From Phanerochaete sordida (lineage: Eukaryota > Basidiomycota > Agaricomycetes > Polyporales > Phanerochaetaceae): a stretch of 64,000 bases of DNA. Below are positions 1-64,000 of the stretch, piece after piece. Every line of letters begins with the position of its first letter. Positions within the stretch are counted from its first letter, which is position 1. The notes below the pieces were generated by a model. It saw only the letters and a program-made list of their open reading frames with translations. It had not been told where the DNA came from and searched no databases. The position numbers and the translations under genes are program-made. The DNA is taken from assembly GCA_019973155.2 (NCBI GenBank), contig BPQB01000002.1, forward strand, positions 868,001-932,000, written 5' to 3'.

Positions 1-217
1 TCCAGTCCTCCAGCTCGACAACGACCACAAGGCCTCTTCAAGGACACCGTCACTCTAAAAGAACGCTGACCATCCACCCTAAAGAAATACAGAAGAAGCC
101 ACAGGCTATTTCAGAGGCAGCTCACGCTAATATATCGCCGTAAATCACAGTACCGGCGGTGCACTGGATCCGACGGCGACACCTGTTCTGGCGGCTACAA
201 CCCATGGCCAAATCCCG

Positions 218-1986
218 TCATAGCACGAACTCGTGTGCCGACGCCTAACGGCACAAATAAGCCACTGAGTATGGGTTATCGACGAGACGCAGAGGAACTT
301 ACATTTTTACAGAGCGATCCAAACTGATGGTGCTGCTTATCCCTGACTTTCCTCGACTGTGACCTGGTCCACGGTCTCTTGCTGGGGTCTTGAATGTATT
401 TGCTCCGGACAGCGGCGATCCTCAGCTCTGCCGTCTTCGTCCTGAAAACAAAGCTATCAGTAGACGCCCTGTCCGCATTTACTCGGGAGGTGAGACCGAC
501 TGGAGATCCTGCATGAGTTGGCCGACGTTGGGCCTCTGGTTCTCCTTCGTTCCCCGCAGAATGTCGAGGAAGACCTGACGGAACTTGCATCATCAACCCA
601 CCGTATATACCACGTTCGACATCAAAACGCACAGATAGCATGGTATTATCACGCCCCCAAGCGCGCTGCGAGTCCATGGCAGAAGAGATAGACAGCTGTA
701 CGGTGGGGCGCGTGAGCAAGGAGAGCCTGTCGACGAGAATCGGACGCACGACTTCTGGCAGCGCCTGTATAGGTGACTGTAGTTCTAGCTGCGTCGGCGA
801 AGCATATCTCAAACCTTCCGAGAAGCTGTCTGCTGGTAACCATAGCGTAGACAGGAACTGCGGGCGCCCTGTAGGCGAGATGAGCTGTGTCGCGGTGCTT
901 TCGAGGCGAGTGTTTGTACGCCGCTTGATAGAGGGGGTGCAAACGAACTTGCTCTCGGTGCGGATGGTGGGCAGCGCCGCTTGAGTCAGGGCGGCGCGAG
1001 AGGCGCGTCGTGACGAGGCCTTGATGGGACGCCTGCAAGAATTGCCCGGTGGGTTGGCAACGAGGTCGAGGTCCCAACCAGAGCCTAGCCGCGACTTGCC
1101 AGACATTTGTCGGTCAGTGAAGTGTCTCAGCTTCCAGTGGTAATCCAAGTCTAGCATAGTCCCTGAGTGACAAGTGTCGAAGATGGCCTTCCCACCCCTT
1201 GAGCGGCTGCCTCACCCTCGCGAGGACGTGGACAGCTCACCACTAGATGGGCACCGGAAGGCAACTTGTCAACAAGCCTCGCTCTGAGGTACTGAAGTAG
1301 ACCGCGATCAGTCGTGTACATGGAGCAGGACATTGACGGGCATACGTTGTCTGTGATGACCCCTTCGAGCTTCTTCCTGAGCGGGCTTTCCTCCGGTATA
1401 TTGTCTGGATCCAGCGGGTAATTATCATCATCTACCGGCTCGCCGTGATGCCCATCGAGAAGGATGACTGGCTGGACGTGAGTCAGTGCTGAGGAGACAT
1501 TAGCGGAAATCCTTGCCTTCGTCCATGAAATCGTCTTCCGTGCCCGTACGATTCACCACCTGGTATCCGTGGCCTGCGACTACATATCTTGAGTTTCGTG
1601 ACTTGATACAGATGTTGAGTTCAAGCCTTACAGAAGAAGACGCGTCGATCCCCAGCCCTCACGCCGTCCATGAACCGGTCGATGGCGGAGATCTGTACAT
1701 CACTCGTGAGTCAACGGTATGCAGCACAGTCAGAGGTACGACGTACAATGTTGAATCTCGTAGGCCGCCTGCTCTCGTCTTCTGCGTCATCAGTGAGGAC
1801 AGCGACGTTCTCTTCCCTGTATCTCTCCTTCTCGACAAGGAACTCCTTCAACAAACCAACATCCCTCCTTGGCGTCGCAAGCCGGCCCACAGGCGGCTTC
1901 ACCGGGTTGTCATAGCCTACACCGATGAGCAGGGCTTTGTCCCTCGCACGATTGGGACGGGAAGCGGGCGAGCAACTGCAGAGCAT
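218..1986 (-). CDS. Caspase-like (metacaspase-type) peptidase, copy A
   Basis: Predicted cysteine peptidase of the caspase fold (clan CD, family C14), 443 residues in nine exons: 1747-1986, 1632-1692, 1517-1579, 1346-1467, 1241-1291, 633-1187, 501-574, 303-441 and 218-244. The first strand and helix carry DKALLIGVGY. The catalytic His is His104 in AGHGYQ, followed by GTEDD and the DEVILLD stretch that lines the S1 pocket in metacaspases. The catalytic Cys is Cys185 in DTCHSGT. No zinc-finger or Q/N-rich prodomain precedes the peptidase domain, unlike classical type I metacaspases. The third intron starts with GC (GCAAGG) instead of GT. The start is chosen because the spacing from Met to DKALLIG matches copy B. 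This is the last gene of the minus-strand array. Both dyad residues are present, so activity is expected but not shown. Confidence 0.8.
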
Positions 1987-2665
1987 CGTGGGCTACAAGT
2001 CAGCGACGAGAGCCCATGGCGGGTTGTGGTCCCACTATATAGCGACATGACGTAGGTTCTGCCAAGTGTGAGAACGGCGCGTATCCCTGTGCGATGTCCA
2101 CCGCTGGGTGGGGTACGGTCCGGAGAGGCGGTGTCGGACTCGGCGGTCGCGCGGCGCCGCGCGGGGCGACGCTTCTGCTGGAGTCCTCGTATGAGGGTTC
2201 TGTACGCGGCATGGCTGGCATCCGGTTGCTAGCTCGCGTTTTGCACGGCTATATTGCGATGTGGGTGTGACAAGATTGGACTCGAAGGCACTGCGTGGGG
2301 GTGAAGACGAAGGACGGCTCTGCAGGGAAGCGCGGGAATTGTTTGGCCGTGTTTGTTCGCGGCTTTGCTGAGGCGGGTCCAGGGAACAAGGACTTGACAG
2401 AGACATGCATCGCCAACAACAAGCTCGCAACGATGAAGGAGTCGTGCATACAGGGCCCTCGCGTGTATATTACATAGTGACTAACCTACATGTTTGATAC
2501 AATGTGCCATTGAGGCTACATGTGAGTACGAATAGAGTAATGTTTGGAGAAATGACAGATATCGGTGCAGTTGCATCATGAAAGGGCCGGCCGGTTGCAT
2601 AATCTGACAGCGTCCGCGCAGCACCATTGAGTCGCATAATGTTCGCAAAGACATTCAAGCCTTGT
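1987..2665. other. Intergenic, between caspase-like genes A and B
   Basis: It should hold the promoter of copy A and the terminator of copy B. No convincing coding exon or repeat is visible. Open frames here lack introns and homology to the neighbours. Confidence 0.5.
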
Positions 2666-4404
2666 TTATAGCTTGAACTCGCTGAGGTGAGCCTATCATG
2701 TTACGATTAGTAGGGGAGACAAGTGTAAGAGACATGAGCGACGTACCCAAGGGGACATGGACCCAAACTGATGAGACTGCGCATGCTGAGTCTTCGCTAC
2801 CTGCTTGTCATTCAAACGCTTCTTGCCGCAGGCCCCGCGAGATTGATCCACCAAGGTGACCCTGATATCCCTCGTCCTCAACCTACGCACCGTTGTGGTC
2901 AGCCTTGTGGGGCAGGTATTAAAATTCTAATGCATTAGACTTACTGGACTCGCTCCATGACCTTGATCATCTTGGGTCGCGATCCTTCCTTGGACTCCTT
3001 GAGGATGTCGAGCAAAACCTAGTCCAGCGCTACGTCAGTACATCTTTGAAAGGCTTAGCGAACGACACTTACCGAGAGCATGGTATCCTCGAAAGCCCAC
3101 GCAAGCTCCTTGTCCATGGCGGATGAAATCGAGACCTGAAACAACACATGATAAGCACAGGCATAGAGCGACAACGATGACGCGTACCACTTCCGCGACA
3201 ACAGGTCCGGGCCCCCGCGGGAACGCTGGCACTAGCTGCGGCATGGATACTGGCGAGAGACATTGTGGCTGCTCGGACACCGGCGAGAGACATCGCGGCG
3301 TCTCGGACACCGGCGAAAGACACGGCAGACGCTCCGCAGCGTCGGCGAGCCATGTTTTACAGTCCGACAACTCGATGACGGGCTTGGCCACAGGCGCGTC
3401 GACCCGTGCACTGGACCGCCTCTTGGCAATGAGCAGGAACTTGCCGTACGCGCGTGCGACGAGCCACATGTGACGGCCCGAAGCCCCGACGAGCGCGTAG
3501 CCGGAGCCCGACCGCGACCGTGACGCGCGACGGGGGAGGCGCTGCCACTTCCAGTGATGGTCGAGGTCCAGCATCGTCCCCGAGTGACAAGTGTCGAAGA
3601 TAGCCTGTGGCATTGGGTCAGCGATTGTCGGGCATGAGGCAGGGACGCCAAAGCGGCTCACCACAAGACGCGCTCCTGGGGGCAAGCGGTCGACGAGCTT
3701 TTCCCTGAGGTACTAAAGCGAACGTTAGTTGGTCTCATGTAACGCGAACAGTCTGAGGATGCGTACGTTGTCCGTGATGATACCTTCCAGCTTCTTCTTG
3801 TCGGGGTCGCCCTCCTTCAACATGTAAGGGTCGAGCGTCTTCCGGGTGCCAGTGCAGACCGGCTCGCCATAAGCGGGATCGACCAGGATGACTGCGCGAG
3901 GGTCAGCTGGCGACGGACACGAACAGCGCGGTGCACTTGCCTTCATCCCTGTTGTCGTCCTCCGTTCCGGTGCGACTGACGATCTGGTAGCCATGCCCCG
4001 CGACTGCGCGGGTCAGTGTGGGGGATCCGCGATAGGGTTCACTAGCACTCACAGAAGAACACGCGGCGGTCACCGGGCTGCACGTCGTGCATGAAGTCTT
4101 CGATTGCCGCCACCTGCACGCGCGACGTCAGGCCTCTGAGAACAAGTGAACTGAAAGCGTGACGCACTATGTTCGCCCGCGCCTTCGTCGGGCGCATGCG
4201 CTCATCCGCCGGGTCGTCCGTGATGACCGTGATATTCTCCTCGAGGTAGCCTTCGTACGCGATGAGGAAGAGCTTCAGCAGAACGACATCCCTGTGCGGG
4301 GTCTTGAGGGCCCCCACAGTACTCTGGGGGCCGCCGTACTGGAGTCCGATGAGGAGAGCCTTATCCCTGGAGCGGTCGCGGACGGAGGAAGGTATGGGGC
4401 TCAT
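2666..4404 (-). CDS. Caspase-like (metacaspase-type) peptidase, copy B
   Basis: Paralog of copy A, 417 residues in ten exons: 4168-4404, 4053-4113, 3941-4003, 3767-3891, 3662-3712, 3188-3604, 3073-3135, 2945-3018, 2747-2882 and 2666-2692. The dyad is His103 (AGHGYQ) and Cys185 (DTCHSGT). Exons 2, 3 and 5 have exactly the same lengths as in copy A (61, 63 and 51 nt), and both share the tail motif QFGS followed by a 27-nt last exon. Intron 1 (4114-4167, 54 nt) is free of stops and a multiple of three, so its retention would add 18 residues without a frameshift. Intron 3 has a GC donor (GCAAGT). An extra intron at 3136-3187 is absent from copy A. Residues after the peptidase core carry a threefold CLSPVS repeat. 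Confidence 0.82.
3247..3335. repeat. Three tandem ~30-bp units inside caspase-like gene B
   Basis: Three imperfect copies on the + strand, each containing ACCGGCGAGAGACA or a close variant (ACTGGCGAGAGACA, ACCGGCGAAAGACA). On the minus strand each encodes a ten-residue unit with CLSPVS. Copies A and C lack them. Confidence 0.8.
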
Positions 4405-5430
4405 GCGAAGTGTGGTGAGGGATGAGCAGAGCTAAGCGACGGTTTTTATACGCGCAGGGGACTTGAGTCGAGGCGGTGCTGATTGACGTCGGGCATGCTT
4501 GAATGCGTTCCAGTCGGGGGCGGTACACGGCGCACGGCGAAATGCAAGTCTACGGCATTGAGCATCACTAGCCTGTTCTGCCCGGAAGCAAGCCCTTGGC
4601 GCGCGGCCCAAACGAGAGCATATTCCTGCATGCTCCTGTACAGACCGACGGGAGCCGCAACGGCCAGTCTTCGGGAAGGCCGACGGGGAGTTGCATGCAG
4701 CACCGGGAGGAGACGCGCTTTCCGGCGCGTAGCCACGTGCCACTCCGTTCTGTACTGACTTTGCCAGCTGCTCACGCGCACGAGCAGAACAGGATCTTGT
4801 CCGCTGCATTCTGACAGTGCTTCTCTGCGATCCACCTCCCAGGGTACTGAGCTCGAGGATGGGGAGGAGGAGGCTGGACTACTGCAGCGCGTCGACCAGC
4901 AGCGCGGGCCAAGCCTAGCCGCGCGACGCGGCGAAGCGCTGGGCGGCCCGCGGCCCATGCATTTCTCCCAGTAATTCGCCTGCACGGCCACGTCCAGCGC
5001 GTTACTTCGTGCCAAATATTGCCACAGCCTCCGATGTGGCGTATATGCCTCGTTCTGTGTGCATGTTGAGGAGCGGGGCGATGCTCGCGGTTGACGTGCC
5101 TCTTGCATGCCTCAGCGCTCGGCGGCAGCGTGCCCCGGTGGGCGATACTGTCCCTGCAGTGCCTAAGCAGTGCCGCTTTCAAACTTCCACAGGCATCCGT
5201 CCTGAGCACTTCGTGACCTGCTGGGCTCAGAAGGGTAGTTGGGTTGAATCAACGTGCTGACATCGTATTTTAATGCTACATAATACATTGATCATTGGAT
5301 GTACTACTGGCACTAGACGACAGGTAAGAGTAACGATTATAACTAGAAACACAGTAGGAGGAATAGGCTACAACGCTGTAGAGTACAGACCAATCCAAGT
5401 CCCAACAGAATTAGAATCCAAGCTGTCCAA
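4405..5430. other. Intergenic, between caspase-like genes B and C
   Basis: About 1 kb. A GC-rich open frame of some 220 codons exists on the minus strand (4446-5108), but it is of unusual composition (Arg/Ser/Ala/Pro-rich) and resembles nothing I know. I see no gene that can be supported. The promoter of copy B must lie at the left end. Confidence 0.4.
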
Positions 5431-7451
5431 TCAAAGCTCAAGGATTTCGTCCAGAGTAGTATCAGGCGCGGTAAAGGTCCTACCCTGGGCGTCGCGGTCC
5501 AGCATCTTCACCTTCAAGGTGGAGACCTGTAGCGCCATCGTCAGCAAAGAGCCCTTGCTTTGCTCAGAATGCGACTAACCTGTGGTTTTTGTCTCTTCTC
5601 AAGCTTTGGTATTATCTTCCTGATGTCCAATCCAGGCCCTTTCCGCTTGCCGTTGATGACCTTGCAGCGCTGCTTGTACATCTCGTCGCTGAGAGAGGAT
5701 AAGTTCCGGCGTACGCGGTGGAATTCGTAGGCGGCTTACCAGACCGTTTTGTGAATGGTATTTGCGCTCCTAGTACGTTGTGTCGCAGGCTCTATGAATC
5801 TGGTTAATACTCAGATAACCGCTAGTGTTCAAGTAACACGACATGCCTGATCTGAGGCAGTCCGTCATGATCTTGGAAGGGTCAATAGCAGGTAAGGAAT
5901 AGTCGCAGTACTCCACGAAGGCGGTGAGCATACCTGTATCATGGATTGACAAGGCCCTCCGGCCATCGTTAGCTGGGAATCTTCGGAGGACGAGAACGAC
6001 ACCTGCAGCGCATTCAGCACTCGTAGCCCCGACACTCGGAATTTACCCACCACGCAGGCCAGCTCCGGATTGCTGCGCATCCGGTATCCGTCCGGCGAGT
6101 GCTTTGGGTCCCAGGTGCCCTTGCGCGCGTTCGTGTTGTTGCCCGCGTGGGCGGGCGGGGCCCCTCCGGGCCCGCTGTCGCGCCGCGCGGGTTTCCAGGG
6201 CAGTCGCTTCACCGTCGACGGCAGCGCGTGATGCACGAGGACGACGGGCGCGACGACTGCGACCGTCATGCGCCGGATCTGCCTGCGGATGAACCGGCGC
6301 GCCTTGCCGATGCACAGGACTCGGGAGACGTCTGCAGAGGTCGTGAAGCTGTGGACTTGGCAGCAGGAAAATTGACTCTACCTCTCATGGCAGTCCCGCA
6401 GCCATGGACGTCTTCCGCGTTGAGTTCTTTCGCGTTGACCTCTTCTTGTTTGCTCGAGTCTAAGTCTAGAGCGTGTAGGTGTCAGCATACTGTTCCTATG
6501 AGACTGAATAGCGGCACATACCCAGCAGCGTCCCCGAATGGCACGTCTCAACGAATGCCTGGCACAATTCGTTCATATTTTGTTATCGCAGACGATATCC
6601 TGACATACCACGAGCTGGGAGCCTCGCGGCATAGCGTCGACTAATTCCTTGCGGAACTCCTGAGGGTCAAGATGAGGAGCTACATAAGCGACACCTCCAA
6701 AGGCAAACGTACATTGTCCACGACGAGGCCCTTCAGTACCTTATAGTACTCATGGTCTTTGGTGAGACGGCTGATGTCAGGAGGTGTTTCTACAAGCGGA
6801 GAGCCCTCTGGCGAGATGTCAGGGAAGCCATCGTTGCCCGCGGCCAGGACGACTAAGAGACATATTCAGCACCAGAAGCAGAGGACCTTGCTACTGCACT
6901 CACCCTCGTCGCGCTTGTCATCTTCCGTGCCGTCCGTGTTGATCAACTGTGCACCGTGACCAGCGACTGCGATCGCAAGTTATTCAGTCGTCTGCCAGGG
7001 AATCAGGGAACATTGGCACTTGCCTACCAGGACTCGGCGATCGCCCTCCCGGATGTCCTCAACAAGTCGGCGAAATTCGCGCAACTACATGAACCCATGC
7101 GTAAATGTCAGGTCGACGGGTAGCCGCAGAAAGACTACTCACGATCGTCTGTCGGTTTGGCATGTGAAGCTTGTAGAGGTCGTCGTCCATCCCGGGGGAT
7201 CGCCCGTCACCGTAGATGTCGCCTACACCGTCATCCAACAACACGATGATATTGTCGGGCTCATAGAGCTCGTGCTCCACCAAGTACTTCCTGAACGCGA
7301 GGATGTCGTTGTGGATGCCCGTAAGCGGGGGGACGCGTTCCGGGTTGCCGTGGACTTGGTACTCGAGGCCGATAAGCAACGCCTTGTCGCGGTGCCGGCG
7401 CCCGCGCAGAATGTCCTCGGAGGCCTGACGAAAATGTGGGAGAGGAGCCAT
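5431..7451 (-). CDS. Caspase-like (metacaspase-type) peptidase, copy C
   Basis: Third caspase-fold paralog, about 470 residues over roughly twelve exons. Exon 1 is 7143-7451. Exons 2 and 3 are again 61 and 63 nt. The dyad is His127 in AGHGAQ and Cys in ETCHSGT. The second intron uses a GC donor (GCAAGT); a GT alternative would break the frame. Its loop after the first domain strand is longer than in A and B and contains GDIYGDGRSPGMDDD. The C-terminal half is different from A and B: a region with RRFIRRQIRRMTV, then DTGMLTAFVEYCD, which aligns weakly with the matching part of A and B. The final basic segment (KVINGKRKGPGLDIRK) replaces the QFGS tail. The stop at 5431-5433 follows DEILEL. The exon joins after the Cys exon are my inference from phase and branch-point-like CTAAC/CTGA sequences. 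Confidence 0.72.
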
Positions 7452-8224
7452 GATGCATGGGGAGTCGTCTCGGGCGCGGAGGCTTTTAAGGTCATCGACA
7501 GACGAACAGCCCGCGTCAGTCGCCGGTGCGGGGAGGGGGCAGTGCGGGACTGATGGGAAGCGTGCAATGTTCAACCGGACTTCGACAGAGCGAGACCAGC
7601 GTATCGTGCCTTCTCTTCTCATGCATGTATAGCAGTGGCCGAAGGCTCAGATACGCTTGAGAGAGGCGTCGCATGGCGCAGTCGCGTAGGGCGGCGCGGC
7701 GAAGTTCGAGTCCCGGTTCGTCGAAGTCGGCTTTGCAAAGAGCGCGCCGGGCGAGGAGAACGGCCGAAAGTCACGCTCTGCAGCTCCCTTTGCGTCGTCC
7801 CAGGCATTGTCGGATGGCTGAAAGTCGCGTAGTGGCAAGACGAGAGACTTGTCAGCGGTCGTGCATGGCTACAATCAATGTTAGACAGCTCAACAACCTC
7901 CAGCTCACAGCGTTCGTTGGCAGATGGCGCGTTCAGCGCGCCTAGGTAACGCACGCCAAGCGCGAGTTGATTCCGCCATGTCGACACTGTTTGCCAGCTA
8001 CGGTCGAACACGCAGACATGGCGAGGCGTGGAGGGACTCCTCGAAAGCGTGTGGCACGACTAAGGGCACGGCACATAGCATCGCCGCCGGAGTTGTGAAG
8101 CTTTCACTCGGAGTTCAGATTGAGATTGGAGATTTCCCAGAGGCCAGCGCGCTGCTTTGCACTGCTCCCACAACGAAGAATATTCCACGACTGTGTACAG
8201 CATCAAGACGCAGAATACAACGCC
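7452..8224. other. Intergenic, between caspase-like C and solenoid-like E1
   Basis: 773 bp. A TATA-like sequence (CTTAAAAGC on the minus strand, about 7482-7490) lies some 35 bp upstream of the chosen start of copy C. Nothing else is recognisable. Confidence 0.4.
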
Positions 8225-10503
8225 TCAGCTCCGTCCCAGCCCCGCCCTCGCCGTGGCGAGGCGCTTTGTATTCTTCGCTAGAACCTCCTCCGCGATCGCT
8301 TCCCCCGCCGGTGCCGCAGACGCAGCCTCCTGCGCCACCAGGGCGTACACCTCCGCGGCCCCGAAATCCCGCAGGCGGTTGGACATCTCCGCGGTGTTCC
8401 CGAGGCAGAGCACGAGCTCCTTGCGCATCGCGGCGACCTTCGCGTGGAAGCGCCCCCGGGTCGCGCCGTCGAGCGCGACGGCGGCCGCGGCGAGCTCCGC
8501 CAGCTTGCGGTAGTCGCTCCGCGCGGAGTACGGCGCGCTACGCACGTCCTTGCGCACCTTGTCGCGCTGGAACGCCGCGCGTCGCGCGACGACGGCGAGG
8601 ATCTTCTGAATGACCGGCGCGCTCAGGATCTGCTGCACCTGCGCCAGGTCTGTGCCCTCGGCTGTGCCGGAGGGGAGCTCGGTCCACTTCGCCGCGGCCT
8701 CTAGCACGCCGCGTTGGGCGAGCACCGCCAGGAGCCGGAGAAGCGTCGTCGAGGCCGTGACGGCTGCCTCTGGGACCTGACAAGAGGCGTCGGCGGTGAC
8801 ACCAACCTCCTCGATGTGCGCCGAAGGCTGGGAGAGCCGAAAGACACCTGCGCTCCATTCCCCTGCTTCACATATGTCGCTGTAGTATTCCGGCTCTTTG
8901 CCCTCCCGGGACACTGGAGCTGCCGTCTTTGTTGCTAGATATGCAAGTCTTAAGAAAGAGATGAGCTGGGACGTGGGCGCGTTCTGCAAGTATGTTACAC
9001 CGGTAATGACGGTGAGGAGGTGCAGTCGTGTTCGTCCTACACATTCGACGGTCAATTCACGTCTTGTCAGGCTAATACTCATTTTTTGCAGACTTACCCC
9101 GATTTCCATAGATATCAGCGATGGCATATATCTCGGGCGCGACACCATACCACTCTGTTTCCACTCGGCGGAGCTGGCTAAGAAATATGATCAGAGTCTT
9201 TATAGAGAGCAGCGCAACCCAATGCCCACCGCTCTATCTGACTATATTGCTCTGCGTCTAGCTTCTTCCAAACCGCGAGAATTTTGGATACCCATGACGG
9301 TCGTGAAGTAAAGGCTTCAAGCGAGGCGAGTGCACTCTGCCACTCTCTATCGAAGTCTTGTTTGGGATTGCCGGTCAATGGAAGGTCCAACCCGGGGACC
9401 GCGTTCAGGGGGAATTGGACCAGCAGTGCCAGTGCTTCGGACGCTAGTAGTTTATTCTAGACATCAGCTCCATGTGCCATCTAAACCGACCTGAGGCTTA
9501 CCAAGCTCGTCTATGGCAACCTCAGGGTGAGAGTCCGGCCGAGGCCTCACTGTGATGTCGAGCAACAAGTCCGGCAATTCAGGGCTTGTTCTCAGAATGT
9601 CGAGAACGTATTCCCTGGAAACAGGAGGAGTCCTGCAGAGAAGCGCCTGTACAGAATACAGGCACAACTCTTGGGTAAGTCCGAACCACCGCTTACCGTA
9701 CTTCGTTGCTCGGGCAGGCGTCATCTACCTGCATGTAAGCTGCTGGGCAGCACACAACTGTGGCGATCTACCTGGTGTTTCAGGACCATACGCTCCGCTT
9801 GCCATGCCCTCGAGGGGTCAGCGAGCTCCTTGGAATAGCCGTCCACGCCGTCAAGCACATGCCGGCAGAGTAACTCCAGGATAGCGCCGCAGTTCGCAGC
9901 GTCGAGCTTGCTGCCGTAGCCGAGGTCGCAGCAGAGCATGCGAACCAGGCGGGAGCCATGATACCGATCCAGGCAGAGGTCGTGGCTCTGCATCATCTGT
10001 ATGCCATGCACTTAGATTCTGCGTGACACAGCGCTGCGAGCATACTCACGTGGAGTGCCATGTTGAGCGCATCGCACGCGCCCGCACGATCGAGGAGCTC
10101 GCCGCGCTCCTGTGCGTTCGCCATGTTGACGAGCTGCTGGAGTGTCTCGATGGCGACCGCGATCATGGTGGGGGTCTCGGCGCGGGGCTGCTGCGTGAGC
10201 GTGAGCAGCGCCTCGACGATGCCTGCGCGTATGCACGTCTTCATGAACACGTCCCAGCCGGACGCGAGGTCCATCTGCTTGCATCGCGCGATGCAACGGG
10301 CGTCGATAGGCACCTAGAGCACTGCATGAACTTGGGTGTGAGCGGACGCAGGCGGTCGGAGGTGGACTTACCAGGTATGCTTCGACCCAGGTGCCGTCTG
10401 TCGCTGCATCCTGCATTTTCGCGCATATCTTCGGAAGGTATCGCTCGAGGATTTCCTGGCGCATCGAGTAGATCATGCCTGCATTCGCGAGTGTGAGCTC
10501 CAT
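8225..10503 (-). CDS. Unrecognised helical (solenoid-like) protein, copy E1
   Basis: One of four paralogs of about 660 residues, function unknown. The model is based on alignment with the plus-strand copy E4. The N-terminus MELTLANAG leads to a helix with YLPKICAKM and WVEAYLV. Then come exons with GWDVFMKTCIRAG, AQERGELLDRAGACDALN, SHDLCLDRYHGSRL, KYGKRWFGLTQELC, DFDREWQSALASLE and a long last exon ending at 8225. The last exon has PVIQKILAVVARRAAFQRD and ELVLCLGNTAEMSNRLRD, which look like a TPR or armadillo-type helical hairpin. No zinc finger, membrane segment or signal peptide is seen. Exon borders fall at the same residues as in the other copies. There is no sign of a frameshift or premature stop in the parts I read. 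Confidence 0.65.
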
Positions 10504-10787
10504 GGTGGCAAGGTGCAAGTGCAGGAGCCTCGTGAGCGACGCATGCTCGCGCGTATCAGAGACGCGCAGTCCACGGTAATACCAGGCTTATCGGCGCTGG
10601 TGGTCATGAGGTTTGAGGCCTAAGCGGACCTGCGCGGGTCGGCTTTCGAAGATCGTTCATACGATGGCGCGGAGTGACGGACAAGACATCGCGTACACAT
10701 GAATATGCACACAGTCGAATCCCACGAAGATGAAGTATATCGTCCGTGATGCAAGCAGCCTCGGGACAGTTACGACCGCTCGACGAC

Positions 10788-13090
10788 TCAGCCACGCGCC
10801 AAACCCGCCCTCGCAGTGCCCAAGCGGTTTGTATTCTTCGTCAAAGTATCCTTCAAGATGCCGGCATCCGCGGGCGCATCCGTCGCGGCTTGCTGCGCGG
10901 CGAGCGCATACGCCTCCGCGACGCTGAAGTTCCGTAGACGGTTCGACACCTCCGCCGTGTTTCCGAGGCAGACGACGAGCTCCTTCCACGCACCGACGGC
11001 CTTCGCGTGAAATCGTCCCCGTGTGGCGTGGTCGAAGTGGACGACTGCCGTCGCGAGCTCTACGATCTTTCGGTACCCGGCCCGTGCAGTGTAGGGCAGT
11101 AGTGTCACCGCCGTGCGGGTTACGTCTCGCTGGGCAGTGGCTCCTTTGATCGTAGAGGCCAAAAGCTCCTCAATGGTCGACGCACTGAGGATCTCCTTCA
11201 CCTGCTCCAGGTCAACGCCGTCGCAGGGCCAGGCCGAGGCGTCGTCCAGTGCTCCGCGTTGCGCTAGGACGGTCAGGAGACGGAAGAGCGCGGTCGGAGC
11301 GACGATTCGAGTCTGCGGCGCATGGCAGGTGCCGTCGAGGGTCACGCCAGCATTCATCGTCACTCCCTCGCGGTGTGGATGCCGAAAGAGTTCGACAGTG
11401 TACTCAGCAACCCGAAGTACCTCTCGAAAGTGGGTTTCAAGAGGATGATCTAAGTAGGTAGCTGGGCCTGCATTTTTCGTGGCGAGGTATGCCATCGGAA
11501 GACATGAGATGAGTTCGGAGGTCGGAGCGCTGGAGACGTAAGATATTCCGGTAAGGATGGCGAGTAGGTGGATTCGCGTCCGTCCTGCGTGCAGTAATAT
11601 GAATATCAGAGGGCAGAGGCTGCGTTGAAAGATTCGTTTGCATACCTCTGATTTGGACAATCTTATACATATCCTGCTTTATTTGTGAAGGAAGGCCGAA
11701 CCAGTCAGATTGCACTTTCGAGACTTGGCTAAGTACAAGGGTCAGCGATGAGACTACATGATTGTGAGTAATCCTACCGTATGATGTCGTCATACTTCTC
11801 CATATCTAACTTGTTGCAGATGGCACGAATCTTGGGCAGCCGCGAGGGCTGAGAAATAAAGATATGCAACGCTTCAATCGAAGCTTGCCATTCCGCCTCC
11901 AGTACAAGTTTCTGCTCCCCGGAAAACGGAAGGTCCAGGCCTGGTATAGAATCCCAAGGTGGTCGGAGTAGCTGCACCAATGTCTCGCAGGCTGACGAAG
12001 GGTGAGTCAGAAGACAGCGACATAAGGACTCGAAATAGTGCGCATCCAGCTCACCCATCTCATCATGGGCCACGTCCGGATGCCAGTCAGGTCGAGGTAG
12101 CTGTGCGACCTCAAGCAGCAAGTCGAGTATATCAGGGGTTGACTTCAGGATGTCCAAGGCATAACGCCGGGATACGGGTGGAATTCTGGTGAGAAGCGAC
12201 TGCACGCCCCACATACAGTGATTTTGAGTGTACGCAAACCACCGCTTGCCAAATTTGGGCGCTCTGGTCGTATTCATCTGCGCGAGTGTGAGCACCATTG
12301 TCGCGCGAGGACGAATGTTGGTAGCTATAGGTACCTTCTGATGGATTGACTCTGCCATATATCCGGCTTGCCATATTTTTGTGGGATCGAGGAGTTCCTG
12401 AGCGTAACTGTCCGTCTTCTCGAGCGCGTGTCGACACAGCAGCACCATGATAGCTCCACATTCCGGCGCAGCGAGTTTGGTACCGTAACCCAGCTCATTG
12501 AGCAGGGTCGTCAGGAGTCGTGCACCGTGGTACCAGTTGTAACATAAATCGTACGTCTGCATCATCTACAGACGTTGACGGTATGAATGTCTAACGTCGT
12601 CCGAGAGAATGAGGAAAGACTCACGCGCAGAGACAGTCCCATCGCGTCACACGCAACCGCGCGGTCAAGCAAGTTACGACGCTCGCTCGCATTAGCCACA
12701 GACGAAAGAGCTTGTATGGTTTCGAAGGTAAGTGCGAGCAGCTGTCCTGCGTCATCGCGGGGATGATGCAAGAGGGTGAGCAAGGTCTCGAGGACGCCCG
12801 CTTGTACGCATGTTGTCGCGAAGACGTCCCAGCCAGACCCGGGACCCTTTCTCTGCAAGAGCTCCGCAAAGGTGACATTGATGGCCGCCTACAAATCAGG
12901 AAAGATATGTATAGAAATGTAGCACAGAGGTTGCTGTACCCACAAGGTATGCTCGAATCCATATACCAGTCGTAGCCGTGTCCCTAATTCGAGGGAATAT
13001 CTCCGCAAGATAGCGCACAAGCACCGGGGGAGGCTGTTCCATAATGGCCAACGCACGCTCAGGAGAGAGGTCCATGATGGCAAGGGGCAA
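10788..13090 (-). CDS. Unrecognised helical (solenoid-like) protein, copy E2
   Basis: Second copy of the ~660-residue family. The start at 13090 (MPLAIMDLSPERA) is preferred over an internal Met because copy E3 also begins MPLA at the same distance from the helix YLAEIFPRIRD. Exons follow the family order: GSGWDVFATTCVQAG, ASERRNLLDRAVACDA, TYDLCYNWYHGARL, KFGKRWFAYTQNHC, PRPDWHPDVAHDEMG, EAEWQASIEALHIF, then a terminal exon to 10788 with ELVVCLGNTAEVSNRLRN and the same TNRLGTARAGLARG end as E1. It shares more of the C-terminal sequence with E1 than with E3, so E1 and E2 look like the younger pair. The spacing to E1 is 284 bp. The function is not known. Repeated hydrophobic heptads suggest an alpha solenoid that would bind proteins (inference). 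Confidence 0.65.
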
Positions 13091-13486
13091 GTCTCGGCAT
13101 GGCGCGTCCTGGTTAGTCTCGGTAAATATACGAAACCACTAGTGCAATCTGAGATGCAGCTGTGTTTGCACTTGTTTGGGCCAGCCACGCGACGACCGCA
13201 CCACGGGGACCTAGAGAGAGATACTGCAGAGCAGAGGTGGCAGCGCAATATTATCCCTACGTCAACAGTATGTGTGAGGTATAAGCATACCATAGAGCAC
13301 ATCTACAAATACATATCAGCGTCAAATTTGTCAGTACGAGCGACACCGGGACAGCGCGACGGAACAAGGGATCAATGCTAGAACACCGCCAGCTACCGTC
13401 CACAGAGAAGGCGACCAAGAAGAAGGCGTCCGCGTTGCATCATGGAGGAGAGCGCTAGGACTTTCGGGACTGAAAAATGGCTATCG
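13091..13486. other. Intergenic, between E2 and E3
   Basis: 396 bp, presumably the E2 promoter and E3 terminator. No other feature is visible. Confidence 0.4.
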
Positions 13487-15833
13487 TCAGCTCAAACTGT
13501 GCCACTGCACCCTGGTCGCGGCACACACCTCGACTGCGACTGCCTTCCTTGCTGCGTCCAACCGTCTTTGGTTCTTCTCAATGGTACTCGGCTCTATCCC
13601 TTCCTCTTTGTCCGCCTTGCGTCCCAGCGCGTCCGCAGCGACGGCAAAGCGAAGTGCAGCAAGGTGGTCATCCGCACGTTTCGACATCTCCGCGGCATTG
13701 CCCAGCGAGAGCACCAATTCCTTCTGCGCGCCACGCACGTAAGACTTGAAGCGGCCCCCGCACGCCTCGTCAAATGTGAGAAGCGCCGCGGCTAGCTCGA
13801 TGGGCGGGAGGTATTTCGCGCGGGCCATGTGCGCCGCGTCCGGCCGCGGGCTGTTGACCCACTCGCGCGCCTTTTCGCGCGCGATGGCAACGCGGCGCAC
13901 CGCGAGCGGGAGCAGCTTCTGGATGACCGCCGCGCTCGTTATCTGTTGCACCTGCCGCAGCTCCGTGCCTGGGAGTGCGTCGGCCGGGAGGGAGGTCCAA
14001 GTGGGGATCGCGTCGAGGGTGCCGCGCCGCGCGAGCACGGTCAGGATGCGGAGCAGCGCCACAGGGCCAGCTATCGCCTGGTCGGGGACGATGCACGCCG
14101 GGTCGAGGGGGAGGTCCATGACGTTCGCCCAGGTGGCTTTGCGGTGCGCGTCTGTCGTGCGTTCGCCGTGCTCGCACGTCTCGCGGATGCCGCGGGGAGT
14201 GAAGTTCTCGAGGGACTTCTTGAGAGAACCCTGGCTGGCGAGATATGCGGGACGGAGGAAAGAGACGAGTTCACCATCCGTGATATTGTCCAAATGGGTG
14301 ACTGCAGCAACCAGACGAAGTATCGCGTTTCTCGATTGGCCTAGAGAACTCTAATGAATAGGTGATATCTTTCGGAAACGGGGTACGTACCTCGCGAGTC
14401 ATAGATCATCTTGAGGGTGTTGTCATCAGGAGCAACACCATGGTAATCGCTGACAACGCGAGATATTTTCCTAGAGAGGTCATCAGGGCTCCCTGCACAG
14501 TCGCGCGAAGGCATGCATGGCAATACCTCTGCACGTCAGGGAAAGTCTCGTCATCAAGACGCTTAAACACAGCCAATATGCGCTCTTTCCACAGCGGACG
14601 GGAGGTGAGGATCTTTAGAGCTTCCACTGTCTCACCATATTCGAATTCCAGGTCGTACTTGATCTCTTTGGGCACAGGAGTCTTCACGCCTGCGATGTAT
14701 TCACGTGGGAATTGAAATAGCAGCGCGAGTGTCTCAGAGGCTATAGAATATCATGTCAGCATATACGGGCAAACGTCCAAGAGGTAGCCCACCTAGCTGG
14801 TCTATCTGTACCTCAGGGTATGCTGCCGGCCGAGGCAGGGCTGCAACATCGAGGAGGGCGTCCAATACAGCCGGACGTGCCTTGAGGACGTCCAAGAAGT
14901 ACTCGCTCGAGTGGAGAGGGTAACCACGAGACAGAGCACCATATGCAGCAAACATAGCGAATTCTTGTGTCATGCCGTACCACCTGGTACCGTATGAGAC
15001 TCCCATCTCGCGCGGGACCTGAGTTCACGTCCGCATGAATCGTGAGAAGTAGCAGATACCTCTGCAGCACGGAACGCACCAGTAAACGGTTGGTCATGAT
15101 TCCCACCTGCCAATTCTCCCCTGGCCGGCGCACTTGCTCCATCCACCGCGATTCGTCATCCCTCGTCCAGATAGCCAGGAACTCGACCAGCTCTGCGGCT
15201 TTCTCAGGGGACAGGATCTCAGGAAGGAACATGTCTCCAGCTATGGTTCGCAGGACGCGCATGGCAATGTACTTGTGCAGATTGTGCTTGTAGTCCTTGA
15301 TGATCTGTGGTGAACACACGCTGAGCTCATGTGCATGTATGCGCGCGTACAGTGGGCTGGGACGAACCCTAATCAGCGTGTCGAGTGCGTTGCATTTCAC
15401 GATTCGTTCAAAGAGCTTGCGGCGCTGTTCAAGTGAAGCCACAGACGAGAGGTAGCACAGAGAATCAAGCGCGTTGAATACCGCGATCCAGCACGCCTCG
15501 TTCACCGGCTGCCCTGCGAGCTCCATGAACGTCTCCCAAACCCCCGCATCAACGCACGCTTCCTCGAAGTCGTCCCATCCCCTTGGAACGCCAAACGATG
15601 CCATAAAATATTGCAAAAACTTCTGTCTCAGCCATGCCTAGATGTGCCTGTCAGCGTAGTCTTCGCGTAGACACAAGCGCGATGAAACGTACAACATAGT
15701 CCTGAACCCAGCTGCCTTGCTGCTCAGATGGTTTGCGAAGTCTCCTGAAGATCTCCGGTAGGTAGTGCTTGACCTCGTGTACCGGCAGGCAGTAGATGTC
15801 GCGGGCATTCTCGGACGTGAGGGCGAGGGGCAT
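13487..15833 (-). CDS. Unrecognised helical (solenoid-like) protein, copy E3
   Basis: Third minus-strand copy of the family. It begins MPLALTSENARDIY at 15833 and continues with HYLPEIFRRLRKP and WVQDYVV. Middle exons carry GWDDFEEACVDAGVWE, LEQRRKLFERIVKCNALD, YGTRWYGMTQEFAMF and RPAAYPEVQIDQLG. The last exon (13487-about 14330) has ELVLSLGNAAEMSKRADD. It is the most divergent of the array copies, with a different C-terminal tail (EVCAATRVQWHSLS) and a shorter linker. It lies directly downstream of acyltransferase F1 with a gap of 203 bp, and the plus-strand F4-E4 pair has the same order with a gap of 214 bp. This conserved neighbourhood is the best clue to function. The sequence around its start codon is duplicated at 17995-18040. 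Confidence 0.65.
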
Positions 15834-16036
15834 CGTCGATGTCGGAGGAGAAGATGTCGCGTCCGGCGCTTCCCAGGAGAGTAATTTACTCGCGTTGTGG
15901 TCGCGTGTTTGGCACGCGCGATGGTGGGCGCATCAAAACAGCGAACAGGCCCGGAGACACAACATGGAAGGGCCGAAATCCGACCTTGTGCATTATTTCT
16001 CTATTTGACAAAAATAATCTATACACCCCACGTCCT

Positions 16037-17696
16037 TCACTGTGCCGGAACCCACTCGACATCTCCCGACATGCCCAAATCGTGAGCCTGGGCCGCGAAC
16101 AAATCCATGAAAGTCCCTCGGGATTCCTTGTGGATGTAAAAGACGATCTCGACATCGTCTTTCGGCCGCACCTGCCAGGTCCCGTCCGGGAGACGCGTTG
16201 GGTTGGGTTGAAACATCTTGATAAACCGAGGCTCGTCGAGTATGGTATGGTAGAAGCGTGTCTGCCCCGGGAATCCAAAGTGCGCGGACGTCCAATCGAA
16301 TCTGAGAGAGAGTATGAGGATGTATCGGCAAAGACGCGATGGAATATGCTTACCGCCACGTTGAATTGACAACCATGTGTCCCGGGCGCGGGATAAAGTC
16401 TTGAGCGAGCTCCGCGTTAATAGCTTGGATGGCTAGCGGTTCTTGCGCAGCGTCGTACGCAGCAGCATACGCAGGATCGCGGCACTGAACGAGCGACTGA
16501 CGGATTCGCAGCGCAATGCTGAAGATTGTCTCCTTGTCAAAGTCATCTGCCGCCTTCGTTACCGCCAACATGAGCGCGTTGCCCGCGCTGTTCTTCGACC
16601 GAGGCGGGATGCCACGCGCCTGAAAAAGGCGTTAGTTCAGGCAGACCGTTACGCTATGGTGACACTGACCATGAAGAGGGTGCTAATGTGCTGAATAGGC
16701 GGCGCCTCCGGGTCTGCCTTCGACAGGCAATACGCAACAATTGCGCTGAGAACGTCCTGCCTGGACAGTATTGGCGGGTTTGATTCCGGGCATTGCGCGA
16801 GCACACCTTTGTGCAGCTGCGCAATCTGCTCCGCCCGAAGGCGAAGGTCCACGCGTACAGGCTTCTTGCGACCGGGCTCCATGTGCGGTGGGACCTCACG
16901 CAGAGGGTACAAGTACTTGTAGTGGTAGGACGGGATATCGTTGTGATCCGCTGGGTTGAAAGGGTACCGTGGAGGCGCGGTAAAGGAAGGAGGGGGGTCT
17001 AGAGGCTCTAGGCCTTGATAGTTCTGAGAGAGGAGGCGGAGGAACATGAGCACAGCGAAGCCATCACCTGTGAACGCGGTCAGCCGACATTCCGCAGTAA
17101 AGGACAGACCGCGTACCAACGAGGTGCGAGGAGCACAAGCCGATAGAGGTGTTGCCTGTCTTCTTGAAACGGATGATGGTCGCCTTGAGGAGCGGTTCGT
17201 CGTTATCGAAGTCCAGGTACTTTACAGGCTTGACGGACTGCGTGAAAGGGAAGGGGCTCTGTATGACAGTGTTCGCGGGCACCTCGGTTTCTGCGTCGCT
17301 CTCCATAACAGTGACGGGAACGCCCTGGTTCCCCAGACTGATCTGTATCGTCAATGCTACGTCAGCTTCTCTGCAACCCGCGCGACATATATATGCTCAC
17401 CGTCCATGGGTCTTTTGGGTCTCGTGGGCGTATAACACGGCCGGCGTGTGCGGGGTATGCCTGAAGAGTCCTTGCGAGCGCGTCGTTGAATCGATCAATG
17501 TCGATGTCTCCTGGTACGATGTGCGCGGTGTCGACCTGCAAGGAAAGGTACGCTGCTTTCAGCTTCGTGGCCGCGTGCGAGATATGAGGTTCCGTCTCAC
17601 CTTAAGACCAATGAAGTAGTCTCGAGGTTGCAGCACGTAGTGCGACTGTCCCTGGAGGACAGTCGGCTCTCTCGCCTTGACTGTGTAGGTTTCCAT
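16037..17696 (-). CDS. HXXXD-type (BAHD-like) acyltransferase, copy F1
   Basis: Predicted CoA-dependent O- or N-acyltransferase of the fungal transferase family (PF02458-like). It has the six-exon layout worked out for F4 and about 460-465 residues. The start at 17696 gives METYTVKAREPTVLQGQ, an N-terminus shared by all copies. The catalytic motif HXXXD is HLVGD, split by an intron after HLV-G. The usual second motif DFGWG is degenerate and appears as HFGFPG in the stretch DWTSAHFGFPGQTRFYHT. Other conserved blocks are LLSQNYQGLEPLDPP, SRQDVLSAIVAYCLSKAD and PAYAAAYDAAQEPLA. The protein ends EWVPAQ. No signal peptide or membrane segment is seen, so a cytosolic enzyme is likely. Substrate unknown. 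F1 and F2 are a tandem duplicate pair with near-identical intron placement. Confidence 0.8.
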
Positions 17697-18203
17697 GTTA
17701 GCAGAGAGCGGAGGGGGGTCTGCACTTTTTAACAACTGGCCTTCACTTGCGTTCGCTATTTACCCCATGGGCGGACGAACCGAGTCATTCTGAATCTCTG
17801 TCGCCGAGTCCCCAACAATCGTAAGGCACTCGGCCAGCATTGCCGACTCGCCGAGCCCGAGAGTCGTCGGATTCGTGGGCGCGTCGGGATGCGCCCTTAC
17901 CAAGGCTACTATTGGCCGTTTGGAGCTATGATAATGTTGTCTTTCTCATAGCCTGCCAAAGATTTCAGGAGGGCAATGCTTCATCTTGCTGGGGCATCGT
18001 CGAAGTCGCGGGCGAAGACGTCGCGTCCGGCGCTTCCCAGATCGGCACGCCGTGCGGATTGTAGGCGCCTTACGAGGCAGGAAGGCGCACCAAAACCAAA
18101 TTCAAACAGTGAGTGAGCCTGTGGACGCGGCACGACGATGGAGAAATCCGACCGAACGTATTACACATATTTTCGACAGTATCTACTTGGATTTTCTCAA
18201 TTA
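17697..18203. other. F1 promoter and relic of the E3 start region
   Basis: 507 bp. The right part (17995-18040) is a copy of the sequence around and upstream of the E3 start codon: the 20-mer TCGCGTCCGGCGCTTCCCAG at 18021-18040 recurs at 15857-15876, and the start-codon triplets are offset by the same 2164 bp. The left part is the F1 promoter. Confidence 0.7.
17752..17787 (-). promoter_or_regulatory. Shared promoter block upstream of F1
   Basis: On the minus strand, TGACTC lies at 17782-17787, followed after about 16 bp by the A/T-rich GGGTAAATAGCGAA, 56 bp upstream of the F1 start. The same block precedes F2 and F3. TGACTC resembles a Gcn4/AP-1 type core; the A/T block may serve as a TATA element. 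Confidence 0.55.
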
Positions 18204-19855
18204 TCACTGTGCAGGCACCCACTCGACATCTCCCGACATACCCAGATTACGCACCTGCCTCGTGAAAAAGTCCATGAAAGCTACCTGTAGCTCCTTGTGA
18301 ATGTAGAACACAATCTCAATGTCGTCTTTTGGCCGTGCTTCCCAACTTCCATCTGGTAGACGAGTTGGGTTGGGATGGAACATCTTAAGGAACTGGGGCT
18401 CGTCGAGGATAGTGTGGTAGAACCGTGTTTGGCCCGGAAAACCGAAATGCGCAGAGGTCCAATCAAATCTGAGGGGACGTTCAAGAAGTGTCGGTCAAAA
18501 TACAAGGGGATGCTCACCGCCACGTCGAGTTGACGACCATGTAGCCCGGGCGCTGAACGAAGTCCTGAGCCAGTTCCGCGTTGATAGCCTGGATGGCCAG
18601 CGGTTCGTGCGCGGCATCGTATGCAGCCGCATATGCAGGGTCACGGCACTGTATGAGCGATTCGCGGATGCGCAGCGCAATGCTAAAGATCGTCTCCTTG
18701 TCGAAGTCCTCCGCGGCCTTCGTCACCGCCCACATAATCGCGTTGCCGGCGCTGTTCTTCGACCGAGGCGGGATACCACGGGTCTGGAAAGGCGTCAGCA
18801 CAGATGGATCGTGGTGCGGCAAAGACACAAACCATGACGACGTTGCTAATGTGCTGGATAGGCGGTGCTTCTGGGTCCGTCTTCGACAGACAGTACGCGA
18901 TCAACGCGGCGAGGACGTCCTGCCTGGACAGTATCGGCGGGCTCGGTTCTGGGCATTGCGCAAGCACGCCTTTGTGCAGCTGCGTAATCTGCTCCGCCTG
19001 GAGGCGTATGTCCACGCGCACAGGCTTCTGGCGTCCCGGTTCCGCGTGCGGCGGTACGCCGCGTAGAGGATATAAGTACTTGTAGTCCTGGCATGGGATA
19101 TCGTCATAGTCTGCAGCATTGAAGGGGTACCGTGGAGGCGCAGTATAGGACAGTGGTGGGTCCAGCGGTTCTAAGCCCTGATAGTGCTGGGAGAGAAGGC
19201 GAAGGAAAGCGAGCACGACAAATCCGTCGCCTGTCGACGCGGTCAGCAGACATCCCGCATTCTGGGACAGACCGCGTACCAATAAGATGCGACGAGGACA
19301 AACCGATAGAGGTGCTGCCCGTCTTCCTGAAGCGGATGATGGTCGCCTTAAGAAGCGGCTCATCATTATTGAAGTCCAGGTATTTCATGTACTTGACGGG
19401 CTGCGTAAAAGTGAACGGGTTCTGTATGATGGTGTTCGCTGGCACTTCGGTCTCCGCGTCGCTCTCCATGACAATGACGGGGACGCCTTGGTTTCCGAGA
19501 CTGACCTGCATCGAGACGCTGCCTCAGTTTATATACTCTCCACGATGTTTACACTGGCTTACCGTCCATGAATCTTTGGGGTTCCGTGGGCGAACAACAC
19601 GGCCAGCGTGTATGGGGTTCGCCTGCAGGGTCTTCGCAAGCGCCTCATTGAATCTGTCTATGTCTATATCGCCAGGTACGACATGCGCAGTGTCGACCTG
19701 CCAGGCAACGTTTTTTGCTCTGAGGATCAGATTGCGCGAGCGGTGAGGCGTCGACTCACCTTGAAGCCAATCAGCAGGTCCTCGGGTCGCAGCACGTAGT
19801 GCGACTGTCCGTGGAGGACGGTCGGCTCCCTCGCCTTCACTGTATGCGTCGTCAT
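18204..19855 (-). CDS. HXXXD-type (BAHD-like) acyltransferase, copy F2
   Basis: Acyltransferase paralog with the same intron pattern as F1. The start at 19855 gives MTTHTVKAREPTVLHGQ and the stop is 18204-18206 after EWVPAQ. The active-site motif is HLIGD, with the intron after HLI-G and the next exon starting GCGACGGATTTG. Conserved blocks are LLSQHYQGLEPLDPP, SRQDVLAALIAYCLSKTD, DPAYAAAYDAAHEPLA and DWTSAHFGF. F2 and F1 share the EWVPAQ end and flanking sequence on both sides, so they arose by a direct tandem duplication of about 2.16 kb. Enzyme activity is predicted because His and Asp of the motif are kept. The acyl donor and acceptor cannot be read from the sequence. Confidence 0.8.
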
Positions 19856-19904
19856 GTCAGTATGGAGTCTAGGCGGGAGGTGCACACTTCTCTCTGGTCT
19901 GACC

Positions 19905-19940
19905 TTCGCTATTTACCCCATTGGCAGGCGCACCGAGTCA
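19905..19940 (-). promoter_or_regulatory. Shared promoter block upstream of F2
   Basis: TGACTC (minus strand) at 19935-19940, then GGGTAAATAGCGAA, 50 bp from the F2 start. It is nearly identical to the F1 block, and sequence just upstream (GGCGCCGATCA) is shared with F3. Confidence 0.55.
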
Positions 19941-20365
19941 TTGCGAATGTCTATGGCGCCGATCAGTGCGGTTAAAATCTTCCGGAAATCCCGCCAGGGC
20001 TTGCACTCTGGCCGAAAGGACGCGTCACAATCCGGCAAAGGGCACAATGCAGCCACGCGGCTAGTCCACGTAGCCCTGCGAGAGACGCGACATTGTTGAC
20101 CTTCTCCCTTCCAGTGGAATTGGAGTCCGCGGAATTCGTACACAAGATTGCTGGTCTTTCTATTTCAGTGTGGTCTTGTAGCGACACCGTGACTGTGACG
20201 GCTAGATTGCACAGAGATCAACCCACGGAGCGAGAGGAGGCCTGGCAGCGAGATGCGAAGGTTCGTGGCCTGCATGGACATGGTGCAGCAGACAAAGTTG
20301 CACGGCACTCGGTCTACGTTGCCGAGCGCGCGTCCCAGATCGTGGGCGCTTCGAAATGCATCCTG

Positions 20366-20373
20366 GATCTCGT
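20366..20373. repeat. Target-site duplication, left copy (GATCTCGT)
   Basis: Eight bases identical to 21148-21155 on the other side of the element. Confidence 0.93.
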
Positions 20374-21147
20374 TAGTGTCACGGAAGAAAGTCAGATGTA
20401 ACTTACCGTATGTAAGTAAGTCGGTAACTTACCAGTAAGTTACATTACTTACCTCGATACCCCGAAAGGTGGTGTAAGAAAGGGTAAGTAAGTCGCGATC
20501 GATGCGCTCCTGTGTAGGGTAGCATGCCAGGCACCGTTAGAGGCTGGTTTAGCATCATGGCCATGGTCATTGGGGCGGAACAATAGCTTTACAATTTATT
20601 GGATTATCTCGTATAATATGCAATTTTCGCGCGTGGACGACGCCCTGCAGCAAGGACTACACCGCACACAACGTCCGCCAGCTAGCAGATACCCGACCCT
20701 CATAAACGCAGAGATGGACGGCGACGATGCTAATTCCGGCGCTCTCTATTCCATCCCCGAGAGGTTCCTTACCGATACAAGTAACAGCATATCGATGGAC
20801 CTCAACCCGTGCTCAACCTCGGTTCGGCGGTGTTGAGCGCGGTGTTGGCGGAGGGCACACCGAAGAATCGAGAAATCTTGCGAGAGATGCAGAGGCCGAG
20901 GGAGCGGTCTTCGCGGCAGGCTCGCTCGATGCTTTCGACGTTCCGGAGTCGTATACGGTGTAGAGCCTGGGGCTAACTTACAACTTACCCTGTAACTTAC
21001 ACGACTTAATTGCATTTACTTACTGTAACTTACCCATTAGACGCCTAGGTAAGAAATGGTAAGTTACCCCCCTTACTTACAGGCTGACGGCCAATATTTA
21101 CTTACATCGGTAAGTTACATGGGCCGGCATTTTCTTCCGTGACACTA
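20374..21147. mobile_element. hAT-type miniature inverted-repeat transposon (MITE), 774 bp
   Basis: The ends are perfect 17-bp inverted repeats, TAGTGTCACGGAAGAAA at 20374-20390 and its complement at 21131-21147. Both sides are flanked by the identical 8-bp direct repeat GATCTCGT (20366-20373 and 21148-21155). An 8-bp target duplication and ends starting TAGTG fit the hAT superfamily. The subterminal regions are packed with GTAACTTAC/GTAAGTTAC: three exact copies on the left (20398, 20424, 20435) and four on the right (20992, 21025, 21059, 21110), a common arrangement for transposase binding. No transposase is encoded, so the element is non-autonomous. Intact ends and a perfect target duplication suggest a recent insertion. 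Confidence 0.93.
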
Positions 21148-21155
21148 GATCTCGT
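21148..21155. repeat. Target-site duplication, right copy (GATCTCGT)
   Basis: Eight bases identical to 20366-20373. Confidence 0.93.
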
Positions 21156-21486
21156 CGACTGCTATCGTCTTCTGTCGTTCCTCAGCCACTTGGAGCGGTC
21201 TTTCTCCTTCCATCTCAACACAACTGACTGCTAGGTTATTCATAGAATATACTAGAATATCTTGAAGCCTCTTCGCGCCGTGGTTCGAGCTGAGAACCCT
21301 CGCAAATATCTTTTCTTCTCTCCAGCGGCCGCTACTATGTGCCCGCCACCACCCCATCTAATACACCGGTGGTCTGTCTCTAGTTTAGAAACGAGCGAGA
21401 GTAACTTGAGCAGTCTTCGCGTGTATCAAAATTTAGCAGGTATGTGAATCCGTCTATGGTATCTATCCATCTATTAGTGTCCTCTA

Positions 21487-23144
21487 CTACTGCACTACAA
21501 CCCACTCGACGTCGCCTGTCATTCCCAGCTTATTCGCCTCTGAGGCGAACAAATCCATGACGGCACTTCGTATCTCCTTGTGCACATAGAATATCATCTC
21601 GACGTCGTCTTTCGGCCTCACGTCCCAGGTCCCGTCTGGTCGACGCGTCGGGTTGGGGCGGAACATCTTGAGGAACCGCGGCTCGTTGAGGACAGTATGG
21701 CAGAAACGCGTTTGGTCCGGGAACCCGAAGTGCGCGGACGTCCAGTCGAATCTGCGCCCAACGGTCAGGCGTGGTCAACATGTGCTTGCGAAGCAGGCGT
21801 ACCTCCACGTCGAGTTGACGACCATATAACCCGGGCGTTGGATGAAGTCCTGGGCCATCTCCGAGTTGATAGCATCAATAGCTAGCGGCTCGTGCGCAGC
21901 GTCGTAGGCGGCAGCGTACGCAGGATCTCGGCACTGTACAAGCGCCTTGCGTATGCGCAGCGCGATGCTGAAGACCGTTTCCTTCTCGAAGTCTTCTGCG
22001 GCTTCGGTCATCGCCCACATGAGCGCGTTCCCGACGCTATTCTTGGGCCGGGGCGGTATACCACGGCTCTACGACTGGTTGAGAATAAATGGAATACAAA
22101 GCGAAAAAGGCTACAGACCATCAGGATGGTGCTGATGTGTTGGATAGGCGGAGCTTGAGGATCGGCCTTCGACAGGCAGTACGCGACCAAGGCGACGAGG
22201 ACGTCCTGTCTCGACAGGATCGGCGGGCTCGACTCAGGACACTGTGCCAGCACGCCCTTGTGTATCGCCGCGATCTGCGCCGCCGTCAGACGAAGGTCCA
22301 GACGCAACGGTTTCTTGCGCCCCGGTTCGACATGTGGTGCGACGCCGCGCAGCGGGTACAGGTGCTGGTAGTCCGGATACGGGATCTCGCCGTAGTCCGC
22401 TGCGTTGAAGGGAAGGCGCGGCGGCGCGGCATACGATGGCGGCGGGTCCAACGGTTCGAGGCCCTGGTAATTCTGGGAGAGAAGGCGGAGGAACGAGAGC
22501 ACGACGAACCCGTCACCTACAGATGCGAGTGAGGTTGGTGTTCGGGAGTGAGTGGCAGGTCGCGTACCTATAATGTGTGCTGAGCACAAGCCGATGGAGG
22601 TGCTGCCTGTCTTCGTAAACCGAACGATCGTTGCTCGCAGGAGAGGCTCGTCGTTGTCGAAGTCGAGGTACTTCACGACGCTGATCGGTTTTGTATACGG
22701 GAACTTGGGGCTTTGTATCACCGCGTTTGCCGGCACTTCGGTATCCGCGTCGCTCTCCATGACAGTAACGGGAACACCTTGATTGATGAGACTGACCTGT
22801 GAATCTATGAGCTCTGGTTCACCTGCGGTGTACACACACGACGCTCACCGTCCAGGGGTCTTTCGGGTCCCGAGGGCGGACAATGCGACCAGCGTGAACA
22901 GGGTAGGCTTGCAGAGTCCTTGCGAGCGCGTCATTGAATTGATCTAGGTCTATCTCTCCCGGTACGATGTGAGCGGTATCGACCTGCGCCAAGGTTCACG
23001 ATGGTGAGCTTCTTGTGAGTGCGCGCCAACTGCGCAATGCCGCCTTACCTTGAAGCCAATCATGAGATCTTCCGGCCGCAGCGTATAGTGGGACTGCCCT
23101 TGGAGGACAGTGGGCTCCCTCGCTTTCACTACGTGAGTCGTCAT
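21487..23144 (-). CDS. HXXXD-type (BAHD-like) acyltransferase, copy F3
   Basis: Third acyltransferase of the array and its most upstream gene. The start at 23144 gives MTTHVVKAREPTVLQGQ; the stop is 21487-21489 after EWVVVQ. The catalytic motif is HIIGD, split by the conserved intron. Further blocks are ISLGNQGVPVTVMESDAD-like text near residue 80-100, LLSQNYQGLEPLDPP, SRQDVLVALVAYCLSKAD, PAYAAAYDAAHEPLAID and DWTSAHFGFP. It differs from F1 and F2 in its tail and lacks the duplicated 3' flank. All exons expected from F4 are present and open. The 3' gap to F2 holds the hAT miniature element. Substrate unknown. Together with F1 and F2 it carries a shared promoter block, so co-regulation is plausible. 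Confidence 0.8.
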
Positions 23145-23590
23145 GTTAGCAGAGCGAAGAGGTGAAAGGTGCTCCGGCTGCCCCCAAATTTGCTCACGTT
23201 CGATATTATACCCAGGTGCACTGAGTCATACAGTACTGGGCTCATGGCGCCGATCAATGCGGATCGGAATCCTTTGCTATCTGCTCATTGATAACACATG
23301 ACCGACGCGTTGAACGGGACCTTTTGCCGAAGACACATACTCAGCCGTCGCTTGAGTCATGGCTGGAGTCCAGGCTTCATTCGAGAATGTGCAGACAGTC
23401 CTATTATACGACGGCAGGATGCAGGTACTAAATAGCGATGTGTGAGACGTGGAGACGATGACTTGAGCTCAAAATACTGACAGTTTCCGGTGGTTAGAGA
23501 TGGTAAGTGGAACGTACGGCAAACGGTAGCGATACAGAGTAAGGCCGGAAGCCTGGAGGTCCGATGCAAGTGCAAGTCAGTGCTACGAAT
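23145..23590. other. Intergenic, F3 promoter to DUF6593 gene end
   Basis: 446 bp holding the F3 promoter block and the 3' end region of the next gene. GGCGCCGATCA at about 23247 is shared with the F2 upstream region. Confidence 0.45.
23199..23228 (-). promoter_or_regulatory. Shared promoter block upstream of F3
   Basis: TGACTC at 23223-23228 followed by GGGTATAATATCGAA on the minus strand, 55 bp from the F3 start. It is a more diverged version of the F1/F2 block. Confidence 0.5.
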
Positions 23591-24669
23591 CTACGATGGC
23601 GCTAGGCGCCGGCGCTCGAGGATGAGCGCAGAGATGAGGATATCGTCGAGGAAGGCCTGTCCCGCTGGGAACACCTTCAGCGTCGCAGCAGGCGCGGGGC
23701 GGCCATCTGCTCGCGGAACGAGGGGTGGTGGGGTGAATGTCGCTAGGAAGTGTGACGAATTGCCGACGGACTTGGTTCCCAGGTAGCACTGCGGCCGCGG
23801 TATTAGCTTCAGAACACGGACGAGAGAGGGCGCCGCACGTATTTCACGGGGTTATCAAACGCCCATGACAAGTGCTTCGACGGATCGGTCTCGAACTTCC
23901 ATTGCCAAGTACGCTGGGAGGCTGTGAGCTGCGGGCAGACGCGAGTGATGAGGCTGAGCACGCACCGACATACGGTTCCCGCCCTTCACGAGCACGGTCT
24001 CGATAACCCGCTCGACCCCGTTCATAGTTATGGTACCTTTCCGTAATGTCATCCCCATTCTGACGAGACATGAGGCCGAGAGAGCAAGGAAGACATGGGT
24101 AGGACGTACTCGAACTGGCCGACTTCCTCGCCTTCCACCGTGTCTCCGCGTGTGATGACTGTGATGTAAGACGAGGGGATAAAGCAGTTCATGCGCACAG
24201 CAATGTGGTAGAGTGGTATTGAGGCCGTCTGGCTGCGGACGACCATGGAATTGAACGAATGTAGGACGGGTGCGAAGACGTAGATGACAGGGCGGACAAC
24301 ATGTGGGCTGGTATTATCTTCGTAACTGAGAATGGGTGTGAACGACCTCTTCATGAGTAGCCAGGTACAACACACCTTGGTAATGCGTCGTGAGATACTT
24401 GTCCGCTGGTTATTGAAGAAGGAGGATCGTATGCAGAGCTGGCGGTGTCCGAGCCTCTCGATCCTCGGCTTATCGAGAGCTGGCTAGGACTTGAGGTGTT
24501 TCTCAACTCCTCTGTAGATTGGAAGTGTCTGTGGCACCGAAGATGATTGCAGTGGAGTTGTGGGGTATGGCTGAGCGACTCACTGTGTGCCCGGAGAGAC
24601 CTCGCCATTCCGCTCGTTATGCTCTGCGACACCTGCGGCCTCGTCCCATTCAGACTCGAGTATAATCAT
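23591..24669 (-). CDS. DUF6593-like protein, copy 1
   Basis: Protein with the basidiomycete DUF6593-type fold, function unknown. Exons read from the sequence include YEDNTSPHVVRPVIYVFAP through EEVGQFE, then MGMTLRKGTITMNGVERVIE ending KGGN, then a QWKFETDPSKHLSWAFDN exon, and a last exon ending ILISALILERRRLAPS with the stop at 23591-23593. The joins use GTACGT, GTATGT and GTGCGG donors and keep frame. The C-terminal pattern, an aliphatic strand followed by a basic end, matches the gene at 50945-52009 (ILISALIVERKLTLSF), and both have the strand VGxFE just before the same intron. The start at 24669 (MIILESEWD) is the least certain part, because the first intron was not fixed. Confidence 0.6.
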
Positions 24670-25526
24670 CTTGCTGTGCGGCCTAGGCAGTCGTTAAGAG
24701 CACCGTCGTCGTAGCTTCATTTGACAAGAAGCGCAGGGAGGAGATGCATCAGCTTGACGGGCGGTCAGAGTGAGGTCTGGAGGCAAGTGCCCGAATTTCC
24801 CACCGTAAACCGGATTTTCGGACTCGGTCGTGACTTCAAAATCTATCCGCTCACCCTGGCACTCTCGTACGAACATTCTTTTGTCTATCGTTCTCCGGCC
24901 GCAGCAGCGGCGTGCAGCATTGTCTCCCGACGGCTGCGGTGGGCGTCCGGCGCGTCCCGCCCAATAGAGGCGGGTTCGGCGGCGGAGCGGCGGCCATAAT
25001 GGGGCGCTCTCGGCCCGTACGGGAAACAATGGGCTCGTCGGCGACGCCGACGTCCGCCGACAATTCAAGACATTTGAGGCGAGAACAAAGGCGGGCCTCC
25101 TTCTGACTTCCATCTGATAGCGCATACACTCCGAAATAAGGACGAGGCGGGGGCAGACCGACGCGAGGCGGGGTTCTTGATTGATGCGAGTGGCGGGTGG
25201 GAGGGCGCGCGGCGGGGCTATGCTCCATATGGCAGGCGTCGGCGCTGGCCCAGACGGCGGACCTGCCATATCAGGCCATCGCCCGCCGCTAGCTGCGCGT
25301 CAAACCCAAGTACCTGTGTGGCAGATCAGTATCGCAGCGTACTCGTGTCTCCCGCCGCGTCGGCCATCGCCCCGCCGTTTGTGAGCGTCGCGCAAACAAA
25401 TGGCCTATATAACGGGGCAGAGTCAGTCCTGCCATTCTCATCCCGCCCCGCCTCCTCTCGCTCCCGCAACCCATCTGCTCTCGCTCCCGAAGGCTCCTTG
25501 ACTCCTCTGCGCAACTATAAGCCAGA
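24670..25526. other. Divergent intergenic region
   Basis: 857 bp, GC-rich, between the divergently transcribed DUF6593 gene and the DUF6699 gene. It contains the TATA box of the latter at 25406-25412. Nothing else is recognised. Confidence 0.5.
25406..25412 (+). promoter_or_regulatory. TATA box of DUF6699 gene 1
   Basis: TATATAA, 115 bp upstream of the start at 25527, followed by a pyrimidine-rich leader. Confidence 0.7.
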
Positions 25527-26255
25527 ATGCAGTACCCTAACACTCCCTCGTCTCATCAAGGGCAGGCTGCCCCGCGCACTCCGCCGTCGCAGACTGGCCA
25601 GATCCATCACACCAACGGGCAGCTCCCGACCCCGCACGCGCCCTATATGCACGCGACCGCGCTGCCGTACGGCGCACAGGCGCCTGTGTATGCAGGCTTT
25701 CCGCCGACACCATACATGCCGACCGTGCCTCTTCCCATGCAGCACACCAACAGTGAGTCAAGCGCATATTGCCGCTTCTGCGCACGCTAACCGAGCATTG
25801 CAGCTGGCCTCCTCACTCCTCCGGACAGCCCGGCAAGCCGGACGCAGGCCCTGATGAACCTGAACCCCCATCTCACTAATCCTGGCTTTGCCTATGATCT
25901 GAAATACGACGTCGAGCGGTCTGGCCTGCGCTCTGGACAGTTGCGCGAGAGCGCGACGTTCCCTGGGACTGGGAGCTTAGTTGTCTACGTACAGACCTCT
26001 ACTGGCCATATGCACGCGATCAACGTAGGGGACGGGCGCACGATGCTCACTGTCGGCGACGTCTTGCATCGTCTTCACCGGGAGCTGAACAGAGGTGAGC
26101 ACCCATTATACCCACAATTTTTGCACCTGATTGACGGAACTTCCGCAGCCTTTCCCGATAACACCAACCTCCTGCACGCTACCGGACGGCGCTACATTTT
26201 TGAAGGACTCGAATACCGTGGAGGCGATACCTGCGTCCTCAAGCACAGGCGTTGA
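25527..26255 (+). CDS. DUF6699-domain protein 1
   Basis: 207 residues in three exons: 25527-25752, 25804-26094 and 26149-26255. The first 75 residues are a Pro/Gln/Thr-rich, probably disordered region. The domain follows: MNLNPHLTNPGFAYDLKYDV, RESATFPGTGSLVVYV, then INVGDGRTMLTVGDVLHRLH. This order (NPxL, xYDl, AtfP, strand, TVgDVL) is typical of the basidiomycete DUF6699 family. The function of that family is unknown. The C-terminal exon ends GGDTCVLKHRR. No signal peptide is present, so a nuclear or cytosolic location is likely. A second member (29305-30560) lies nearby in opposite orientation, but with a different N-terminus. Confidence 0.75.
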
Positions 26256-27362
26256 GTGTCGCGCTCTGGCTTCCGTCTGCCTCAATCCGCGTTCCAGTTA
26301 TGGGACTTACGAAAGCATGGACATCGTTGCCCATTAATGAATTGTTCTCCGGGACCCGACGGTGTACAGTAAGGTTTGTAGCCCATTTCTCTCATCTTAT
26401 CTCGCATAATACCTCTTCGCACCACGCTGTATTACCTAGCACCCCTGTAGTTTAGCTGTGTTCGCTGCCCCTCGCCCCTCGCCCCTCGTCATCTCCACTC
26501 GCTCTCGCTGCCTCCCCTCCCGCTGTTTATCGCTAATTTGTCGCCTCTGCGTCTGTTCTCGAACTCTATCGTCCAAGTCTGTGTGTACCTCAATAGTAGT
26601 AGCAGTAGATAGTAGATATATAGCAAGAAATAAATTGTTTGAAGTCTAGTATCACGTCGTGTTGGATGTACTTCCGGTCTTGCAGCAGTTAAGTACCAGA
26701 AATTGCGGCAGTGGAAGACAAGCGGCGACTAGGTACTTCCGGGAGAGAAAAGACCTCAGGTAGCTTTACAACGTTCCAGCTTCCAGCTACCTGTGCATCA
26801 TCTTGCGATTTAGTGCGTCGCACCGACTCATTTTTACAGAAAACAGAGCCGCGCGTCGCATGTTACCTTGACCGCCGTTAGACTACTTGCATTCACCGTG
26901 CCCTCACGTCACGCGCTGCAACTTGCGCTCACTTCCGACGCACCGCTGTAAGAATTGTAGCTTAAACAATGAGAGCAATATGTGCGCTGTGCAGTCGAGT
27001 CTATCGTCCATGCGAGCGTGACGCTGGACACGGTCTCAAGGCATCTGGTACCAAGTGCGGCTCTAGCTCTGCGCTTCGTCTCCAAAGGCCCTACTATCAC
27101 AAATTGTAATTCGGCACATAGTGAAGATGGTGAAGGACATGAAATTCATGCGTGAGCATCTTTGTAGAGGAGGAGATGTGTTTGTCTGTGTGCGATCCTC
27201 TCCCAGCGTAGGGCGTGGGCGCTTGGATTAGGCGCCTATATGAGAATTTCAGCCCAGAGCTCGTATGAACACGCAAAAAAATCGCGTTTTCGCTCGCTGC
27301 ACTGTACAGACTGTCTCTTGAGCTTCCAAGCATCTTCCGCTGAAGAATAAAAACAAAAAGCT
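26256..27362. other. Intergenic, DUF6699 gene 1 to tRNA-Thr
   Basis: About 1.1 kb. It holds the likely 3' untranslated part of the DUF6699 gene (pyrimidine-rich, CCCTCGCCCCTCG repeats at about 26470-26490) and, at 27346-27360, T-rich runs on the minus strand that fit a Pol III terminator. No gene is seen. Confidence 0.5.
27346..27360 (-). terminator. Pol III terminator of tRNA-Thr
   Basis: On the minus strand, TTTTT GTTTTT follows the tRNA 3' end within a few bases. Confidence 0.75.
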
Positions 27363-27455
27363 TCCCATTAGCCGACTCGAACGACTGGCCTCGTCATTTA
27401 GGTCACGTGATCGTGGGATACTAGTGACGCGCTCTACCAGCTGAGCTAAACGGGA
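27363..27455 (-). tRNA. tRNA-Thr (anticodon AGT) with a 21-nt intron
   Basis: A full cloverleaf can be drawn. The acceptor stem is TCCCGTT paired with AATGGGA (one G-U), the D arm GCTC..GAGC, the anticodon stem CGTCA/TGACG with loop CTAGTA, and the T arm AGTCG-TTCGAGT-CGGCT. The intron of 21 nt sits after the base 3' of the anticodon, the usual place for eukaryotic tRNA introns. The A and B boxes are intact. Confidence 0.92.
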
Positions 27456-27639
27456 GATGTACGGTAGGTTTGAGCGCACCCCACGTCGTGCATAGCGCCT
27501 TCCGCGCGCGACATGTCGCGCTGCCTGGCTCTAGCACAAGTTGTTCCTCGCTCGCTCACTGACGGTTCCGCACCATCTTTCCTGCCTATTCATTCTTCTT
27601 CGCTGGCTCTGCTTCTCTCGCATAGATCTGCCTCACGCC

Positions 27640-28677
27640 ATGTTTCTCGCGCGTTACTTCAGTCTTCTCTTGATCTTGGCGGGTGTCTGTCGTGGAGTCG
27701 ATGAAGAACGCGAGGAGGTCGTGGACACCACCGACTTGTCTATGTGTATGAACAAACTCCTGCAGGCTGACGACGACATGTTCGACTGGGTATCTACAAA
27801 TCCCTCGCTTCTCGTGTCTCTGGCTTTGAACCTCAACCGGACTGGGTCCTGCGGTTTCGACGATCTCCTGTCTGGTGCTACCGGCGACGCATCTGGGTCA
27901 CCGCTTCGCGTACAAGACGGCACGAGGACCATCCAACGCAGGCAAGACGAATCCAACGCTCCGACAGATCTCAGACCCACCCCTGCGCCGACGGGCCCCG
28001 CGAGTCTAGACACGACCGTGCACATCACCGACGAGCATAATTTTGCCTTGCTTCTTCCCAGCAGGCAAGGAGGTGCGCATTTTAACAGCGCAGCACGTAT
28101 ACGGCTAAATCTAATGACGCCTTGCAGAGCTGGTGTCTGATGCCGAAAGTGACGGTGTCTCGTTCTGCACTCCCACGAGCGGTGATTCATCGTGCACCGG
28201 GCAACGCATGCAAGGAGGCTTTATCGTCGCAGCAGCTCTCCAACACGCTGACGACGGCTCCTGGGTCCAGGTAAGCGTTCGGCCTCGGCCGCACGTCATG
28301 GCTGTACCTGCTATCATACTCATTTCCGCTGATTGATAGGTAACCGGATGTATCGACCCTTCCAAGTCCCTGCTCGACCCGTCGGACGCGGGTGGTCAGA
28401 TGGATGTGCGTTTCCCAAACGGTGCTCAGTGCACGTTTGGCGGGTATGGCGCAAGCTTTATCGAACTGTTCGTGCTCTCTGTCTCCTCGTTTACGTCGCG
28501 CTCATGCGATAATTCACCCTGCCCAGAGTTGAACCAGCCCTCGGGCGGTTCTGCCTGCGCTGTTGCGCCTCTGAGAACGACCAGGTCAATTGCAACTCAC
28601 ATCGAGATCGCGAGGGGTGCCCGAATGCTATCCCTGGAACGTACGACTTCCCCGAGGTCGGTGTCAGCTGCTCGTAA
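27640..28677 (+). CDS. Secreted cysteine-rich protein, function unknown
   Basis: 284 residues in four exons: 27640-28072, 28128-28270, 28340-28467 and 28527-28677. The N-terminus (MFLARYFSLLLILAGVCRG) is a clear signal peptide. A Thr/Pro-rich linker follows, with an Arg-Arg at the QRRQDE stretch that could be a processing site. The C-terminal half holds many cysteines in a regular spacing: CTPTSGDSSC, GCIDPSKSL, GAQCTFGGYGASF, RFCLRCC, NCNSH, GCPNAIPGTYDF and a final GVSCS. This arrangement is known from uncharacterised secreted proteins of mushroom-forming fungi. All joins keep frame with GT-AG sites. Likely extracellular, disulfide-bonded. No enzyme motif is seen. Confidence 0.75.
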
Positions 28678-29304
28678 TGCAACCCTTCGATACAACGCCT
28701 CCTTCATTTGTCGGATAGTAACTGCCTCCAGTCTCCCTCCCAACCGCCACATTGCGTCACGTCTTGGTATCCGCATCGCGACATCCCCGACGCGGGCTTC
28801 TTTTCGACTTTGTTCTCTTCCCTGCCTCTCCGGACTCGTCCAAATAACCCTCAGCTGTCGCGCGATAAGCAGCAGCAACGTGTCTATACCCGTTTGGCAA
28901 CTGTAATCCCAGCCCTGTAATTCCCTTGGATCCCCAACCCTGACCCGTGAAAAAATACTCTGGTAAAATATTGCAGATTGCATTACGGTACGGGCAAAGC
29001 TGCGTACACATGAGCATGGGTATGTAAGTACATGAATCCTACGAGTGGTGATGTCATCTGAACCTAGGTAAGAAAACCGTGATAAAGTACAGAGTCCGTG
29101 CATGTCAACCGAGACAACTATGAGCTTGATCTATGGTACATGGGCATAACAAGTCATGAAGTCGTGATAGGATCGCAAGAGAACCAGGAGAGAACGAGAG
29201 CGACGCAGCATAGCAAGCAGGCAACCAGCAATTTTGGCGTCCGGTATCAAACCGGACATGAGCGAGAAGTGAAGAAAGAAAGATGGGAACAAGGAGGGCA
29301 GGCT
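28678..29304. other. Convergent intergenic region
   Basis: 627 bp between the ends of the secreted protein gene and DUF6699 gene 2. Nothing is seen beyond presumed 3' ends. Confidence 0.4.
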
Positions 29305-30560
29305 TTACTTCGAAAAGACCAGCTTGCCAACCCCGGCGCTCTTGTCGACCTCGACGCCGACGAGCTTGGTCTTCTCCCCAAGCCAGTCTATCCGGCGCAC
29401 GCCGCTGCGGCGGTCCATGCTCATGCGCTCGCAGCGCGCCTCGAAACGCTTCGCGACCTTCTTCTGCGCGCTGCCGAGGGCCTCCCACTCCTCGGGCGTG
29501 ATCGGCGTCCAGAGCGTCGTGTGCACGGCGTGGAGCACGTCGAGGATGGTGATCGCGTTCGCGCTCCCGCTGCGCCCGCTCTTCGGCGGCCCAATCGTGA
29601 AGCGCGGGCCCGAGCCGGACACGATGACTGGCCACGGGAACTTGTCCGAGCGCAGGATCAGCTTCGACGAGGACGGCGTCGGCGGATCCGTCGCGGGCTG
29701 CGCGAGCGTGTGCGCCGGAATCGCGCTGTGCGTCGCGCGGTCGAGCACTGTCCGTGCCGACGGCGAGAACGAGACGTCGTACGTAACCGGCGCGCGGTGC
29801 AGCCGGGTGTGGGCGAGCAGCGGGTGCATGTGCAGGGCACCCTGGCGGGGATTCACGTATGCTGAGGGCTGCGAGTGTGCTCGGGAACGGCCGTGCTCGC
29901 CGTCTGGGGCAACAAGCGTCGGTTATTATTTGGACGGCGGAGGAACGTGAACGACTTACATGAGGACGCGCTTCCGACGCTACCGGCCGTCTGCCAGCTG
30001 TTGTTTGACGTGAGCGGAGGCCGAGTATCCGCGTACGGCGCGTGTGAGTGGTGGTGCCCGGTGTCCGATCGCGACGAGCTGTAGGGCACGCTGCTCATAG
30101 TCGTAAAGAGGGACGAGTTCGAGTTGGATCTCGAACTGGCCGGCGTGAACGCTCCAGCCGAGGACGTGTAGATGGGGGCTACATGAGATAATAATGAGCT
30201 CGGACTCTCTCGGTTCACGGAACGGAAGAAATACGTACCAGCCTTGGTGCTTGCCCGCTTGAGCACTTGTGGCCTCAAGTCCGAGGTGTGCGAGCTGGAG
30301 CTTCCCCGCCTGCCGTAACCATACGCCGACCTTGTATCTGGGGTGGCAGTTGCATACCGGAGAGGTGAGGGCGCTGCAGAATGCGAGTGTGACGTGGAGT
30401 AGGAGTGGCCTCTGTGCGTCTCTGGTCGGGCAAGCGGGACGCCGGTCGGCGCGGTCGCGTAGATATTGGATGGAGTGGATTTCGAGCGAGAGTGTGATTT
30501 GGGGGTCGACTGGTTATTACTACTAGAGCTCCCGAACCAGTTCCGGAATACCGACGGCAT
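29305..30560 (-). CDS. DUF6699-domain protein 2
   Basis: 379 residues in three exons: 30239-30560, 29960-30178 and 29305-29903. The N-terminal half is low in complexity, rich in Ser/Thr/Tyr/His, and likely disordered (MPSVFRNWFGSSSSNN, then SHSHSAAPSPL). The DUF6699 domain occupies roughly residues 195-379: MHPLLAHTRLHRAPVTYDV, IPAHTLAQPATDPP, LRSDKFPWPVIVSG, ITILDVLHAVHTTLWTP and EEWEALGSAQKKVAKRFEAR. It ends GKLVFSK. This is the longer and more typical version of the domain, with the PWPV strand that the other copy lacks. A TATA-like ATATAAA lies at 30728-30734. The function is unknown. Confidence 0.78.
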
Positions 30561-33500
30561 GGTGGAGAGAAGTCGTTCGCGTAACTGAGACAATCGAGAT
30601 TGGTCGTGGAGTGACAGTCGTACAGAGGTCGTGAGCGGTCGAGGATACACAACGACAGCCGCGGAAGGTGGTCTGACGTGTCGTGGTTGAAGTGGGATGG
30701 GATGGAGAGTGCGAACAAGGTCGGGGCTTTATATCGCGCGAAGGGCGAACCGCTCTGGACTCGAACTGGGACTGCGAGACACAGGCCGCACGTTCTGCGG
30801 GCTCTGGACTCTCAGCATCAGGAGGAACCCCGAAATGATGCATGACCTGGCATAGCATCAAAGCCGAGGCGTGTAGTAATGGGACAGCCAGATCGCAGAG
30901 ACCGGCCTGCATCTGCCACAACGGTCGGTAGACGTGTCAGGGAATTCCATTTCCCACCGCCTCCCAGCCGGGGAACGGGAGGCACCCACCTAATTGGAAA
31001 AGCGAAACAAAACCAGGCATTGGTCGCGGACAGCCGTTAGGTAAACGTCGTGTGATAGGCGACGTTGTGACCGCCGTAGCAATCTCTGTTTGATTTCGAG
31101 AACGCACGCAGCGCCGCGTGTTGCAGGCGTGGCCGACCTTTTGGGGGCGGAGTGCAGGGCGTTGTTCCTGTCCAGCGCATGATCGCGCCCGTGGCGGTCG
31201 GCACCGCCGCGCGTCGGACTCAGTGCAAGCCACCGTGAGGTCATTTTGTCCGAAGACACATTCGTCCGCACCATTTCGCACGTTATCGCTGGCTGCGTGA
31301 GATAACCAGAGCGCGCACGTAGCAGCATGTGCGTAATGATCTGCAGTAAAGCAAAAGAGAGTGACAGAGATACACACGGCTGAGGCCGCTGCGCTTAGCG
31401 AATAGGATAGGAACAAGGACGCACTTACCCCGAGGCACTTCTGCTCGGCTGTTCCCAACCGGTCTTCACGCATCGCTGCCTAGAGCATGACGCGATCGCA
31501 TTGCCAATTGAATTGCATCGGGTTAAGATACAGATCCCTGATCTGCGGTGCGCTTTTCTGAGTCCCACATACGTACACTAGATTCTGCCGCCGGCGGTGC
31601 ACATGGAACTCTTGCTTTTCAGCTGTCCGAGGGGACGCGGAGTAGGCAGAAACCTAGTATCTGGGACACTTTGGGACAGATGAAGGGACCGCGTGCCCTG
31701 TGGATATCCAAAGCTTGTGTGGTTTGATGAGCTCGTTGCACGCAGGAATGCTGCGGTACGTACAAGAGTGCACGAGACGCTCGGAGATCGCTGCGGCCGC
31801 CGCCAGAGAACGAGACACCGACGCTTCGGGGCAAGGGCTAGAGCGTGCAGGAACCCCGCCGGAGGGGACGGCCTAAAGCCGTAGCGTACTCGACAGGAAG
31901 GTGGACCCACTACGCGAGGACGCTCCTGTTCTGATGCTAAGCGGAGCGGTCTGGCCCTAGGACGAGTCTTGAACCGGAATGCAACATGGTTGCCGCTGTA
32001 AACGCTTGAGGTCGGGCTGTGCCTTTACAAGCGAGACCTGGACGCAAGTGCGCGGCGAGTGTGGTGAGGGAGGAGATATGGGGTACTCTTCGCGGGTCGC
32101 CGAGCGCAAATTCGACGAGCTGGAGCTCTAGACTGGCAGGGAAGATCGTGCGCGGGCGTATGACCGCAGATTACGGCCTGTCTACTGAACAGCAGGCCGT
32201 GAAGACGGAGGAAAGATGCGAGGTGCCGTAGAAGGAATTTCAAGACCTCTTCAAGGCTCTGACTGTCCCGACGGTTCCGTGTCGTACGAGCGCAGAAGAG
32301 GGAAACGCGCTGGCTAGAAAGTCAACATTCGCCCAAGCAGCCATGGAAACTAGAGCTCGTCGCCGCAGCGTCGTTAGAATTGCCACAATCTATTGCAGAA
32401 AGCTACCCAGAGGGAGCTCGTCTACTCCACCGGTTGAATGCGAACCGGACGTGAGTTCGAGCCTCTGAATTCAATCAACACAGGGCTCACCGTTGCACAG
32501 GCCAGACCGTTCGACGGCGGGGCCATGGTCTTCATCATAGGGGGTCTTCACCGCCGCAGACACGAGGCTTGAGATCCTCTCTCCGCAAAAGACGTCTCGC
32601 GCAAAGCAGGCATTCTGTGGCCTGCACCTGCCTCGGAAGACTGCGTCCCACACGCTGCGTGGTACGCGCATTCATTATGAGCAGCGGGTATATGTGTAGT
32701 AGCCAACCTACTTACGAGCACGCCCATTTGACCCTGAGTTTCTGTGCCACTGAAGACGGGGTCTCGATTAGCCAATAAACTCGACTGGTAGCAACAGCTG
32801 AGAGCGCGCATTAGCATATGTTGAAACAACGGGCTGGTACTGCAATCCAATGCTGCGATACCAAATTGCTGTCAAGCTGCACATTCTGTCCGAAAGAGGA
32901 TTTCGCTCAGGGTGCTTCATTTCTCTTGTCGATGTCGGAGAGACCCGTGGAGGAGCAGGGTGAAACGGTGCTGGCGGAAGGACTAGCGGTCGAAACTATC
33001 GGAAACGGCGTGTACACCTGCAGCACTGATCATAGAGGCAGTGCGTTCGACGTGCAGCTCAAAATGAGGCGCAGACGAGCACATACCTTGCGTTGAATGT
33101 CTCAGGCTTTGACCTATCCATGACCCGGTCCTGTATCAACGCATTAGCCGGACACGTTCTGCAGCGCATTTGCGGCTCACCGTCCTGGGCTGAGGGCTTC
33201 TGACATCGATGAGCTCTACGCGCGGTAGGCTACTACTCGCTGCCCCTCTAGATCTGCAAAGGGTCGCGTGAGGTGCTCGGGCGGAGGGTCGGCGACTGCA
33301 TGCTGGAATGCACAGATGTGATGCAAGTCGTCGGCAACGAAGCTGGCCCAGAGGTATATGCAAAACATGTGGATCAGAGGCAGCTTCGCGGCAGAGATGC
33401 GTACACAACATGGCGTTGCCGCAGACATTCGACAAAAATTAGCGAGAGGCGTGGCTGGCTAGAAGCGCATGCAAGTCGACAGTTGCGCTAGGACGCGAGG

Positions 33501-34110
33501 AAGGCGGTTGAGGTTGTCGTGATACGGCGGCTCATCGGCGCAGAAACCCGGGTGGCTCTTGTCCAGGCAAAGTGTGCGGACTGTGGCGGGTGGTGGACGT
33601 CGTCCTCGAAACTCAGCGTGCATTCTGCTTGGCTGCGGGGTTCCCACGCTTAGCTTGGATGCGGCGTCTAAGCAGTTGTTACTGGACGTACTGACCTGAC
33701 CACTTCGTCCGCGATAACGACTTCTCACCTTTCCCGTGCCCCATCCACGAGATCTCCTCCCAATCCTCTGCACTTCGTCGCCGTCGTGGTCGCCGCGATT
33801 TACTGCTTGTATGCGTTGCAGAACGGGTGAGTGCACCGTCCTCGCAAGAGCTGCTCCTACCCCTAACGCTGATTCGGACTCCAAGTGCCTCCGACGTGCC
33901 GCGTACCTCCAGCACAACCAAATTTGCAGCACTAACCGCATCTTCCAGCGAAACGGCGTGTGCTATGGACTGCGCGTCGGGATGGACAGTGACTCGGTAG
34001 GCGATTAGGCTCTAAGCTTGGGCAGTCGGTCCGTGTCCCATCGACGTCATTCTGCGGTGCTTCGAATGCTTGAGCTCGCTCGCAGCTTGAACAGGACCAC
34101 CACCTACAAG
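30561..34110. other. 3.5-kb stretch without a supported gene
   Basis: It begins with the promoter of DUF6699 gene 2 (ATATAAA on the minus strand, 30728-30734) and ends with the GH5 promoter. Between them only short, unconnected open frames are found; no paired splice sites, no terminal repeats and no family motif. Relics of old mobile DNA are possible but not visible to me. Confidence 0.4.
30728..30734 (-). promoter_or_regulatory. TATA-like element of DUF6699 gene 2
   Basis: ATATAAA on the minus strand, about 170 bp upstream of the start at 30560. Confidence 0.5.
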
Positions 34111-35953
34111 ATGCACAAGTTCGTAGACTCCTTGAAGAACAAATTTCATGCGCGGGACCAGCAGCCAGGAGGTGCCGAGCAGGTCGTCTTACCAGACACG
34201 TCCTCTGGATTTCCGTCCCCATCGGACTTCTTCCGCTACCGCAAACTGCGAGGAGTTAATCTCGGTGAGGATCGCGACGCTATACAACGCTAGGCTTGCT
34301 TCTGACTGTGTGGTACCAGGTTCATGGTTCGTCCTTGAGCGATGGATCGCTGAATCCCCCTTTCACCCCGCGGCGCCTCCTGGTCAGAGCGACCACGACA
34401 GTGCCCGAGGTGCGCAAGCGAAGGATGTGCTAGAACACCACTGGGACACCTGGATCACTGAGCAAGACTTCGCTTGGATTGCACAGAGAGGGTTCAATGC
34501 CGTTCGGCTCCCGGTGCGTGACCACAAAGCTTACTATACTCGGTATGGGCTGACCTTCCTTCGCTAGATCGGATACTATCACCTGTGCGGAGCGGACCCT
34601 GCGGTGCTCAAGGGGACGGAGTTCGAGAACCTCGGACATGTCTATCAGGGGGCTTGGGCGAGGATCATGAATGCCATTCACACTGCGAGCCGATATGGGC
34701 TTGGTGTACTTATCGGTGCGTCTCCCGTCCGTCCATCGCTCGCGTCAAGCTGAAAGCCTTGGCTAGATCTACATGCGGCCCCTGGCAAGCAGAACCGTGA
34801 CGCTCATGCTGGGGCGTCGGGGGAGCCGCGCTTCTTCAACAAAGCTAATATGCAACACACAATTTACGTCCTGACCGTGCTCGCTGGTCAGTTGAGCAAC
34901 TCAGGAAGACCAGCTGACTCCGCAGTTCCGAACGTCCTGGGGATAGAGCTGCTGAACGAGCCGCAACACGATCCTTCCCTGGAACGATGGTATCTAGATG
35001 CCATTCGCGCTGTGCGATCGGTGGACCCGTCGATCCCTCTATACATCGGCGATTCATGGATGACAGACCAATACGCCAGCTTCATCGAATCTCATGCGAA
35101 TGCTATACCCTTCACCGTCCTCGATCACCACCTGTACCGGTGCTTCACGCAGGGGGACGCCAGCACCCCTGCTTCCCAGCACGCCCACAATCTCCGAGAT
35201 CCCAATGCTGGGACACCCCAGATGTTCGCACGCGTATCACAGAAATTGCAGGCGGCCGGCGGCGCCTTGGTCGTTGGCGAGTGGTCAGGTGCCCTCAACC
35301 CGGGTTCCCTGCAAGGCGTTGGCGACGACACGGGCGTCCGCCGCGAGTACATCGCGGCGCAGCTCGCGCTCTACGAGCAGTACTGTGCGGGCTACTTCTT
35401 CTGGACGTACAAGAAGGAGCACGCCGGCGACAAGGGCTGGTCGCTGCGGGATGCCGTCGCGGCCGGGGTGTTCCCAGGGCACGTCGGGCTGGGCAAGCGG
35501 GACGTCGTCCTGAGGGAGGACCCGCAGCTGGACGCACGCCGGGACCACGCACGGGACCAGGCGCTAGGTACGTCGCGGGCATGCGTACGCCACGTTGTGC
35601 TAAGCCCCGTCCAGCGCAGCACAGCGGGTACTGGGCGCAGTTCCCAGGCAACTACGAGCACTGGCGGTTCGGCGACGGCTTCGTGCGCGGGTGGGACGAC
35701 GCGTGGATGTTCTTCAGGAGCATCTCGATGCTGCCGCCCGACGCGCCGGTGCCGGAGCTGGGCTTCACGGGCCCCTGGGCGAAGATAAGGGCCCGCGAGC
35801 ACGTCGCGGCGAAGGGGGCTAGCAACCTCTGGGAGTTCGGTGCGTGCAGCTGGCTGGTGACGACAGTCCATATACTCACCGCGCGTCCCCACAGAGCACG
35901 GGTTCAATCAGGGCGTCCTGGAGGCTCGGAATGACCTCGCAAATCTCCAGTGA
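34111..35953 (+). CDS. GH5 exo-beta-1,3-glucanase (glucan 1,3-beta-glucosidase)
   Basis: Glycoside hydrolase family 5, of the fungal Exg1 kind, 526 residues in six exons: 34111-34264, 34320-34513, 34568-34715, 34767-35567, 35615-35839 and 35895-35953. It should release glucose from beta-1,3-glucan ends during cell-wall remodelling. Landmarks are RGVNLGSWFVLERWI, GFNAVRLPIGYYHL, DLHAAPGKQN, the acid/base in LLNEP (Glu230), DHHLYRCF, and the nucleophile in VVGEWSGAL (Glu337). No signal peptide is seen at the N-terminus (MHKFVDSLKNKFHARDQ). Either this member stays inside the cell or the true start lies further upstream; I found no better start. The join at 35567/35615 was fixed by phase. Confidence 0.88.
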
Positions 35954-36600
35954 AGACCCGGTAACCTTGCCAGCGCGGCGTGCAGGGTCCCAGAGGGCGA
36001 GGGTCCGGACTGGGCACCTTGAAGGCTGGCTGGCTGATAGCGTGCCTAGTTCCACGGCTTCTGTGTTGAGAAGGATCGGTGGAGATTGTCGTATGCTTGC
36101 GAAGTGCCTGCGAGCCTCTGAATGTGCTGCGTCGCCCTGTACAATGATACCATTTGACGAAGGACTTGCTATTATTGGCGAGTATCGAGCGGTCTGCGAG
36201 AGCACAAACTCCTGCAGGGTCCAGGTATAGCATGCAGGTCTGGCGCCCACCCACCTCTTCCTTTCACGTCGTCGTGGCCGTAGGAGCCATCCTCCCCAAG
36301 CTCTGGTGCGCATGGAGACAGGCCTGCACCCGCGATGCTCTCTATATCGAAGGACGCTCAGAAGCACAGGTTCGGGACAATAAGAGCCGAGATGAGGTGG
36401 TGCGGGTACTAAGCGACGCCGGTCTCGCTGTCTGTCGTTCACCACTACGTGTGGGCCAGCGCGGGTGACACTACATATACACCAGGCGCGTCCACCACGT
36501 CCTCCGTCGCTATCCCAGCCCACGCCCACCACACACGCACGGCTCCCACGGCCTCGCGCGCCCCCACCGCACACCACAGCCCCCGCCGACACGCCCGCCA
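35954..36600. other. Intergenic, GH5 to Ser/Pro-rich gene
   Basis: 647 bp. It holds the leader of the next gene, rich in CCACC and CACAC runs. Nothing else is recognised. Confidence 0.4.
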
Positions 36601-37115
36601 ATGGACCCGAAGAAGGCGCAGAAGCAGGACCGCACGCACGAGTGGGTCGAGCAGCAGTCGTCCATGCGCTACTCGCCGCGCGCGTACGACCCCCCGCCGG
36701 CCTCCGTCGCCGTCTCCGCCCCGGGCAGCGTGAGCCGCACGCACTCGAGCTCGACCACGACCTTCTCCGAGCAGTCGTCCGCGGGGCCCTCGACGCTCCG
36801 GCGGCGCGCGCCGCCGTCGCCGAGCCACACGAACTCCGTCCCCGCGTCCCCGCACGAGCAGCGCGTGCTGCCCTTCCCGCAGAGCCCGCCGGGCTCGGGG
36901 TACCCGATGGTCATGCAGGTCGCGGCTCCGAGAGTGGAGGCACCTAGGGTGAGTTGGTGAGCTCATATGGACTGGGATGCGCGGACTCACGAGATCGGTG
37001 CGCTCAGCCCACCCGGCCGTCATTGCTCAAGAAACGAAGGCCATCGATCGCAGAGCAAGTGAAGTCGTTTGGGTCGAGCAACGCACCTTGGAAGCGGGAC
37101 GAGCCTACAAAGTGA
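36601..37115 (+). CDS. Small Ser/Pro-rich protein, family member 1
   Basis: 151 residues in two exons: 36601-36948 and 37008-37115. Reading through the first exon would stop after VSW at 36960, but that point carries a strong donor (GTGAGT). The spliced form adds PTRPSLLKKRRPSIAEQ and a short basic tail ending EPTK. The N-terminus (MDPKKAQKQDRTHEWVEQQ) resembles those of the genes at 54130 and 63259 in the R-x-x-x-W-V signature. The middle is low in complexity, with Ser, Thr and Pro, and probably unstructured. Homologues are uncharacterised. The basic LLKK tail recalls LLKRLFSG in the 54-kb gene. A nuclear role is conceivable but not supported. Confidence 0.62.
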
Positions 37116-38159
37116 TCAGCTGCTCATCGATGCATCTGCAAAGCGTACGTCCGTGTTCTGCGCGAGCACAGTCCGAGCGCATTGACCAGCGTCGTTCAGG
37201 CCCATGTAACGTCGGCGCTACCCCTATTCCTCTATATCAGCCTCTACCTCAGGATATCCTTGGATAAATTATGCGGCAACTTTTCTTGTTTGTACAGAAG
37301 CACCGAGCATCAGCAGTTGGTCACGGACTGAGTACTGAACTCTCGCTTGCGGGTCCTGTAGTTTTGGATTTGCCTGTATTTGTGCTGTATCATACTATTT
37401 CGGTGTCCCTTTTTCTTGAGTAAAGCACTTACTGCCGTCCTGGAGCCATGTTTGACGCTAGGTGCATTTAAGCAGCCTATCCATACCCTCTCTGCCGCCG
37501 TTGCTGTGGTGGAAAATAACATTCCTCGAGCATCCATGGCCGTCACCGTCCTTCGGGCGCCTCTGCTGAGCTTCACGTACTGGGTATTGCGTGACGGCCT
37601 GCACTGACGCGCTTGAACGCGCCTCCAGGCCTCGAGGCTCTGAATCCAACCGTCGCGTTCCTCTTCCTCGTCCCGCGCGATTTTGGCCTCTCCTCCCGCA
37701 AATTCCATACCTTTAGACCTTGTGTGCGACTATACAGCTCGGCTTTTAGGCCTTGAAGGCAGGGGTCTACCCAGCCGCAAGGCAGCGTTTACCGACTTGC
37801 TGCTCATGAACGCTTTCTCGCGGTACCGTGCCCTCTGAGGTAGAGTCACGTCTTGACGCGTGCTGTAATTAATGCTGTGCTTACGCTTTCTTTTGTTGTA
37901 CATAGTGGTATACGCTGGTACGGACCATGGTCTAGCAAGTGTGCGCGCAGCTGCGCTCGTGAGGGAGTCTATGCGGTACCTCCGGTATGTACCAAACGTC
38001 GGCTGCCGCCGCGTCGGTATTCCACTTTGGGATACCACGCATACCATACCCCCCGTCCACACCGCCTGGTACCAGAGCTCGCTGTACCTGCCGTCGGACT
38101 ACTTAAGGACGAGATGAGCTTCCCATCCCCATCGCTGCCCTCACATCCCACTGTTCACC
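37116..38159. other. Intergenic, left of the plus-strand triad
   Basis: 1044 bp. A minus-strand open frame at 37310-37708 has no recognisable content. The promoter of caspase-like gene D must lie at the right end. Confidence 0.4.
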
Positions 38160-40049
38160 ATGCCCGTCGCTCAATGCTCCTGCACACCCGGCCAGCCGTG
38201 CCCCATGCCTCACACTCCTCCGCCCTTCGTCGTGGAAGGCCGACGACGAGTACGCGCCCTGGCCATTGGCATCGAATACAAGCCCAGCCGAGCCGGGGTC
38301 GGGGAACTCAACTACATCATTCGCGATTTGGAGAACTTCAGGGACTACGTCGTCAGAGAGGTGGGCTGGCCTGCGGAGGCAGTCACAATCATGCACGACG
38401 GCAACGACAATCCCTCGCTCGAGCCTACGCGGGACAACATCGTACGCCACGGCTCTCCTCCGAGTCCATGTGTATCCACAAAGCTAACCATCATGTGCAG
38501 CTAACACAGATCGACTTATTCGTGAAGGATGTACTGCCGGGAGACTACCTCATCTTCCTGCGTACGACATCATTCCTCCTCTTATCACTACATCCGAGAA
38601 ACAAACCTCGAGCATAGTGCTAGGTCATGGTTGCCAAACGGTCAACAAGACCGGAACTGAGGACGATAACATGGATGAAGGTATGTCCAGCTCGTTATAA
38701 ACTCTTTGAGAACAATTTCTGATGTTCTACATTAGCGTTTCTAGCTAGCAATCACGCAGGCTGGCCAACAACATCGCCGAATTCGACGGACAAGCTAAAT
38801 ACACCCGGCCCTGACGATCGACGACGTGGTAGTCCCCACTGCGATACGTATCGTGGCATCGTTCTAGATAATGTATGTTCAAGGCTCCCAACGCGACTAT
38901 GCAGCCCATTGACATCCTTGGATGCGGCAGGAGCTCAGAGAACGGCTCGTGAACCCCCTGCCTGCCGGCGCCGAACTCTTGGTAAGTAACATCGCCAGAC
39001 TACATGACCGTCTCTGACGACCTTCGGCACCCAGGCATTCATCGAGACGTGTCACTCAGGCACGATGCTCGGTGGGTCCCACCCTGCGTCGCTCACGTTC
39101 CACACGCTCATATGCGTAGACCTGCAAAGCAAGCGCTGGAAGCGCGATCCTTTTACTGAGGTGCTAGCAAGTACGTTCCGGGGTTAGGTCGCCCACACTC
39201 CCATGGCTGACTATCTCTGTCAGAGCTATCGGCGACATACAGCCAATTCGTCGACGGCATCCGCAGGACGCGCTTCTCGCGGCTGACGTCCCTGGACTTC
39301 ACCGCCGATCCGATGGACATGATCACGAAGCCTGCGAAGGTCCGCGCCCGGTCCTCTGCACAGAAGCGCGGCGAGAGCTACGACCAGAACTATTTCCTGA
39401 AGAGCAAGCGCGATTACGATTTTGGGGACCCGTGGGCGGTGAGCTTGGACGCAGCTGTGCAGCGCTGCGATGTGTGCTGACGTGTACCAGGTGTCGTTCT
39501 CGGCTACGAAGGACGGAAAAGCATCGATGAACAACGAGCACACCATGATCAGCGTGCGTGGCCCGCCTCCTGCGCAGACGAGCTGACCGCTGACTGACGC
39601 CTTCTATCGTAGGTCGTCATCGAGTGTCTGCGAGCTCGTAAGTCCGTTCTCAACTCGGCAATGCTGTGCTGACTGGTGTCTCCCAGAACGCAATGCCCGA
39701 CGCCAGACTACCGTCCTTCAACTCAAGAAGTTGGTCTTGTCAGTCTCATGTCTCATGTGCCAGACGAGAGCGGCGGAGCTGACATCCACCCAGCGACCGA
39801 CTCGTCGACCTGCGTCTCCAGATGCTCATTGCCGGCAATGGCGGCGTCGAAGAACCTAAGTGGGAGAAGCAATTGAAGAAGAGGCTTGAGCCGCAGGTGA
39901 TTCAGGATTGTTCCCTACCTTCTACGCCGTCGCTGATGTCAAACATCCTAGGTCACTGCGCTGTACCCTGATGTGAGTTCGTATGATTACCTTCTGACCT
40001 GCTGCTGACCTCCGCGTAGGCTCTGCGGTATACAGCTATTCAGATTTAA
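38160..40049 (+). CDS. Caspase-like (metacaspase-type) peptidase, copy D
   Basis: 393 residues in 14 exons: 38160-38441, 38501-38561, 38618-38680, 38736-38872, 38931-38981, 39035-39071, 39120-39170, 39224-39438, 39491-39553, 39613-39637, 39687-39729, 39794-39896, 39952-39972 and 40020-40049. The dyad is His118 in LGHGCQ and Cys204 in ETCHSGT, with GTEDD between. Exons 2, 3 and 5 have the same lengths (61, 63, 51 nt) as in A-C. All introns start with GT. The N-terminus has an unusual Cys/Pro cluster (CSCTPGQPCPMP). It is closest to copy C at the Cys motif (FIETCHSGT/FVETCHSGT). The exon 11/12 join is the least certain. It is the first gene of the plus-strand triad, 370 bp ahead of acyltransferase F4. 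Confidence 0.8.
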
Positions 40050-40419
40050 CAAAGGAGCTAAGCAGTAGTTGCCGCGCCGGCGGGGCTGTGTACTGGACGG
40101 GCTTCGGCATGGACGTCGGGGGGACTCAACGTGGACTTGACATGGACATTCTACGCACTCCGCACGGACATTGATTTGTACATCTACTCAAGGACGTCCT
40201 CTGAAACAGGGTTATCTGCCATTGGCGAAGAGCTGAGGGCTCGTCTGATCTCGCCGATGTCAACCTGAGAAAACTAAGCAGGCCAGGGCTCACAAAGCCG
40301 TCGTAGCTGTGCAGTCCGCCGAGTCAAGTAGAGAGGCATGTGTCAGCAATATGCCATCGATGCGAGAATCAGGCCGGGATTCGGTTCAGATCGACCACCG
40401 CCGGAGTTACTCTCGTACT
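40050..40419. other. Intergenic, caspase-like D to F4
   Basis: 370 bp. The TGACTC plus A/T block of F1-F3 is not found here in a clear form. Nothing else is seen. Confidence 0.4.
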
Positions 40420-42082
40420 ATGACGACTCATGTAGTGAAAGCCAAGGAGCCGACAGTCCTGCACGGCCAGTCGCACTACGTGCTACGTCCCGACGACCTG
40501 CTGGTCGGCTTCAAGGTAAGCTCAACTTCCATACTCACCCAATTGCAGAGTTGGACATCGCGAAATCTTGCCAGGTCGACACGGCGCACGTCATACCAGG
40601 GGAAATCGACATAGCCCGGTTTGACGATGCGCTAGCGAGGACGTTGCAAGCTTACCCTGTCCACGCGGGGCGCGTGGTTCGTCCTCGGGATCCCAACGAC
40701 CCATGGACGGTAAGCAGCGAGTCTACGCGAATCGTCAGGGAAGCTGAGGACGCGCATCGACACAGATCAGTCTCGGAAACCAGGGCGTCCCCGTCACCGT
40801 CATCGAAAGCGACGCGGACACAGAAGTGCCCACGAATACGGTGATACAGCGACCGTTCACGCTGGCAAAGCCGGTCAACGTCATGAAGTACCTCGAGCAT
40901 GGGAACGATGAGCCGCTCCTGCGCATGACTATCACTCGCTTCACGAAGACAGGAAGTACATGCGTAGGACTATGCGCATCGCACCTCATCGGTCTGCTGA
41001 GTCTCGTGGTCTATGAGGCGCGTCTTCAGCTGACTCCGCTCTAGGTGACGGCTTCGTCGCACGCACCTTCCTCCGGCTCCTCTCACAGAACTACCAAGGC
41101 CTCGCGCCACTGGACCCTCCGCCTTCTTACACCACGCCGGCACCTGTCCCCTTCAACGCAGCGGACTACGGCGCGATCCCGCATCCAGACTACGCATATT
41201 TCTACCCGCTGCGCGGCGTCCCGCCGCACCTCGTCCCGGGGGGCAAGAAGCCCGTGCGCGTGGACATCCGCCTGACTGCAGCCCAGATCGCGGAGCTGCG
41301 CGCGGGCGTGCTGGAGCAGTGCACGGAGCGCGACGCGCCGAGGCTGTCGCGACAGGACGTCCTCGTCGCGCTGCTTGCGTACTGTCTGTCGAAGGCGGAC
41401 CCAGATAACCCACCGATCCAGCATATCTGCACCATAGTCATGGTCTGCCGCCTGCTCCCTGCCCGTTCTTCTCGCGCTGAACCCCTTCCAGAGCCGCGGC
41501 ATCCCGCCCCGGCCCATGAGCAGCATCGGCAACGCGCTCATGTGGGCAATGACGGACGCGGCAGAAAACCACGCTAGCGACACTGTCTTCAGCATCGCAC
41601 AGCGCATCCGCAGGGCACTGCTGAAATACCGCGATCCTGCGTACGCCGCGGCCTACGACGCCGCACACGCGCCGCTGGCCCTGCGCGCCATCAACGCAGA
41701 GCTCGCGCAGGACTTTGTGCAGCGCCCAGGGCACATGCTCGTCAACTCGTCGTGGAGGTGCGCTTCCCGTGTGCGCCGTGAGCGGAGCGCACTTCTGACT
41801 CTGCAGTGCAGGTTCGACTGGACGTCGGCGCATTTCGGGTTCCCGGGCCAGACGCGCTTTTACCACACCGTCGACCTCGACGAGCCGCAGGTCTTGAAGA
41901 TGTTTGCTCCAAATCCGACGCGCCTTACTGACGGAGGCTGGTATACGAGGTCAAAAGACGACGTCGAAATGACTTTCTTCGTGCATAAAGAACAGAAGGG
42001 GGCTTTCGTGGAGCTTTTCACAGCGCAGGCAAGGAATCTAGGCTTGACCGGAGACATAGAGTGGGTCGGCGACGTCGTTTGA
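40420..42082 (+). CDS. HXXXD-type (BAHD-like) acyltransferase, copy F4
   Basis: 463 residues in six exons: 40420-40515, 40575-40709, 40766-40991, 41045-41442, 41492-41757 and 41812-42082. It was used as the template for F1-F3. Active-site motif HLIGD at residues 150-154, interrupted by the exon 3/4 intron. The degenerate second motif is HFGFPG in DWTSAHFGFPGQTRFYHT. It opens with MTTHVVKAKEPTVLHGQ and ends EWVGDVV. The enzyme should transfer an acyl group from CoA to an unknown acceptor. Conserved blocks (PPIQHICTIVM, SIGNALMWAMTDAAEN, PAYAAAYDAAHAPLALRAI) cover the whole length, so the gene looks intact. It stands between caspase-like D and helical protein E4 on the same strand. Confidence 0.85.
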
Positions 42083-42296
42083 GGGATTAAAGGTAGCATA
42101 TATGGGGGTGAACTGTCAAAAATAGGACTTACCCGTGCATGTTGTGCTCGGAGGCTTGCTCGATGTTTTGATGCGCCCTCCCGCCTTGCGAAGATTTTAC
42201 GTAAGTAATAGAGTGGCGCCGAGACCAAATACGTCACAACAACGCGAACGGGCCGACTCTCCTTTCTTGGTTCGTGGTTCTGCACACACCACCAAG

Positions 42297-44560
42297 ATGG
42301 AGCTGACCACCGCCAACGCATGGAAAATCTATGCCCTCGGTCCCAGCCAGCTCAAGCCGTACCTGCCTCGAATATTCGACAGGCTCAAGGTGCCCGTGGA
42401 CGATGGCATCTGGGTCGAGACATACGTCGTACGGACAGTTTTCTAGCGCCTTTGTGCTAGCCATGCTCACTGGCCTATCTCAGGACCAATTGGGCAAGAA
42501 GTTCGCGGAAAGTGTGAAAGTAGCCGGCTCACTTTCGGGCTGGGACAGCGTCATGAAAGTCTGCGTAGAGGCAGGCGTCTTCGAAACCATGTTTTCGCTC
42601 GTGCAGCACCCACGTGACGACCTCGAGACTGCGGTCATCCACGCGATTGACTGCCTGCACCATCTGGTCACGAAAGCGAACCAGGCTGAGCGGAGTATTT
42701 TGCTCAATCACGCCGTCGGCTGCGACGCTCTGAACGTTTGCCTTCGTGTAAGTGTGTTTTCGCACGAGTCACGGAGTGATTCACGTCCTTGCACTGCAGA
42801 TCTTGAGAGAACACGACCTCTGTATACACAGGTACTCTGCAGGTCGCATGCTGCGCACGTTATGCTCGGACCTATGTTATGGGACCAAGCTCAGTGCAGC
42901 AGCTACTGCAACTGCCATCGAATCCCTGTGTCGACACGTACTCGACGACATCCACAGCTATTCAAGAGAGCTCATAGATCCAGACAAGGCGTGGCAGGCC
43001 TATCGTATGACTCAACATGCTGTAGTGAGTTGATTCTCATGTTTCCTAGTGGCTCTTGCTCATGCTAGCGCAGTATACACCGGAGATGGCGTCCAAATAT
43101 GGCCTACGGTGGTTTGGACTGACGCAGGAGTTGTGCATGTGGTCGATACATGGCATGATATGTCTCTTCCCCGTGCCCACTAAACAGCACATCTCCGACA
43201 TCGTACATTCCAAACCTTCGATCCTCGACCTGCTTTTGGACATCGCGTCGGTGCCAAGACCTCCGTGGTACCCAGAAACCACCGTAGATCAGATAGGTAT
43301 GGGCTAAATCAGATTTAGAAATGGCTGTAGACTCACTCTGAGGTAAAGCAACGGAAATTTTGGCGTTGATGCTGCAACTCCCCCTCACCATAATTCCGGG
43401 CTTGGAGATTCCACTCGACGAGAAATCGAAAGCATCAATCACTGATGACTGGAATGCCGTCATCTCTGTTGCAGATCTCCTCCTGGAGAGACCACAGTGG
43501 CTCCCCAAAATCCTCAAGACTTGGAGGCGACTTGATAAAGAGCGGCTGTCGGAACTTCACGAGTAAGTCTTGTAGTCCGCGGTTACTGGTCGTAGATTCT
43601 CATATCATGGACAGACTTCTGTTCAAAGTTCATTCAGAATGGTACGGCGTGGAGCCAGATATCGATACGATGACAAGCATATACGAGTATCGAGGTGGGT
43701 CCTTGCTTTCCACAGCGTAATATTCGCTAATGCGGCGCTCAGGGCACATGCGCGTGGACATTCTGTCCATCATTACGACCCTAACCTTTGCGGACATCGA
43801 CGATGTCGACCTCATCTCCCTTCTGCGTCTGACCTACGAGGCGACCAAGAAAGCCGCCCCAACCTCGCGCGACGCCGAGCCAACGATCAACACCAAGGAG
43901 GACGTGCTCTACGAGAAGATCGAGCAGACCGTCAGCGTCTTCCGCGTCCCGATGGCCGTCGCGGACATCGAGGAGCCAGGCGTGACCTGCGACGCCGTCG
44001 GCCAAATAGCGCCGCAGGCCGTGAGCGCACCCGTCGCGCTCCTGCGCCTGCTCACGCTGCTCGCGTCGCACGGCGTGCTCGACGCCGCGCCGACCTGGGC
44101 CGCGCTTCCGGCGGGCACTGCAGACGGCACGCACCTCGTGCACGTGCGCCAGATCCTCGCCGACGACACACTCGGGCGCACGCTCGCCGTGCTCGTCCGG
44201 CGTCTCGCGGCGCAGCGCGCGCACGGCCGCGAGAGCGTGCGCGAAGCGCCGTACACCGCGCGCGCGGAGTACCGCCAGGCCGCGCAGCTCGCGGCGGGCC
44301 TCGTTGCGTTCGACGGCGCGACGCACGGCCGCTGGGCGCCGCAGCTCGTCGGCGTGCGCCGCGAGCTCGTGCTCTGCCTCGGCAACGCCGCCGAGATGTC
44401 GAACCGCGTGAAGGACTACGGCGCCGCGGTCGTGTTTGCCAGTGCCGCGCTGGACGTGGCGGGCAAGGCCCCGCGGAACGAGGGCATCACGCCTGACGTA
44501 GTGGAGAAGAACGTGCGGCGGCTCGAGCTGGCAAGAGCAAGCCTCGAGCGAGCTCCGTAG
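42297..44560 (+). CDS. Unrecognised helical (solenoid-like) protein, copy E4
   Basis: 658 residues in seven exons: 42297-42428, 42484-42747, 42800-43021, 43050-43296, 43349-43562, 43615-43694 and 43743-44560. It begins MELTTANAWKIYALG. Long amphipathic helices dominate, for example GWDSVMKVCVEAGVFETMF, CIHRYSAGRMLRTLC and WLPKILKTWRRLDKERL. The last exon, very GC-rich at third positions, carries LGRTLAVLVRRLAAQRA and ELVLCLGNAAEMSNRVKD, then KNVRRLELARASLERAP. The intron after exon 3 is short, 28 nt as drawn, which is below the usual limit, so that join may be off by an alternative site. No known domain. It is the last gene of the triad, 214 bp after F4. It should be soluble and cytosolic. 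Confidence 0.68.
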
Positions 44561-45285
44561 CTGCATCTGTGGATTCTTGTCATTTCTGTATCCCTGCCTT
44601 CTGATGTAAATCGTTACCCAGATCGCTCGCGGCTGCATGTATCAAATCCACTCTGTATCCAGGTGATGGCAAACCAATGCGAAATATTGATATTATTGAC
44701 GACAGCCCGACTCTCGCGCTTGAGTTCGCGTTCTCAACACCTATGCGTTTATTCGCGAATGCCTACCCTCGCGGGAATGATGAGCATGCCCCTCTGGGTG
44801 ATGTTAGTCCCCACGCACCTGAGTGTCCTGGTGAATGCCCAGCCTTTAGGCGCAAAGATCGGTCTGACCATTCGATTGTAGCCTGGGCGTCCCACAGGTT
44901 CGCTTTCTGCAGCAGGAAAAGGGTCCATTTCATCTGAGGTCTGTGTAAGACTAGGTTGCCGTTTGTATGTCCCGTGTCGAAAAGGTCATACACGTAGCGA
45001 GGCTCTGCGCTGGCAATTCTCGCCACACGATTGGGCCCAATGCGGGAAAGTGAGCGTGATGGGGAACCCCACGAAGCACCCTGTATGTCAGACATGAACC
45101 TAGATAATGAGCGTGTAAGCACTCGACAGCGTCAGTCCTTGTCACGAGCAGAGTCAAATGTTCGGGGGGTAATGAACAACCAGAGAGCCGCAAAGCACTG
45201 CGGTGTAGGCCGCAATTCATATCTGCAAGTGTATTTCTACAAAACGAAGGTACTGCTTATAAATCAGATCAGAGTGGGATAAGCA
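44561..45285. other. Intergenic, right of the plus-strand triad
   Basis: 725 bp. The E4 terminator region; nothing else is seen. Confidence 0.4.
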
Positions 45286-45967
45286 TCAGGCAAGCACTAG
45301 CTGAGAGAGCAGAAGGGTGCACACACCCCATTTCATCGGGAGCACCGCATCATCCAATGTAGCTGCGCTGCCGAGGACTCGAGTCGGCCGCAGGGAGATA
45401 CGCAGGGCGCGCAGTGATATCCCACATCCTGGGTGACATGAATCGAGGCAAGAGCGAAATAAACGCGCCTTTGCTGGGCTGACACGCCGCATGCACGACG
45501 TAAAAGTCATCGCATTCTTTGCTGGGCTTCTTCGCAGGAGCACTCGTGATCTCAGTGACGCCTCTCTGCACGCGCTCTCCTTGCATCCTGTGAGATTTGT
45601 TGGACAAATCGAGAGAAACATGAGAAATCTGTGCGGATCACCCATAGACGTTCGGAGTCCAGAGTCACCAACATGAGGCGGGGTTTTGTCGAAGTAACTC
45701 GCCGAATGCCATCTTGCATTTGCGTCCGCTGCATGGATTAGCATAATGGTAGAATCATGCAGGTCACAAACAATTGAAGGATTATCGATTAAGTATGGCA
45801 GACCGCGCCGGTCAAGGTTTGCAATCACTTCTTTGAGCTCTGCACCGGAGCCGTCGCCATATACTGAGGGCGACAGGTTGCTGTGTTTTACCTGATAAAC
45901 CAGTCGTGCTGATTGCAGGATGGAAATTTTGAGGCAAGGGATTTGAGTGGCCCGGCTCGCAAAGGTC
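45286..45967 (-). CDS. Uncharacterised open frame, possible gene or relic
   Basis: A minus-strand frame open for about 226 codons. It includes GDGSGAELKEVIANLDRRG and PSIVCDLHDSTIMLIHAAD, and it ends with TLLLSQLVLA. There is no ATG near the left side of the frame. An acceptor-like TTTATCAG at about 45895 could start an exon at VKHSNLSPSVYGDGSG. I do not recognise any family. The length without a stop is more than chance would normally give, but the composition changes towards Arg and Ser in the second half. It may be a single exon of a gene, or a relic. Confidence 0.28.
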
Positions 45968-46470
45968 TGTCACTCACCAAAATGCTCAAGTCCGTATTCT
46001 GACGCAGTCTATGAAGCCACCTTGGGCTCAGCGGGGCCAAATGTGCTATGGGTACTACCCTGAACGCCGCTGTCGTCTCAGCGAGCGGTATCACTATGAG
46101 TGTGGCCCGTGGAGGCTGGCCAGTGGCAGGCCGTCGCTGGCGCCACTGGTGCAGCGGCTCAGCTCGGCGCTTGTGGAGAGCCGAACCGGTTCTGGTGACC
46201 TCGACGCGTTACTCGAACCGCCCAGCCGAACCAAAACAGGCCAAACCGTGAATATACGCACGCGTAATAAGACCGTAAATCTATGTCACGTGCCGTCACC
46301 GTGCCGTGGCCAGACGACCGCCATTGGCCAGTGGCCGCTCCCTTGTCCTTCATCGCGGCCCCCGTTTGCATGGCACGGCGAACCATAGGATACGTGAGCC
46401 GCAGGCTTAAGAGGACCAGGTCGTCCAGGCGAGGTAGCTCTCATGGTCATATATCCAGGCTACTCTGAGG
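45968..46470. other. Intergenic, left of the kelch gene
   Basis: 503 bp; nothing recognisable. Confidence 0.4.
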
Positions 46471-49239
46471 TCACCGACGGTTCCTGTTCTCACCCTTCCT
46501 GGCATCCGGACCCGCAGCAGCGCTCCTCCGCATCTCCTCCTCGTCCAGCCCCGCCTCAGCCAAGATCTTCTCTACCTCCTGGAGTATCGGCTTGTACTCC
46601 TCTACACACACACCGTCAGCGCCGCTCGACGCACGAAACGAGACTGTACAACGCACTGTATCTCTCTTGTGCACGCGTGAAGCCGTCGCGGCGGAGCATC
46701 TTCCCGCGGTTGTCGCTCGACTCGTGTGCCTTACCCGCCCAGTACTCGCGCGAGCGCGCGTAGAACATCGCCAACGTCTCGCCGGGCAGCGGCGTGCTGA
46801 CCACGTCCTCGGCTGAGCGCGTCTGGTCCCGAGCCACGCCCATGAACGCCGTCGCCTGCGCACGGAGCGAGTCCTAGTAGCATCGATGTCAGCAAACTGC
46901 ATTCAAGAAGCTCATAATGTGGTCAATTTACCTGCTCTGGCTCCTCCTCAGGTACAGCCTTCTCTGGTTCGTCCTCAGACTCGACATTTGCGGCAGCCAA
47001 ACCCTGCGTCCCGCGCGCATCGCCATCGTCGTCGCTGTTTTCGCTTTCTGAGCCGTCTGACCCTTCCGAGTCGCTGCCCTCGTCGCTGCTGCTCTCGGGC
47101 GCGTCCTTCGGGATGACGACGTCCGTCGGCTTCAGGCACACGTACCGGTCGAGCTTGTCGAGCGCGATCGAGTGGAAGTCGTCGAGCGTGTACTCCCGCG
47201 AGCCTTGCTCGAAGATGCCGCCGTAGCTGCGGTGACGCATTCAGGATAGGGTCAGACATGGGAGGCAGGAAACGCACATGAAGAGGTTGTTGCGCAAAAC
47301 GGCCAGCATGGCGTTGTACCGCGGCAGAGGGATGGTTTGGTCTGGGTCGTCCGGGTTCTCCTCATCGCTGCCCGGTGTCGAGGGTACCAGTGACGGGTGG
47401 GGTGACGGAGCGGCCTCTTGCTTCTGCTGCTCCTGCTGCTGTTTTGCTACCTCCCACGGCTTAGGCCCATCCTATGAATCGATCGTAAAATTAGCCTGCC
47501 TGAATTTTGACGAGGTCTGCGCAAGTCTGACCTCGTCAGAGTAATATTCGTCGGGATCTCGTTCTTCGCCAGAGCCAGGATCTAGTTTCTCCTTCTCCTT
47601 GAGGTTCGCCTTGGGAGTCGACGCTTGCGCCTGCGCCTTCTTCTTCTTCGTGGTGCCCTTCTTCTTTGGTTTCTTCAACGCGAGAGAGACCCAGCGGCCG
47701 TTCCCGGGGATCTGGTAGCCGTAGAGGTCGTTGTGGAACACGCTCTCAAGCGTCTCCTCGTTCGTGTCCTCGTCGGTGACGCCGCCGAACAGGATACCCG
47801 TGTTCCGCGTCTGCCACAGCGTCATCGTGCAACCCGAACGCAGCGAGGGTGCGTACGCCGTGGCGGGCCTCTTGCGCCGTTCCCACTTCATGACAGGCAT
47901 GTTGAAGGTAGAGGCTGACTGCTTCGTGGACGTGCCTTCTTTCTCAGTAGGCAAGCTCAGACTAGGGACAGCGTCAGGACCCAGATGAGCACACATGTGA
48001 CGCAGGACCAACCTCAAAAACCATGTATCTTCCAGCATAACGCCAATCGGCCGCTTGCCCTTATGGTACTCTTTGCAGTATCCGCCGTGCAGAAGGATAC
48101 CTTCAGGTGTTGACAAGAACGAGAAACCGCTCCGAGGTCTGACTCTCGTGTCAGCGTCGCCGTCCGCGAATGAGGTCGGGGTACGCACGAAGGTTTGCGT
48201 TCGTTTTCCTTAAACTCGGCCTGCTTCCACTTGTACTCTTGAGTGTCGAACAGCCAGAGGTCGTTCAGGTAATTCGCTACACCAAACGTCAGATATATGC
48301 GCAGCGAGAACGAGGTATGGGCATACTTCTGATACCGGGGTCGTAGAACCCGCCGAAGAGCACGATGTAATGCTTCCAGAGAGCCATTCTAGAGATAGCG
48401 ATGAGCTCTCTTAGGTTCCCTTCACAGGATTAGCTAACCTACCGATGCCCCGAGCGCGCTGAAGGGAGGATCTTGGTCTCAATTCTGTCCCAGGAGTGCG
48501 TCTGGATGTCGAAGCACCAGAAATCGCGATAATGATGGAAGGTGGTCTGGTGGAGACTAGAGAACTCTCCACCTGCGAAAGCAGCATTACATCGTCAATG
48601 CCCCTGGATGACAAGGCAAGGATGTGGCGCACCGAACAGGAAGAGCTTGCCTCCTCCAGCGGGCGAGGGGACGACAGCATGGGCGGAGCGGGGGCCGGGG
48701 CAGTTGGGGGACACAAACTTGCGCCATTCGTCCTGGTTAAAGGCCGCCTTGTCACTGGCTGAGCCGAGTAGAGCGGCAGGGCTACTCACCTTCTCTGGCG
48801 AGTACCGAAAGACGTCATTGTAGAAGTACTAGGTCAAGTTCTATCAGCAGGGGCGCATACATGAGGGAAGATGGAGCTCACAGCTCTACCATCTTCGCTA
48901 AAGAACTCTCCACCGATGCACCACAGATGGTTTCCGTTCGGGCAGGGTGTCAAAGTAGCATTGGCTCGCCGGCTTGGCGGTCCCTCGACCAGCTCTTCAG
49001 TGACTTTGTGCTTGTCTTCCCATTCTCTTCGCATCTACTGAACACCTCATAAGCGACTGCATATAGCTGCAGTAAGATGCCACGCTCACCTGGTCCAAAA
49101 TGGCCTCGAGATCCTCCGTATCACTCTCGTCCTTGGCCGACTTCTTCTTCTCCTTGCGCTCAACCTTCTTCTGGATGGCTGCCTGTTTTGCGGCCTTTGC
49201 AGCCTTCTTCGACACCTTCGCATCCTTCTTCTTTGCCAT
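46471..49239 (-). CDS. KEL3: Kelch-repeat protein, KLHDC4/KEL3-like
   Basis: Large kelch beta-propeller protein with a C-terminal DUF4110-type region, as in human KLHDC4 and yeast Kel3. It begins MAKKKDAKVSKKAAKAAKQA, a Lys-rich coil. Kelch blades follow: ANATLTPCPNGNHLWCIGGE, GPRSAHAVVPSPAGGGKLFL, WDRIETKILPSARSGHR, then SPRSGFSFLSTPEGILLHGG and a GILFGGVTDED blade. After the propeller come a Lys-rich linker (KPKKKGTTKKKK) and a long acidic stretch with many Ser/Asp/Glu. The C-terminal region has TPLPGETLAMFYARSREYWA, the mark of DUF4110, and ends KGENRNRR. Probably about 11 exons; I did not fix all borders. The gene starts 260 bp from the divergent RCE1 gene. In yeast the homologue is cytosolic and its role is not clear. 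Confidence 0.85.
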
Positions 49240-49499
49240 GTTGGCGGTGCGGGGGCCGGAGAGGACAAGGGGGAAAGCAGACAGAAATTCAGCGGAATAA
49301 TTCGATCAATATTATCCGGAGAGCAGGGCTATGATCGGATCTAAGATCTGTCCACTCTGCATGTTGTCTCCCTGCGACCATGTCATTGCCGATGACTTCG
49401 AACCCTCCCGCTTTCCACGCTCTGCTCACCCCGGACGACGACCACGTCCACCCGCCACGCGGTCTGCACACCTGAAAGTGCCTGACACCCCCTGTCGAG
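49240..49499. promoter_or_regulatory. Bidirectional promoter region, kelch gene and RCE1
   Basis: 260 bp between two divergent start codons (49239 minus, 49500 plus). No obvious TATA box. Confidence 0.5.
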
Positions 49500-50720
49500 A
49501 TGTCCGTGGCAGATCTCGTCCCGCTGCTCCCGACCTGGCAGGCGCACGTCCTCGCGTTCCTTGTCGGGGGCTCCTATGTTGGCTCGCTCTACGTCTCCCA
49601 GAACGCGCGACTCACGTACGAGTCTGAAAATGCGGTCGACCAGGCCAAGGAGCGCGTCCGGCGGCGCGACGACCCCGACGTCATCCGCGCCCGCCTCACT
49701 GCCGTCACAGCAAGCACCGTGCTGTCGTGTGTCGTCCTGTGCGGCGTTGTGTACGCGATGCTAGATGGGCCATCAAAGGTGTGTAAAAGGGACGCGGTAT
49801 ATGTGACAGTCTTGACTGGCACCGCTTTCCAGTCCGACGCTTTGTCCGTCACGGCCGAGCTGCTAGGACTCCGGGGGCTTCATGGCACGCTCTTGCCCTG
49901 CCTAATCGCCCCGGTGCTCTACGCGGGCCCTCTATACGTCTCATATCTTTCCGAATCGCTTCTGCCATGGCAGCACTTCTGGGGCATCGACACCCTCATC
50001 CCCAACCGAGGACAGAACGGGGCCGTCCTACAGGCAATCCGAAACTATGTGGCCGTACGTCTGGCAGCTACCCCCAAATGAACATTTCATCAAAGCCGCT
50101 TTTAGGCCCCTATCACGGAGGAGGTAGCTTTTAGGGCGTGCATCCTTGCCGTGTACGGCATGTCGGGCTCGTCTAGGAACAAAATGATCTTTCTGAGCCC
50201 GCTCTGGTTCGGGATTGGTGCGTTCAACTCTCTTACGTCCTCGGACCCGCTAACCAGTATGTTTTTCAGCTCATGTGCATCACGGCTGGGAAGTTTACAC
50301 ACGGCTCGGACGTACAACCTTCGCAGCTCAGCAAGCTGCGTTCTCAGTCGGTAAGTAAGCATCTTCCGGCATCGTCATACGTGTCTGACGTCCCTGCAGT
50401 CTTTCAAACGATGTACACGACCCTCTTCGGCTTTCATTGCGCGTTTCTGTTTCTGCGCACGGGTTCGCTCCTGCCGCCCATGGCGTCTCATGTGTTCTGC
50501 AACATCATGGGCCTGCCCGACGTGAGCGACGCGATTGCACGCTTCCCCCGTCGAAAACTTCGTGAGTGGAAATCCGACTGTCCGAAATGGGCGCGCTGCT
50601 GACAAGTCTCGTTCATATTCAGATATCATAGCAGCTCATCTCCTGGGAATCTTGGGTTATATCTACGTCTTGCGCTCGTGGACCGCCGGCATCCACGGCG
50701 TGTATTGGCCAGCCCTGTAG
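49500..50720 (+). CDS. RCE1: CAAX prenyl protease 2 (RCE1), ER membrane
   Basis: 317 residues in six exons: 49500-49778, 49833-50054, 50106-50217, 50270-50350, 50400-50561 and 50623-50720. It should cut the -AAX tripeptide from prenylated CaaX proteins such as Ras and Rho at the ER. Membrane segments are visible at residues 8-25 ([20 protein letters not shown]), around 70-90, in exon 2 and near the end. The CPBP family motifs are complete: the Glu-Glu pair in [12 protein letters not shown], His in [11 protein letters not shown] (split by intron 3), and the last His/Asn in SHVFCNIMG. The stop follows GVYWPAL. All joins keep frame. The length is near that of fungal Rce1 proteins. Confidence 0.93.
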
Positions 50721-50784
50721 GGCTGTACCTCTACATGAGAGTCTGGCAGCTAGATATCCCTCCGTGTATCTACCCCACGTACTC

Positions 50785-50790
50785 TATATA
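50785..50790 (+). promoter_or_regulatory. TATA-like element of DUF6593 gene 2
   Basis: TATATA, 155 bp upstream of the start at 50945. Confidence 0.5.
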
Positions 50791-50944
50791 CCCGCGCTTG
50801 TGTCCTATATTTGTCTGCGAAGTTTCCGTCTGTCTGCGCCACGGCCGCTTGCCCCATGGAAGTAGACGCGCGTCTGCCCGTGCCACGCGCGTGATCGCGA
50901 AAGCACAGCCAGTCGCGCGCGGCTCTGCTCATCCTCCGACCGCC

Positions 50945-52009
50945 ATGATTCTCGACGCAGGTAAGCTCTCTTCGCGATCTTCCATCCTGCGACCTGCGCG
51001 CTCAACGCAGGCAATGTCGTCCCCGCAATGATGCAGATCCCTTCAGCGACAGCCCGCCGCAGTCGCCGACCGACACTGTCCTCCCCGAGTGAGGACCCTC
51101 CGGTGACACCGCGCCATGCACACAGCTCACGCGCGATGCCCAGCTACGCCCCCGCGGACGCCGCGTCTGCGTCCCGTCGGCCGTCGGGCCCGCCGAGCGG
51201 GCGGCCGCCCAGGTGCGCCCGTCGTCTCCCCGCGCACCGCGATGACGCTGAGCGCATGCCAACAGCTACATGCCCCCGCGGCGGCCCGCCGCGCCGATCA
51301 CGTACACGTTCCACTCGTGGAGCGCGAGCCTGATGCTGCTGCTCCCGCCCGCGGCCGGCGCGGGCGACCGCACGCCCGTCGCGAACGTCGCGGTCGCGCT
51401 GAACCTGAACCCGTTCGCGCCGCTCGCGTACGTCACGACCGTGCGCCGCGGCGGGCAGTCCGACGGCGCGCCCGTCGGCGAGTTCGAGTGAGTGAGTCGC
51501 CCGCGGGTGCGGTGGCACTGCGCCCGATACTGATATGGTGCGCGGACAGGATCGCGGTGGCGCACAACCGCGCGACGGTCCGCATCGGCAACCGCTGGGA
51601 GCGCATCGCCAACGTGCTGAGCCAGCGGCGGGACACGGTAGCGACATTGCATCTATCAAGGCAAATATCACAGCTGATTGTTGATTTTTGCGATCGCAGA
51701 AACACTGGCGGTGGCGGCTGAACGGCATCGAGTTCTTCTGGGACTGCACGAAGCAGCTCGACGACGGCTCGCCGATGTGCCTCGTGCGTCGACCCCTTCC
51801 TGCCTAGCCGCGCTGGCTGATGTCTGTTGCGCCGCGCAGTGCCTCGACGGCCGCGGCTCGCAGCTCGCGTCCTTCGTGCCGCCGCCGATCGATGCTTCGC
51901 CGCCGCTTCCGGACGCGACGCTGACGGTCTTCCCCGACGGACACGAGTGCTTCGACCACATCCTCATCTCGGCGCTCATCGTCGAGCGCAAGCTGACGCT
52001 CTCGTTCTG
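50945..52009 (+). CDS. DUF6593-like protein, copy 2
   Basis: Roughly 270 residues in six exons, homologous to the gene at 23591-24669. It starts MILDAGNVVPAMMQIP, with the first intron after only 16 coding nt. A Ser/Pro/Arg-rich N-terminal part of about 80 residues is followed by the domain: APITYTFHSWSASLMLLLPP, TPVANVAVALNLNPFAPLAY, VGEFE, IAVAHNRATVRIGNRWERI, WRWRLNGIEFFWDCTKQL, then ATLTVFPDGHECFDHILISA and the end IVERKLTLSF. The introns after VGEFE and after SQRRDT match those of copy 1. Third codon positions are very rich in G and C. The function of the domain is unknown. The two copies share little outside the domain. Confidence 0.7.
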
Positions 52010-52160
52010 ACACGGACTGATACATAGAGTATACCGATGATAATTTCTCACCGCGGCCGAGTCCCGATATTTGCCTGCGAACACAGCCCCGAGCGAGGTA
52101 CTGCGCGTTCTGCCTCTGCGCAGCGCGCATATGAGCGCGAAGGAGTGCGCGGGGCCCATG

Positions 52161-52177
52161 TTACGGCAGCTCGTGTG
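52161..52177 (+). repeat. Direct repeat, left copy
   Basis: Exact 17-mer also found at 52774-52790. A further ~40 bp downstream are related. Confidence 0.6.
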
Positions 52178-52773
52178 TTACAGAACGCCTCGTGCTCTGT
52201 AATTCCATATTCTGTGCGGCTTTCGCAAACCAGAGCCTGATGACGAGTGCGTCAGGCCATCTTTCGTTGGCCTTGAAAAAATGCCGCCTCGCACGATGGC
52301 AGAATGTGCATATACGTAGCATACAAGCGGCTTCACAGTCATCCTGTAACGATCCAGACAAACCTAGTACTTTCGGCACGTTCGGCACCGATGGGGTGCA
52401 TATGCTGGCTCGTAGTACCGCGCCCGGGATTCACTGTCTGTCAGCTGTCTTACCCATGTATTTCCGATGTCCAGACCTGCCTGTGCAGGTCTACTTGTTT
52501 GGAGCTATAGCAGTAATCAGAAGTGCCCATATCGAGCACGATGCAAGTCATCCTGCAGCAGCGCTTCTTTTTCTGACAGCCAGATAGCGAGGAACAGGCT
52601 TGACTCGCTTTCCAAACAACTGTAAGGTCTCTGGTGCAGTTATCCAGTTTTACCAAGAGTCATGTCGTCGCATCCGTTGCCCATAACCACTCTGCAGACA
52701 CAGCCTCAAATGACGTGCCTTGCTTTCCCGCTCAGACGCGGGAGTTTGCTCTTGTGCCTCATGTCGCGCCATT

Positions 52774-52790
52774 TTACGGCAGCTCGTGTG
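52774..52790 (+). repeat. Direct repeat, right copy
   Basis: Exact 17-mer also found at 52161-52177, 613 bp away. Confidence 0.6.
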
Positions 52791-54047
52791 ATGTCAAACG
52801 GTCTCGTGCTTTTGTATTCCACAGTCTAGACGGCGTAGAGACAGTCCTCCGCAATACAATGGGAGCGAACGGCCAAGTTGAGAGCGATCTAGGCTGAATA
52901 CACTGACAAGCAAGCGCAGCGTTTTGTTGTGCAGCAGCATGGGCTCCGAGCGGGACGTCATACTCGCATGCGGAGTGACCGGCCTGCGTCGTGCTTGTGG
53001 AGAGCAAGCAGCGTCCACAGCAACTGTGCGACCAGCGACGTTGGGAGCCGTCGCTTGGGTTTCGCGACGATTGAATGGGGCAGACGATCCCTACGTCATG
53101 CGATTTAGTGAGCCGAGGCACCAACGCCTGAACGCTGGAAGATGCTCTGGGAATGCTCGGCGAGACTGTGCGCACCAGGGAGCGAACATCAGCTTTGTGG
53201 GGAGCTGACGTACGGCGACTGAGGCCCCGCGCCCGAGGCGGTCGCAAGCGCGAGCCTGCTAGGGAAGCGCGATACCATGGACGCCTCTGCACCGGATCTC
53301 GACGCCTGCGCTGATACGGCTCATGGGGAACCAGAGACCGCGCCCGCTGGCAACGGTCGAGGCCCCGGATGCGCCACAGACGGAGGCTGTGGGGCAGTGT
53401 GCGTGGACGTGGGCAGAGTCAAGCTGCCAGTGCGACTGCGCACCAAGTGATCCACCGACTCGTTGTTCTGGATGCGGCCGCCGGAACTCATGTGTCCCGC
53501 TGTCCGCTGCGGGTCGCCCAGGGACGGAGAAGGTTCAGACCTGGCAGGGTGAATGAATGCTATGCTGGCCCGCTGGGTCATCCAGCCTTTGCCCCGAGTG
53601 CGGGCAGAAAGTTGGGGAGATGAAAAACAAAAGGCTGTTGTCGCGAGAAAGGCAGCGAGCTGGATGGCTGCTAGGACAGATGGCTGGTAGCATCGTGTTG
53701 TAATTGTTGGCCGCGAGGGCCGGGGATGAGAACAGAGGATGGCAGAAATGGAGAACACAAAGCAGACAGCAAACGGACGGCGACGGTCAGTTGGCGTCGG
53801 CAAATTCCGCATTGCCGGAAAAGGCAGCGGGAACATGTTTATCTTGAGCGCGGTGGGAGAGGACCTGCCCCCGACCGTCGACACGCCACGCAGTGCGGGC
53901 ACCCCCAGCTTCTCATCTTCATATCCTCCCTAGCACCTCATATATACCTTGCAATCGCATAGCCATCCCGTTAATTCATACAGTGTCCCCGGCGATCTCA
54001 TACTTATCCACCTAGCACCTTCCCGCTTATTCTCGCCAGGCACTTCC

Positions 54048-54055
54048 TATATAAA
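54048..54055 (+). promoter_or_regulatory. TATA box of Ser/Pro-rich gene 2
   Basis: TATATAAA, 75 bp upstream of the start at 54130, a canonical spacing for a TATA promoter with a short leader. Confidence 0.8.
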
Positions 54056-54129
54056 CACATCCGATCTGCCTTTGTCCTCCCATCCCTCGTAGATCCTCCC
54101 TCTCGCCCCACCTTCCACCAGACCACACC

Positions 54130-54895
54130 ATGACTGAGTATGACTGGTCACCCGAAGCCTGGGAGCGACACCTCGAAAGCCAACAGCGCGTCAACAACTG
54201 GGTCGTTGACCAAACCGCCCGCATACCTCAGCAGCAGTGGACGAAGCACAGCGCTGGCTCCGTCGCCCCCTCATACACCACACACTCGTCCCACCACTCC
54301 TCATCCCACAGCCGCCACCGGAGTCGATCGTCGTCCATGACCGCCTCGACGCCGACCAAAGCGCGCCCAGGCATGGATCATCAGCGATCGGTAACGGAGC
54401 CCATGCACGAGGCATACGCACGCTCACGCCGCTCCTCCCAATCGCGCCAGTCGTCGCAGCCTCCCTCGCGCAGCTACAAGCCTGCGACGTACGTCTCGCA
54501 GTACCCACAGACGAGCTCGCGCGGCGGGTACTACCGCGACGCCAGCGGGCACCGCTACCAGGCGTACGACTACGACGCCTCGACGGGCCAGATCGTGCTC
54601 CCTCCACCGCGCGCGGGCGAGCAGTACATCATCACCCCGCCCGCAAACCGACCGCTCGTCGTCGTGGTGCGTCCCGCCCGCTGACTCGCGCTGTATACAG
54701 CTGACACAGTTCATCCAGAACAACGACCCCTACACGACCGTCCGCCACAGCTCGCGCAGCAGCAGCCACACGTCCTCGTCGAAGAACCAGCCGCTGCTGA
54801 AGCGCCTCTTCTCGGGCCTCAGCCCGACGCGCTCGAGCGCGAGCAGCCACACCGCGAAGCTCACCCGACACTCGAGCCGCGACGGCCGCTACTAG
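54130..54895 (+). CDS. Ser/Tyr-rich protein, family member 2
   Basis: 240 residues in two exons: 54130-54666 and 54710-54895. The N-terminus MTEYDWSPEAWERHLESQQR and the following VNNWVVDQTARIP form a short helical head. It is shared in part with the genes at 36601 and 63259. The middle is rich in Ser, His and Thr. Then comes a Tyr-rich part (SRGGYYRDASGHRYQAYDYD) and a Pro-rich strand GEQYIITPPANRPLVVV, where the intron falls. The second exon ends with a Ser-rich basic tail (LLKRLFSGLSPTRSSASS) closing in DGRY. No signal peptide or membrane segment. A strong TATA box suggests regulated or high expression. The function is not known. Mostly disordered. Confidence 0.72.
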
Positions 54896-55542
54896 CGCCC
54901 CCGCAGCCCGTCTCTCCGCCCGTCTCCTCATCCAAAACACTGCGCCAGCCGCCGAACCCAGCAACGTTCGTCTGGGCACTGCGACGCCGCCCAGACGGCG
55001 GCCGCCCCCATCTCTCGCCCCGATCCGCGCCCGGAGACACCTCGTTCACACGCACACACCTACGCCCCCCGCCCGCCCACGCTCCTTCGCCGCCGCGCCG
55101 CGCCTCGAGGCGAGTCGCCCCCCGGGCGGCGCGCCACACCCCTTCCGCGCGGCCCACACGTTGCATGCACCCGCGTCCCCCGGCCGCCGCGCCGGGGTCC
55201 CACCCCACAGACGCCTCTCCCACGCGCGCAGTTACGCTTCCTTCGCTCCGACTTTACGCTGCGGACGCTTTCGCGCGCCGCACATGCGCTTGCCGGCTCG
55301 GGCGCCACGACCCCTCTTACGTCCTCTGCTCTCGCATACGAACCGCAATGAACTCGCCTATACGCTACAGACTACAATTTTACTCTTTTCGTTTTGGGAA
55401 TCTCATTACACCGTCTCGGCTCTCGATTTGTGCATACACCGTCTCCTGTAGAACATACATAGCTAGCCTTCGCATTGGGTCTTACGTTACACCCCGGCAT
55501 ACCCGCAATAGACATACCTTTGCACCACCCCGCCTGCCGTGC
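54896..55542. other. Convergent intergenic region
   Basis: 647 bp, very rich in C and G in its first half. Holds the 3' ends of two converging genes; nothing else is seen. Confidence 0.4.
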
Positions 55543-56277
55543 CTACTGGTCGCAGATCGGGTCCGTCTGGCCCGGGTAGCAGTACGTGTCGCTCACGCAG
55601 TACTGCAGGCGCGTCAGCGGACGCCCCGCGCGCAGGGCACGGCACGCACCTGCTCGCCGACGACGAGGTCGTCGCACGCGTCGTCGACGTCGTCGTTGAG
55701 CGCGACAAAGTCCGCGGGCGTGATCTGCCACGCCGCCGCGAGGCCCTCGCACGTCGTCTCCGTCGCGGGCTGCCACACCACGCACGTCGGCGTGTACGCT
55801 GCGCGCGAGCGTCGACATCGATGCGGACGGCCGGAGAATGTTCAGCGAAACGTCGGGGCGCGCGCAGCGCTAGAACGCGGGCACGTACAGCGCAGGCACA
55901 CTTCGTGCACGTCCATCGGCGGCCCGCCTGCGCGCGCGTGGTCAGCCGCGGCGGCACCCGCGCCCGCGCGCGCACTCACAGTCGTGCAGGTCCGGGTTCA
56001 GCGCCATGAGCTCGTCGGTCGTCACGCCGGACCACGCGGTGATGCTCGCGCACGAGTCCGTCGGCCTGTGCGGTGTCAGCGGGGGGCGCGGGCGTGGATG
56101 CGGCGGGCGTACTTGGCGTTGTAGATCTCTGCGGAGAGGAGGATCGGCGCGTGCTTCGCGCGCATAGGGTTCGGGGGACGTACCGACGCACGAGGAGCGC
56201 GGGCCCTTTGCGACGATGAGCGCGACGCCGAATGCGGCGACGAACACGGCTGAGGCGGCTACGGCGAAGGTGCGCAT
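55543..56277 (-). CDS. Secreted protein with two LysM domains
   Basis: Short protein of about 160-170 residues in six or so exons. The N-terminus (MRTFAVAASAVFVAAFGVAL) is a signal peptide or signal anchor. The first LysM reads TDSCASITAWSGVTTDELMA then LNPDLHD-C, and ends CGPPMDVHEVCLR. The second is CVVWQPATETTCEGLAAAWQ with ALNDDVDD and VVGEQ. The last exon, YCVSDTYCYPGQTDPICDQ, adds four cysteines. LysM domains bind chitin or related N-acetylglucosamine polymers. The second exon is only 16 nt (56113-56128) in my model; it is needed to keep frame between the signal sequence and the first LysM. Introns here are GC-rich and hard to place, so the model needs RNA support. Confidence 0.7.
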
Positions 56278-57180
56278 ATTGCAGAACGTCTTGGATTTTT
56301 GTGTTGGAGAATTGGTGAGCCCAACTTCAGCTTCACCGCATGCCTTTATATTCGCGCAATGCGACTCGGGACGCCAGGAAGCTCAAGCTGTGGCAAATCA
56401 GTTTGCACGGTCGCGCGCCGCACGTCCCTCGAGGATTAGCCAGACTATCAGCGTGGCGCAGCCCAGGAGGGCAAGCCGCCCACCACGGTCGCCCTGATCG
56501 GCCGGGAGCTCGCCTCTGCCCGCGCTGCAGCGGGATTGCTCGGCATGCAGGGCGAGGACATGTGTCCTCTGTCTTCCCGGGCGCTGATGACCCTTCCATA
56601 CTGCGAGCACATTGCTTCGCACCGCCGTTTGCGCCGCCCCGGTGTGCCACCATATATTGGGGGAAGCGCAACGTTGAGACATGCGGGTCAGCGAAAGTCA
56701 GATGTGGTGCGCGGAGACATACCGGTAGACATTCGCGCACCTCTGCGCGTTTGTCTGGACTGGAGGACAGGCCATACATTCATCATGAACGGATCGTCCT
56801 CGTCAGAACATTCGATATATCGACAATGATCACGTTGAACCCGCCCGGGTCCGCTGCCGAAGGCTCTTGAGTGGATGTCGCATGCAGCGAGAGAACAGCG
56901 TACAGAAAATTGTGCATTTTTGGTAGCATATTCTCCTTGCATCTTGGCCGCTGACGGTGGACTTGCAGAACGCACAGTAGTCGTCGTCGTGGTGGCAGCC
57001 AGACAACCTCGGTTGCCTGTTTGGGTTGCCGGTGCGGCGCCTCGCTTCTATGATCGCTTGGACACGTGGGCACCACGCGAGACCGACCTGCCTCCGCTTC
57101 TGCAGTAATCTGCTCTGCGAGTCCGCTGCAAATTCTACACCCTCCTCCTCTCCTCCTCCTCGCCCCTAGCCCCCACAAAC
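56278..57180. other. Divergent intergenic region
   Basis: 903 bp between the LysM gene and the next gene, divergently transcribed. No coding exon supported. Confidence 0.4.
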
Positions 57181-58073
57181 ATGCCTCACAAACGGGCCAA
57201 ACGCTCTGTACGTGAGAAGCAGCGCTCTGCAAAGTCAGTGCCCGGCCCCGCTGACCTGCGCCCGTCCTCATCCTCTTCTCCCGCAGCGGCACGAATCTCG
57301 CGCCGGGCGCGCTCGCGCTGAGCACTGAGGCGATACCGAAGGGCGCCGCACGCGTGCTCAACGCCGCGAAGGTCCAGGCAGAGTTCCACCAGAAGCGCAG
57401 GGGCGAGGACGACGGGAGCCGCCCCGCGAAGAAGCGGCGCACCGAGCCGCAGGAGGGCAAGGGTAAGGCGGCGATGAAGATCATGCCGGGCGAGAGCCTC
57501 GCGCACTTCAATAGGTGTGTAGCGCTACGGTTGTCTGCGTACTGGTGCTGACGGAGGTGGCAAAGGCGGGTCGAGGAGTCCATGCGTTCGTCCGTACGAG
57601 AAGCTGTCCAGACGTCGGCCGCCGTCGCCCGCAAGGTCAAGAAGGAAGAGGAAGAAGAGAAGGCGGCGCGCAAGGCAAGCAACAGCAGCAAGCCCGCACG
57701 CCCTGCATCACCCACACCCCAGAGCAAGAAGAAAGCCGGCAAAGCTCCCGCGATAGACGAAAGCGACGAGGAGGAGCCCGCAGCAAAGCCCGCGAAAGGC
57801 GGCAAGGCCGAGAAAGAGAAGCCGACAGACTTCGCGGCCTACAAGGCGAGCGCACCGCGGCGGCTGAACGACATAGCAGAAGCCCCGCCCGAGTTCAAGA
57901 AACTGCCGCGCGGGGCGAAGGCGAGCAAGACGGCGGACGTCAGCGCGAAGGGCACGACGAGCTTGCGCGACGGCCTGCTGTCGATGGCGCAGAAGGCGAT
58001 GCTCGAAGGGGAGCGCGAGCGGGTGATCAGGGCGTATCGCGAGCTCAAGAAGCGGGGGGCGACGGCCGTGTGA
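57181..58073 (+). CDS. Basic coiled-coil, nucleolar-like protein (CCDC137-like)
   Basis: 262 residues in three exons: 57181-57233, 57287-57514 and 57566-58073. The N-terminus MPHKRAKRSVREKQRSAN and the block IPKGAARVLNAAKVQAEF are typical of a small family of basic fungal proteins. KPGESL-like text (MPGESLAHFNRRVEESM) resembles the human CCDC137 core. A Lys/Glu-rich coil follows (KVKKEEEEEKAARKA), then the acidic run DESDEEE and more Lys/Ala repeats. It ends ERVIRAYRELKKRGATAV. Basic and acidic tracts of this kind usually mean a nucleolar protein. Link to CCDC137 is tentative. No enzyme motif is seen. Confidence 0.65.
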
Positions 58074-58378
58074 AGCTAGCTGGGCCCTTCGTTATATGCC
58101 TGGTGCGCACCTTAGCTCAAACATCATTCTCCTGGGCGATTGCGCCACCTGCAAGGCACGCGCGTGTGTATGGCAGAGTTGGGGGTGTCTTTAATACATA
58201 CGCTACGTGGTACAGGCCGATAATACAAACCGTTGGTATAACTTAGCTCTATCAAGGAGAGATGCCCCCTTCCGTGGATGTGGGAAATGCAAACGTGGCG
58301 ACCCTTTGCTACGAGGAGGGCAATGGTGTCGTGCGCAGGTATGACTGTAAACAAGCTTTAGAGTGGTGCTATCAGAAC
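58074..58378. other. Convergent intergenic region
   Basis: 305 bp with the 3' ends of two converging genes. Nothing else is seen. Confidence 0.4.
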
Positions 58379-59369
58379 TCAATGAGAGCTGCGCACATTG
58401 AACGTCTTGTATCCCGGGAAAAGCTTCTTTGCTTCTTCATTCGAGACGAACGGTTGTATAATGACGTCGTCGCCCTTTTTCCAGTTTGCAGGTGTGCTGA
58501 CGGGGTGCTTGTCTGCGGCTTGGAGAGCTAGAGGGAGTGACAGGATCTGTCAACCATTCTGCGGGGTCTGTACAATATAAACTTACAGTCGAAGACCCTG
58601 TAGGTTGGGAGTAAGCGCCACCCAAAGTCGAACGATATTAATATAGGGCGTACCTGAGGACCTCGTCGAAATCGCGCCCGACAGATGCAGGATAGTTGAG
58701 CATGGCTCGTATAGTCTTCTTCGGATCGATAAAGAAGACGGTGCGAATCTGTATTGGGGATGAAGGAGGCAGGGCCAGGCGTGAGGTCGTGTCCAAGCTT
58801 ACGGTATTCATCTCGCCGTCCTCACTGACATTGCTCGGGTCCTGCTCATCGAGCATCTCGTACATCTTCGCAATGCTCCTGTCCGGGTCCGCAATCTGCG
58901 GCAGCATCAGTAGTAGCCCGCGGACAGGGGCGGGAAGACGCACGATGGGGTACTCGACGCACGTCGGCGCGGTCTTGTTTCCAATCTCGATAATGTCTTC
59001 TATCCACTCGTAGTGCTCCTGCAGCGCGTCCGCGGAGATGCCGATGACCTTGACGTTGCGCGCGAGGAACTGGGGCGCGCTGGAGGGACGGGAGACGAGT
59101 CAGCGGGATATCGGACGACGCCCGGAATCGGTGCACACCGGTGCGAGATGTCCGCGAGCTCCGTTGTACACACGGGCGTGAAGTCGCCTGGGTGCGAGAA
59201 GAACATGACCTGTGCTCGTGCATGCGGTCAGCAAAGCCCAGCACAATGCCAGCCTCGGCGAGCGCACCCATGAGCTGCCAATCCAGTCGTGGAACCTGAT
59301 CCGCCCCTCGGTGGTGTCTGCCTCGAAGTCGGGGACGATGCTCCCGAGACGGAGCGTTGGCGAGGCCAT
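58379..59369 (-). CDS. 1-Cys peroxiredoxin (Prx6 type)
   Basis: Thiol peroxidase that should reduce hydrogen peroxide and organic peroxides. Starts MASPTLRLGSIVPDFEADTT at 59369; the peroxidatic Cys is in GDFTPVCTTELAD. Further conserved parts are NVKVIGISADALQEHYEWI, EYPI-IADPDRSIAKMYEML, RTVFFIDPKKTIRAML, YPASVGRDFDEVLR and the C-terminal arm TPANWKKGDDVIIQPFVSN, closing in RSSH. No resolving Cys is visible in the arm, which fits the 1-Cys type. Two introns are multiples of three without stops and could be mistaken for coding. One exon is only 11 nt (58587-58597, GGTCTTCGACT) and joins VLR to SLQAADK as R-V-F-D-S. No targeting peptide, so probably cytosolic. Confidence 0.92.
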
Positions 59370-62300
59370 GGCTGCTGGCTGTGTGCTGGAGAGGAGCAGG
59401 TGAGAGTCGGAGGGAAAGAGCGAAGGACACGGCGCGTGAAGTCGCAGCCATAAGCTGGAGGCCCTCCTATAAAGCGATATGATTCCCCGCACGCGATCGC
59501 GCTTGGCCAAATCAGGCGACGTGCATTCGTGTTTCCCGCGTCGCATAAACCGCGCCCTGGCCTCCGTCCTCCCTCGTCCTCCCCACGATAAGGGCCAAAC
59601 ATCCTGCGCGCCAGGCCTATTTTCGCAGCCGCCGCAGAGCGTGTATGGAACAGGGTGCGTGTCAATCCTCGGCGATCATCAGAGACATCCTTGCACAGCA
59701 TCCACAGCCAAGTCTAATTAGTGCGATATGTCGCTCCGGTGCAATGTCGTCCACGCCGTCGTCGCTGCTATCCAGGCAGAGCGGCCGCTGATGCTACGCG
59801 ACACGGCCGAAACGTCCTGCGACGCCGTATGTGCAATCTTCAGGAGGCACATGACACCTCTAACATACGGCTTTAGATAACAACTCCATAGTTATCTCGC
59901 CCGCCGAGGTCAGCGCATCCCTCAGACTTCTTGCCGTCAAAACTATACTTGACGTCGCCAGCTGCGCCGGCGTAGCGTTCCCAGAGACACCATGCATCAC
60001 CACTGGCGCGCGCAGTGGCGAGCGGCCGACTGGCACTCGTGTGCCCGTGGCGAGCCCGTAGTCCCCCACCGCCGGCGGGCGCAGCGGCTTCGAGCATCGT
60101 GACACTGATACGCTTTCCCCGAAGCATAGGGGCGGGATCTGCATGCACGCCGCACACGGAGAAATCGGTCTGGACCGCGTGTACGTCAACTGAACCCGGA
60201 GGTACGGTGCCTCGATAATCGCGTGTACGTACCAGACCGCGCCGCCCCAGCGCACCTAGGGCGGCGCACAACCTTCGCACTGAATTTTATCAGACAAGCG
60301 GCCGACGAGCCGTGCTTGCTAGCGATCTCAGAGTATGTCTATTTACCTTGGACCCCACGTGTAAGCGCGATAGCAGATGTATGAGCGGCACGACGAAGGA
60401 ACGTCGAAGGCAGACACTCCAGCCCAGCCCTTCGCCATCCATAGCCGCGATAATCTAGTCGAGAATCACATTCATTCGTCTATATCCCCACAATAAGCAC
60501 AATGAAGGACGAGCGAGATGAACTTATCGACACACCGTCCCGTCCGCATTTGGACGTCGTTGAGCTCGCCGTCGATCGCGACCCGCCGATCGCCTTCGAA
60601 AGGTGCACCGAAGCCGCGAGAGGCTGACTTTGGGCTGACTTCGCGTCGACCTCGGCCCCTGCTGCATATATAAGGGGGCGACGCTCGGGCTGACAGGCCA
60701 AACTCGCTTCCCCTTCGGCCTCGACCTCCCCTCCCGCCCACAAGTCCCCTAGACGAAGTCGTCCCGCCACCGCCGTGCGCAAGTCCTTCGGCCTTCGCCC
60801 TCGCCAGCTTGTAGCATCAGCCTGGCGCGCGTCCGGCGAAGTGCGGGCTTCAAGCCTTCGAAGCGCGCCCATCGATGGTCGACGAGCGTCGTCGGCGCAA
60901 CGCCCTGTGGACGTCGTCCACATGCGCCGCGCGGAAGACGCCCGCCGCCCCACGTTCGTCGACACACCCCCGCGCGTCGCCCACCGGCGTGCTGGAGCCC
61001 GGATGTTTCGCGGTATGTGGTGCGTGGAGCTGTGTTCTGATACAGTGGGGCGAGCGCAGCGGGCCGTAGGTCGGACGGATGGTGCGGCTGACGTGGGTCG
61101 ACGTGTTGAACTTGGAGACGGGGAGGTAAGCGGCGTCTTCAAGTTACAGACAGCGACGACGGCACTCACGAATCGGGGCAATGGTTGGTCGCCGTCGTGG
61201 AACTGGAGAACTCTAAGGCGACCTTGAGAAAATACTCTTTTCCCCCGACCCGGGCGGAGCAGAGTTGGTCTCTTCCGTCTAGATGGAGGCCGACCAGTCT
61301 CCGAGCTGCAGACCCGCAACACGTTCAAGTTTACGAATAGTTGACGGATGATTACCGCGCAGAACAGCTCCCGTCCCCAACAGATGATCTTGAAGCTTTG
61401 AAGAATCAAGCTCGTGTTCGTCCGCGATGGACGAGTGCAGACAGACAGCATCGTGCAGAAGGCCGAACTGATCGCAGCAAAACACTGAGCATTCGATGAT
61501 AATACGCTCTCGAAGACGAACCTGCAAAAACCGCTACGACGTGAACGGGCATTGGAGCTTGAAGGCGCAGAACAGCGGTGAACGCTGTTCTTGTCTGAGC
61601 GCAGCCAGGCGCGCTCAAGATTTATGACGTCTTCGAGCTGAATGCACGACTGCGAATCTCTGGGAGATGAAGGTATCGATTAGGATTCTATTATAGATTC
61701 GTGCGTGCTCACCGTGTGCAGCGTCACTACGTTACTGTCCCCATGGACATCGAAGCCTTAGAAACATTCGCAACGATGGTCAGTCAAGATGCCTGCACGA
61801 GGACGTCTACATTGTGAGATGGGACAGTGATGTCAATGCGGGCCCCCGGTGGGAACTCTTACTGAAGACCGTACGGGTCGGCCCGATAACACCTCCAAGG
61901 AAGCCGAACCGTGCGAACCGCGGACCGTCGACTCAAGAGACCGCCAGGGCAAAAGACGGAAGAGGAAGCGCAGGCGACTTGGTAGGTTCATCTCGCCCGG
62001 CCTGGCTATAGAGACTTGTTCTCTTCGCCTCGGACGATCAGCAGACTGCCACTTTCGTAACCTTGAGAGTCGTGCTCCGCCCGTGGGTTGCGCATGGAGA
62101 GTACGCAGGCCGAGGAAGGCAGTCCATGAAGGGGACGTTGTGCAACGTTGCAGCGGACATTGGTCATGAAAGATCGGGGAACCCTTCAAGAATGCCGCAC
62201 GCTGCAGGCCGCCGACGCGTTTGTCGTCTGCGGAAGATGACCCTCCGCCAAGAGTCGGCAAAGAAGCGCGCCAAAGGGGCGGTCCTTTCCTGCCGACACT

Positions 62301-63258
62301 CGAAGGTTTCGCACCTGCCGAAATGGCATCGGAGGCTGGCAGTGGGGCAGCATCATCGTTAGAAGGGACACTGGAGCGAGGGAACGGTCACACCAAGTAG
62401 CGTCGCCACGCAAGGGCAGATGATTTTGCGAACGCACCCGAATCACTAGATATCCAACGTCAGAGGAAGTGGGCTGCGGGGAGAGTCAGTCATTCGCGGT
62501 ACGAGAAAACAGAGTCACGAGATGGTCGAGATTCTCCGAGCAAAGCGACCATGGGGCCTGTGCCTGCGGTCTCGGTGCTAGAGCTCCATAAAGAGCGTTC
62601 TGCGGAGGCCAATGGGTCGACGACGACTGGTACGACAGATATGTATAGTGCTGGCGGGAGACCAGCTTGGTTCGAGGGTAAGGGTTTCCACGTGGCGGTG
62701 CCCGGTCATGAGCGTGGCAAAATAACTGCCAAATAATGACCGCTACGCCTCCGCAGCGATGTCGCAGACTCTGAATGTGCCACCGCACACCGGCCTGCGG
62801 TTGCTTCGAGAGCTGCTCTTGACTCTCAGGAAGCATAGCCGGCGTCGCGACCCCAGGGACGGCATGACATGGGTCGGAGCGCACTAGGCGGCTGGACCCG
62901 GAGACAATGGATCTCGAGAGGGAGCCAGAGCGCACTCACGGCGTCCGGTGCCTCACCTTGCACACGTTGCCCGTGTCGTAAATGAAGATTATCTCCCCAG
63001 GTCACGTCTATCGCTGTGATGTATTTCCTTTTTTCTGTTGCATTAGATTGATGACCTCAGCAAACGGTGCCATAGGTTTCCCTGGTCGTCTCCGTCCCAT
63101 TAAGGACCGCCGGCCTGATCCTCCTATATAGCTCTGGACCTGAGCTTCCCAGCCGTCTTCTGCTTGGACTTTGCTCTTGCCCACCCAAAGTTCACACGCG
63201 CTGCACGCTTTGAAGCACTCCTTGCTCTTTGCCCAGCCAGCAGTCACCATCTGCCACC
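59370..63258. other. 3.9-kb stretch without a strongly supported gene
   Basis: A minus-strand frame at 59860-60255 contains protein-like text (VVMHGVSGNATPAQLATSSI), but no family or intron support. A TATATAA sequence lies near 60666, but no convincing gene follows. A 323-codon minus-strand frame (60480-61451) is Arg/Ser/Pro-rich and looks like a chance frame. The promoter of the next gene is at the right end. Confidence 0.4.
63125..63130 (+). promoter_or_regulatory. TATA box of Ser/Pro-rich gene 3
   Basis: TATATA, 134 bp upstream of the start at 63259. Confidence 0.6.
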
Positions 63259-64000
63259 ATGACAGAGTACACCTCCTCCTCAGACGCCATCCGCGAGTAC
63301 CTCTCGGCGCGTGACCGGACTGCGCGATGGGTTACGCAGCACCACGGCTACGACGATGAGCTTCTGTCCCCCTCTGTGCCGCCGTCGATCCTAAGCGACT
63401 CGGACGCCCCGAGCTACGGGCCCAGCGACTCAGAGGAGAGCAGTGACTCCATCCCGCCGCGCATGTTCCTTCGCTGGAACGACGGCCGGGCGGACGTGCC
63501 CATCTCTCGCCGCGGCTCTAACCCCGCCCGTCCGCGCACACAATCGCACTCGCACACGTATTCACGACGGGACGAGTCGCCAGAGCGGCTGCCGCCGCGT
63601 CACAGCAAATTTCACCCAGGCGCGGGGTCGCACCGACCCTCTGCAGCGCTCGTGCCCTCCGCGCACTCGCGGTACGGGCAGACCCTCTCGTACGCGTCGG
63701 TCCCGCCCCAGGGCCCCTTCGTCGAATCCGACGACACCCCACCACCGTCCCCCGAGCACATCGTCGTCCTCCCCTCCCCACAGGACGAAGACGGCCCCCA
63801 AGTGCCCGGGACGACGCCTTCCCACGGGTCCCACCAGAGTACCCATCGCCCTGCGCGGACCCACTCCATGCACTACCCACAACCTAAGCAAGGGAGCGGA
63901 ATGTATCCGCCGCCGTCGCACCAAACAACGATCCACGCGCCGAACCCACGCCGCGCTTACAACCCGTCGAACACTTCGCACGTATCGCGGCACGCCACGC
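63259..64000 (+). CDS. Ser/Pro-rich protein, family member 3 (cut by window edge)
   Basis: Open from the ATG at 63259 (CACCATGAC context) to the end of the window, 247 codons with no stop, so the gene is partial. It begins MTEYTSSSDAIREYLSARDR and then TARWVTQHH, which matches the head of the gene at 54130 (MTEYDWSPEAWERHLESQQR then VNNWVV). The rest is Ser, Pro and His-rich, with an acidic stretch (SDSEESSDS) and a region PFVESDDTPPPSPEHIVVL. No known domain. The 3' part, where the other members have an intron and a basic tail, lies outside the window. Confidence 0.68.
   Translation, partial: MTEYTSSSDAIREYLSARDRTARWVTQHHGYDDELLSPSVPPSILSDSDAPSYGPSDSEESSDSIPPRMFLRWNDGRADVPISRRGSNPARPRTQSHSHTYSRRDESPERLPPRHSKFHPGAGSHRPSAALVPSAHSRYGQTLSYASVPPQGPFVESDDTPPPSPEHIVVLPSPQDEDGPQVPGTTPSHGSHQSTHRPARTHSMHYPQPKQGSGMYPPPSHQTTIHAPNPRRAYNPSNTSHVSRHAT

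Follow-up and report, generated by a model that had tools for sequence, protein, structure and literature searches.

Genes that lie together and have expanded side by side are often suspected of acting together, and the question arises at a locus of the white-rot fungus Phanerochaete sordida in which three protein families occur in four copies each: do they form one functional system? The window, that is, the whole stretch of 64,000 nucleotides analysed here (contig BPQB01000002.1, positions 868,001 to 932,000), had been read in this way in a first-pass annotation. The three families, here called A (metacaspase-like C14 peptidases), B (putative armadillo-like helical proteins) and C (HXXXD transferases), were found by all-against-all comparison of open frames together with spliced gene models, which recovered the twelve genes with the arrangement and positions originally claimed. 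Paralogy is beyond chance (down to E = 4e-90 between open frames), and the proposal of a real, linked, intact and expanded set is supported. Joint function of A, B and C as one system is possible yet unproven.

Layout of the locus

Nine of the genes lie on the minus strand, grouped by family, and their coordinates agree with those first proposed, as do those of the three on the plus strand. The minus-strand array starts with the peptidases A1 (218-1986; database protein P0005, Pfam PF00656 at E 1e-12), A2 (2666-4404; P0004) and A3 (5431-7451; own model, active site ETCHSG). These are followed by the helical proteins B1 (8225-10503; the model is probably without some exon sequence), B2 (10788-13075; own model) and B3 (13455-15833; own model, with the longest branch among the five B proteins), and then by the transferases C1 (16037-17696; own model identical to P0085, PsYK624_014820, with PF02458 at E 1.1e-14), C2 (about 18204-19855; P0086, PsYK624_014830) and C3 (21487-23144; P0087, for which the database model is shorter). 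The 3' end of C2 is the one set by P0086, our own model having extended to 17965. On the plus strand are A4 (about 38205-40049; P0006, active site ETCHSG), C4 (40420-42082; own model identical to P0089, PsYK624_014930) and B4 (42297-44560; P0003, PsYK624_014940). The database model P0006 is slightly longer at both ends than our A4 model, and our B4 model, with 567 aa, skips exon sequence present in the 651 aa of P0003. A fifth B gene, B5, lies just left of the window (-2396 to -128 in window coordinates), and a complete fifth C gene, C5, lies on another contig (C4:619735-621403). GC-AG introns were required to restore the exon joins at the catalytic motifs in the spliced A and C models. The joins of A1, A2 and A4 agree with the database proteins, and for A3 and B1-B3 there was no database protein among the matches found.

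A fourth family, DUF6593, adjoins the sets with two copies that pass the family cut-off (PF20236): D1 (23591-24669, minus strand), directly upstream of C3 on the same strand, and D2 (50945-52010, plus strand), 6 kb off the plus-strand set. A gene model of Phlebia brevispora encodes a DUF6593 domain followed by a C-family transferase, in the same order as D1 and C, and the best P. sordida match of its DUF6593 part is D1. Being matched in another Polyporales family, this order could be a marker with which to trace the locus across the order. No paper on DUF6593 was found in the open-access literature searched. Among the 11 neighbouring models, Pfam recognised DUF6593 and DUF6699 twice each, GH5, kelch, Rce1, LysM and peroxiredoxin, two models having no match.

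Predicted activities of the three families

The A proteins are predicted to be metacaspase-like Cys/His peptidases whose p20 and p10 parts would be linked via a disordered segment. As first claimed for the His/Cys pair, G-H-G and T-C-H-S-G are kept in all four copies, and an acidic E-D-D..D-E loop is invariant across them. The residue preceding T-C is Asp in A1 and A2 and Glu in A3 and A4, and we take it to be part of the acidic S1 pocket. In the AlphaFold model of A2, the one A copy modelled, the caspase core has pLDDT mostly above 90, and the best PDB matches both by fold and by profile are metacaspases, the nearest fold being the C. glabrata enzyme (E 5.4e-15, TM 0.74 by target). These matches, together with PF00656, fit the metacaspase type suggested at the outset; PADLOC and NCBIfam gave weak caspase matches and nothing further. 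An acidic pocket is described for metacaspases in a review (PMC13304501). The A peptidases would probably be activated by Ca2+, process themselves and cleave after Arg or Lys.

The linker of A2 comprises about 110 residues and is predicted to be disordered. A C-x-S-P motif is conserved within this disordered and otherwise poorly conserved segment of the A peptidases, and A2 has three occurrences of it, located on a tandem repeat with a 30-base unit (3238-3322). The motif matters whether or not the gene set forms a system.

Family B is probably an armadillo-like solenoid, to judge from structure prediction, which gives a solenoid of helical repeats with armadillo proteins as nearest folds. Its profile matches engineered armadillo chains at residues 56-100 (E 4e-10), no stretch passing alone, and Pfam gave no match for the database proteins P0001 and P0002 and chance-level ones for P0003. 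Such a solenoid would bind a partner.

H-x-x-x-D is kept in all four C copies of the window, again as claimed, and in an alignment of 14 proteins its residues H150 and D154 are invariant throughout. DFGWG is the textbook motif of BAHD enzymes; the same alignment has SxHFG in the C-terminal part and no DFGWG, and since the latter is absent the family is, on its sequence, better termed BAHD-like than a BAHD member. The C profile matches plant HCT structures, the nearest solved structures being acyl-CoA-dependent hydroxycinnamoyl transferases. The HXXXD histidine is predicted to serve acyl transfer, with CoA as the probable donor and a small molecule as the probable acceptor.

Distribution and duplication of the families

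Within the P. sordida genome, single-exon searches place A (4/4 and 2/2 places) and B (5/5 and 12/12 places) at this locus alone. For C, seven of nine places are at the locus and two in C5, which has no A or B models adjoining it. Single exons gave nothing against Pfam, where spliced or database proteins were required. Whole-genome Pfam searches overlook split exons and missed the window copies with PF00656, and their results, two places outside the window for PF00656 and none for PF02458, are not used as counts. No remnant copies outside gene models were detected at E 1e-3 across 154 kb. Other families also form local arrays in this genome, with DUF6593 on contig C8 and kinases, presumably FunK1-like, on contig C4, and a second C14 array is present on the window's own contig (C2:1.03-1.09 Mb), where genome searches found no B or C.

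Close A matches occur in four related species, P. carnosa, Phlebiopsis gigantea, Trametopsis cervina and Irpex lacteus. The last of these belongs to another family than P. sordida. C was found in one of the four species (I. lacteus) and B in none; the database protein search did not find C in P. carnosa, Phlebiopsis or Trametopsis. Conversely, of the seven taxa besides P. sordida that appear among the C matches, one also gave an A match; A was not found in Phlebia brevispora or I. rosettiformis by a protein search scoring candidates that share most words. Both the A and the B protein searches scored only such candidates, and the query B5 missed B1-B3, which are 36-41% identical, so absences elsewhere are soft. 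The only B match outside P. sordida comes from a contig of 3,509 bases. In I. lacteus the one A and both C relatives found are on contigs of identical length (233,334 bases) and so probably lie on a single contig, which favours A-C linkage. For the idea of a single functional system, this probably shared contig speaks in favour; against it speak A and C being found mostly apart elsewhere, the separate position of C5, the second C14 array without B or C, and the upstream scan described below.

Protein identity among copies is 30-51% in A, 33-62% in B and 65-81% in C. Nucleotide similarity reaches 76.7% over 1,778 bases between C1 and C2, and 70.9% between C3 and C4, which are inverted. Duplication of the families at different times, suggested by the protein identities, was dropped as an explanation because synonymous distances (0.9-1.8, near saturation) overlap between families; for the same reason, duplications of similar age are possible. 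The duplicates are under purifying selection, with dN/dS of 0.088-0.297 in 13 of 13 paralogue pairs tested (the B pairs on partly incomplete models). The gene trees do not match one another: C1-C5 make up a clade of P. sordida proteins that is separate from their relative P0088 (97/96), while A2 groups weakly with a P. carnosa protein (84/85). In the B tree, B4 groups with B5 (96/95). By identity P0002 is nearer to B4 than B5 is (73% vs 62%), so the B4-B5 split may be older. A scan for upstream words in 13 genes against 23 other genes, with 60 random splits, gave a best 6-base word equal to the median of the random splits, a best 7-base word close to the tenth percentile of these splits, and no 8-base word that qualified; no clear motif emerged.

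Readings of the gene set and known systems

We consider it probable, at about 60%, that the locus is a lineage-specific, duplication-prone neighbourhood of separate Polyporales families, the chemistry of each protein following from its own fold. Several families would have grown by local duplication, family by family, with A4-C4-B4 in opposite orientation, and A, B and C would not be obliged to act jointly. We favour this reading because the genes are grouped by family and copies share nucleotide similarity, because the gene trees mismatch while dN/dS is low, because A and C are each found without the other in named species, because other local arrays exist in the genome, and because the three folds match separate known protein classes. 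However, A4, C4 and B4 adjoin in one orientation and are not grouped by family, A and C probably share a contig in I. lacteus, the overlap in synonymous distances leaves room for duplications of similar age, the B4/B5 split may be older, and the absences of A and B in other species are soft.

A single functional module of the three families, serving regulated death or self/non-self defence, is in our view unlikely. It would resemble the micro-clusters in which fungal gasdermins are paired with a protease: B would sense or scaffold, A execute and C modify a partner or signal, the copies being separate specificities. Linkage, copy number, intact catalysis, purifying selection and the probable common contig in Irpex are all consistent with such a module, and a precedent is given by a study according to which about 80% of the gasdermin genes of fungi lie in clusters with the genes of their activating proteases (PMC10197012). 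However, A lacks C or B matches in P. carnosa, Phlebiopsis and Trametopsis, C lacks A matches in six of seven named taxa, Pfam gave no NLR, HET or gasdermin match in the 11 neighbouring models, and there is no clear upstream motif; moreover, metacaspases have pro-survival as well as death roles, as stated in the review cited above (PMC13304501).

Less likely again is an old linked pair of A and C, possibly functional with DUF6593, which B joined in Phanerochaete only. The probable A-C contig of I. lacteus, the D1-C order mirrored in Phlebia brevispora and the confinement of B matches to P. sordida and one further contig would fit this history, but A is absent from the matches in Phlebia brevispora and I. 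rosettiformis, and C from those in P. carnosa. We hold as improbable the more specific proposal of a death/recognition module new to basidiomycetes, with an armadillo sensor-scaffold, a peptidase executioner switched through C-x-S-P, for example via a proline-directed kinase, an acyltransferase that would mark the partner or signal, and paralogous sets as specificities. No paper on the A-B-C set was found in the open-access literature searched. To our knowledge no role is known for most C14 peptidases of basidiomycetes, and if a subset had a stable partner in the genome, this would give a handle on their function. Transformation of P. sordida is established according to PMC8530024. A small-molecule cluster for chemical defence or detoxification, with C decorating a metabolite and A and B as bystanders, would suit the hydroxycinnamoyl transferases nearest to C but is very improbable, given that C5 is located elsewhere without A or B and that the 11 neighbouring models include no scaffold-building enzyme or P450; for these models the Pfam scan agrees with the claimed lack of NACHT, P450 and polyketide or peptide synthase.

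Known families offer comparisons for A, B and C. Like fungal metacaspases (yeast Yca1/Mca1, Candida glabrata MCA1; PF00656), the A proteins have the caspase fold, the GHG histidine and the [DE]TCHSG cysteine, and their acidic loop aligns with that of the yeast enzyme. Unlike these, they start near the catalytic domain, have in A2 the long disordered linker, occur in several tandem copies and, in A3 and A4, replace Asp by Glu ahead of T-C. Family C shares HXXXD with BAHD/HXXXD acyltransferases (PF02458), and C1 matches the Pfam family, but SxHFG stands where DFGWG is expected. In contrast to armadillo-repeat proteins such as importin alpha, beta-catenin and Vac8, family B has no significant Pfam match, and its relatives were found just in P. 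sordida and on one further contig. Finally, the set resembles the fungal protease-gasdermin clusters (HET-Q1/HET-Q2, CHAT proteases) in that a protease gene adjoins possible partner genes, in several copies; it differs in that the putative partner is armadillo-like and the protease is of the C14 metacaspase-like kind instead of S8 or CHAT.

Gene content and layout

The first-pass annotation described twelve genes, from three families with four copies each. Its layout was recovered by all-against-all comparison of open frames and a small purpose-written gene finder: on the minus strand, from left to right, three metacaspase-like C14 peptidase genes (A1, A2, A3), three armadillo-like helical protein genes (B1, B2, B3) and three HXXXD/BAHD-like transferase genes (C1, C2, C3), and 15 kb further on, on the plus strand, A4, C4 and B4. 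The count of four holds for the peptidases, but the other families have five members each. Searches of the P. sordida genome analysed (40.8 Mb, 222 contigs; window at C2:868001-932000) and gene modelling placed B5 directly left of the window (-2396 to -128, negative positions lying leftward), and a complete fifth transferase copy, C5, on another contig (C4:619735-621403). Peptidase exons (4/4 and 2/2 places) and helical protein exons (5/5 and 12/12 places) matched this locus only, whereas a transferase exon also matched contig C4. Reading of translations placed an acyl-CoA-synthetase-like gene on one side of C5 and kinase-like genes on the other, which we take to be a FunK1-like cluster (C4:619735-641999 including C5); no A or B models were found in the 40 kb read around it. 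The database model of C5, P0090, lacks the N-terminal part.

Database proteins from the window carry PsYK624 locus tags of P. sordida. For strain YK-624, the draft assembly published in PMC8530024 comprises 41.2 Mb, with 341 contigs longer than 2,000 bases and 17,108 genes; as contig count and size differ, the 222-contig genome is probably another version.

Two DUF6593 genes, D1 (window 23591-24669) and D2 (50945-52010), flank the two sets, and two DUF6699 genes on opposite strands (25527-26255 and 29305-30560) lie between them. About 6 kb left of B5 is a class II peroxidase-like gene, of manganese peroxidase type by eye (-9522 to -8066), and a predicted protein of 386 aa at -6333 to -4452, which contains a unit of about 100 residues (RDAMGLG or similar) three times over, gave no Pfam match. 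Two predicted Ser/Pro/His-rich low-complexity proteins (54337-54895 and 63259-64784) have C-terminal tails alike by eye.

Splicing, catalytic residues and a linker motif

Our first gene models missed the exon joins for His or Cys in A1, A2 and A3 and for HXXXD in C2 and C4. When GC-AG introns were permitted and sister genes used as guides, G-H-G and [DE]-T-C-H-S-G were encoded in 4/4 peptidases and H-x-x-x-D in 5/5 transferases, as the first-pass annotation noted for the copies in the window. Independent database proteins agree with A1 (P0005), A2 (P0004) and A4 (P0006), and for C1 and C4 our models match P0085 and P0089 exactly; among the matches obtained there was no database protein for A3, B1, B2 or B3. 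Our B4 and B5 models omit exon sequence present in database proteins. GC-donor introns adjoin the catalytic-His exon at window 1468-1516 (A1), 3892-3940 (A2) and 6967-7023 (A3), and gene finding with GT donors alone loses this exon.

The disordered linker between p20 and p10 aligns poorly, yet a short motif, C-x-S-P, stands out in Agaricomycete C14 peptidases (P0004-P0026). In 22 rows that we chose from the top of 81 matches, 21 after omission of one too-short linker, it occurs in 15 linkers of at least 40 residues against 0.76 expected when each is shuffled; plain S-P occurs in 19 against 14.9. All 20 rows that have a residue at the aligned column (S286 of P0004) show Ser at this position, and in 18 of them Pro comes next. 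Since the rows are related, these counts show conservation and not independent events. In A2, a 30-base tandem repeat (window 3238-3322) carries three copies of the motif; A1 reads R-Y-A-S-P, A4 has Ser without Pro, and A3 lacks the motif. It could be a putative site for proline-directed phosphorylation or docking; with the terms used, a search of open-access literature turned up nothing on such a linker motif.

Gene trees and linkage in relatives

C1-C5 group together as a P. sordida clade (97/96), separate from the database protein P0088, and A2 groups weakly with a P. carnosa protein (84/85). A3 and A4 sit on very long branches, and their positions are uncertain. B4 and B5 are joined (96/95), but P0002 is nearer to B4 by identity (73%) than B5 is (62%), so their duplication may be older.

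Some findings in relatives favour linkage. Irpex lacteus (Irpicaceae) has one A match (P0012) and two C matches (P0091, P0093), each listed without position on a contig of 233,334 bases; the identical lengths indicate that all three almost surely share one contig. With an Irpex genome that we assume to be about 45 Mb, the chance of this coincidence would be about 1/200. In Phlebia brevispora, the single gene model P0094 combines DUF6593 with a C-family transferase that follows it, so that the two domains are ordered and oriented as D1 and C3 are here; within the P. sordida genome its DUF6593 part matches D1 best (63% and 61% over the two best pieces), the next place outside this locus being on contig C83 (39%). 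The transferase locus thus keeps conserved company, at least with DUF6593.

Against wider linkage, protein searches found, of the four related species with a close A match (P. carnosa, Phlebiopsis gigantea, Trametopsis cervina, Irpex lacteus), C relatives in one and, among the best candidates scored, B relatives in none; A relatives, likewise scored, appeared in one of the seven taxa named in C matches, P. sordida excluded. These searches depend on five-residue words in common, for A and B only top candidates were scored, and many matches are nameless; despite this, other relatives with 58-72% identity were recovered. Searching with P0033 revealed a further C14 array on this contig, 100-155 kb rightward of the window (C2:1032649-1086550), where B and C searches gave nothing. 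No clear common upstream word emerged from 350-base stretches of 13 genes against 23 controls: relative to random splits, the best 6-base words fell at the median and 7-base words at about the tenth percentile, with none of 8 bases.

A duplication-prone neighbourhood or a joint system

Most simply, the locus can be explained as a neighbourhood prone to duplication, in which the A, B, C and D families would expand separately by duplication at this locus. Other C14 and DUF6593 arrays occur elsewhere in the genome, as does a kinase array, presumably FunK1-like. The single functional system proposed in the first-pass annotation is doubtful, even with two joint-system readings taken together; the three-part death or defence module counted within them is distinctly improbable. 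Metacaspases, as described in an excerpt of PMC13304501, cleave after Arg or Lys, mostly need calcium, and have pro-survival roles in addition to death. Fungi do have micro-clusters of proteases and partners: according to PMC10197012, some 80% of gasdermin genes lie in clusters with those for their proteases. With this precedent the module idea is not foolish, although the 11 neighbouring gene models scanned showed no gasdermin.
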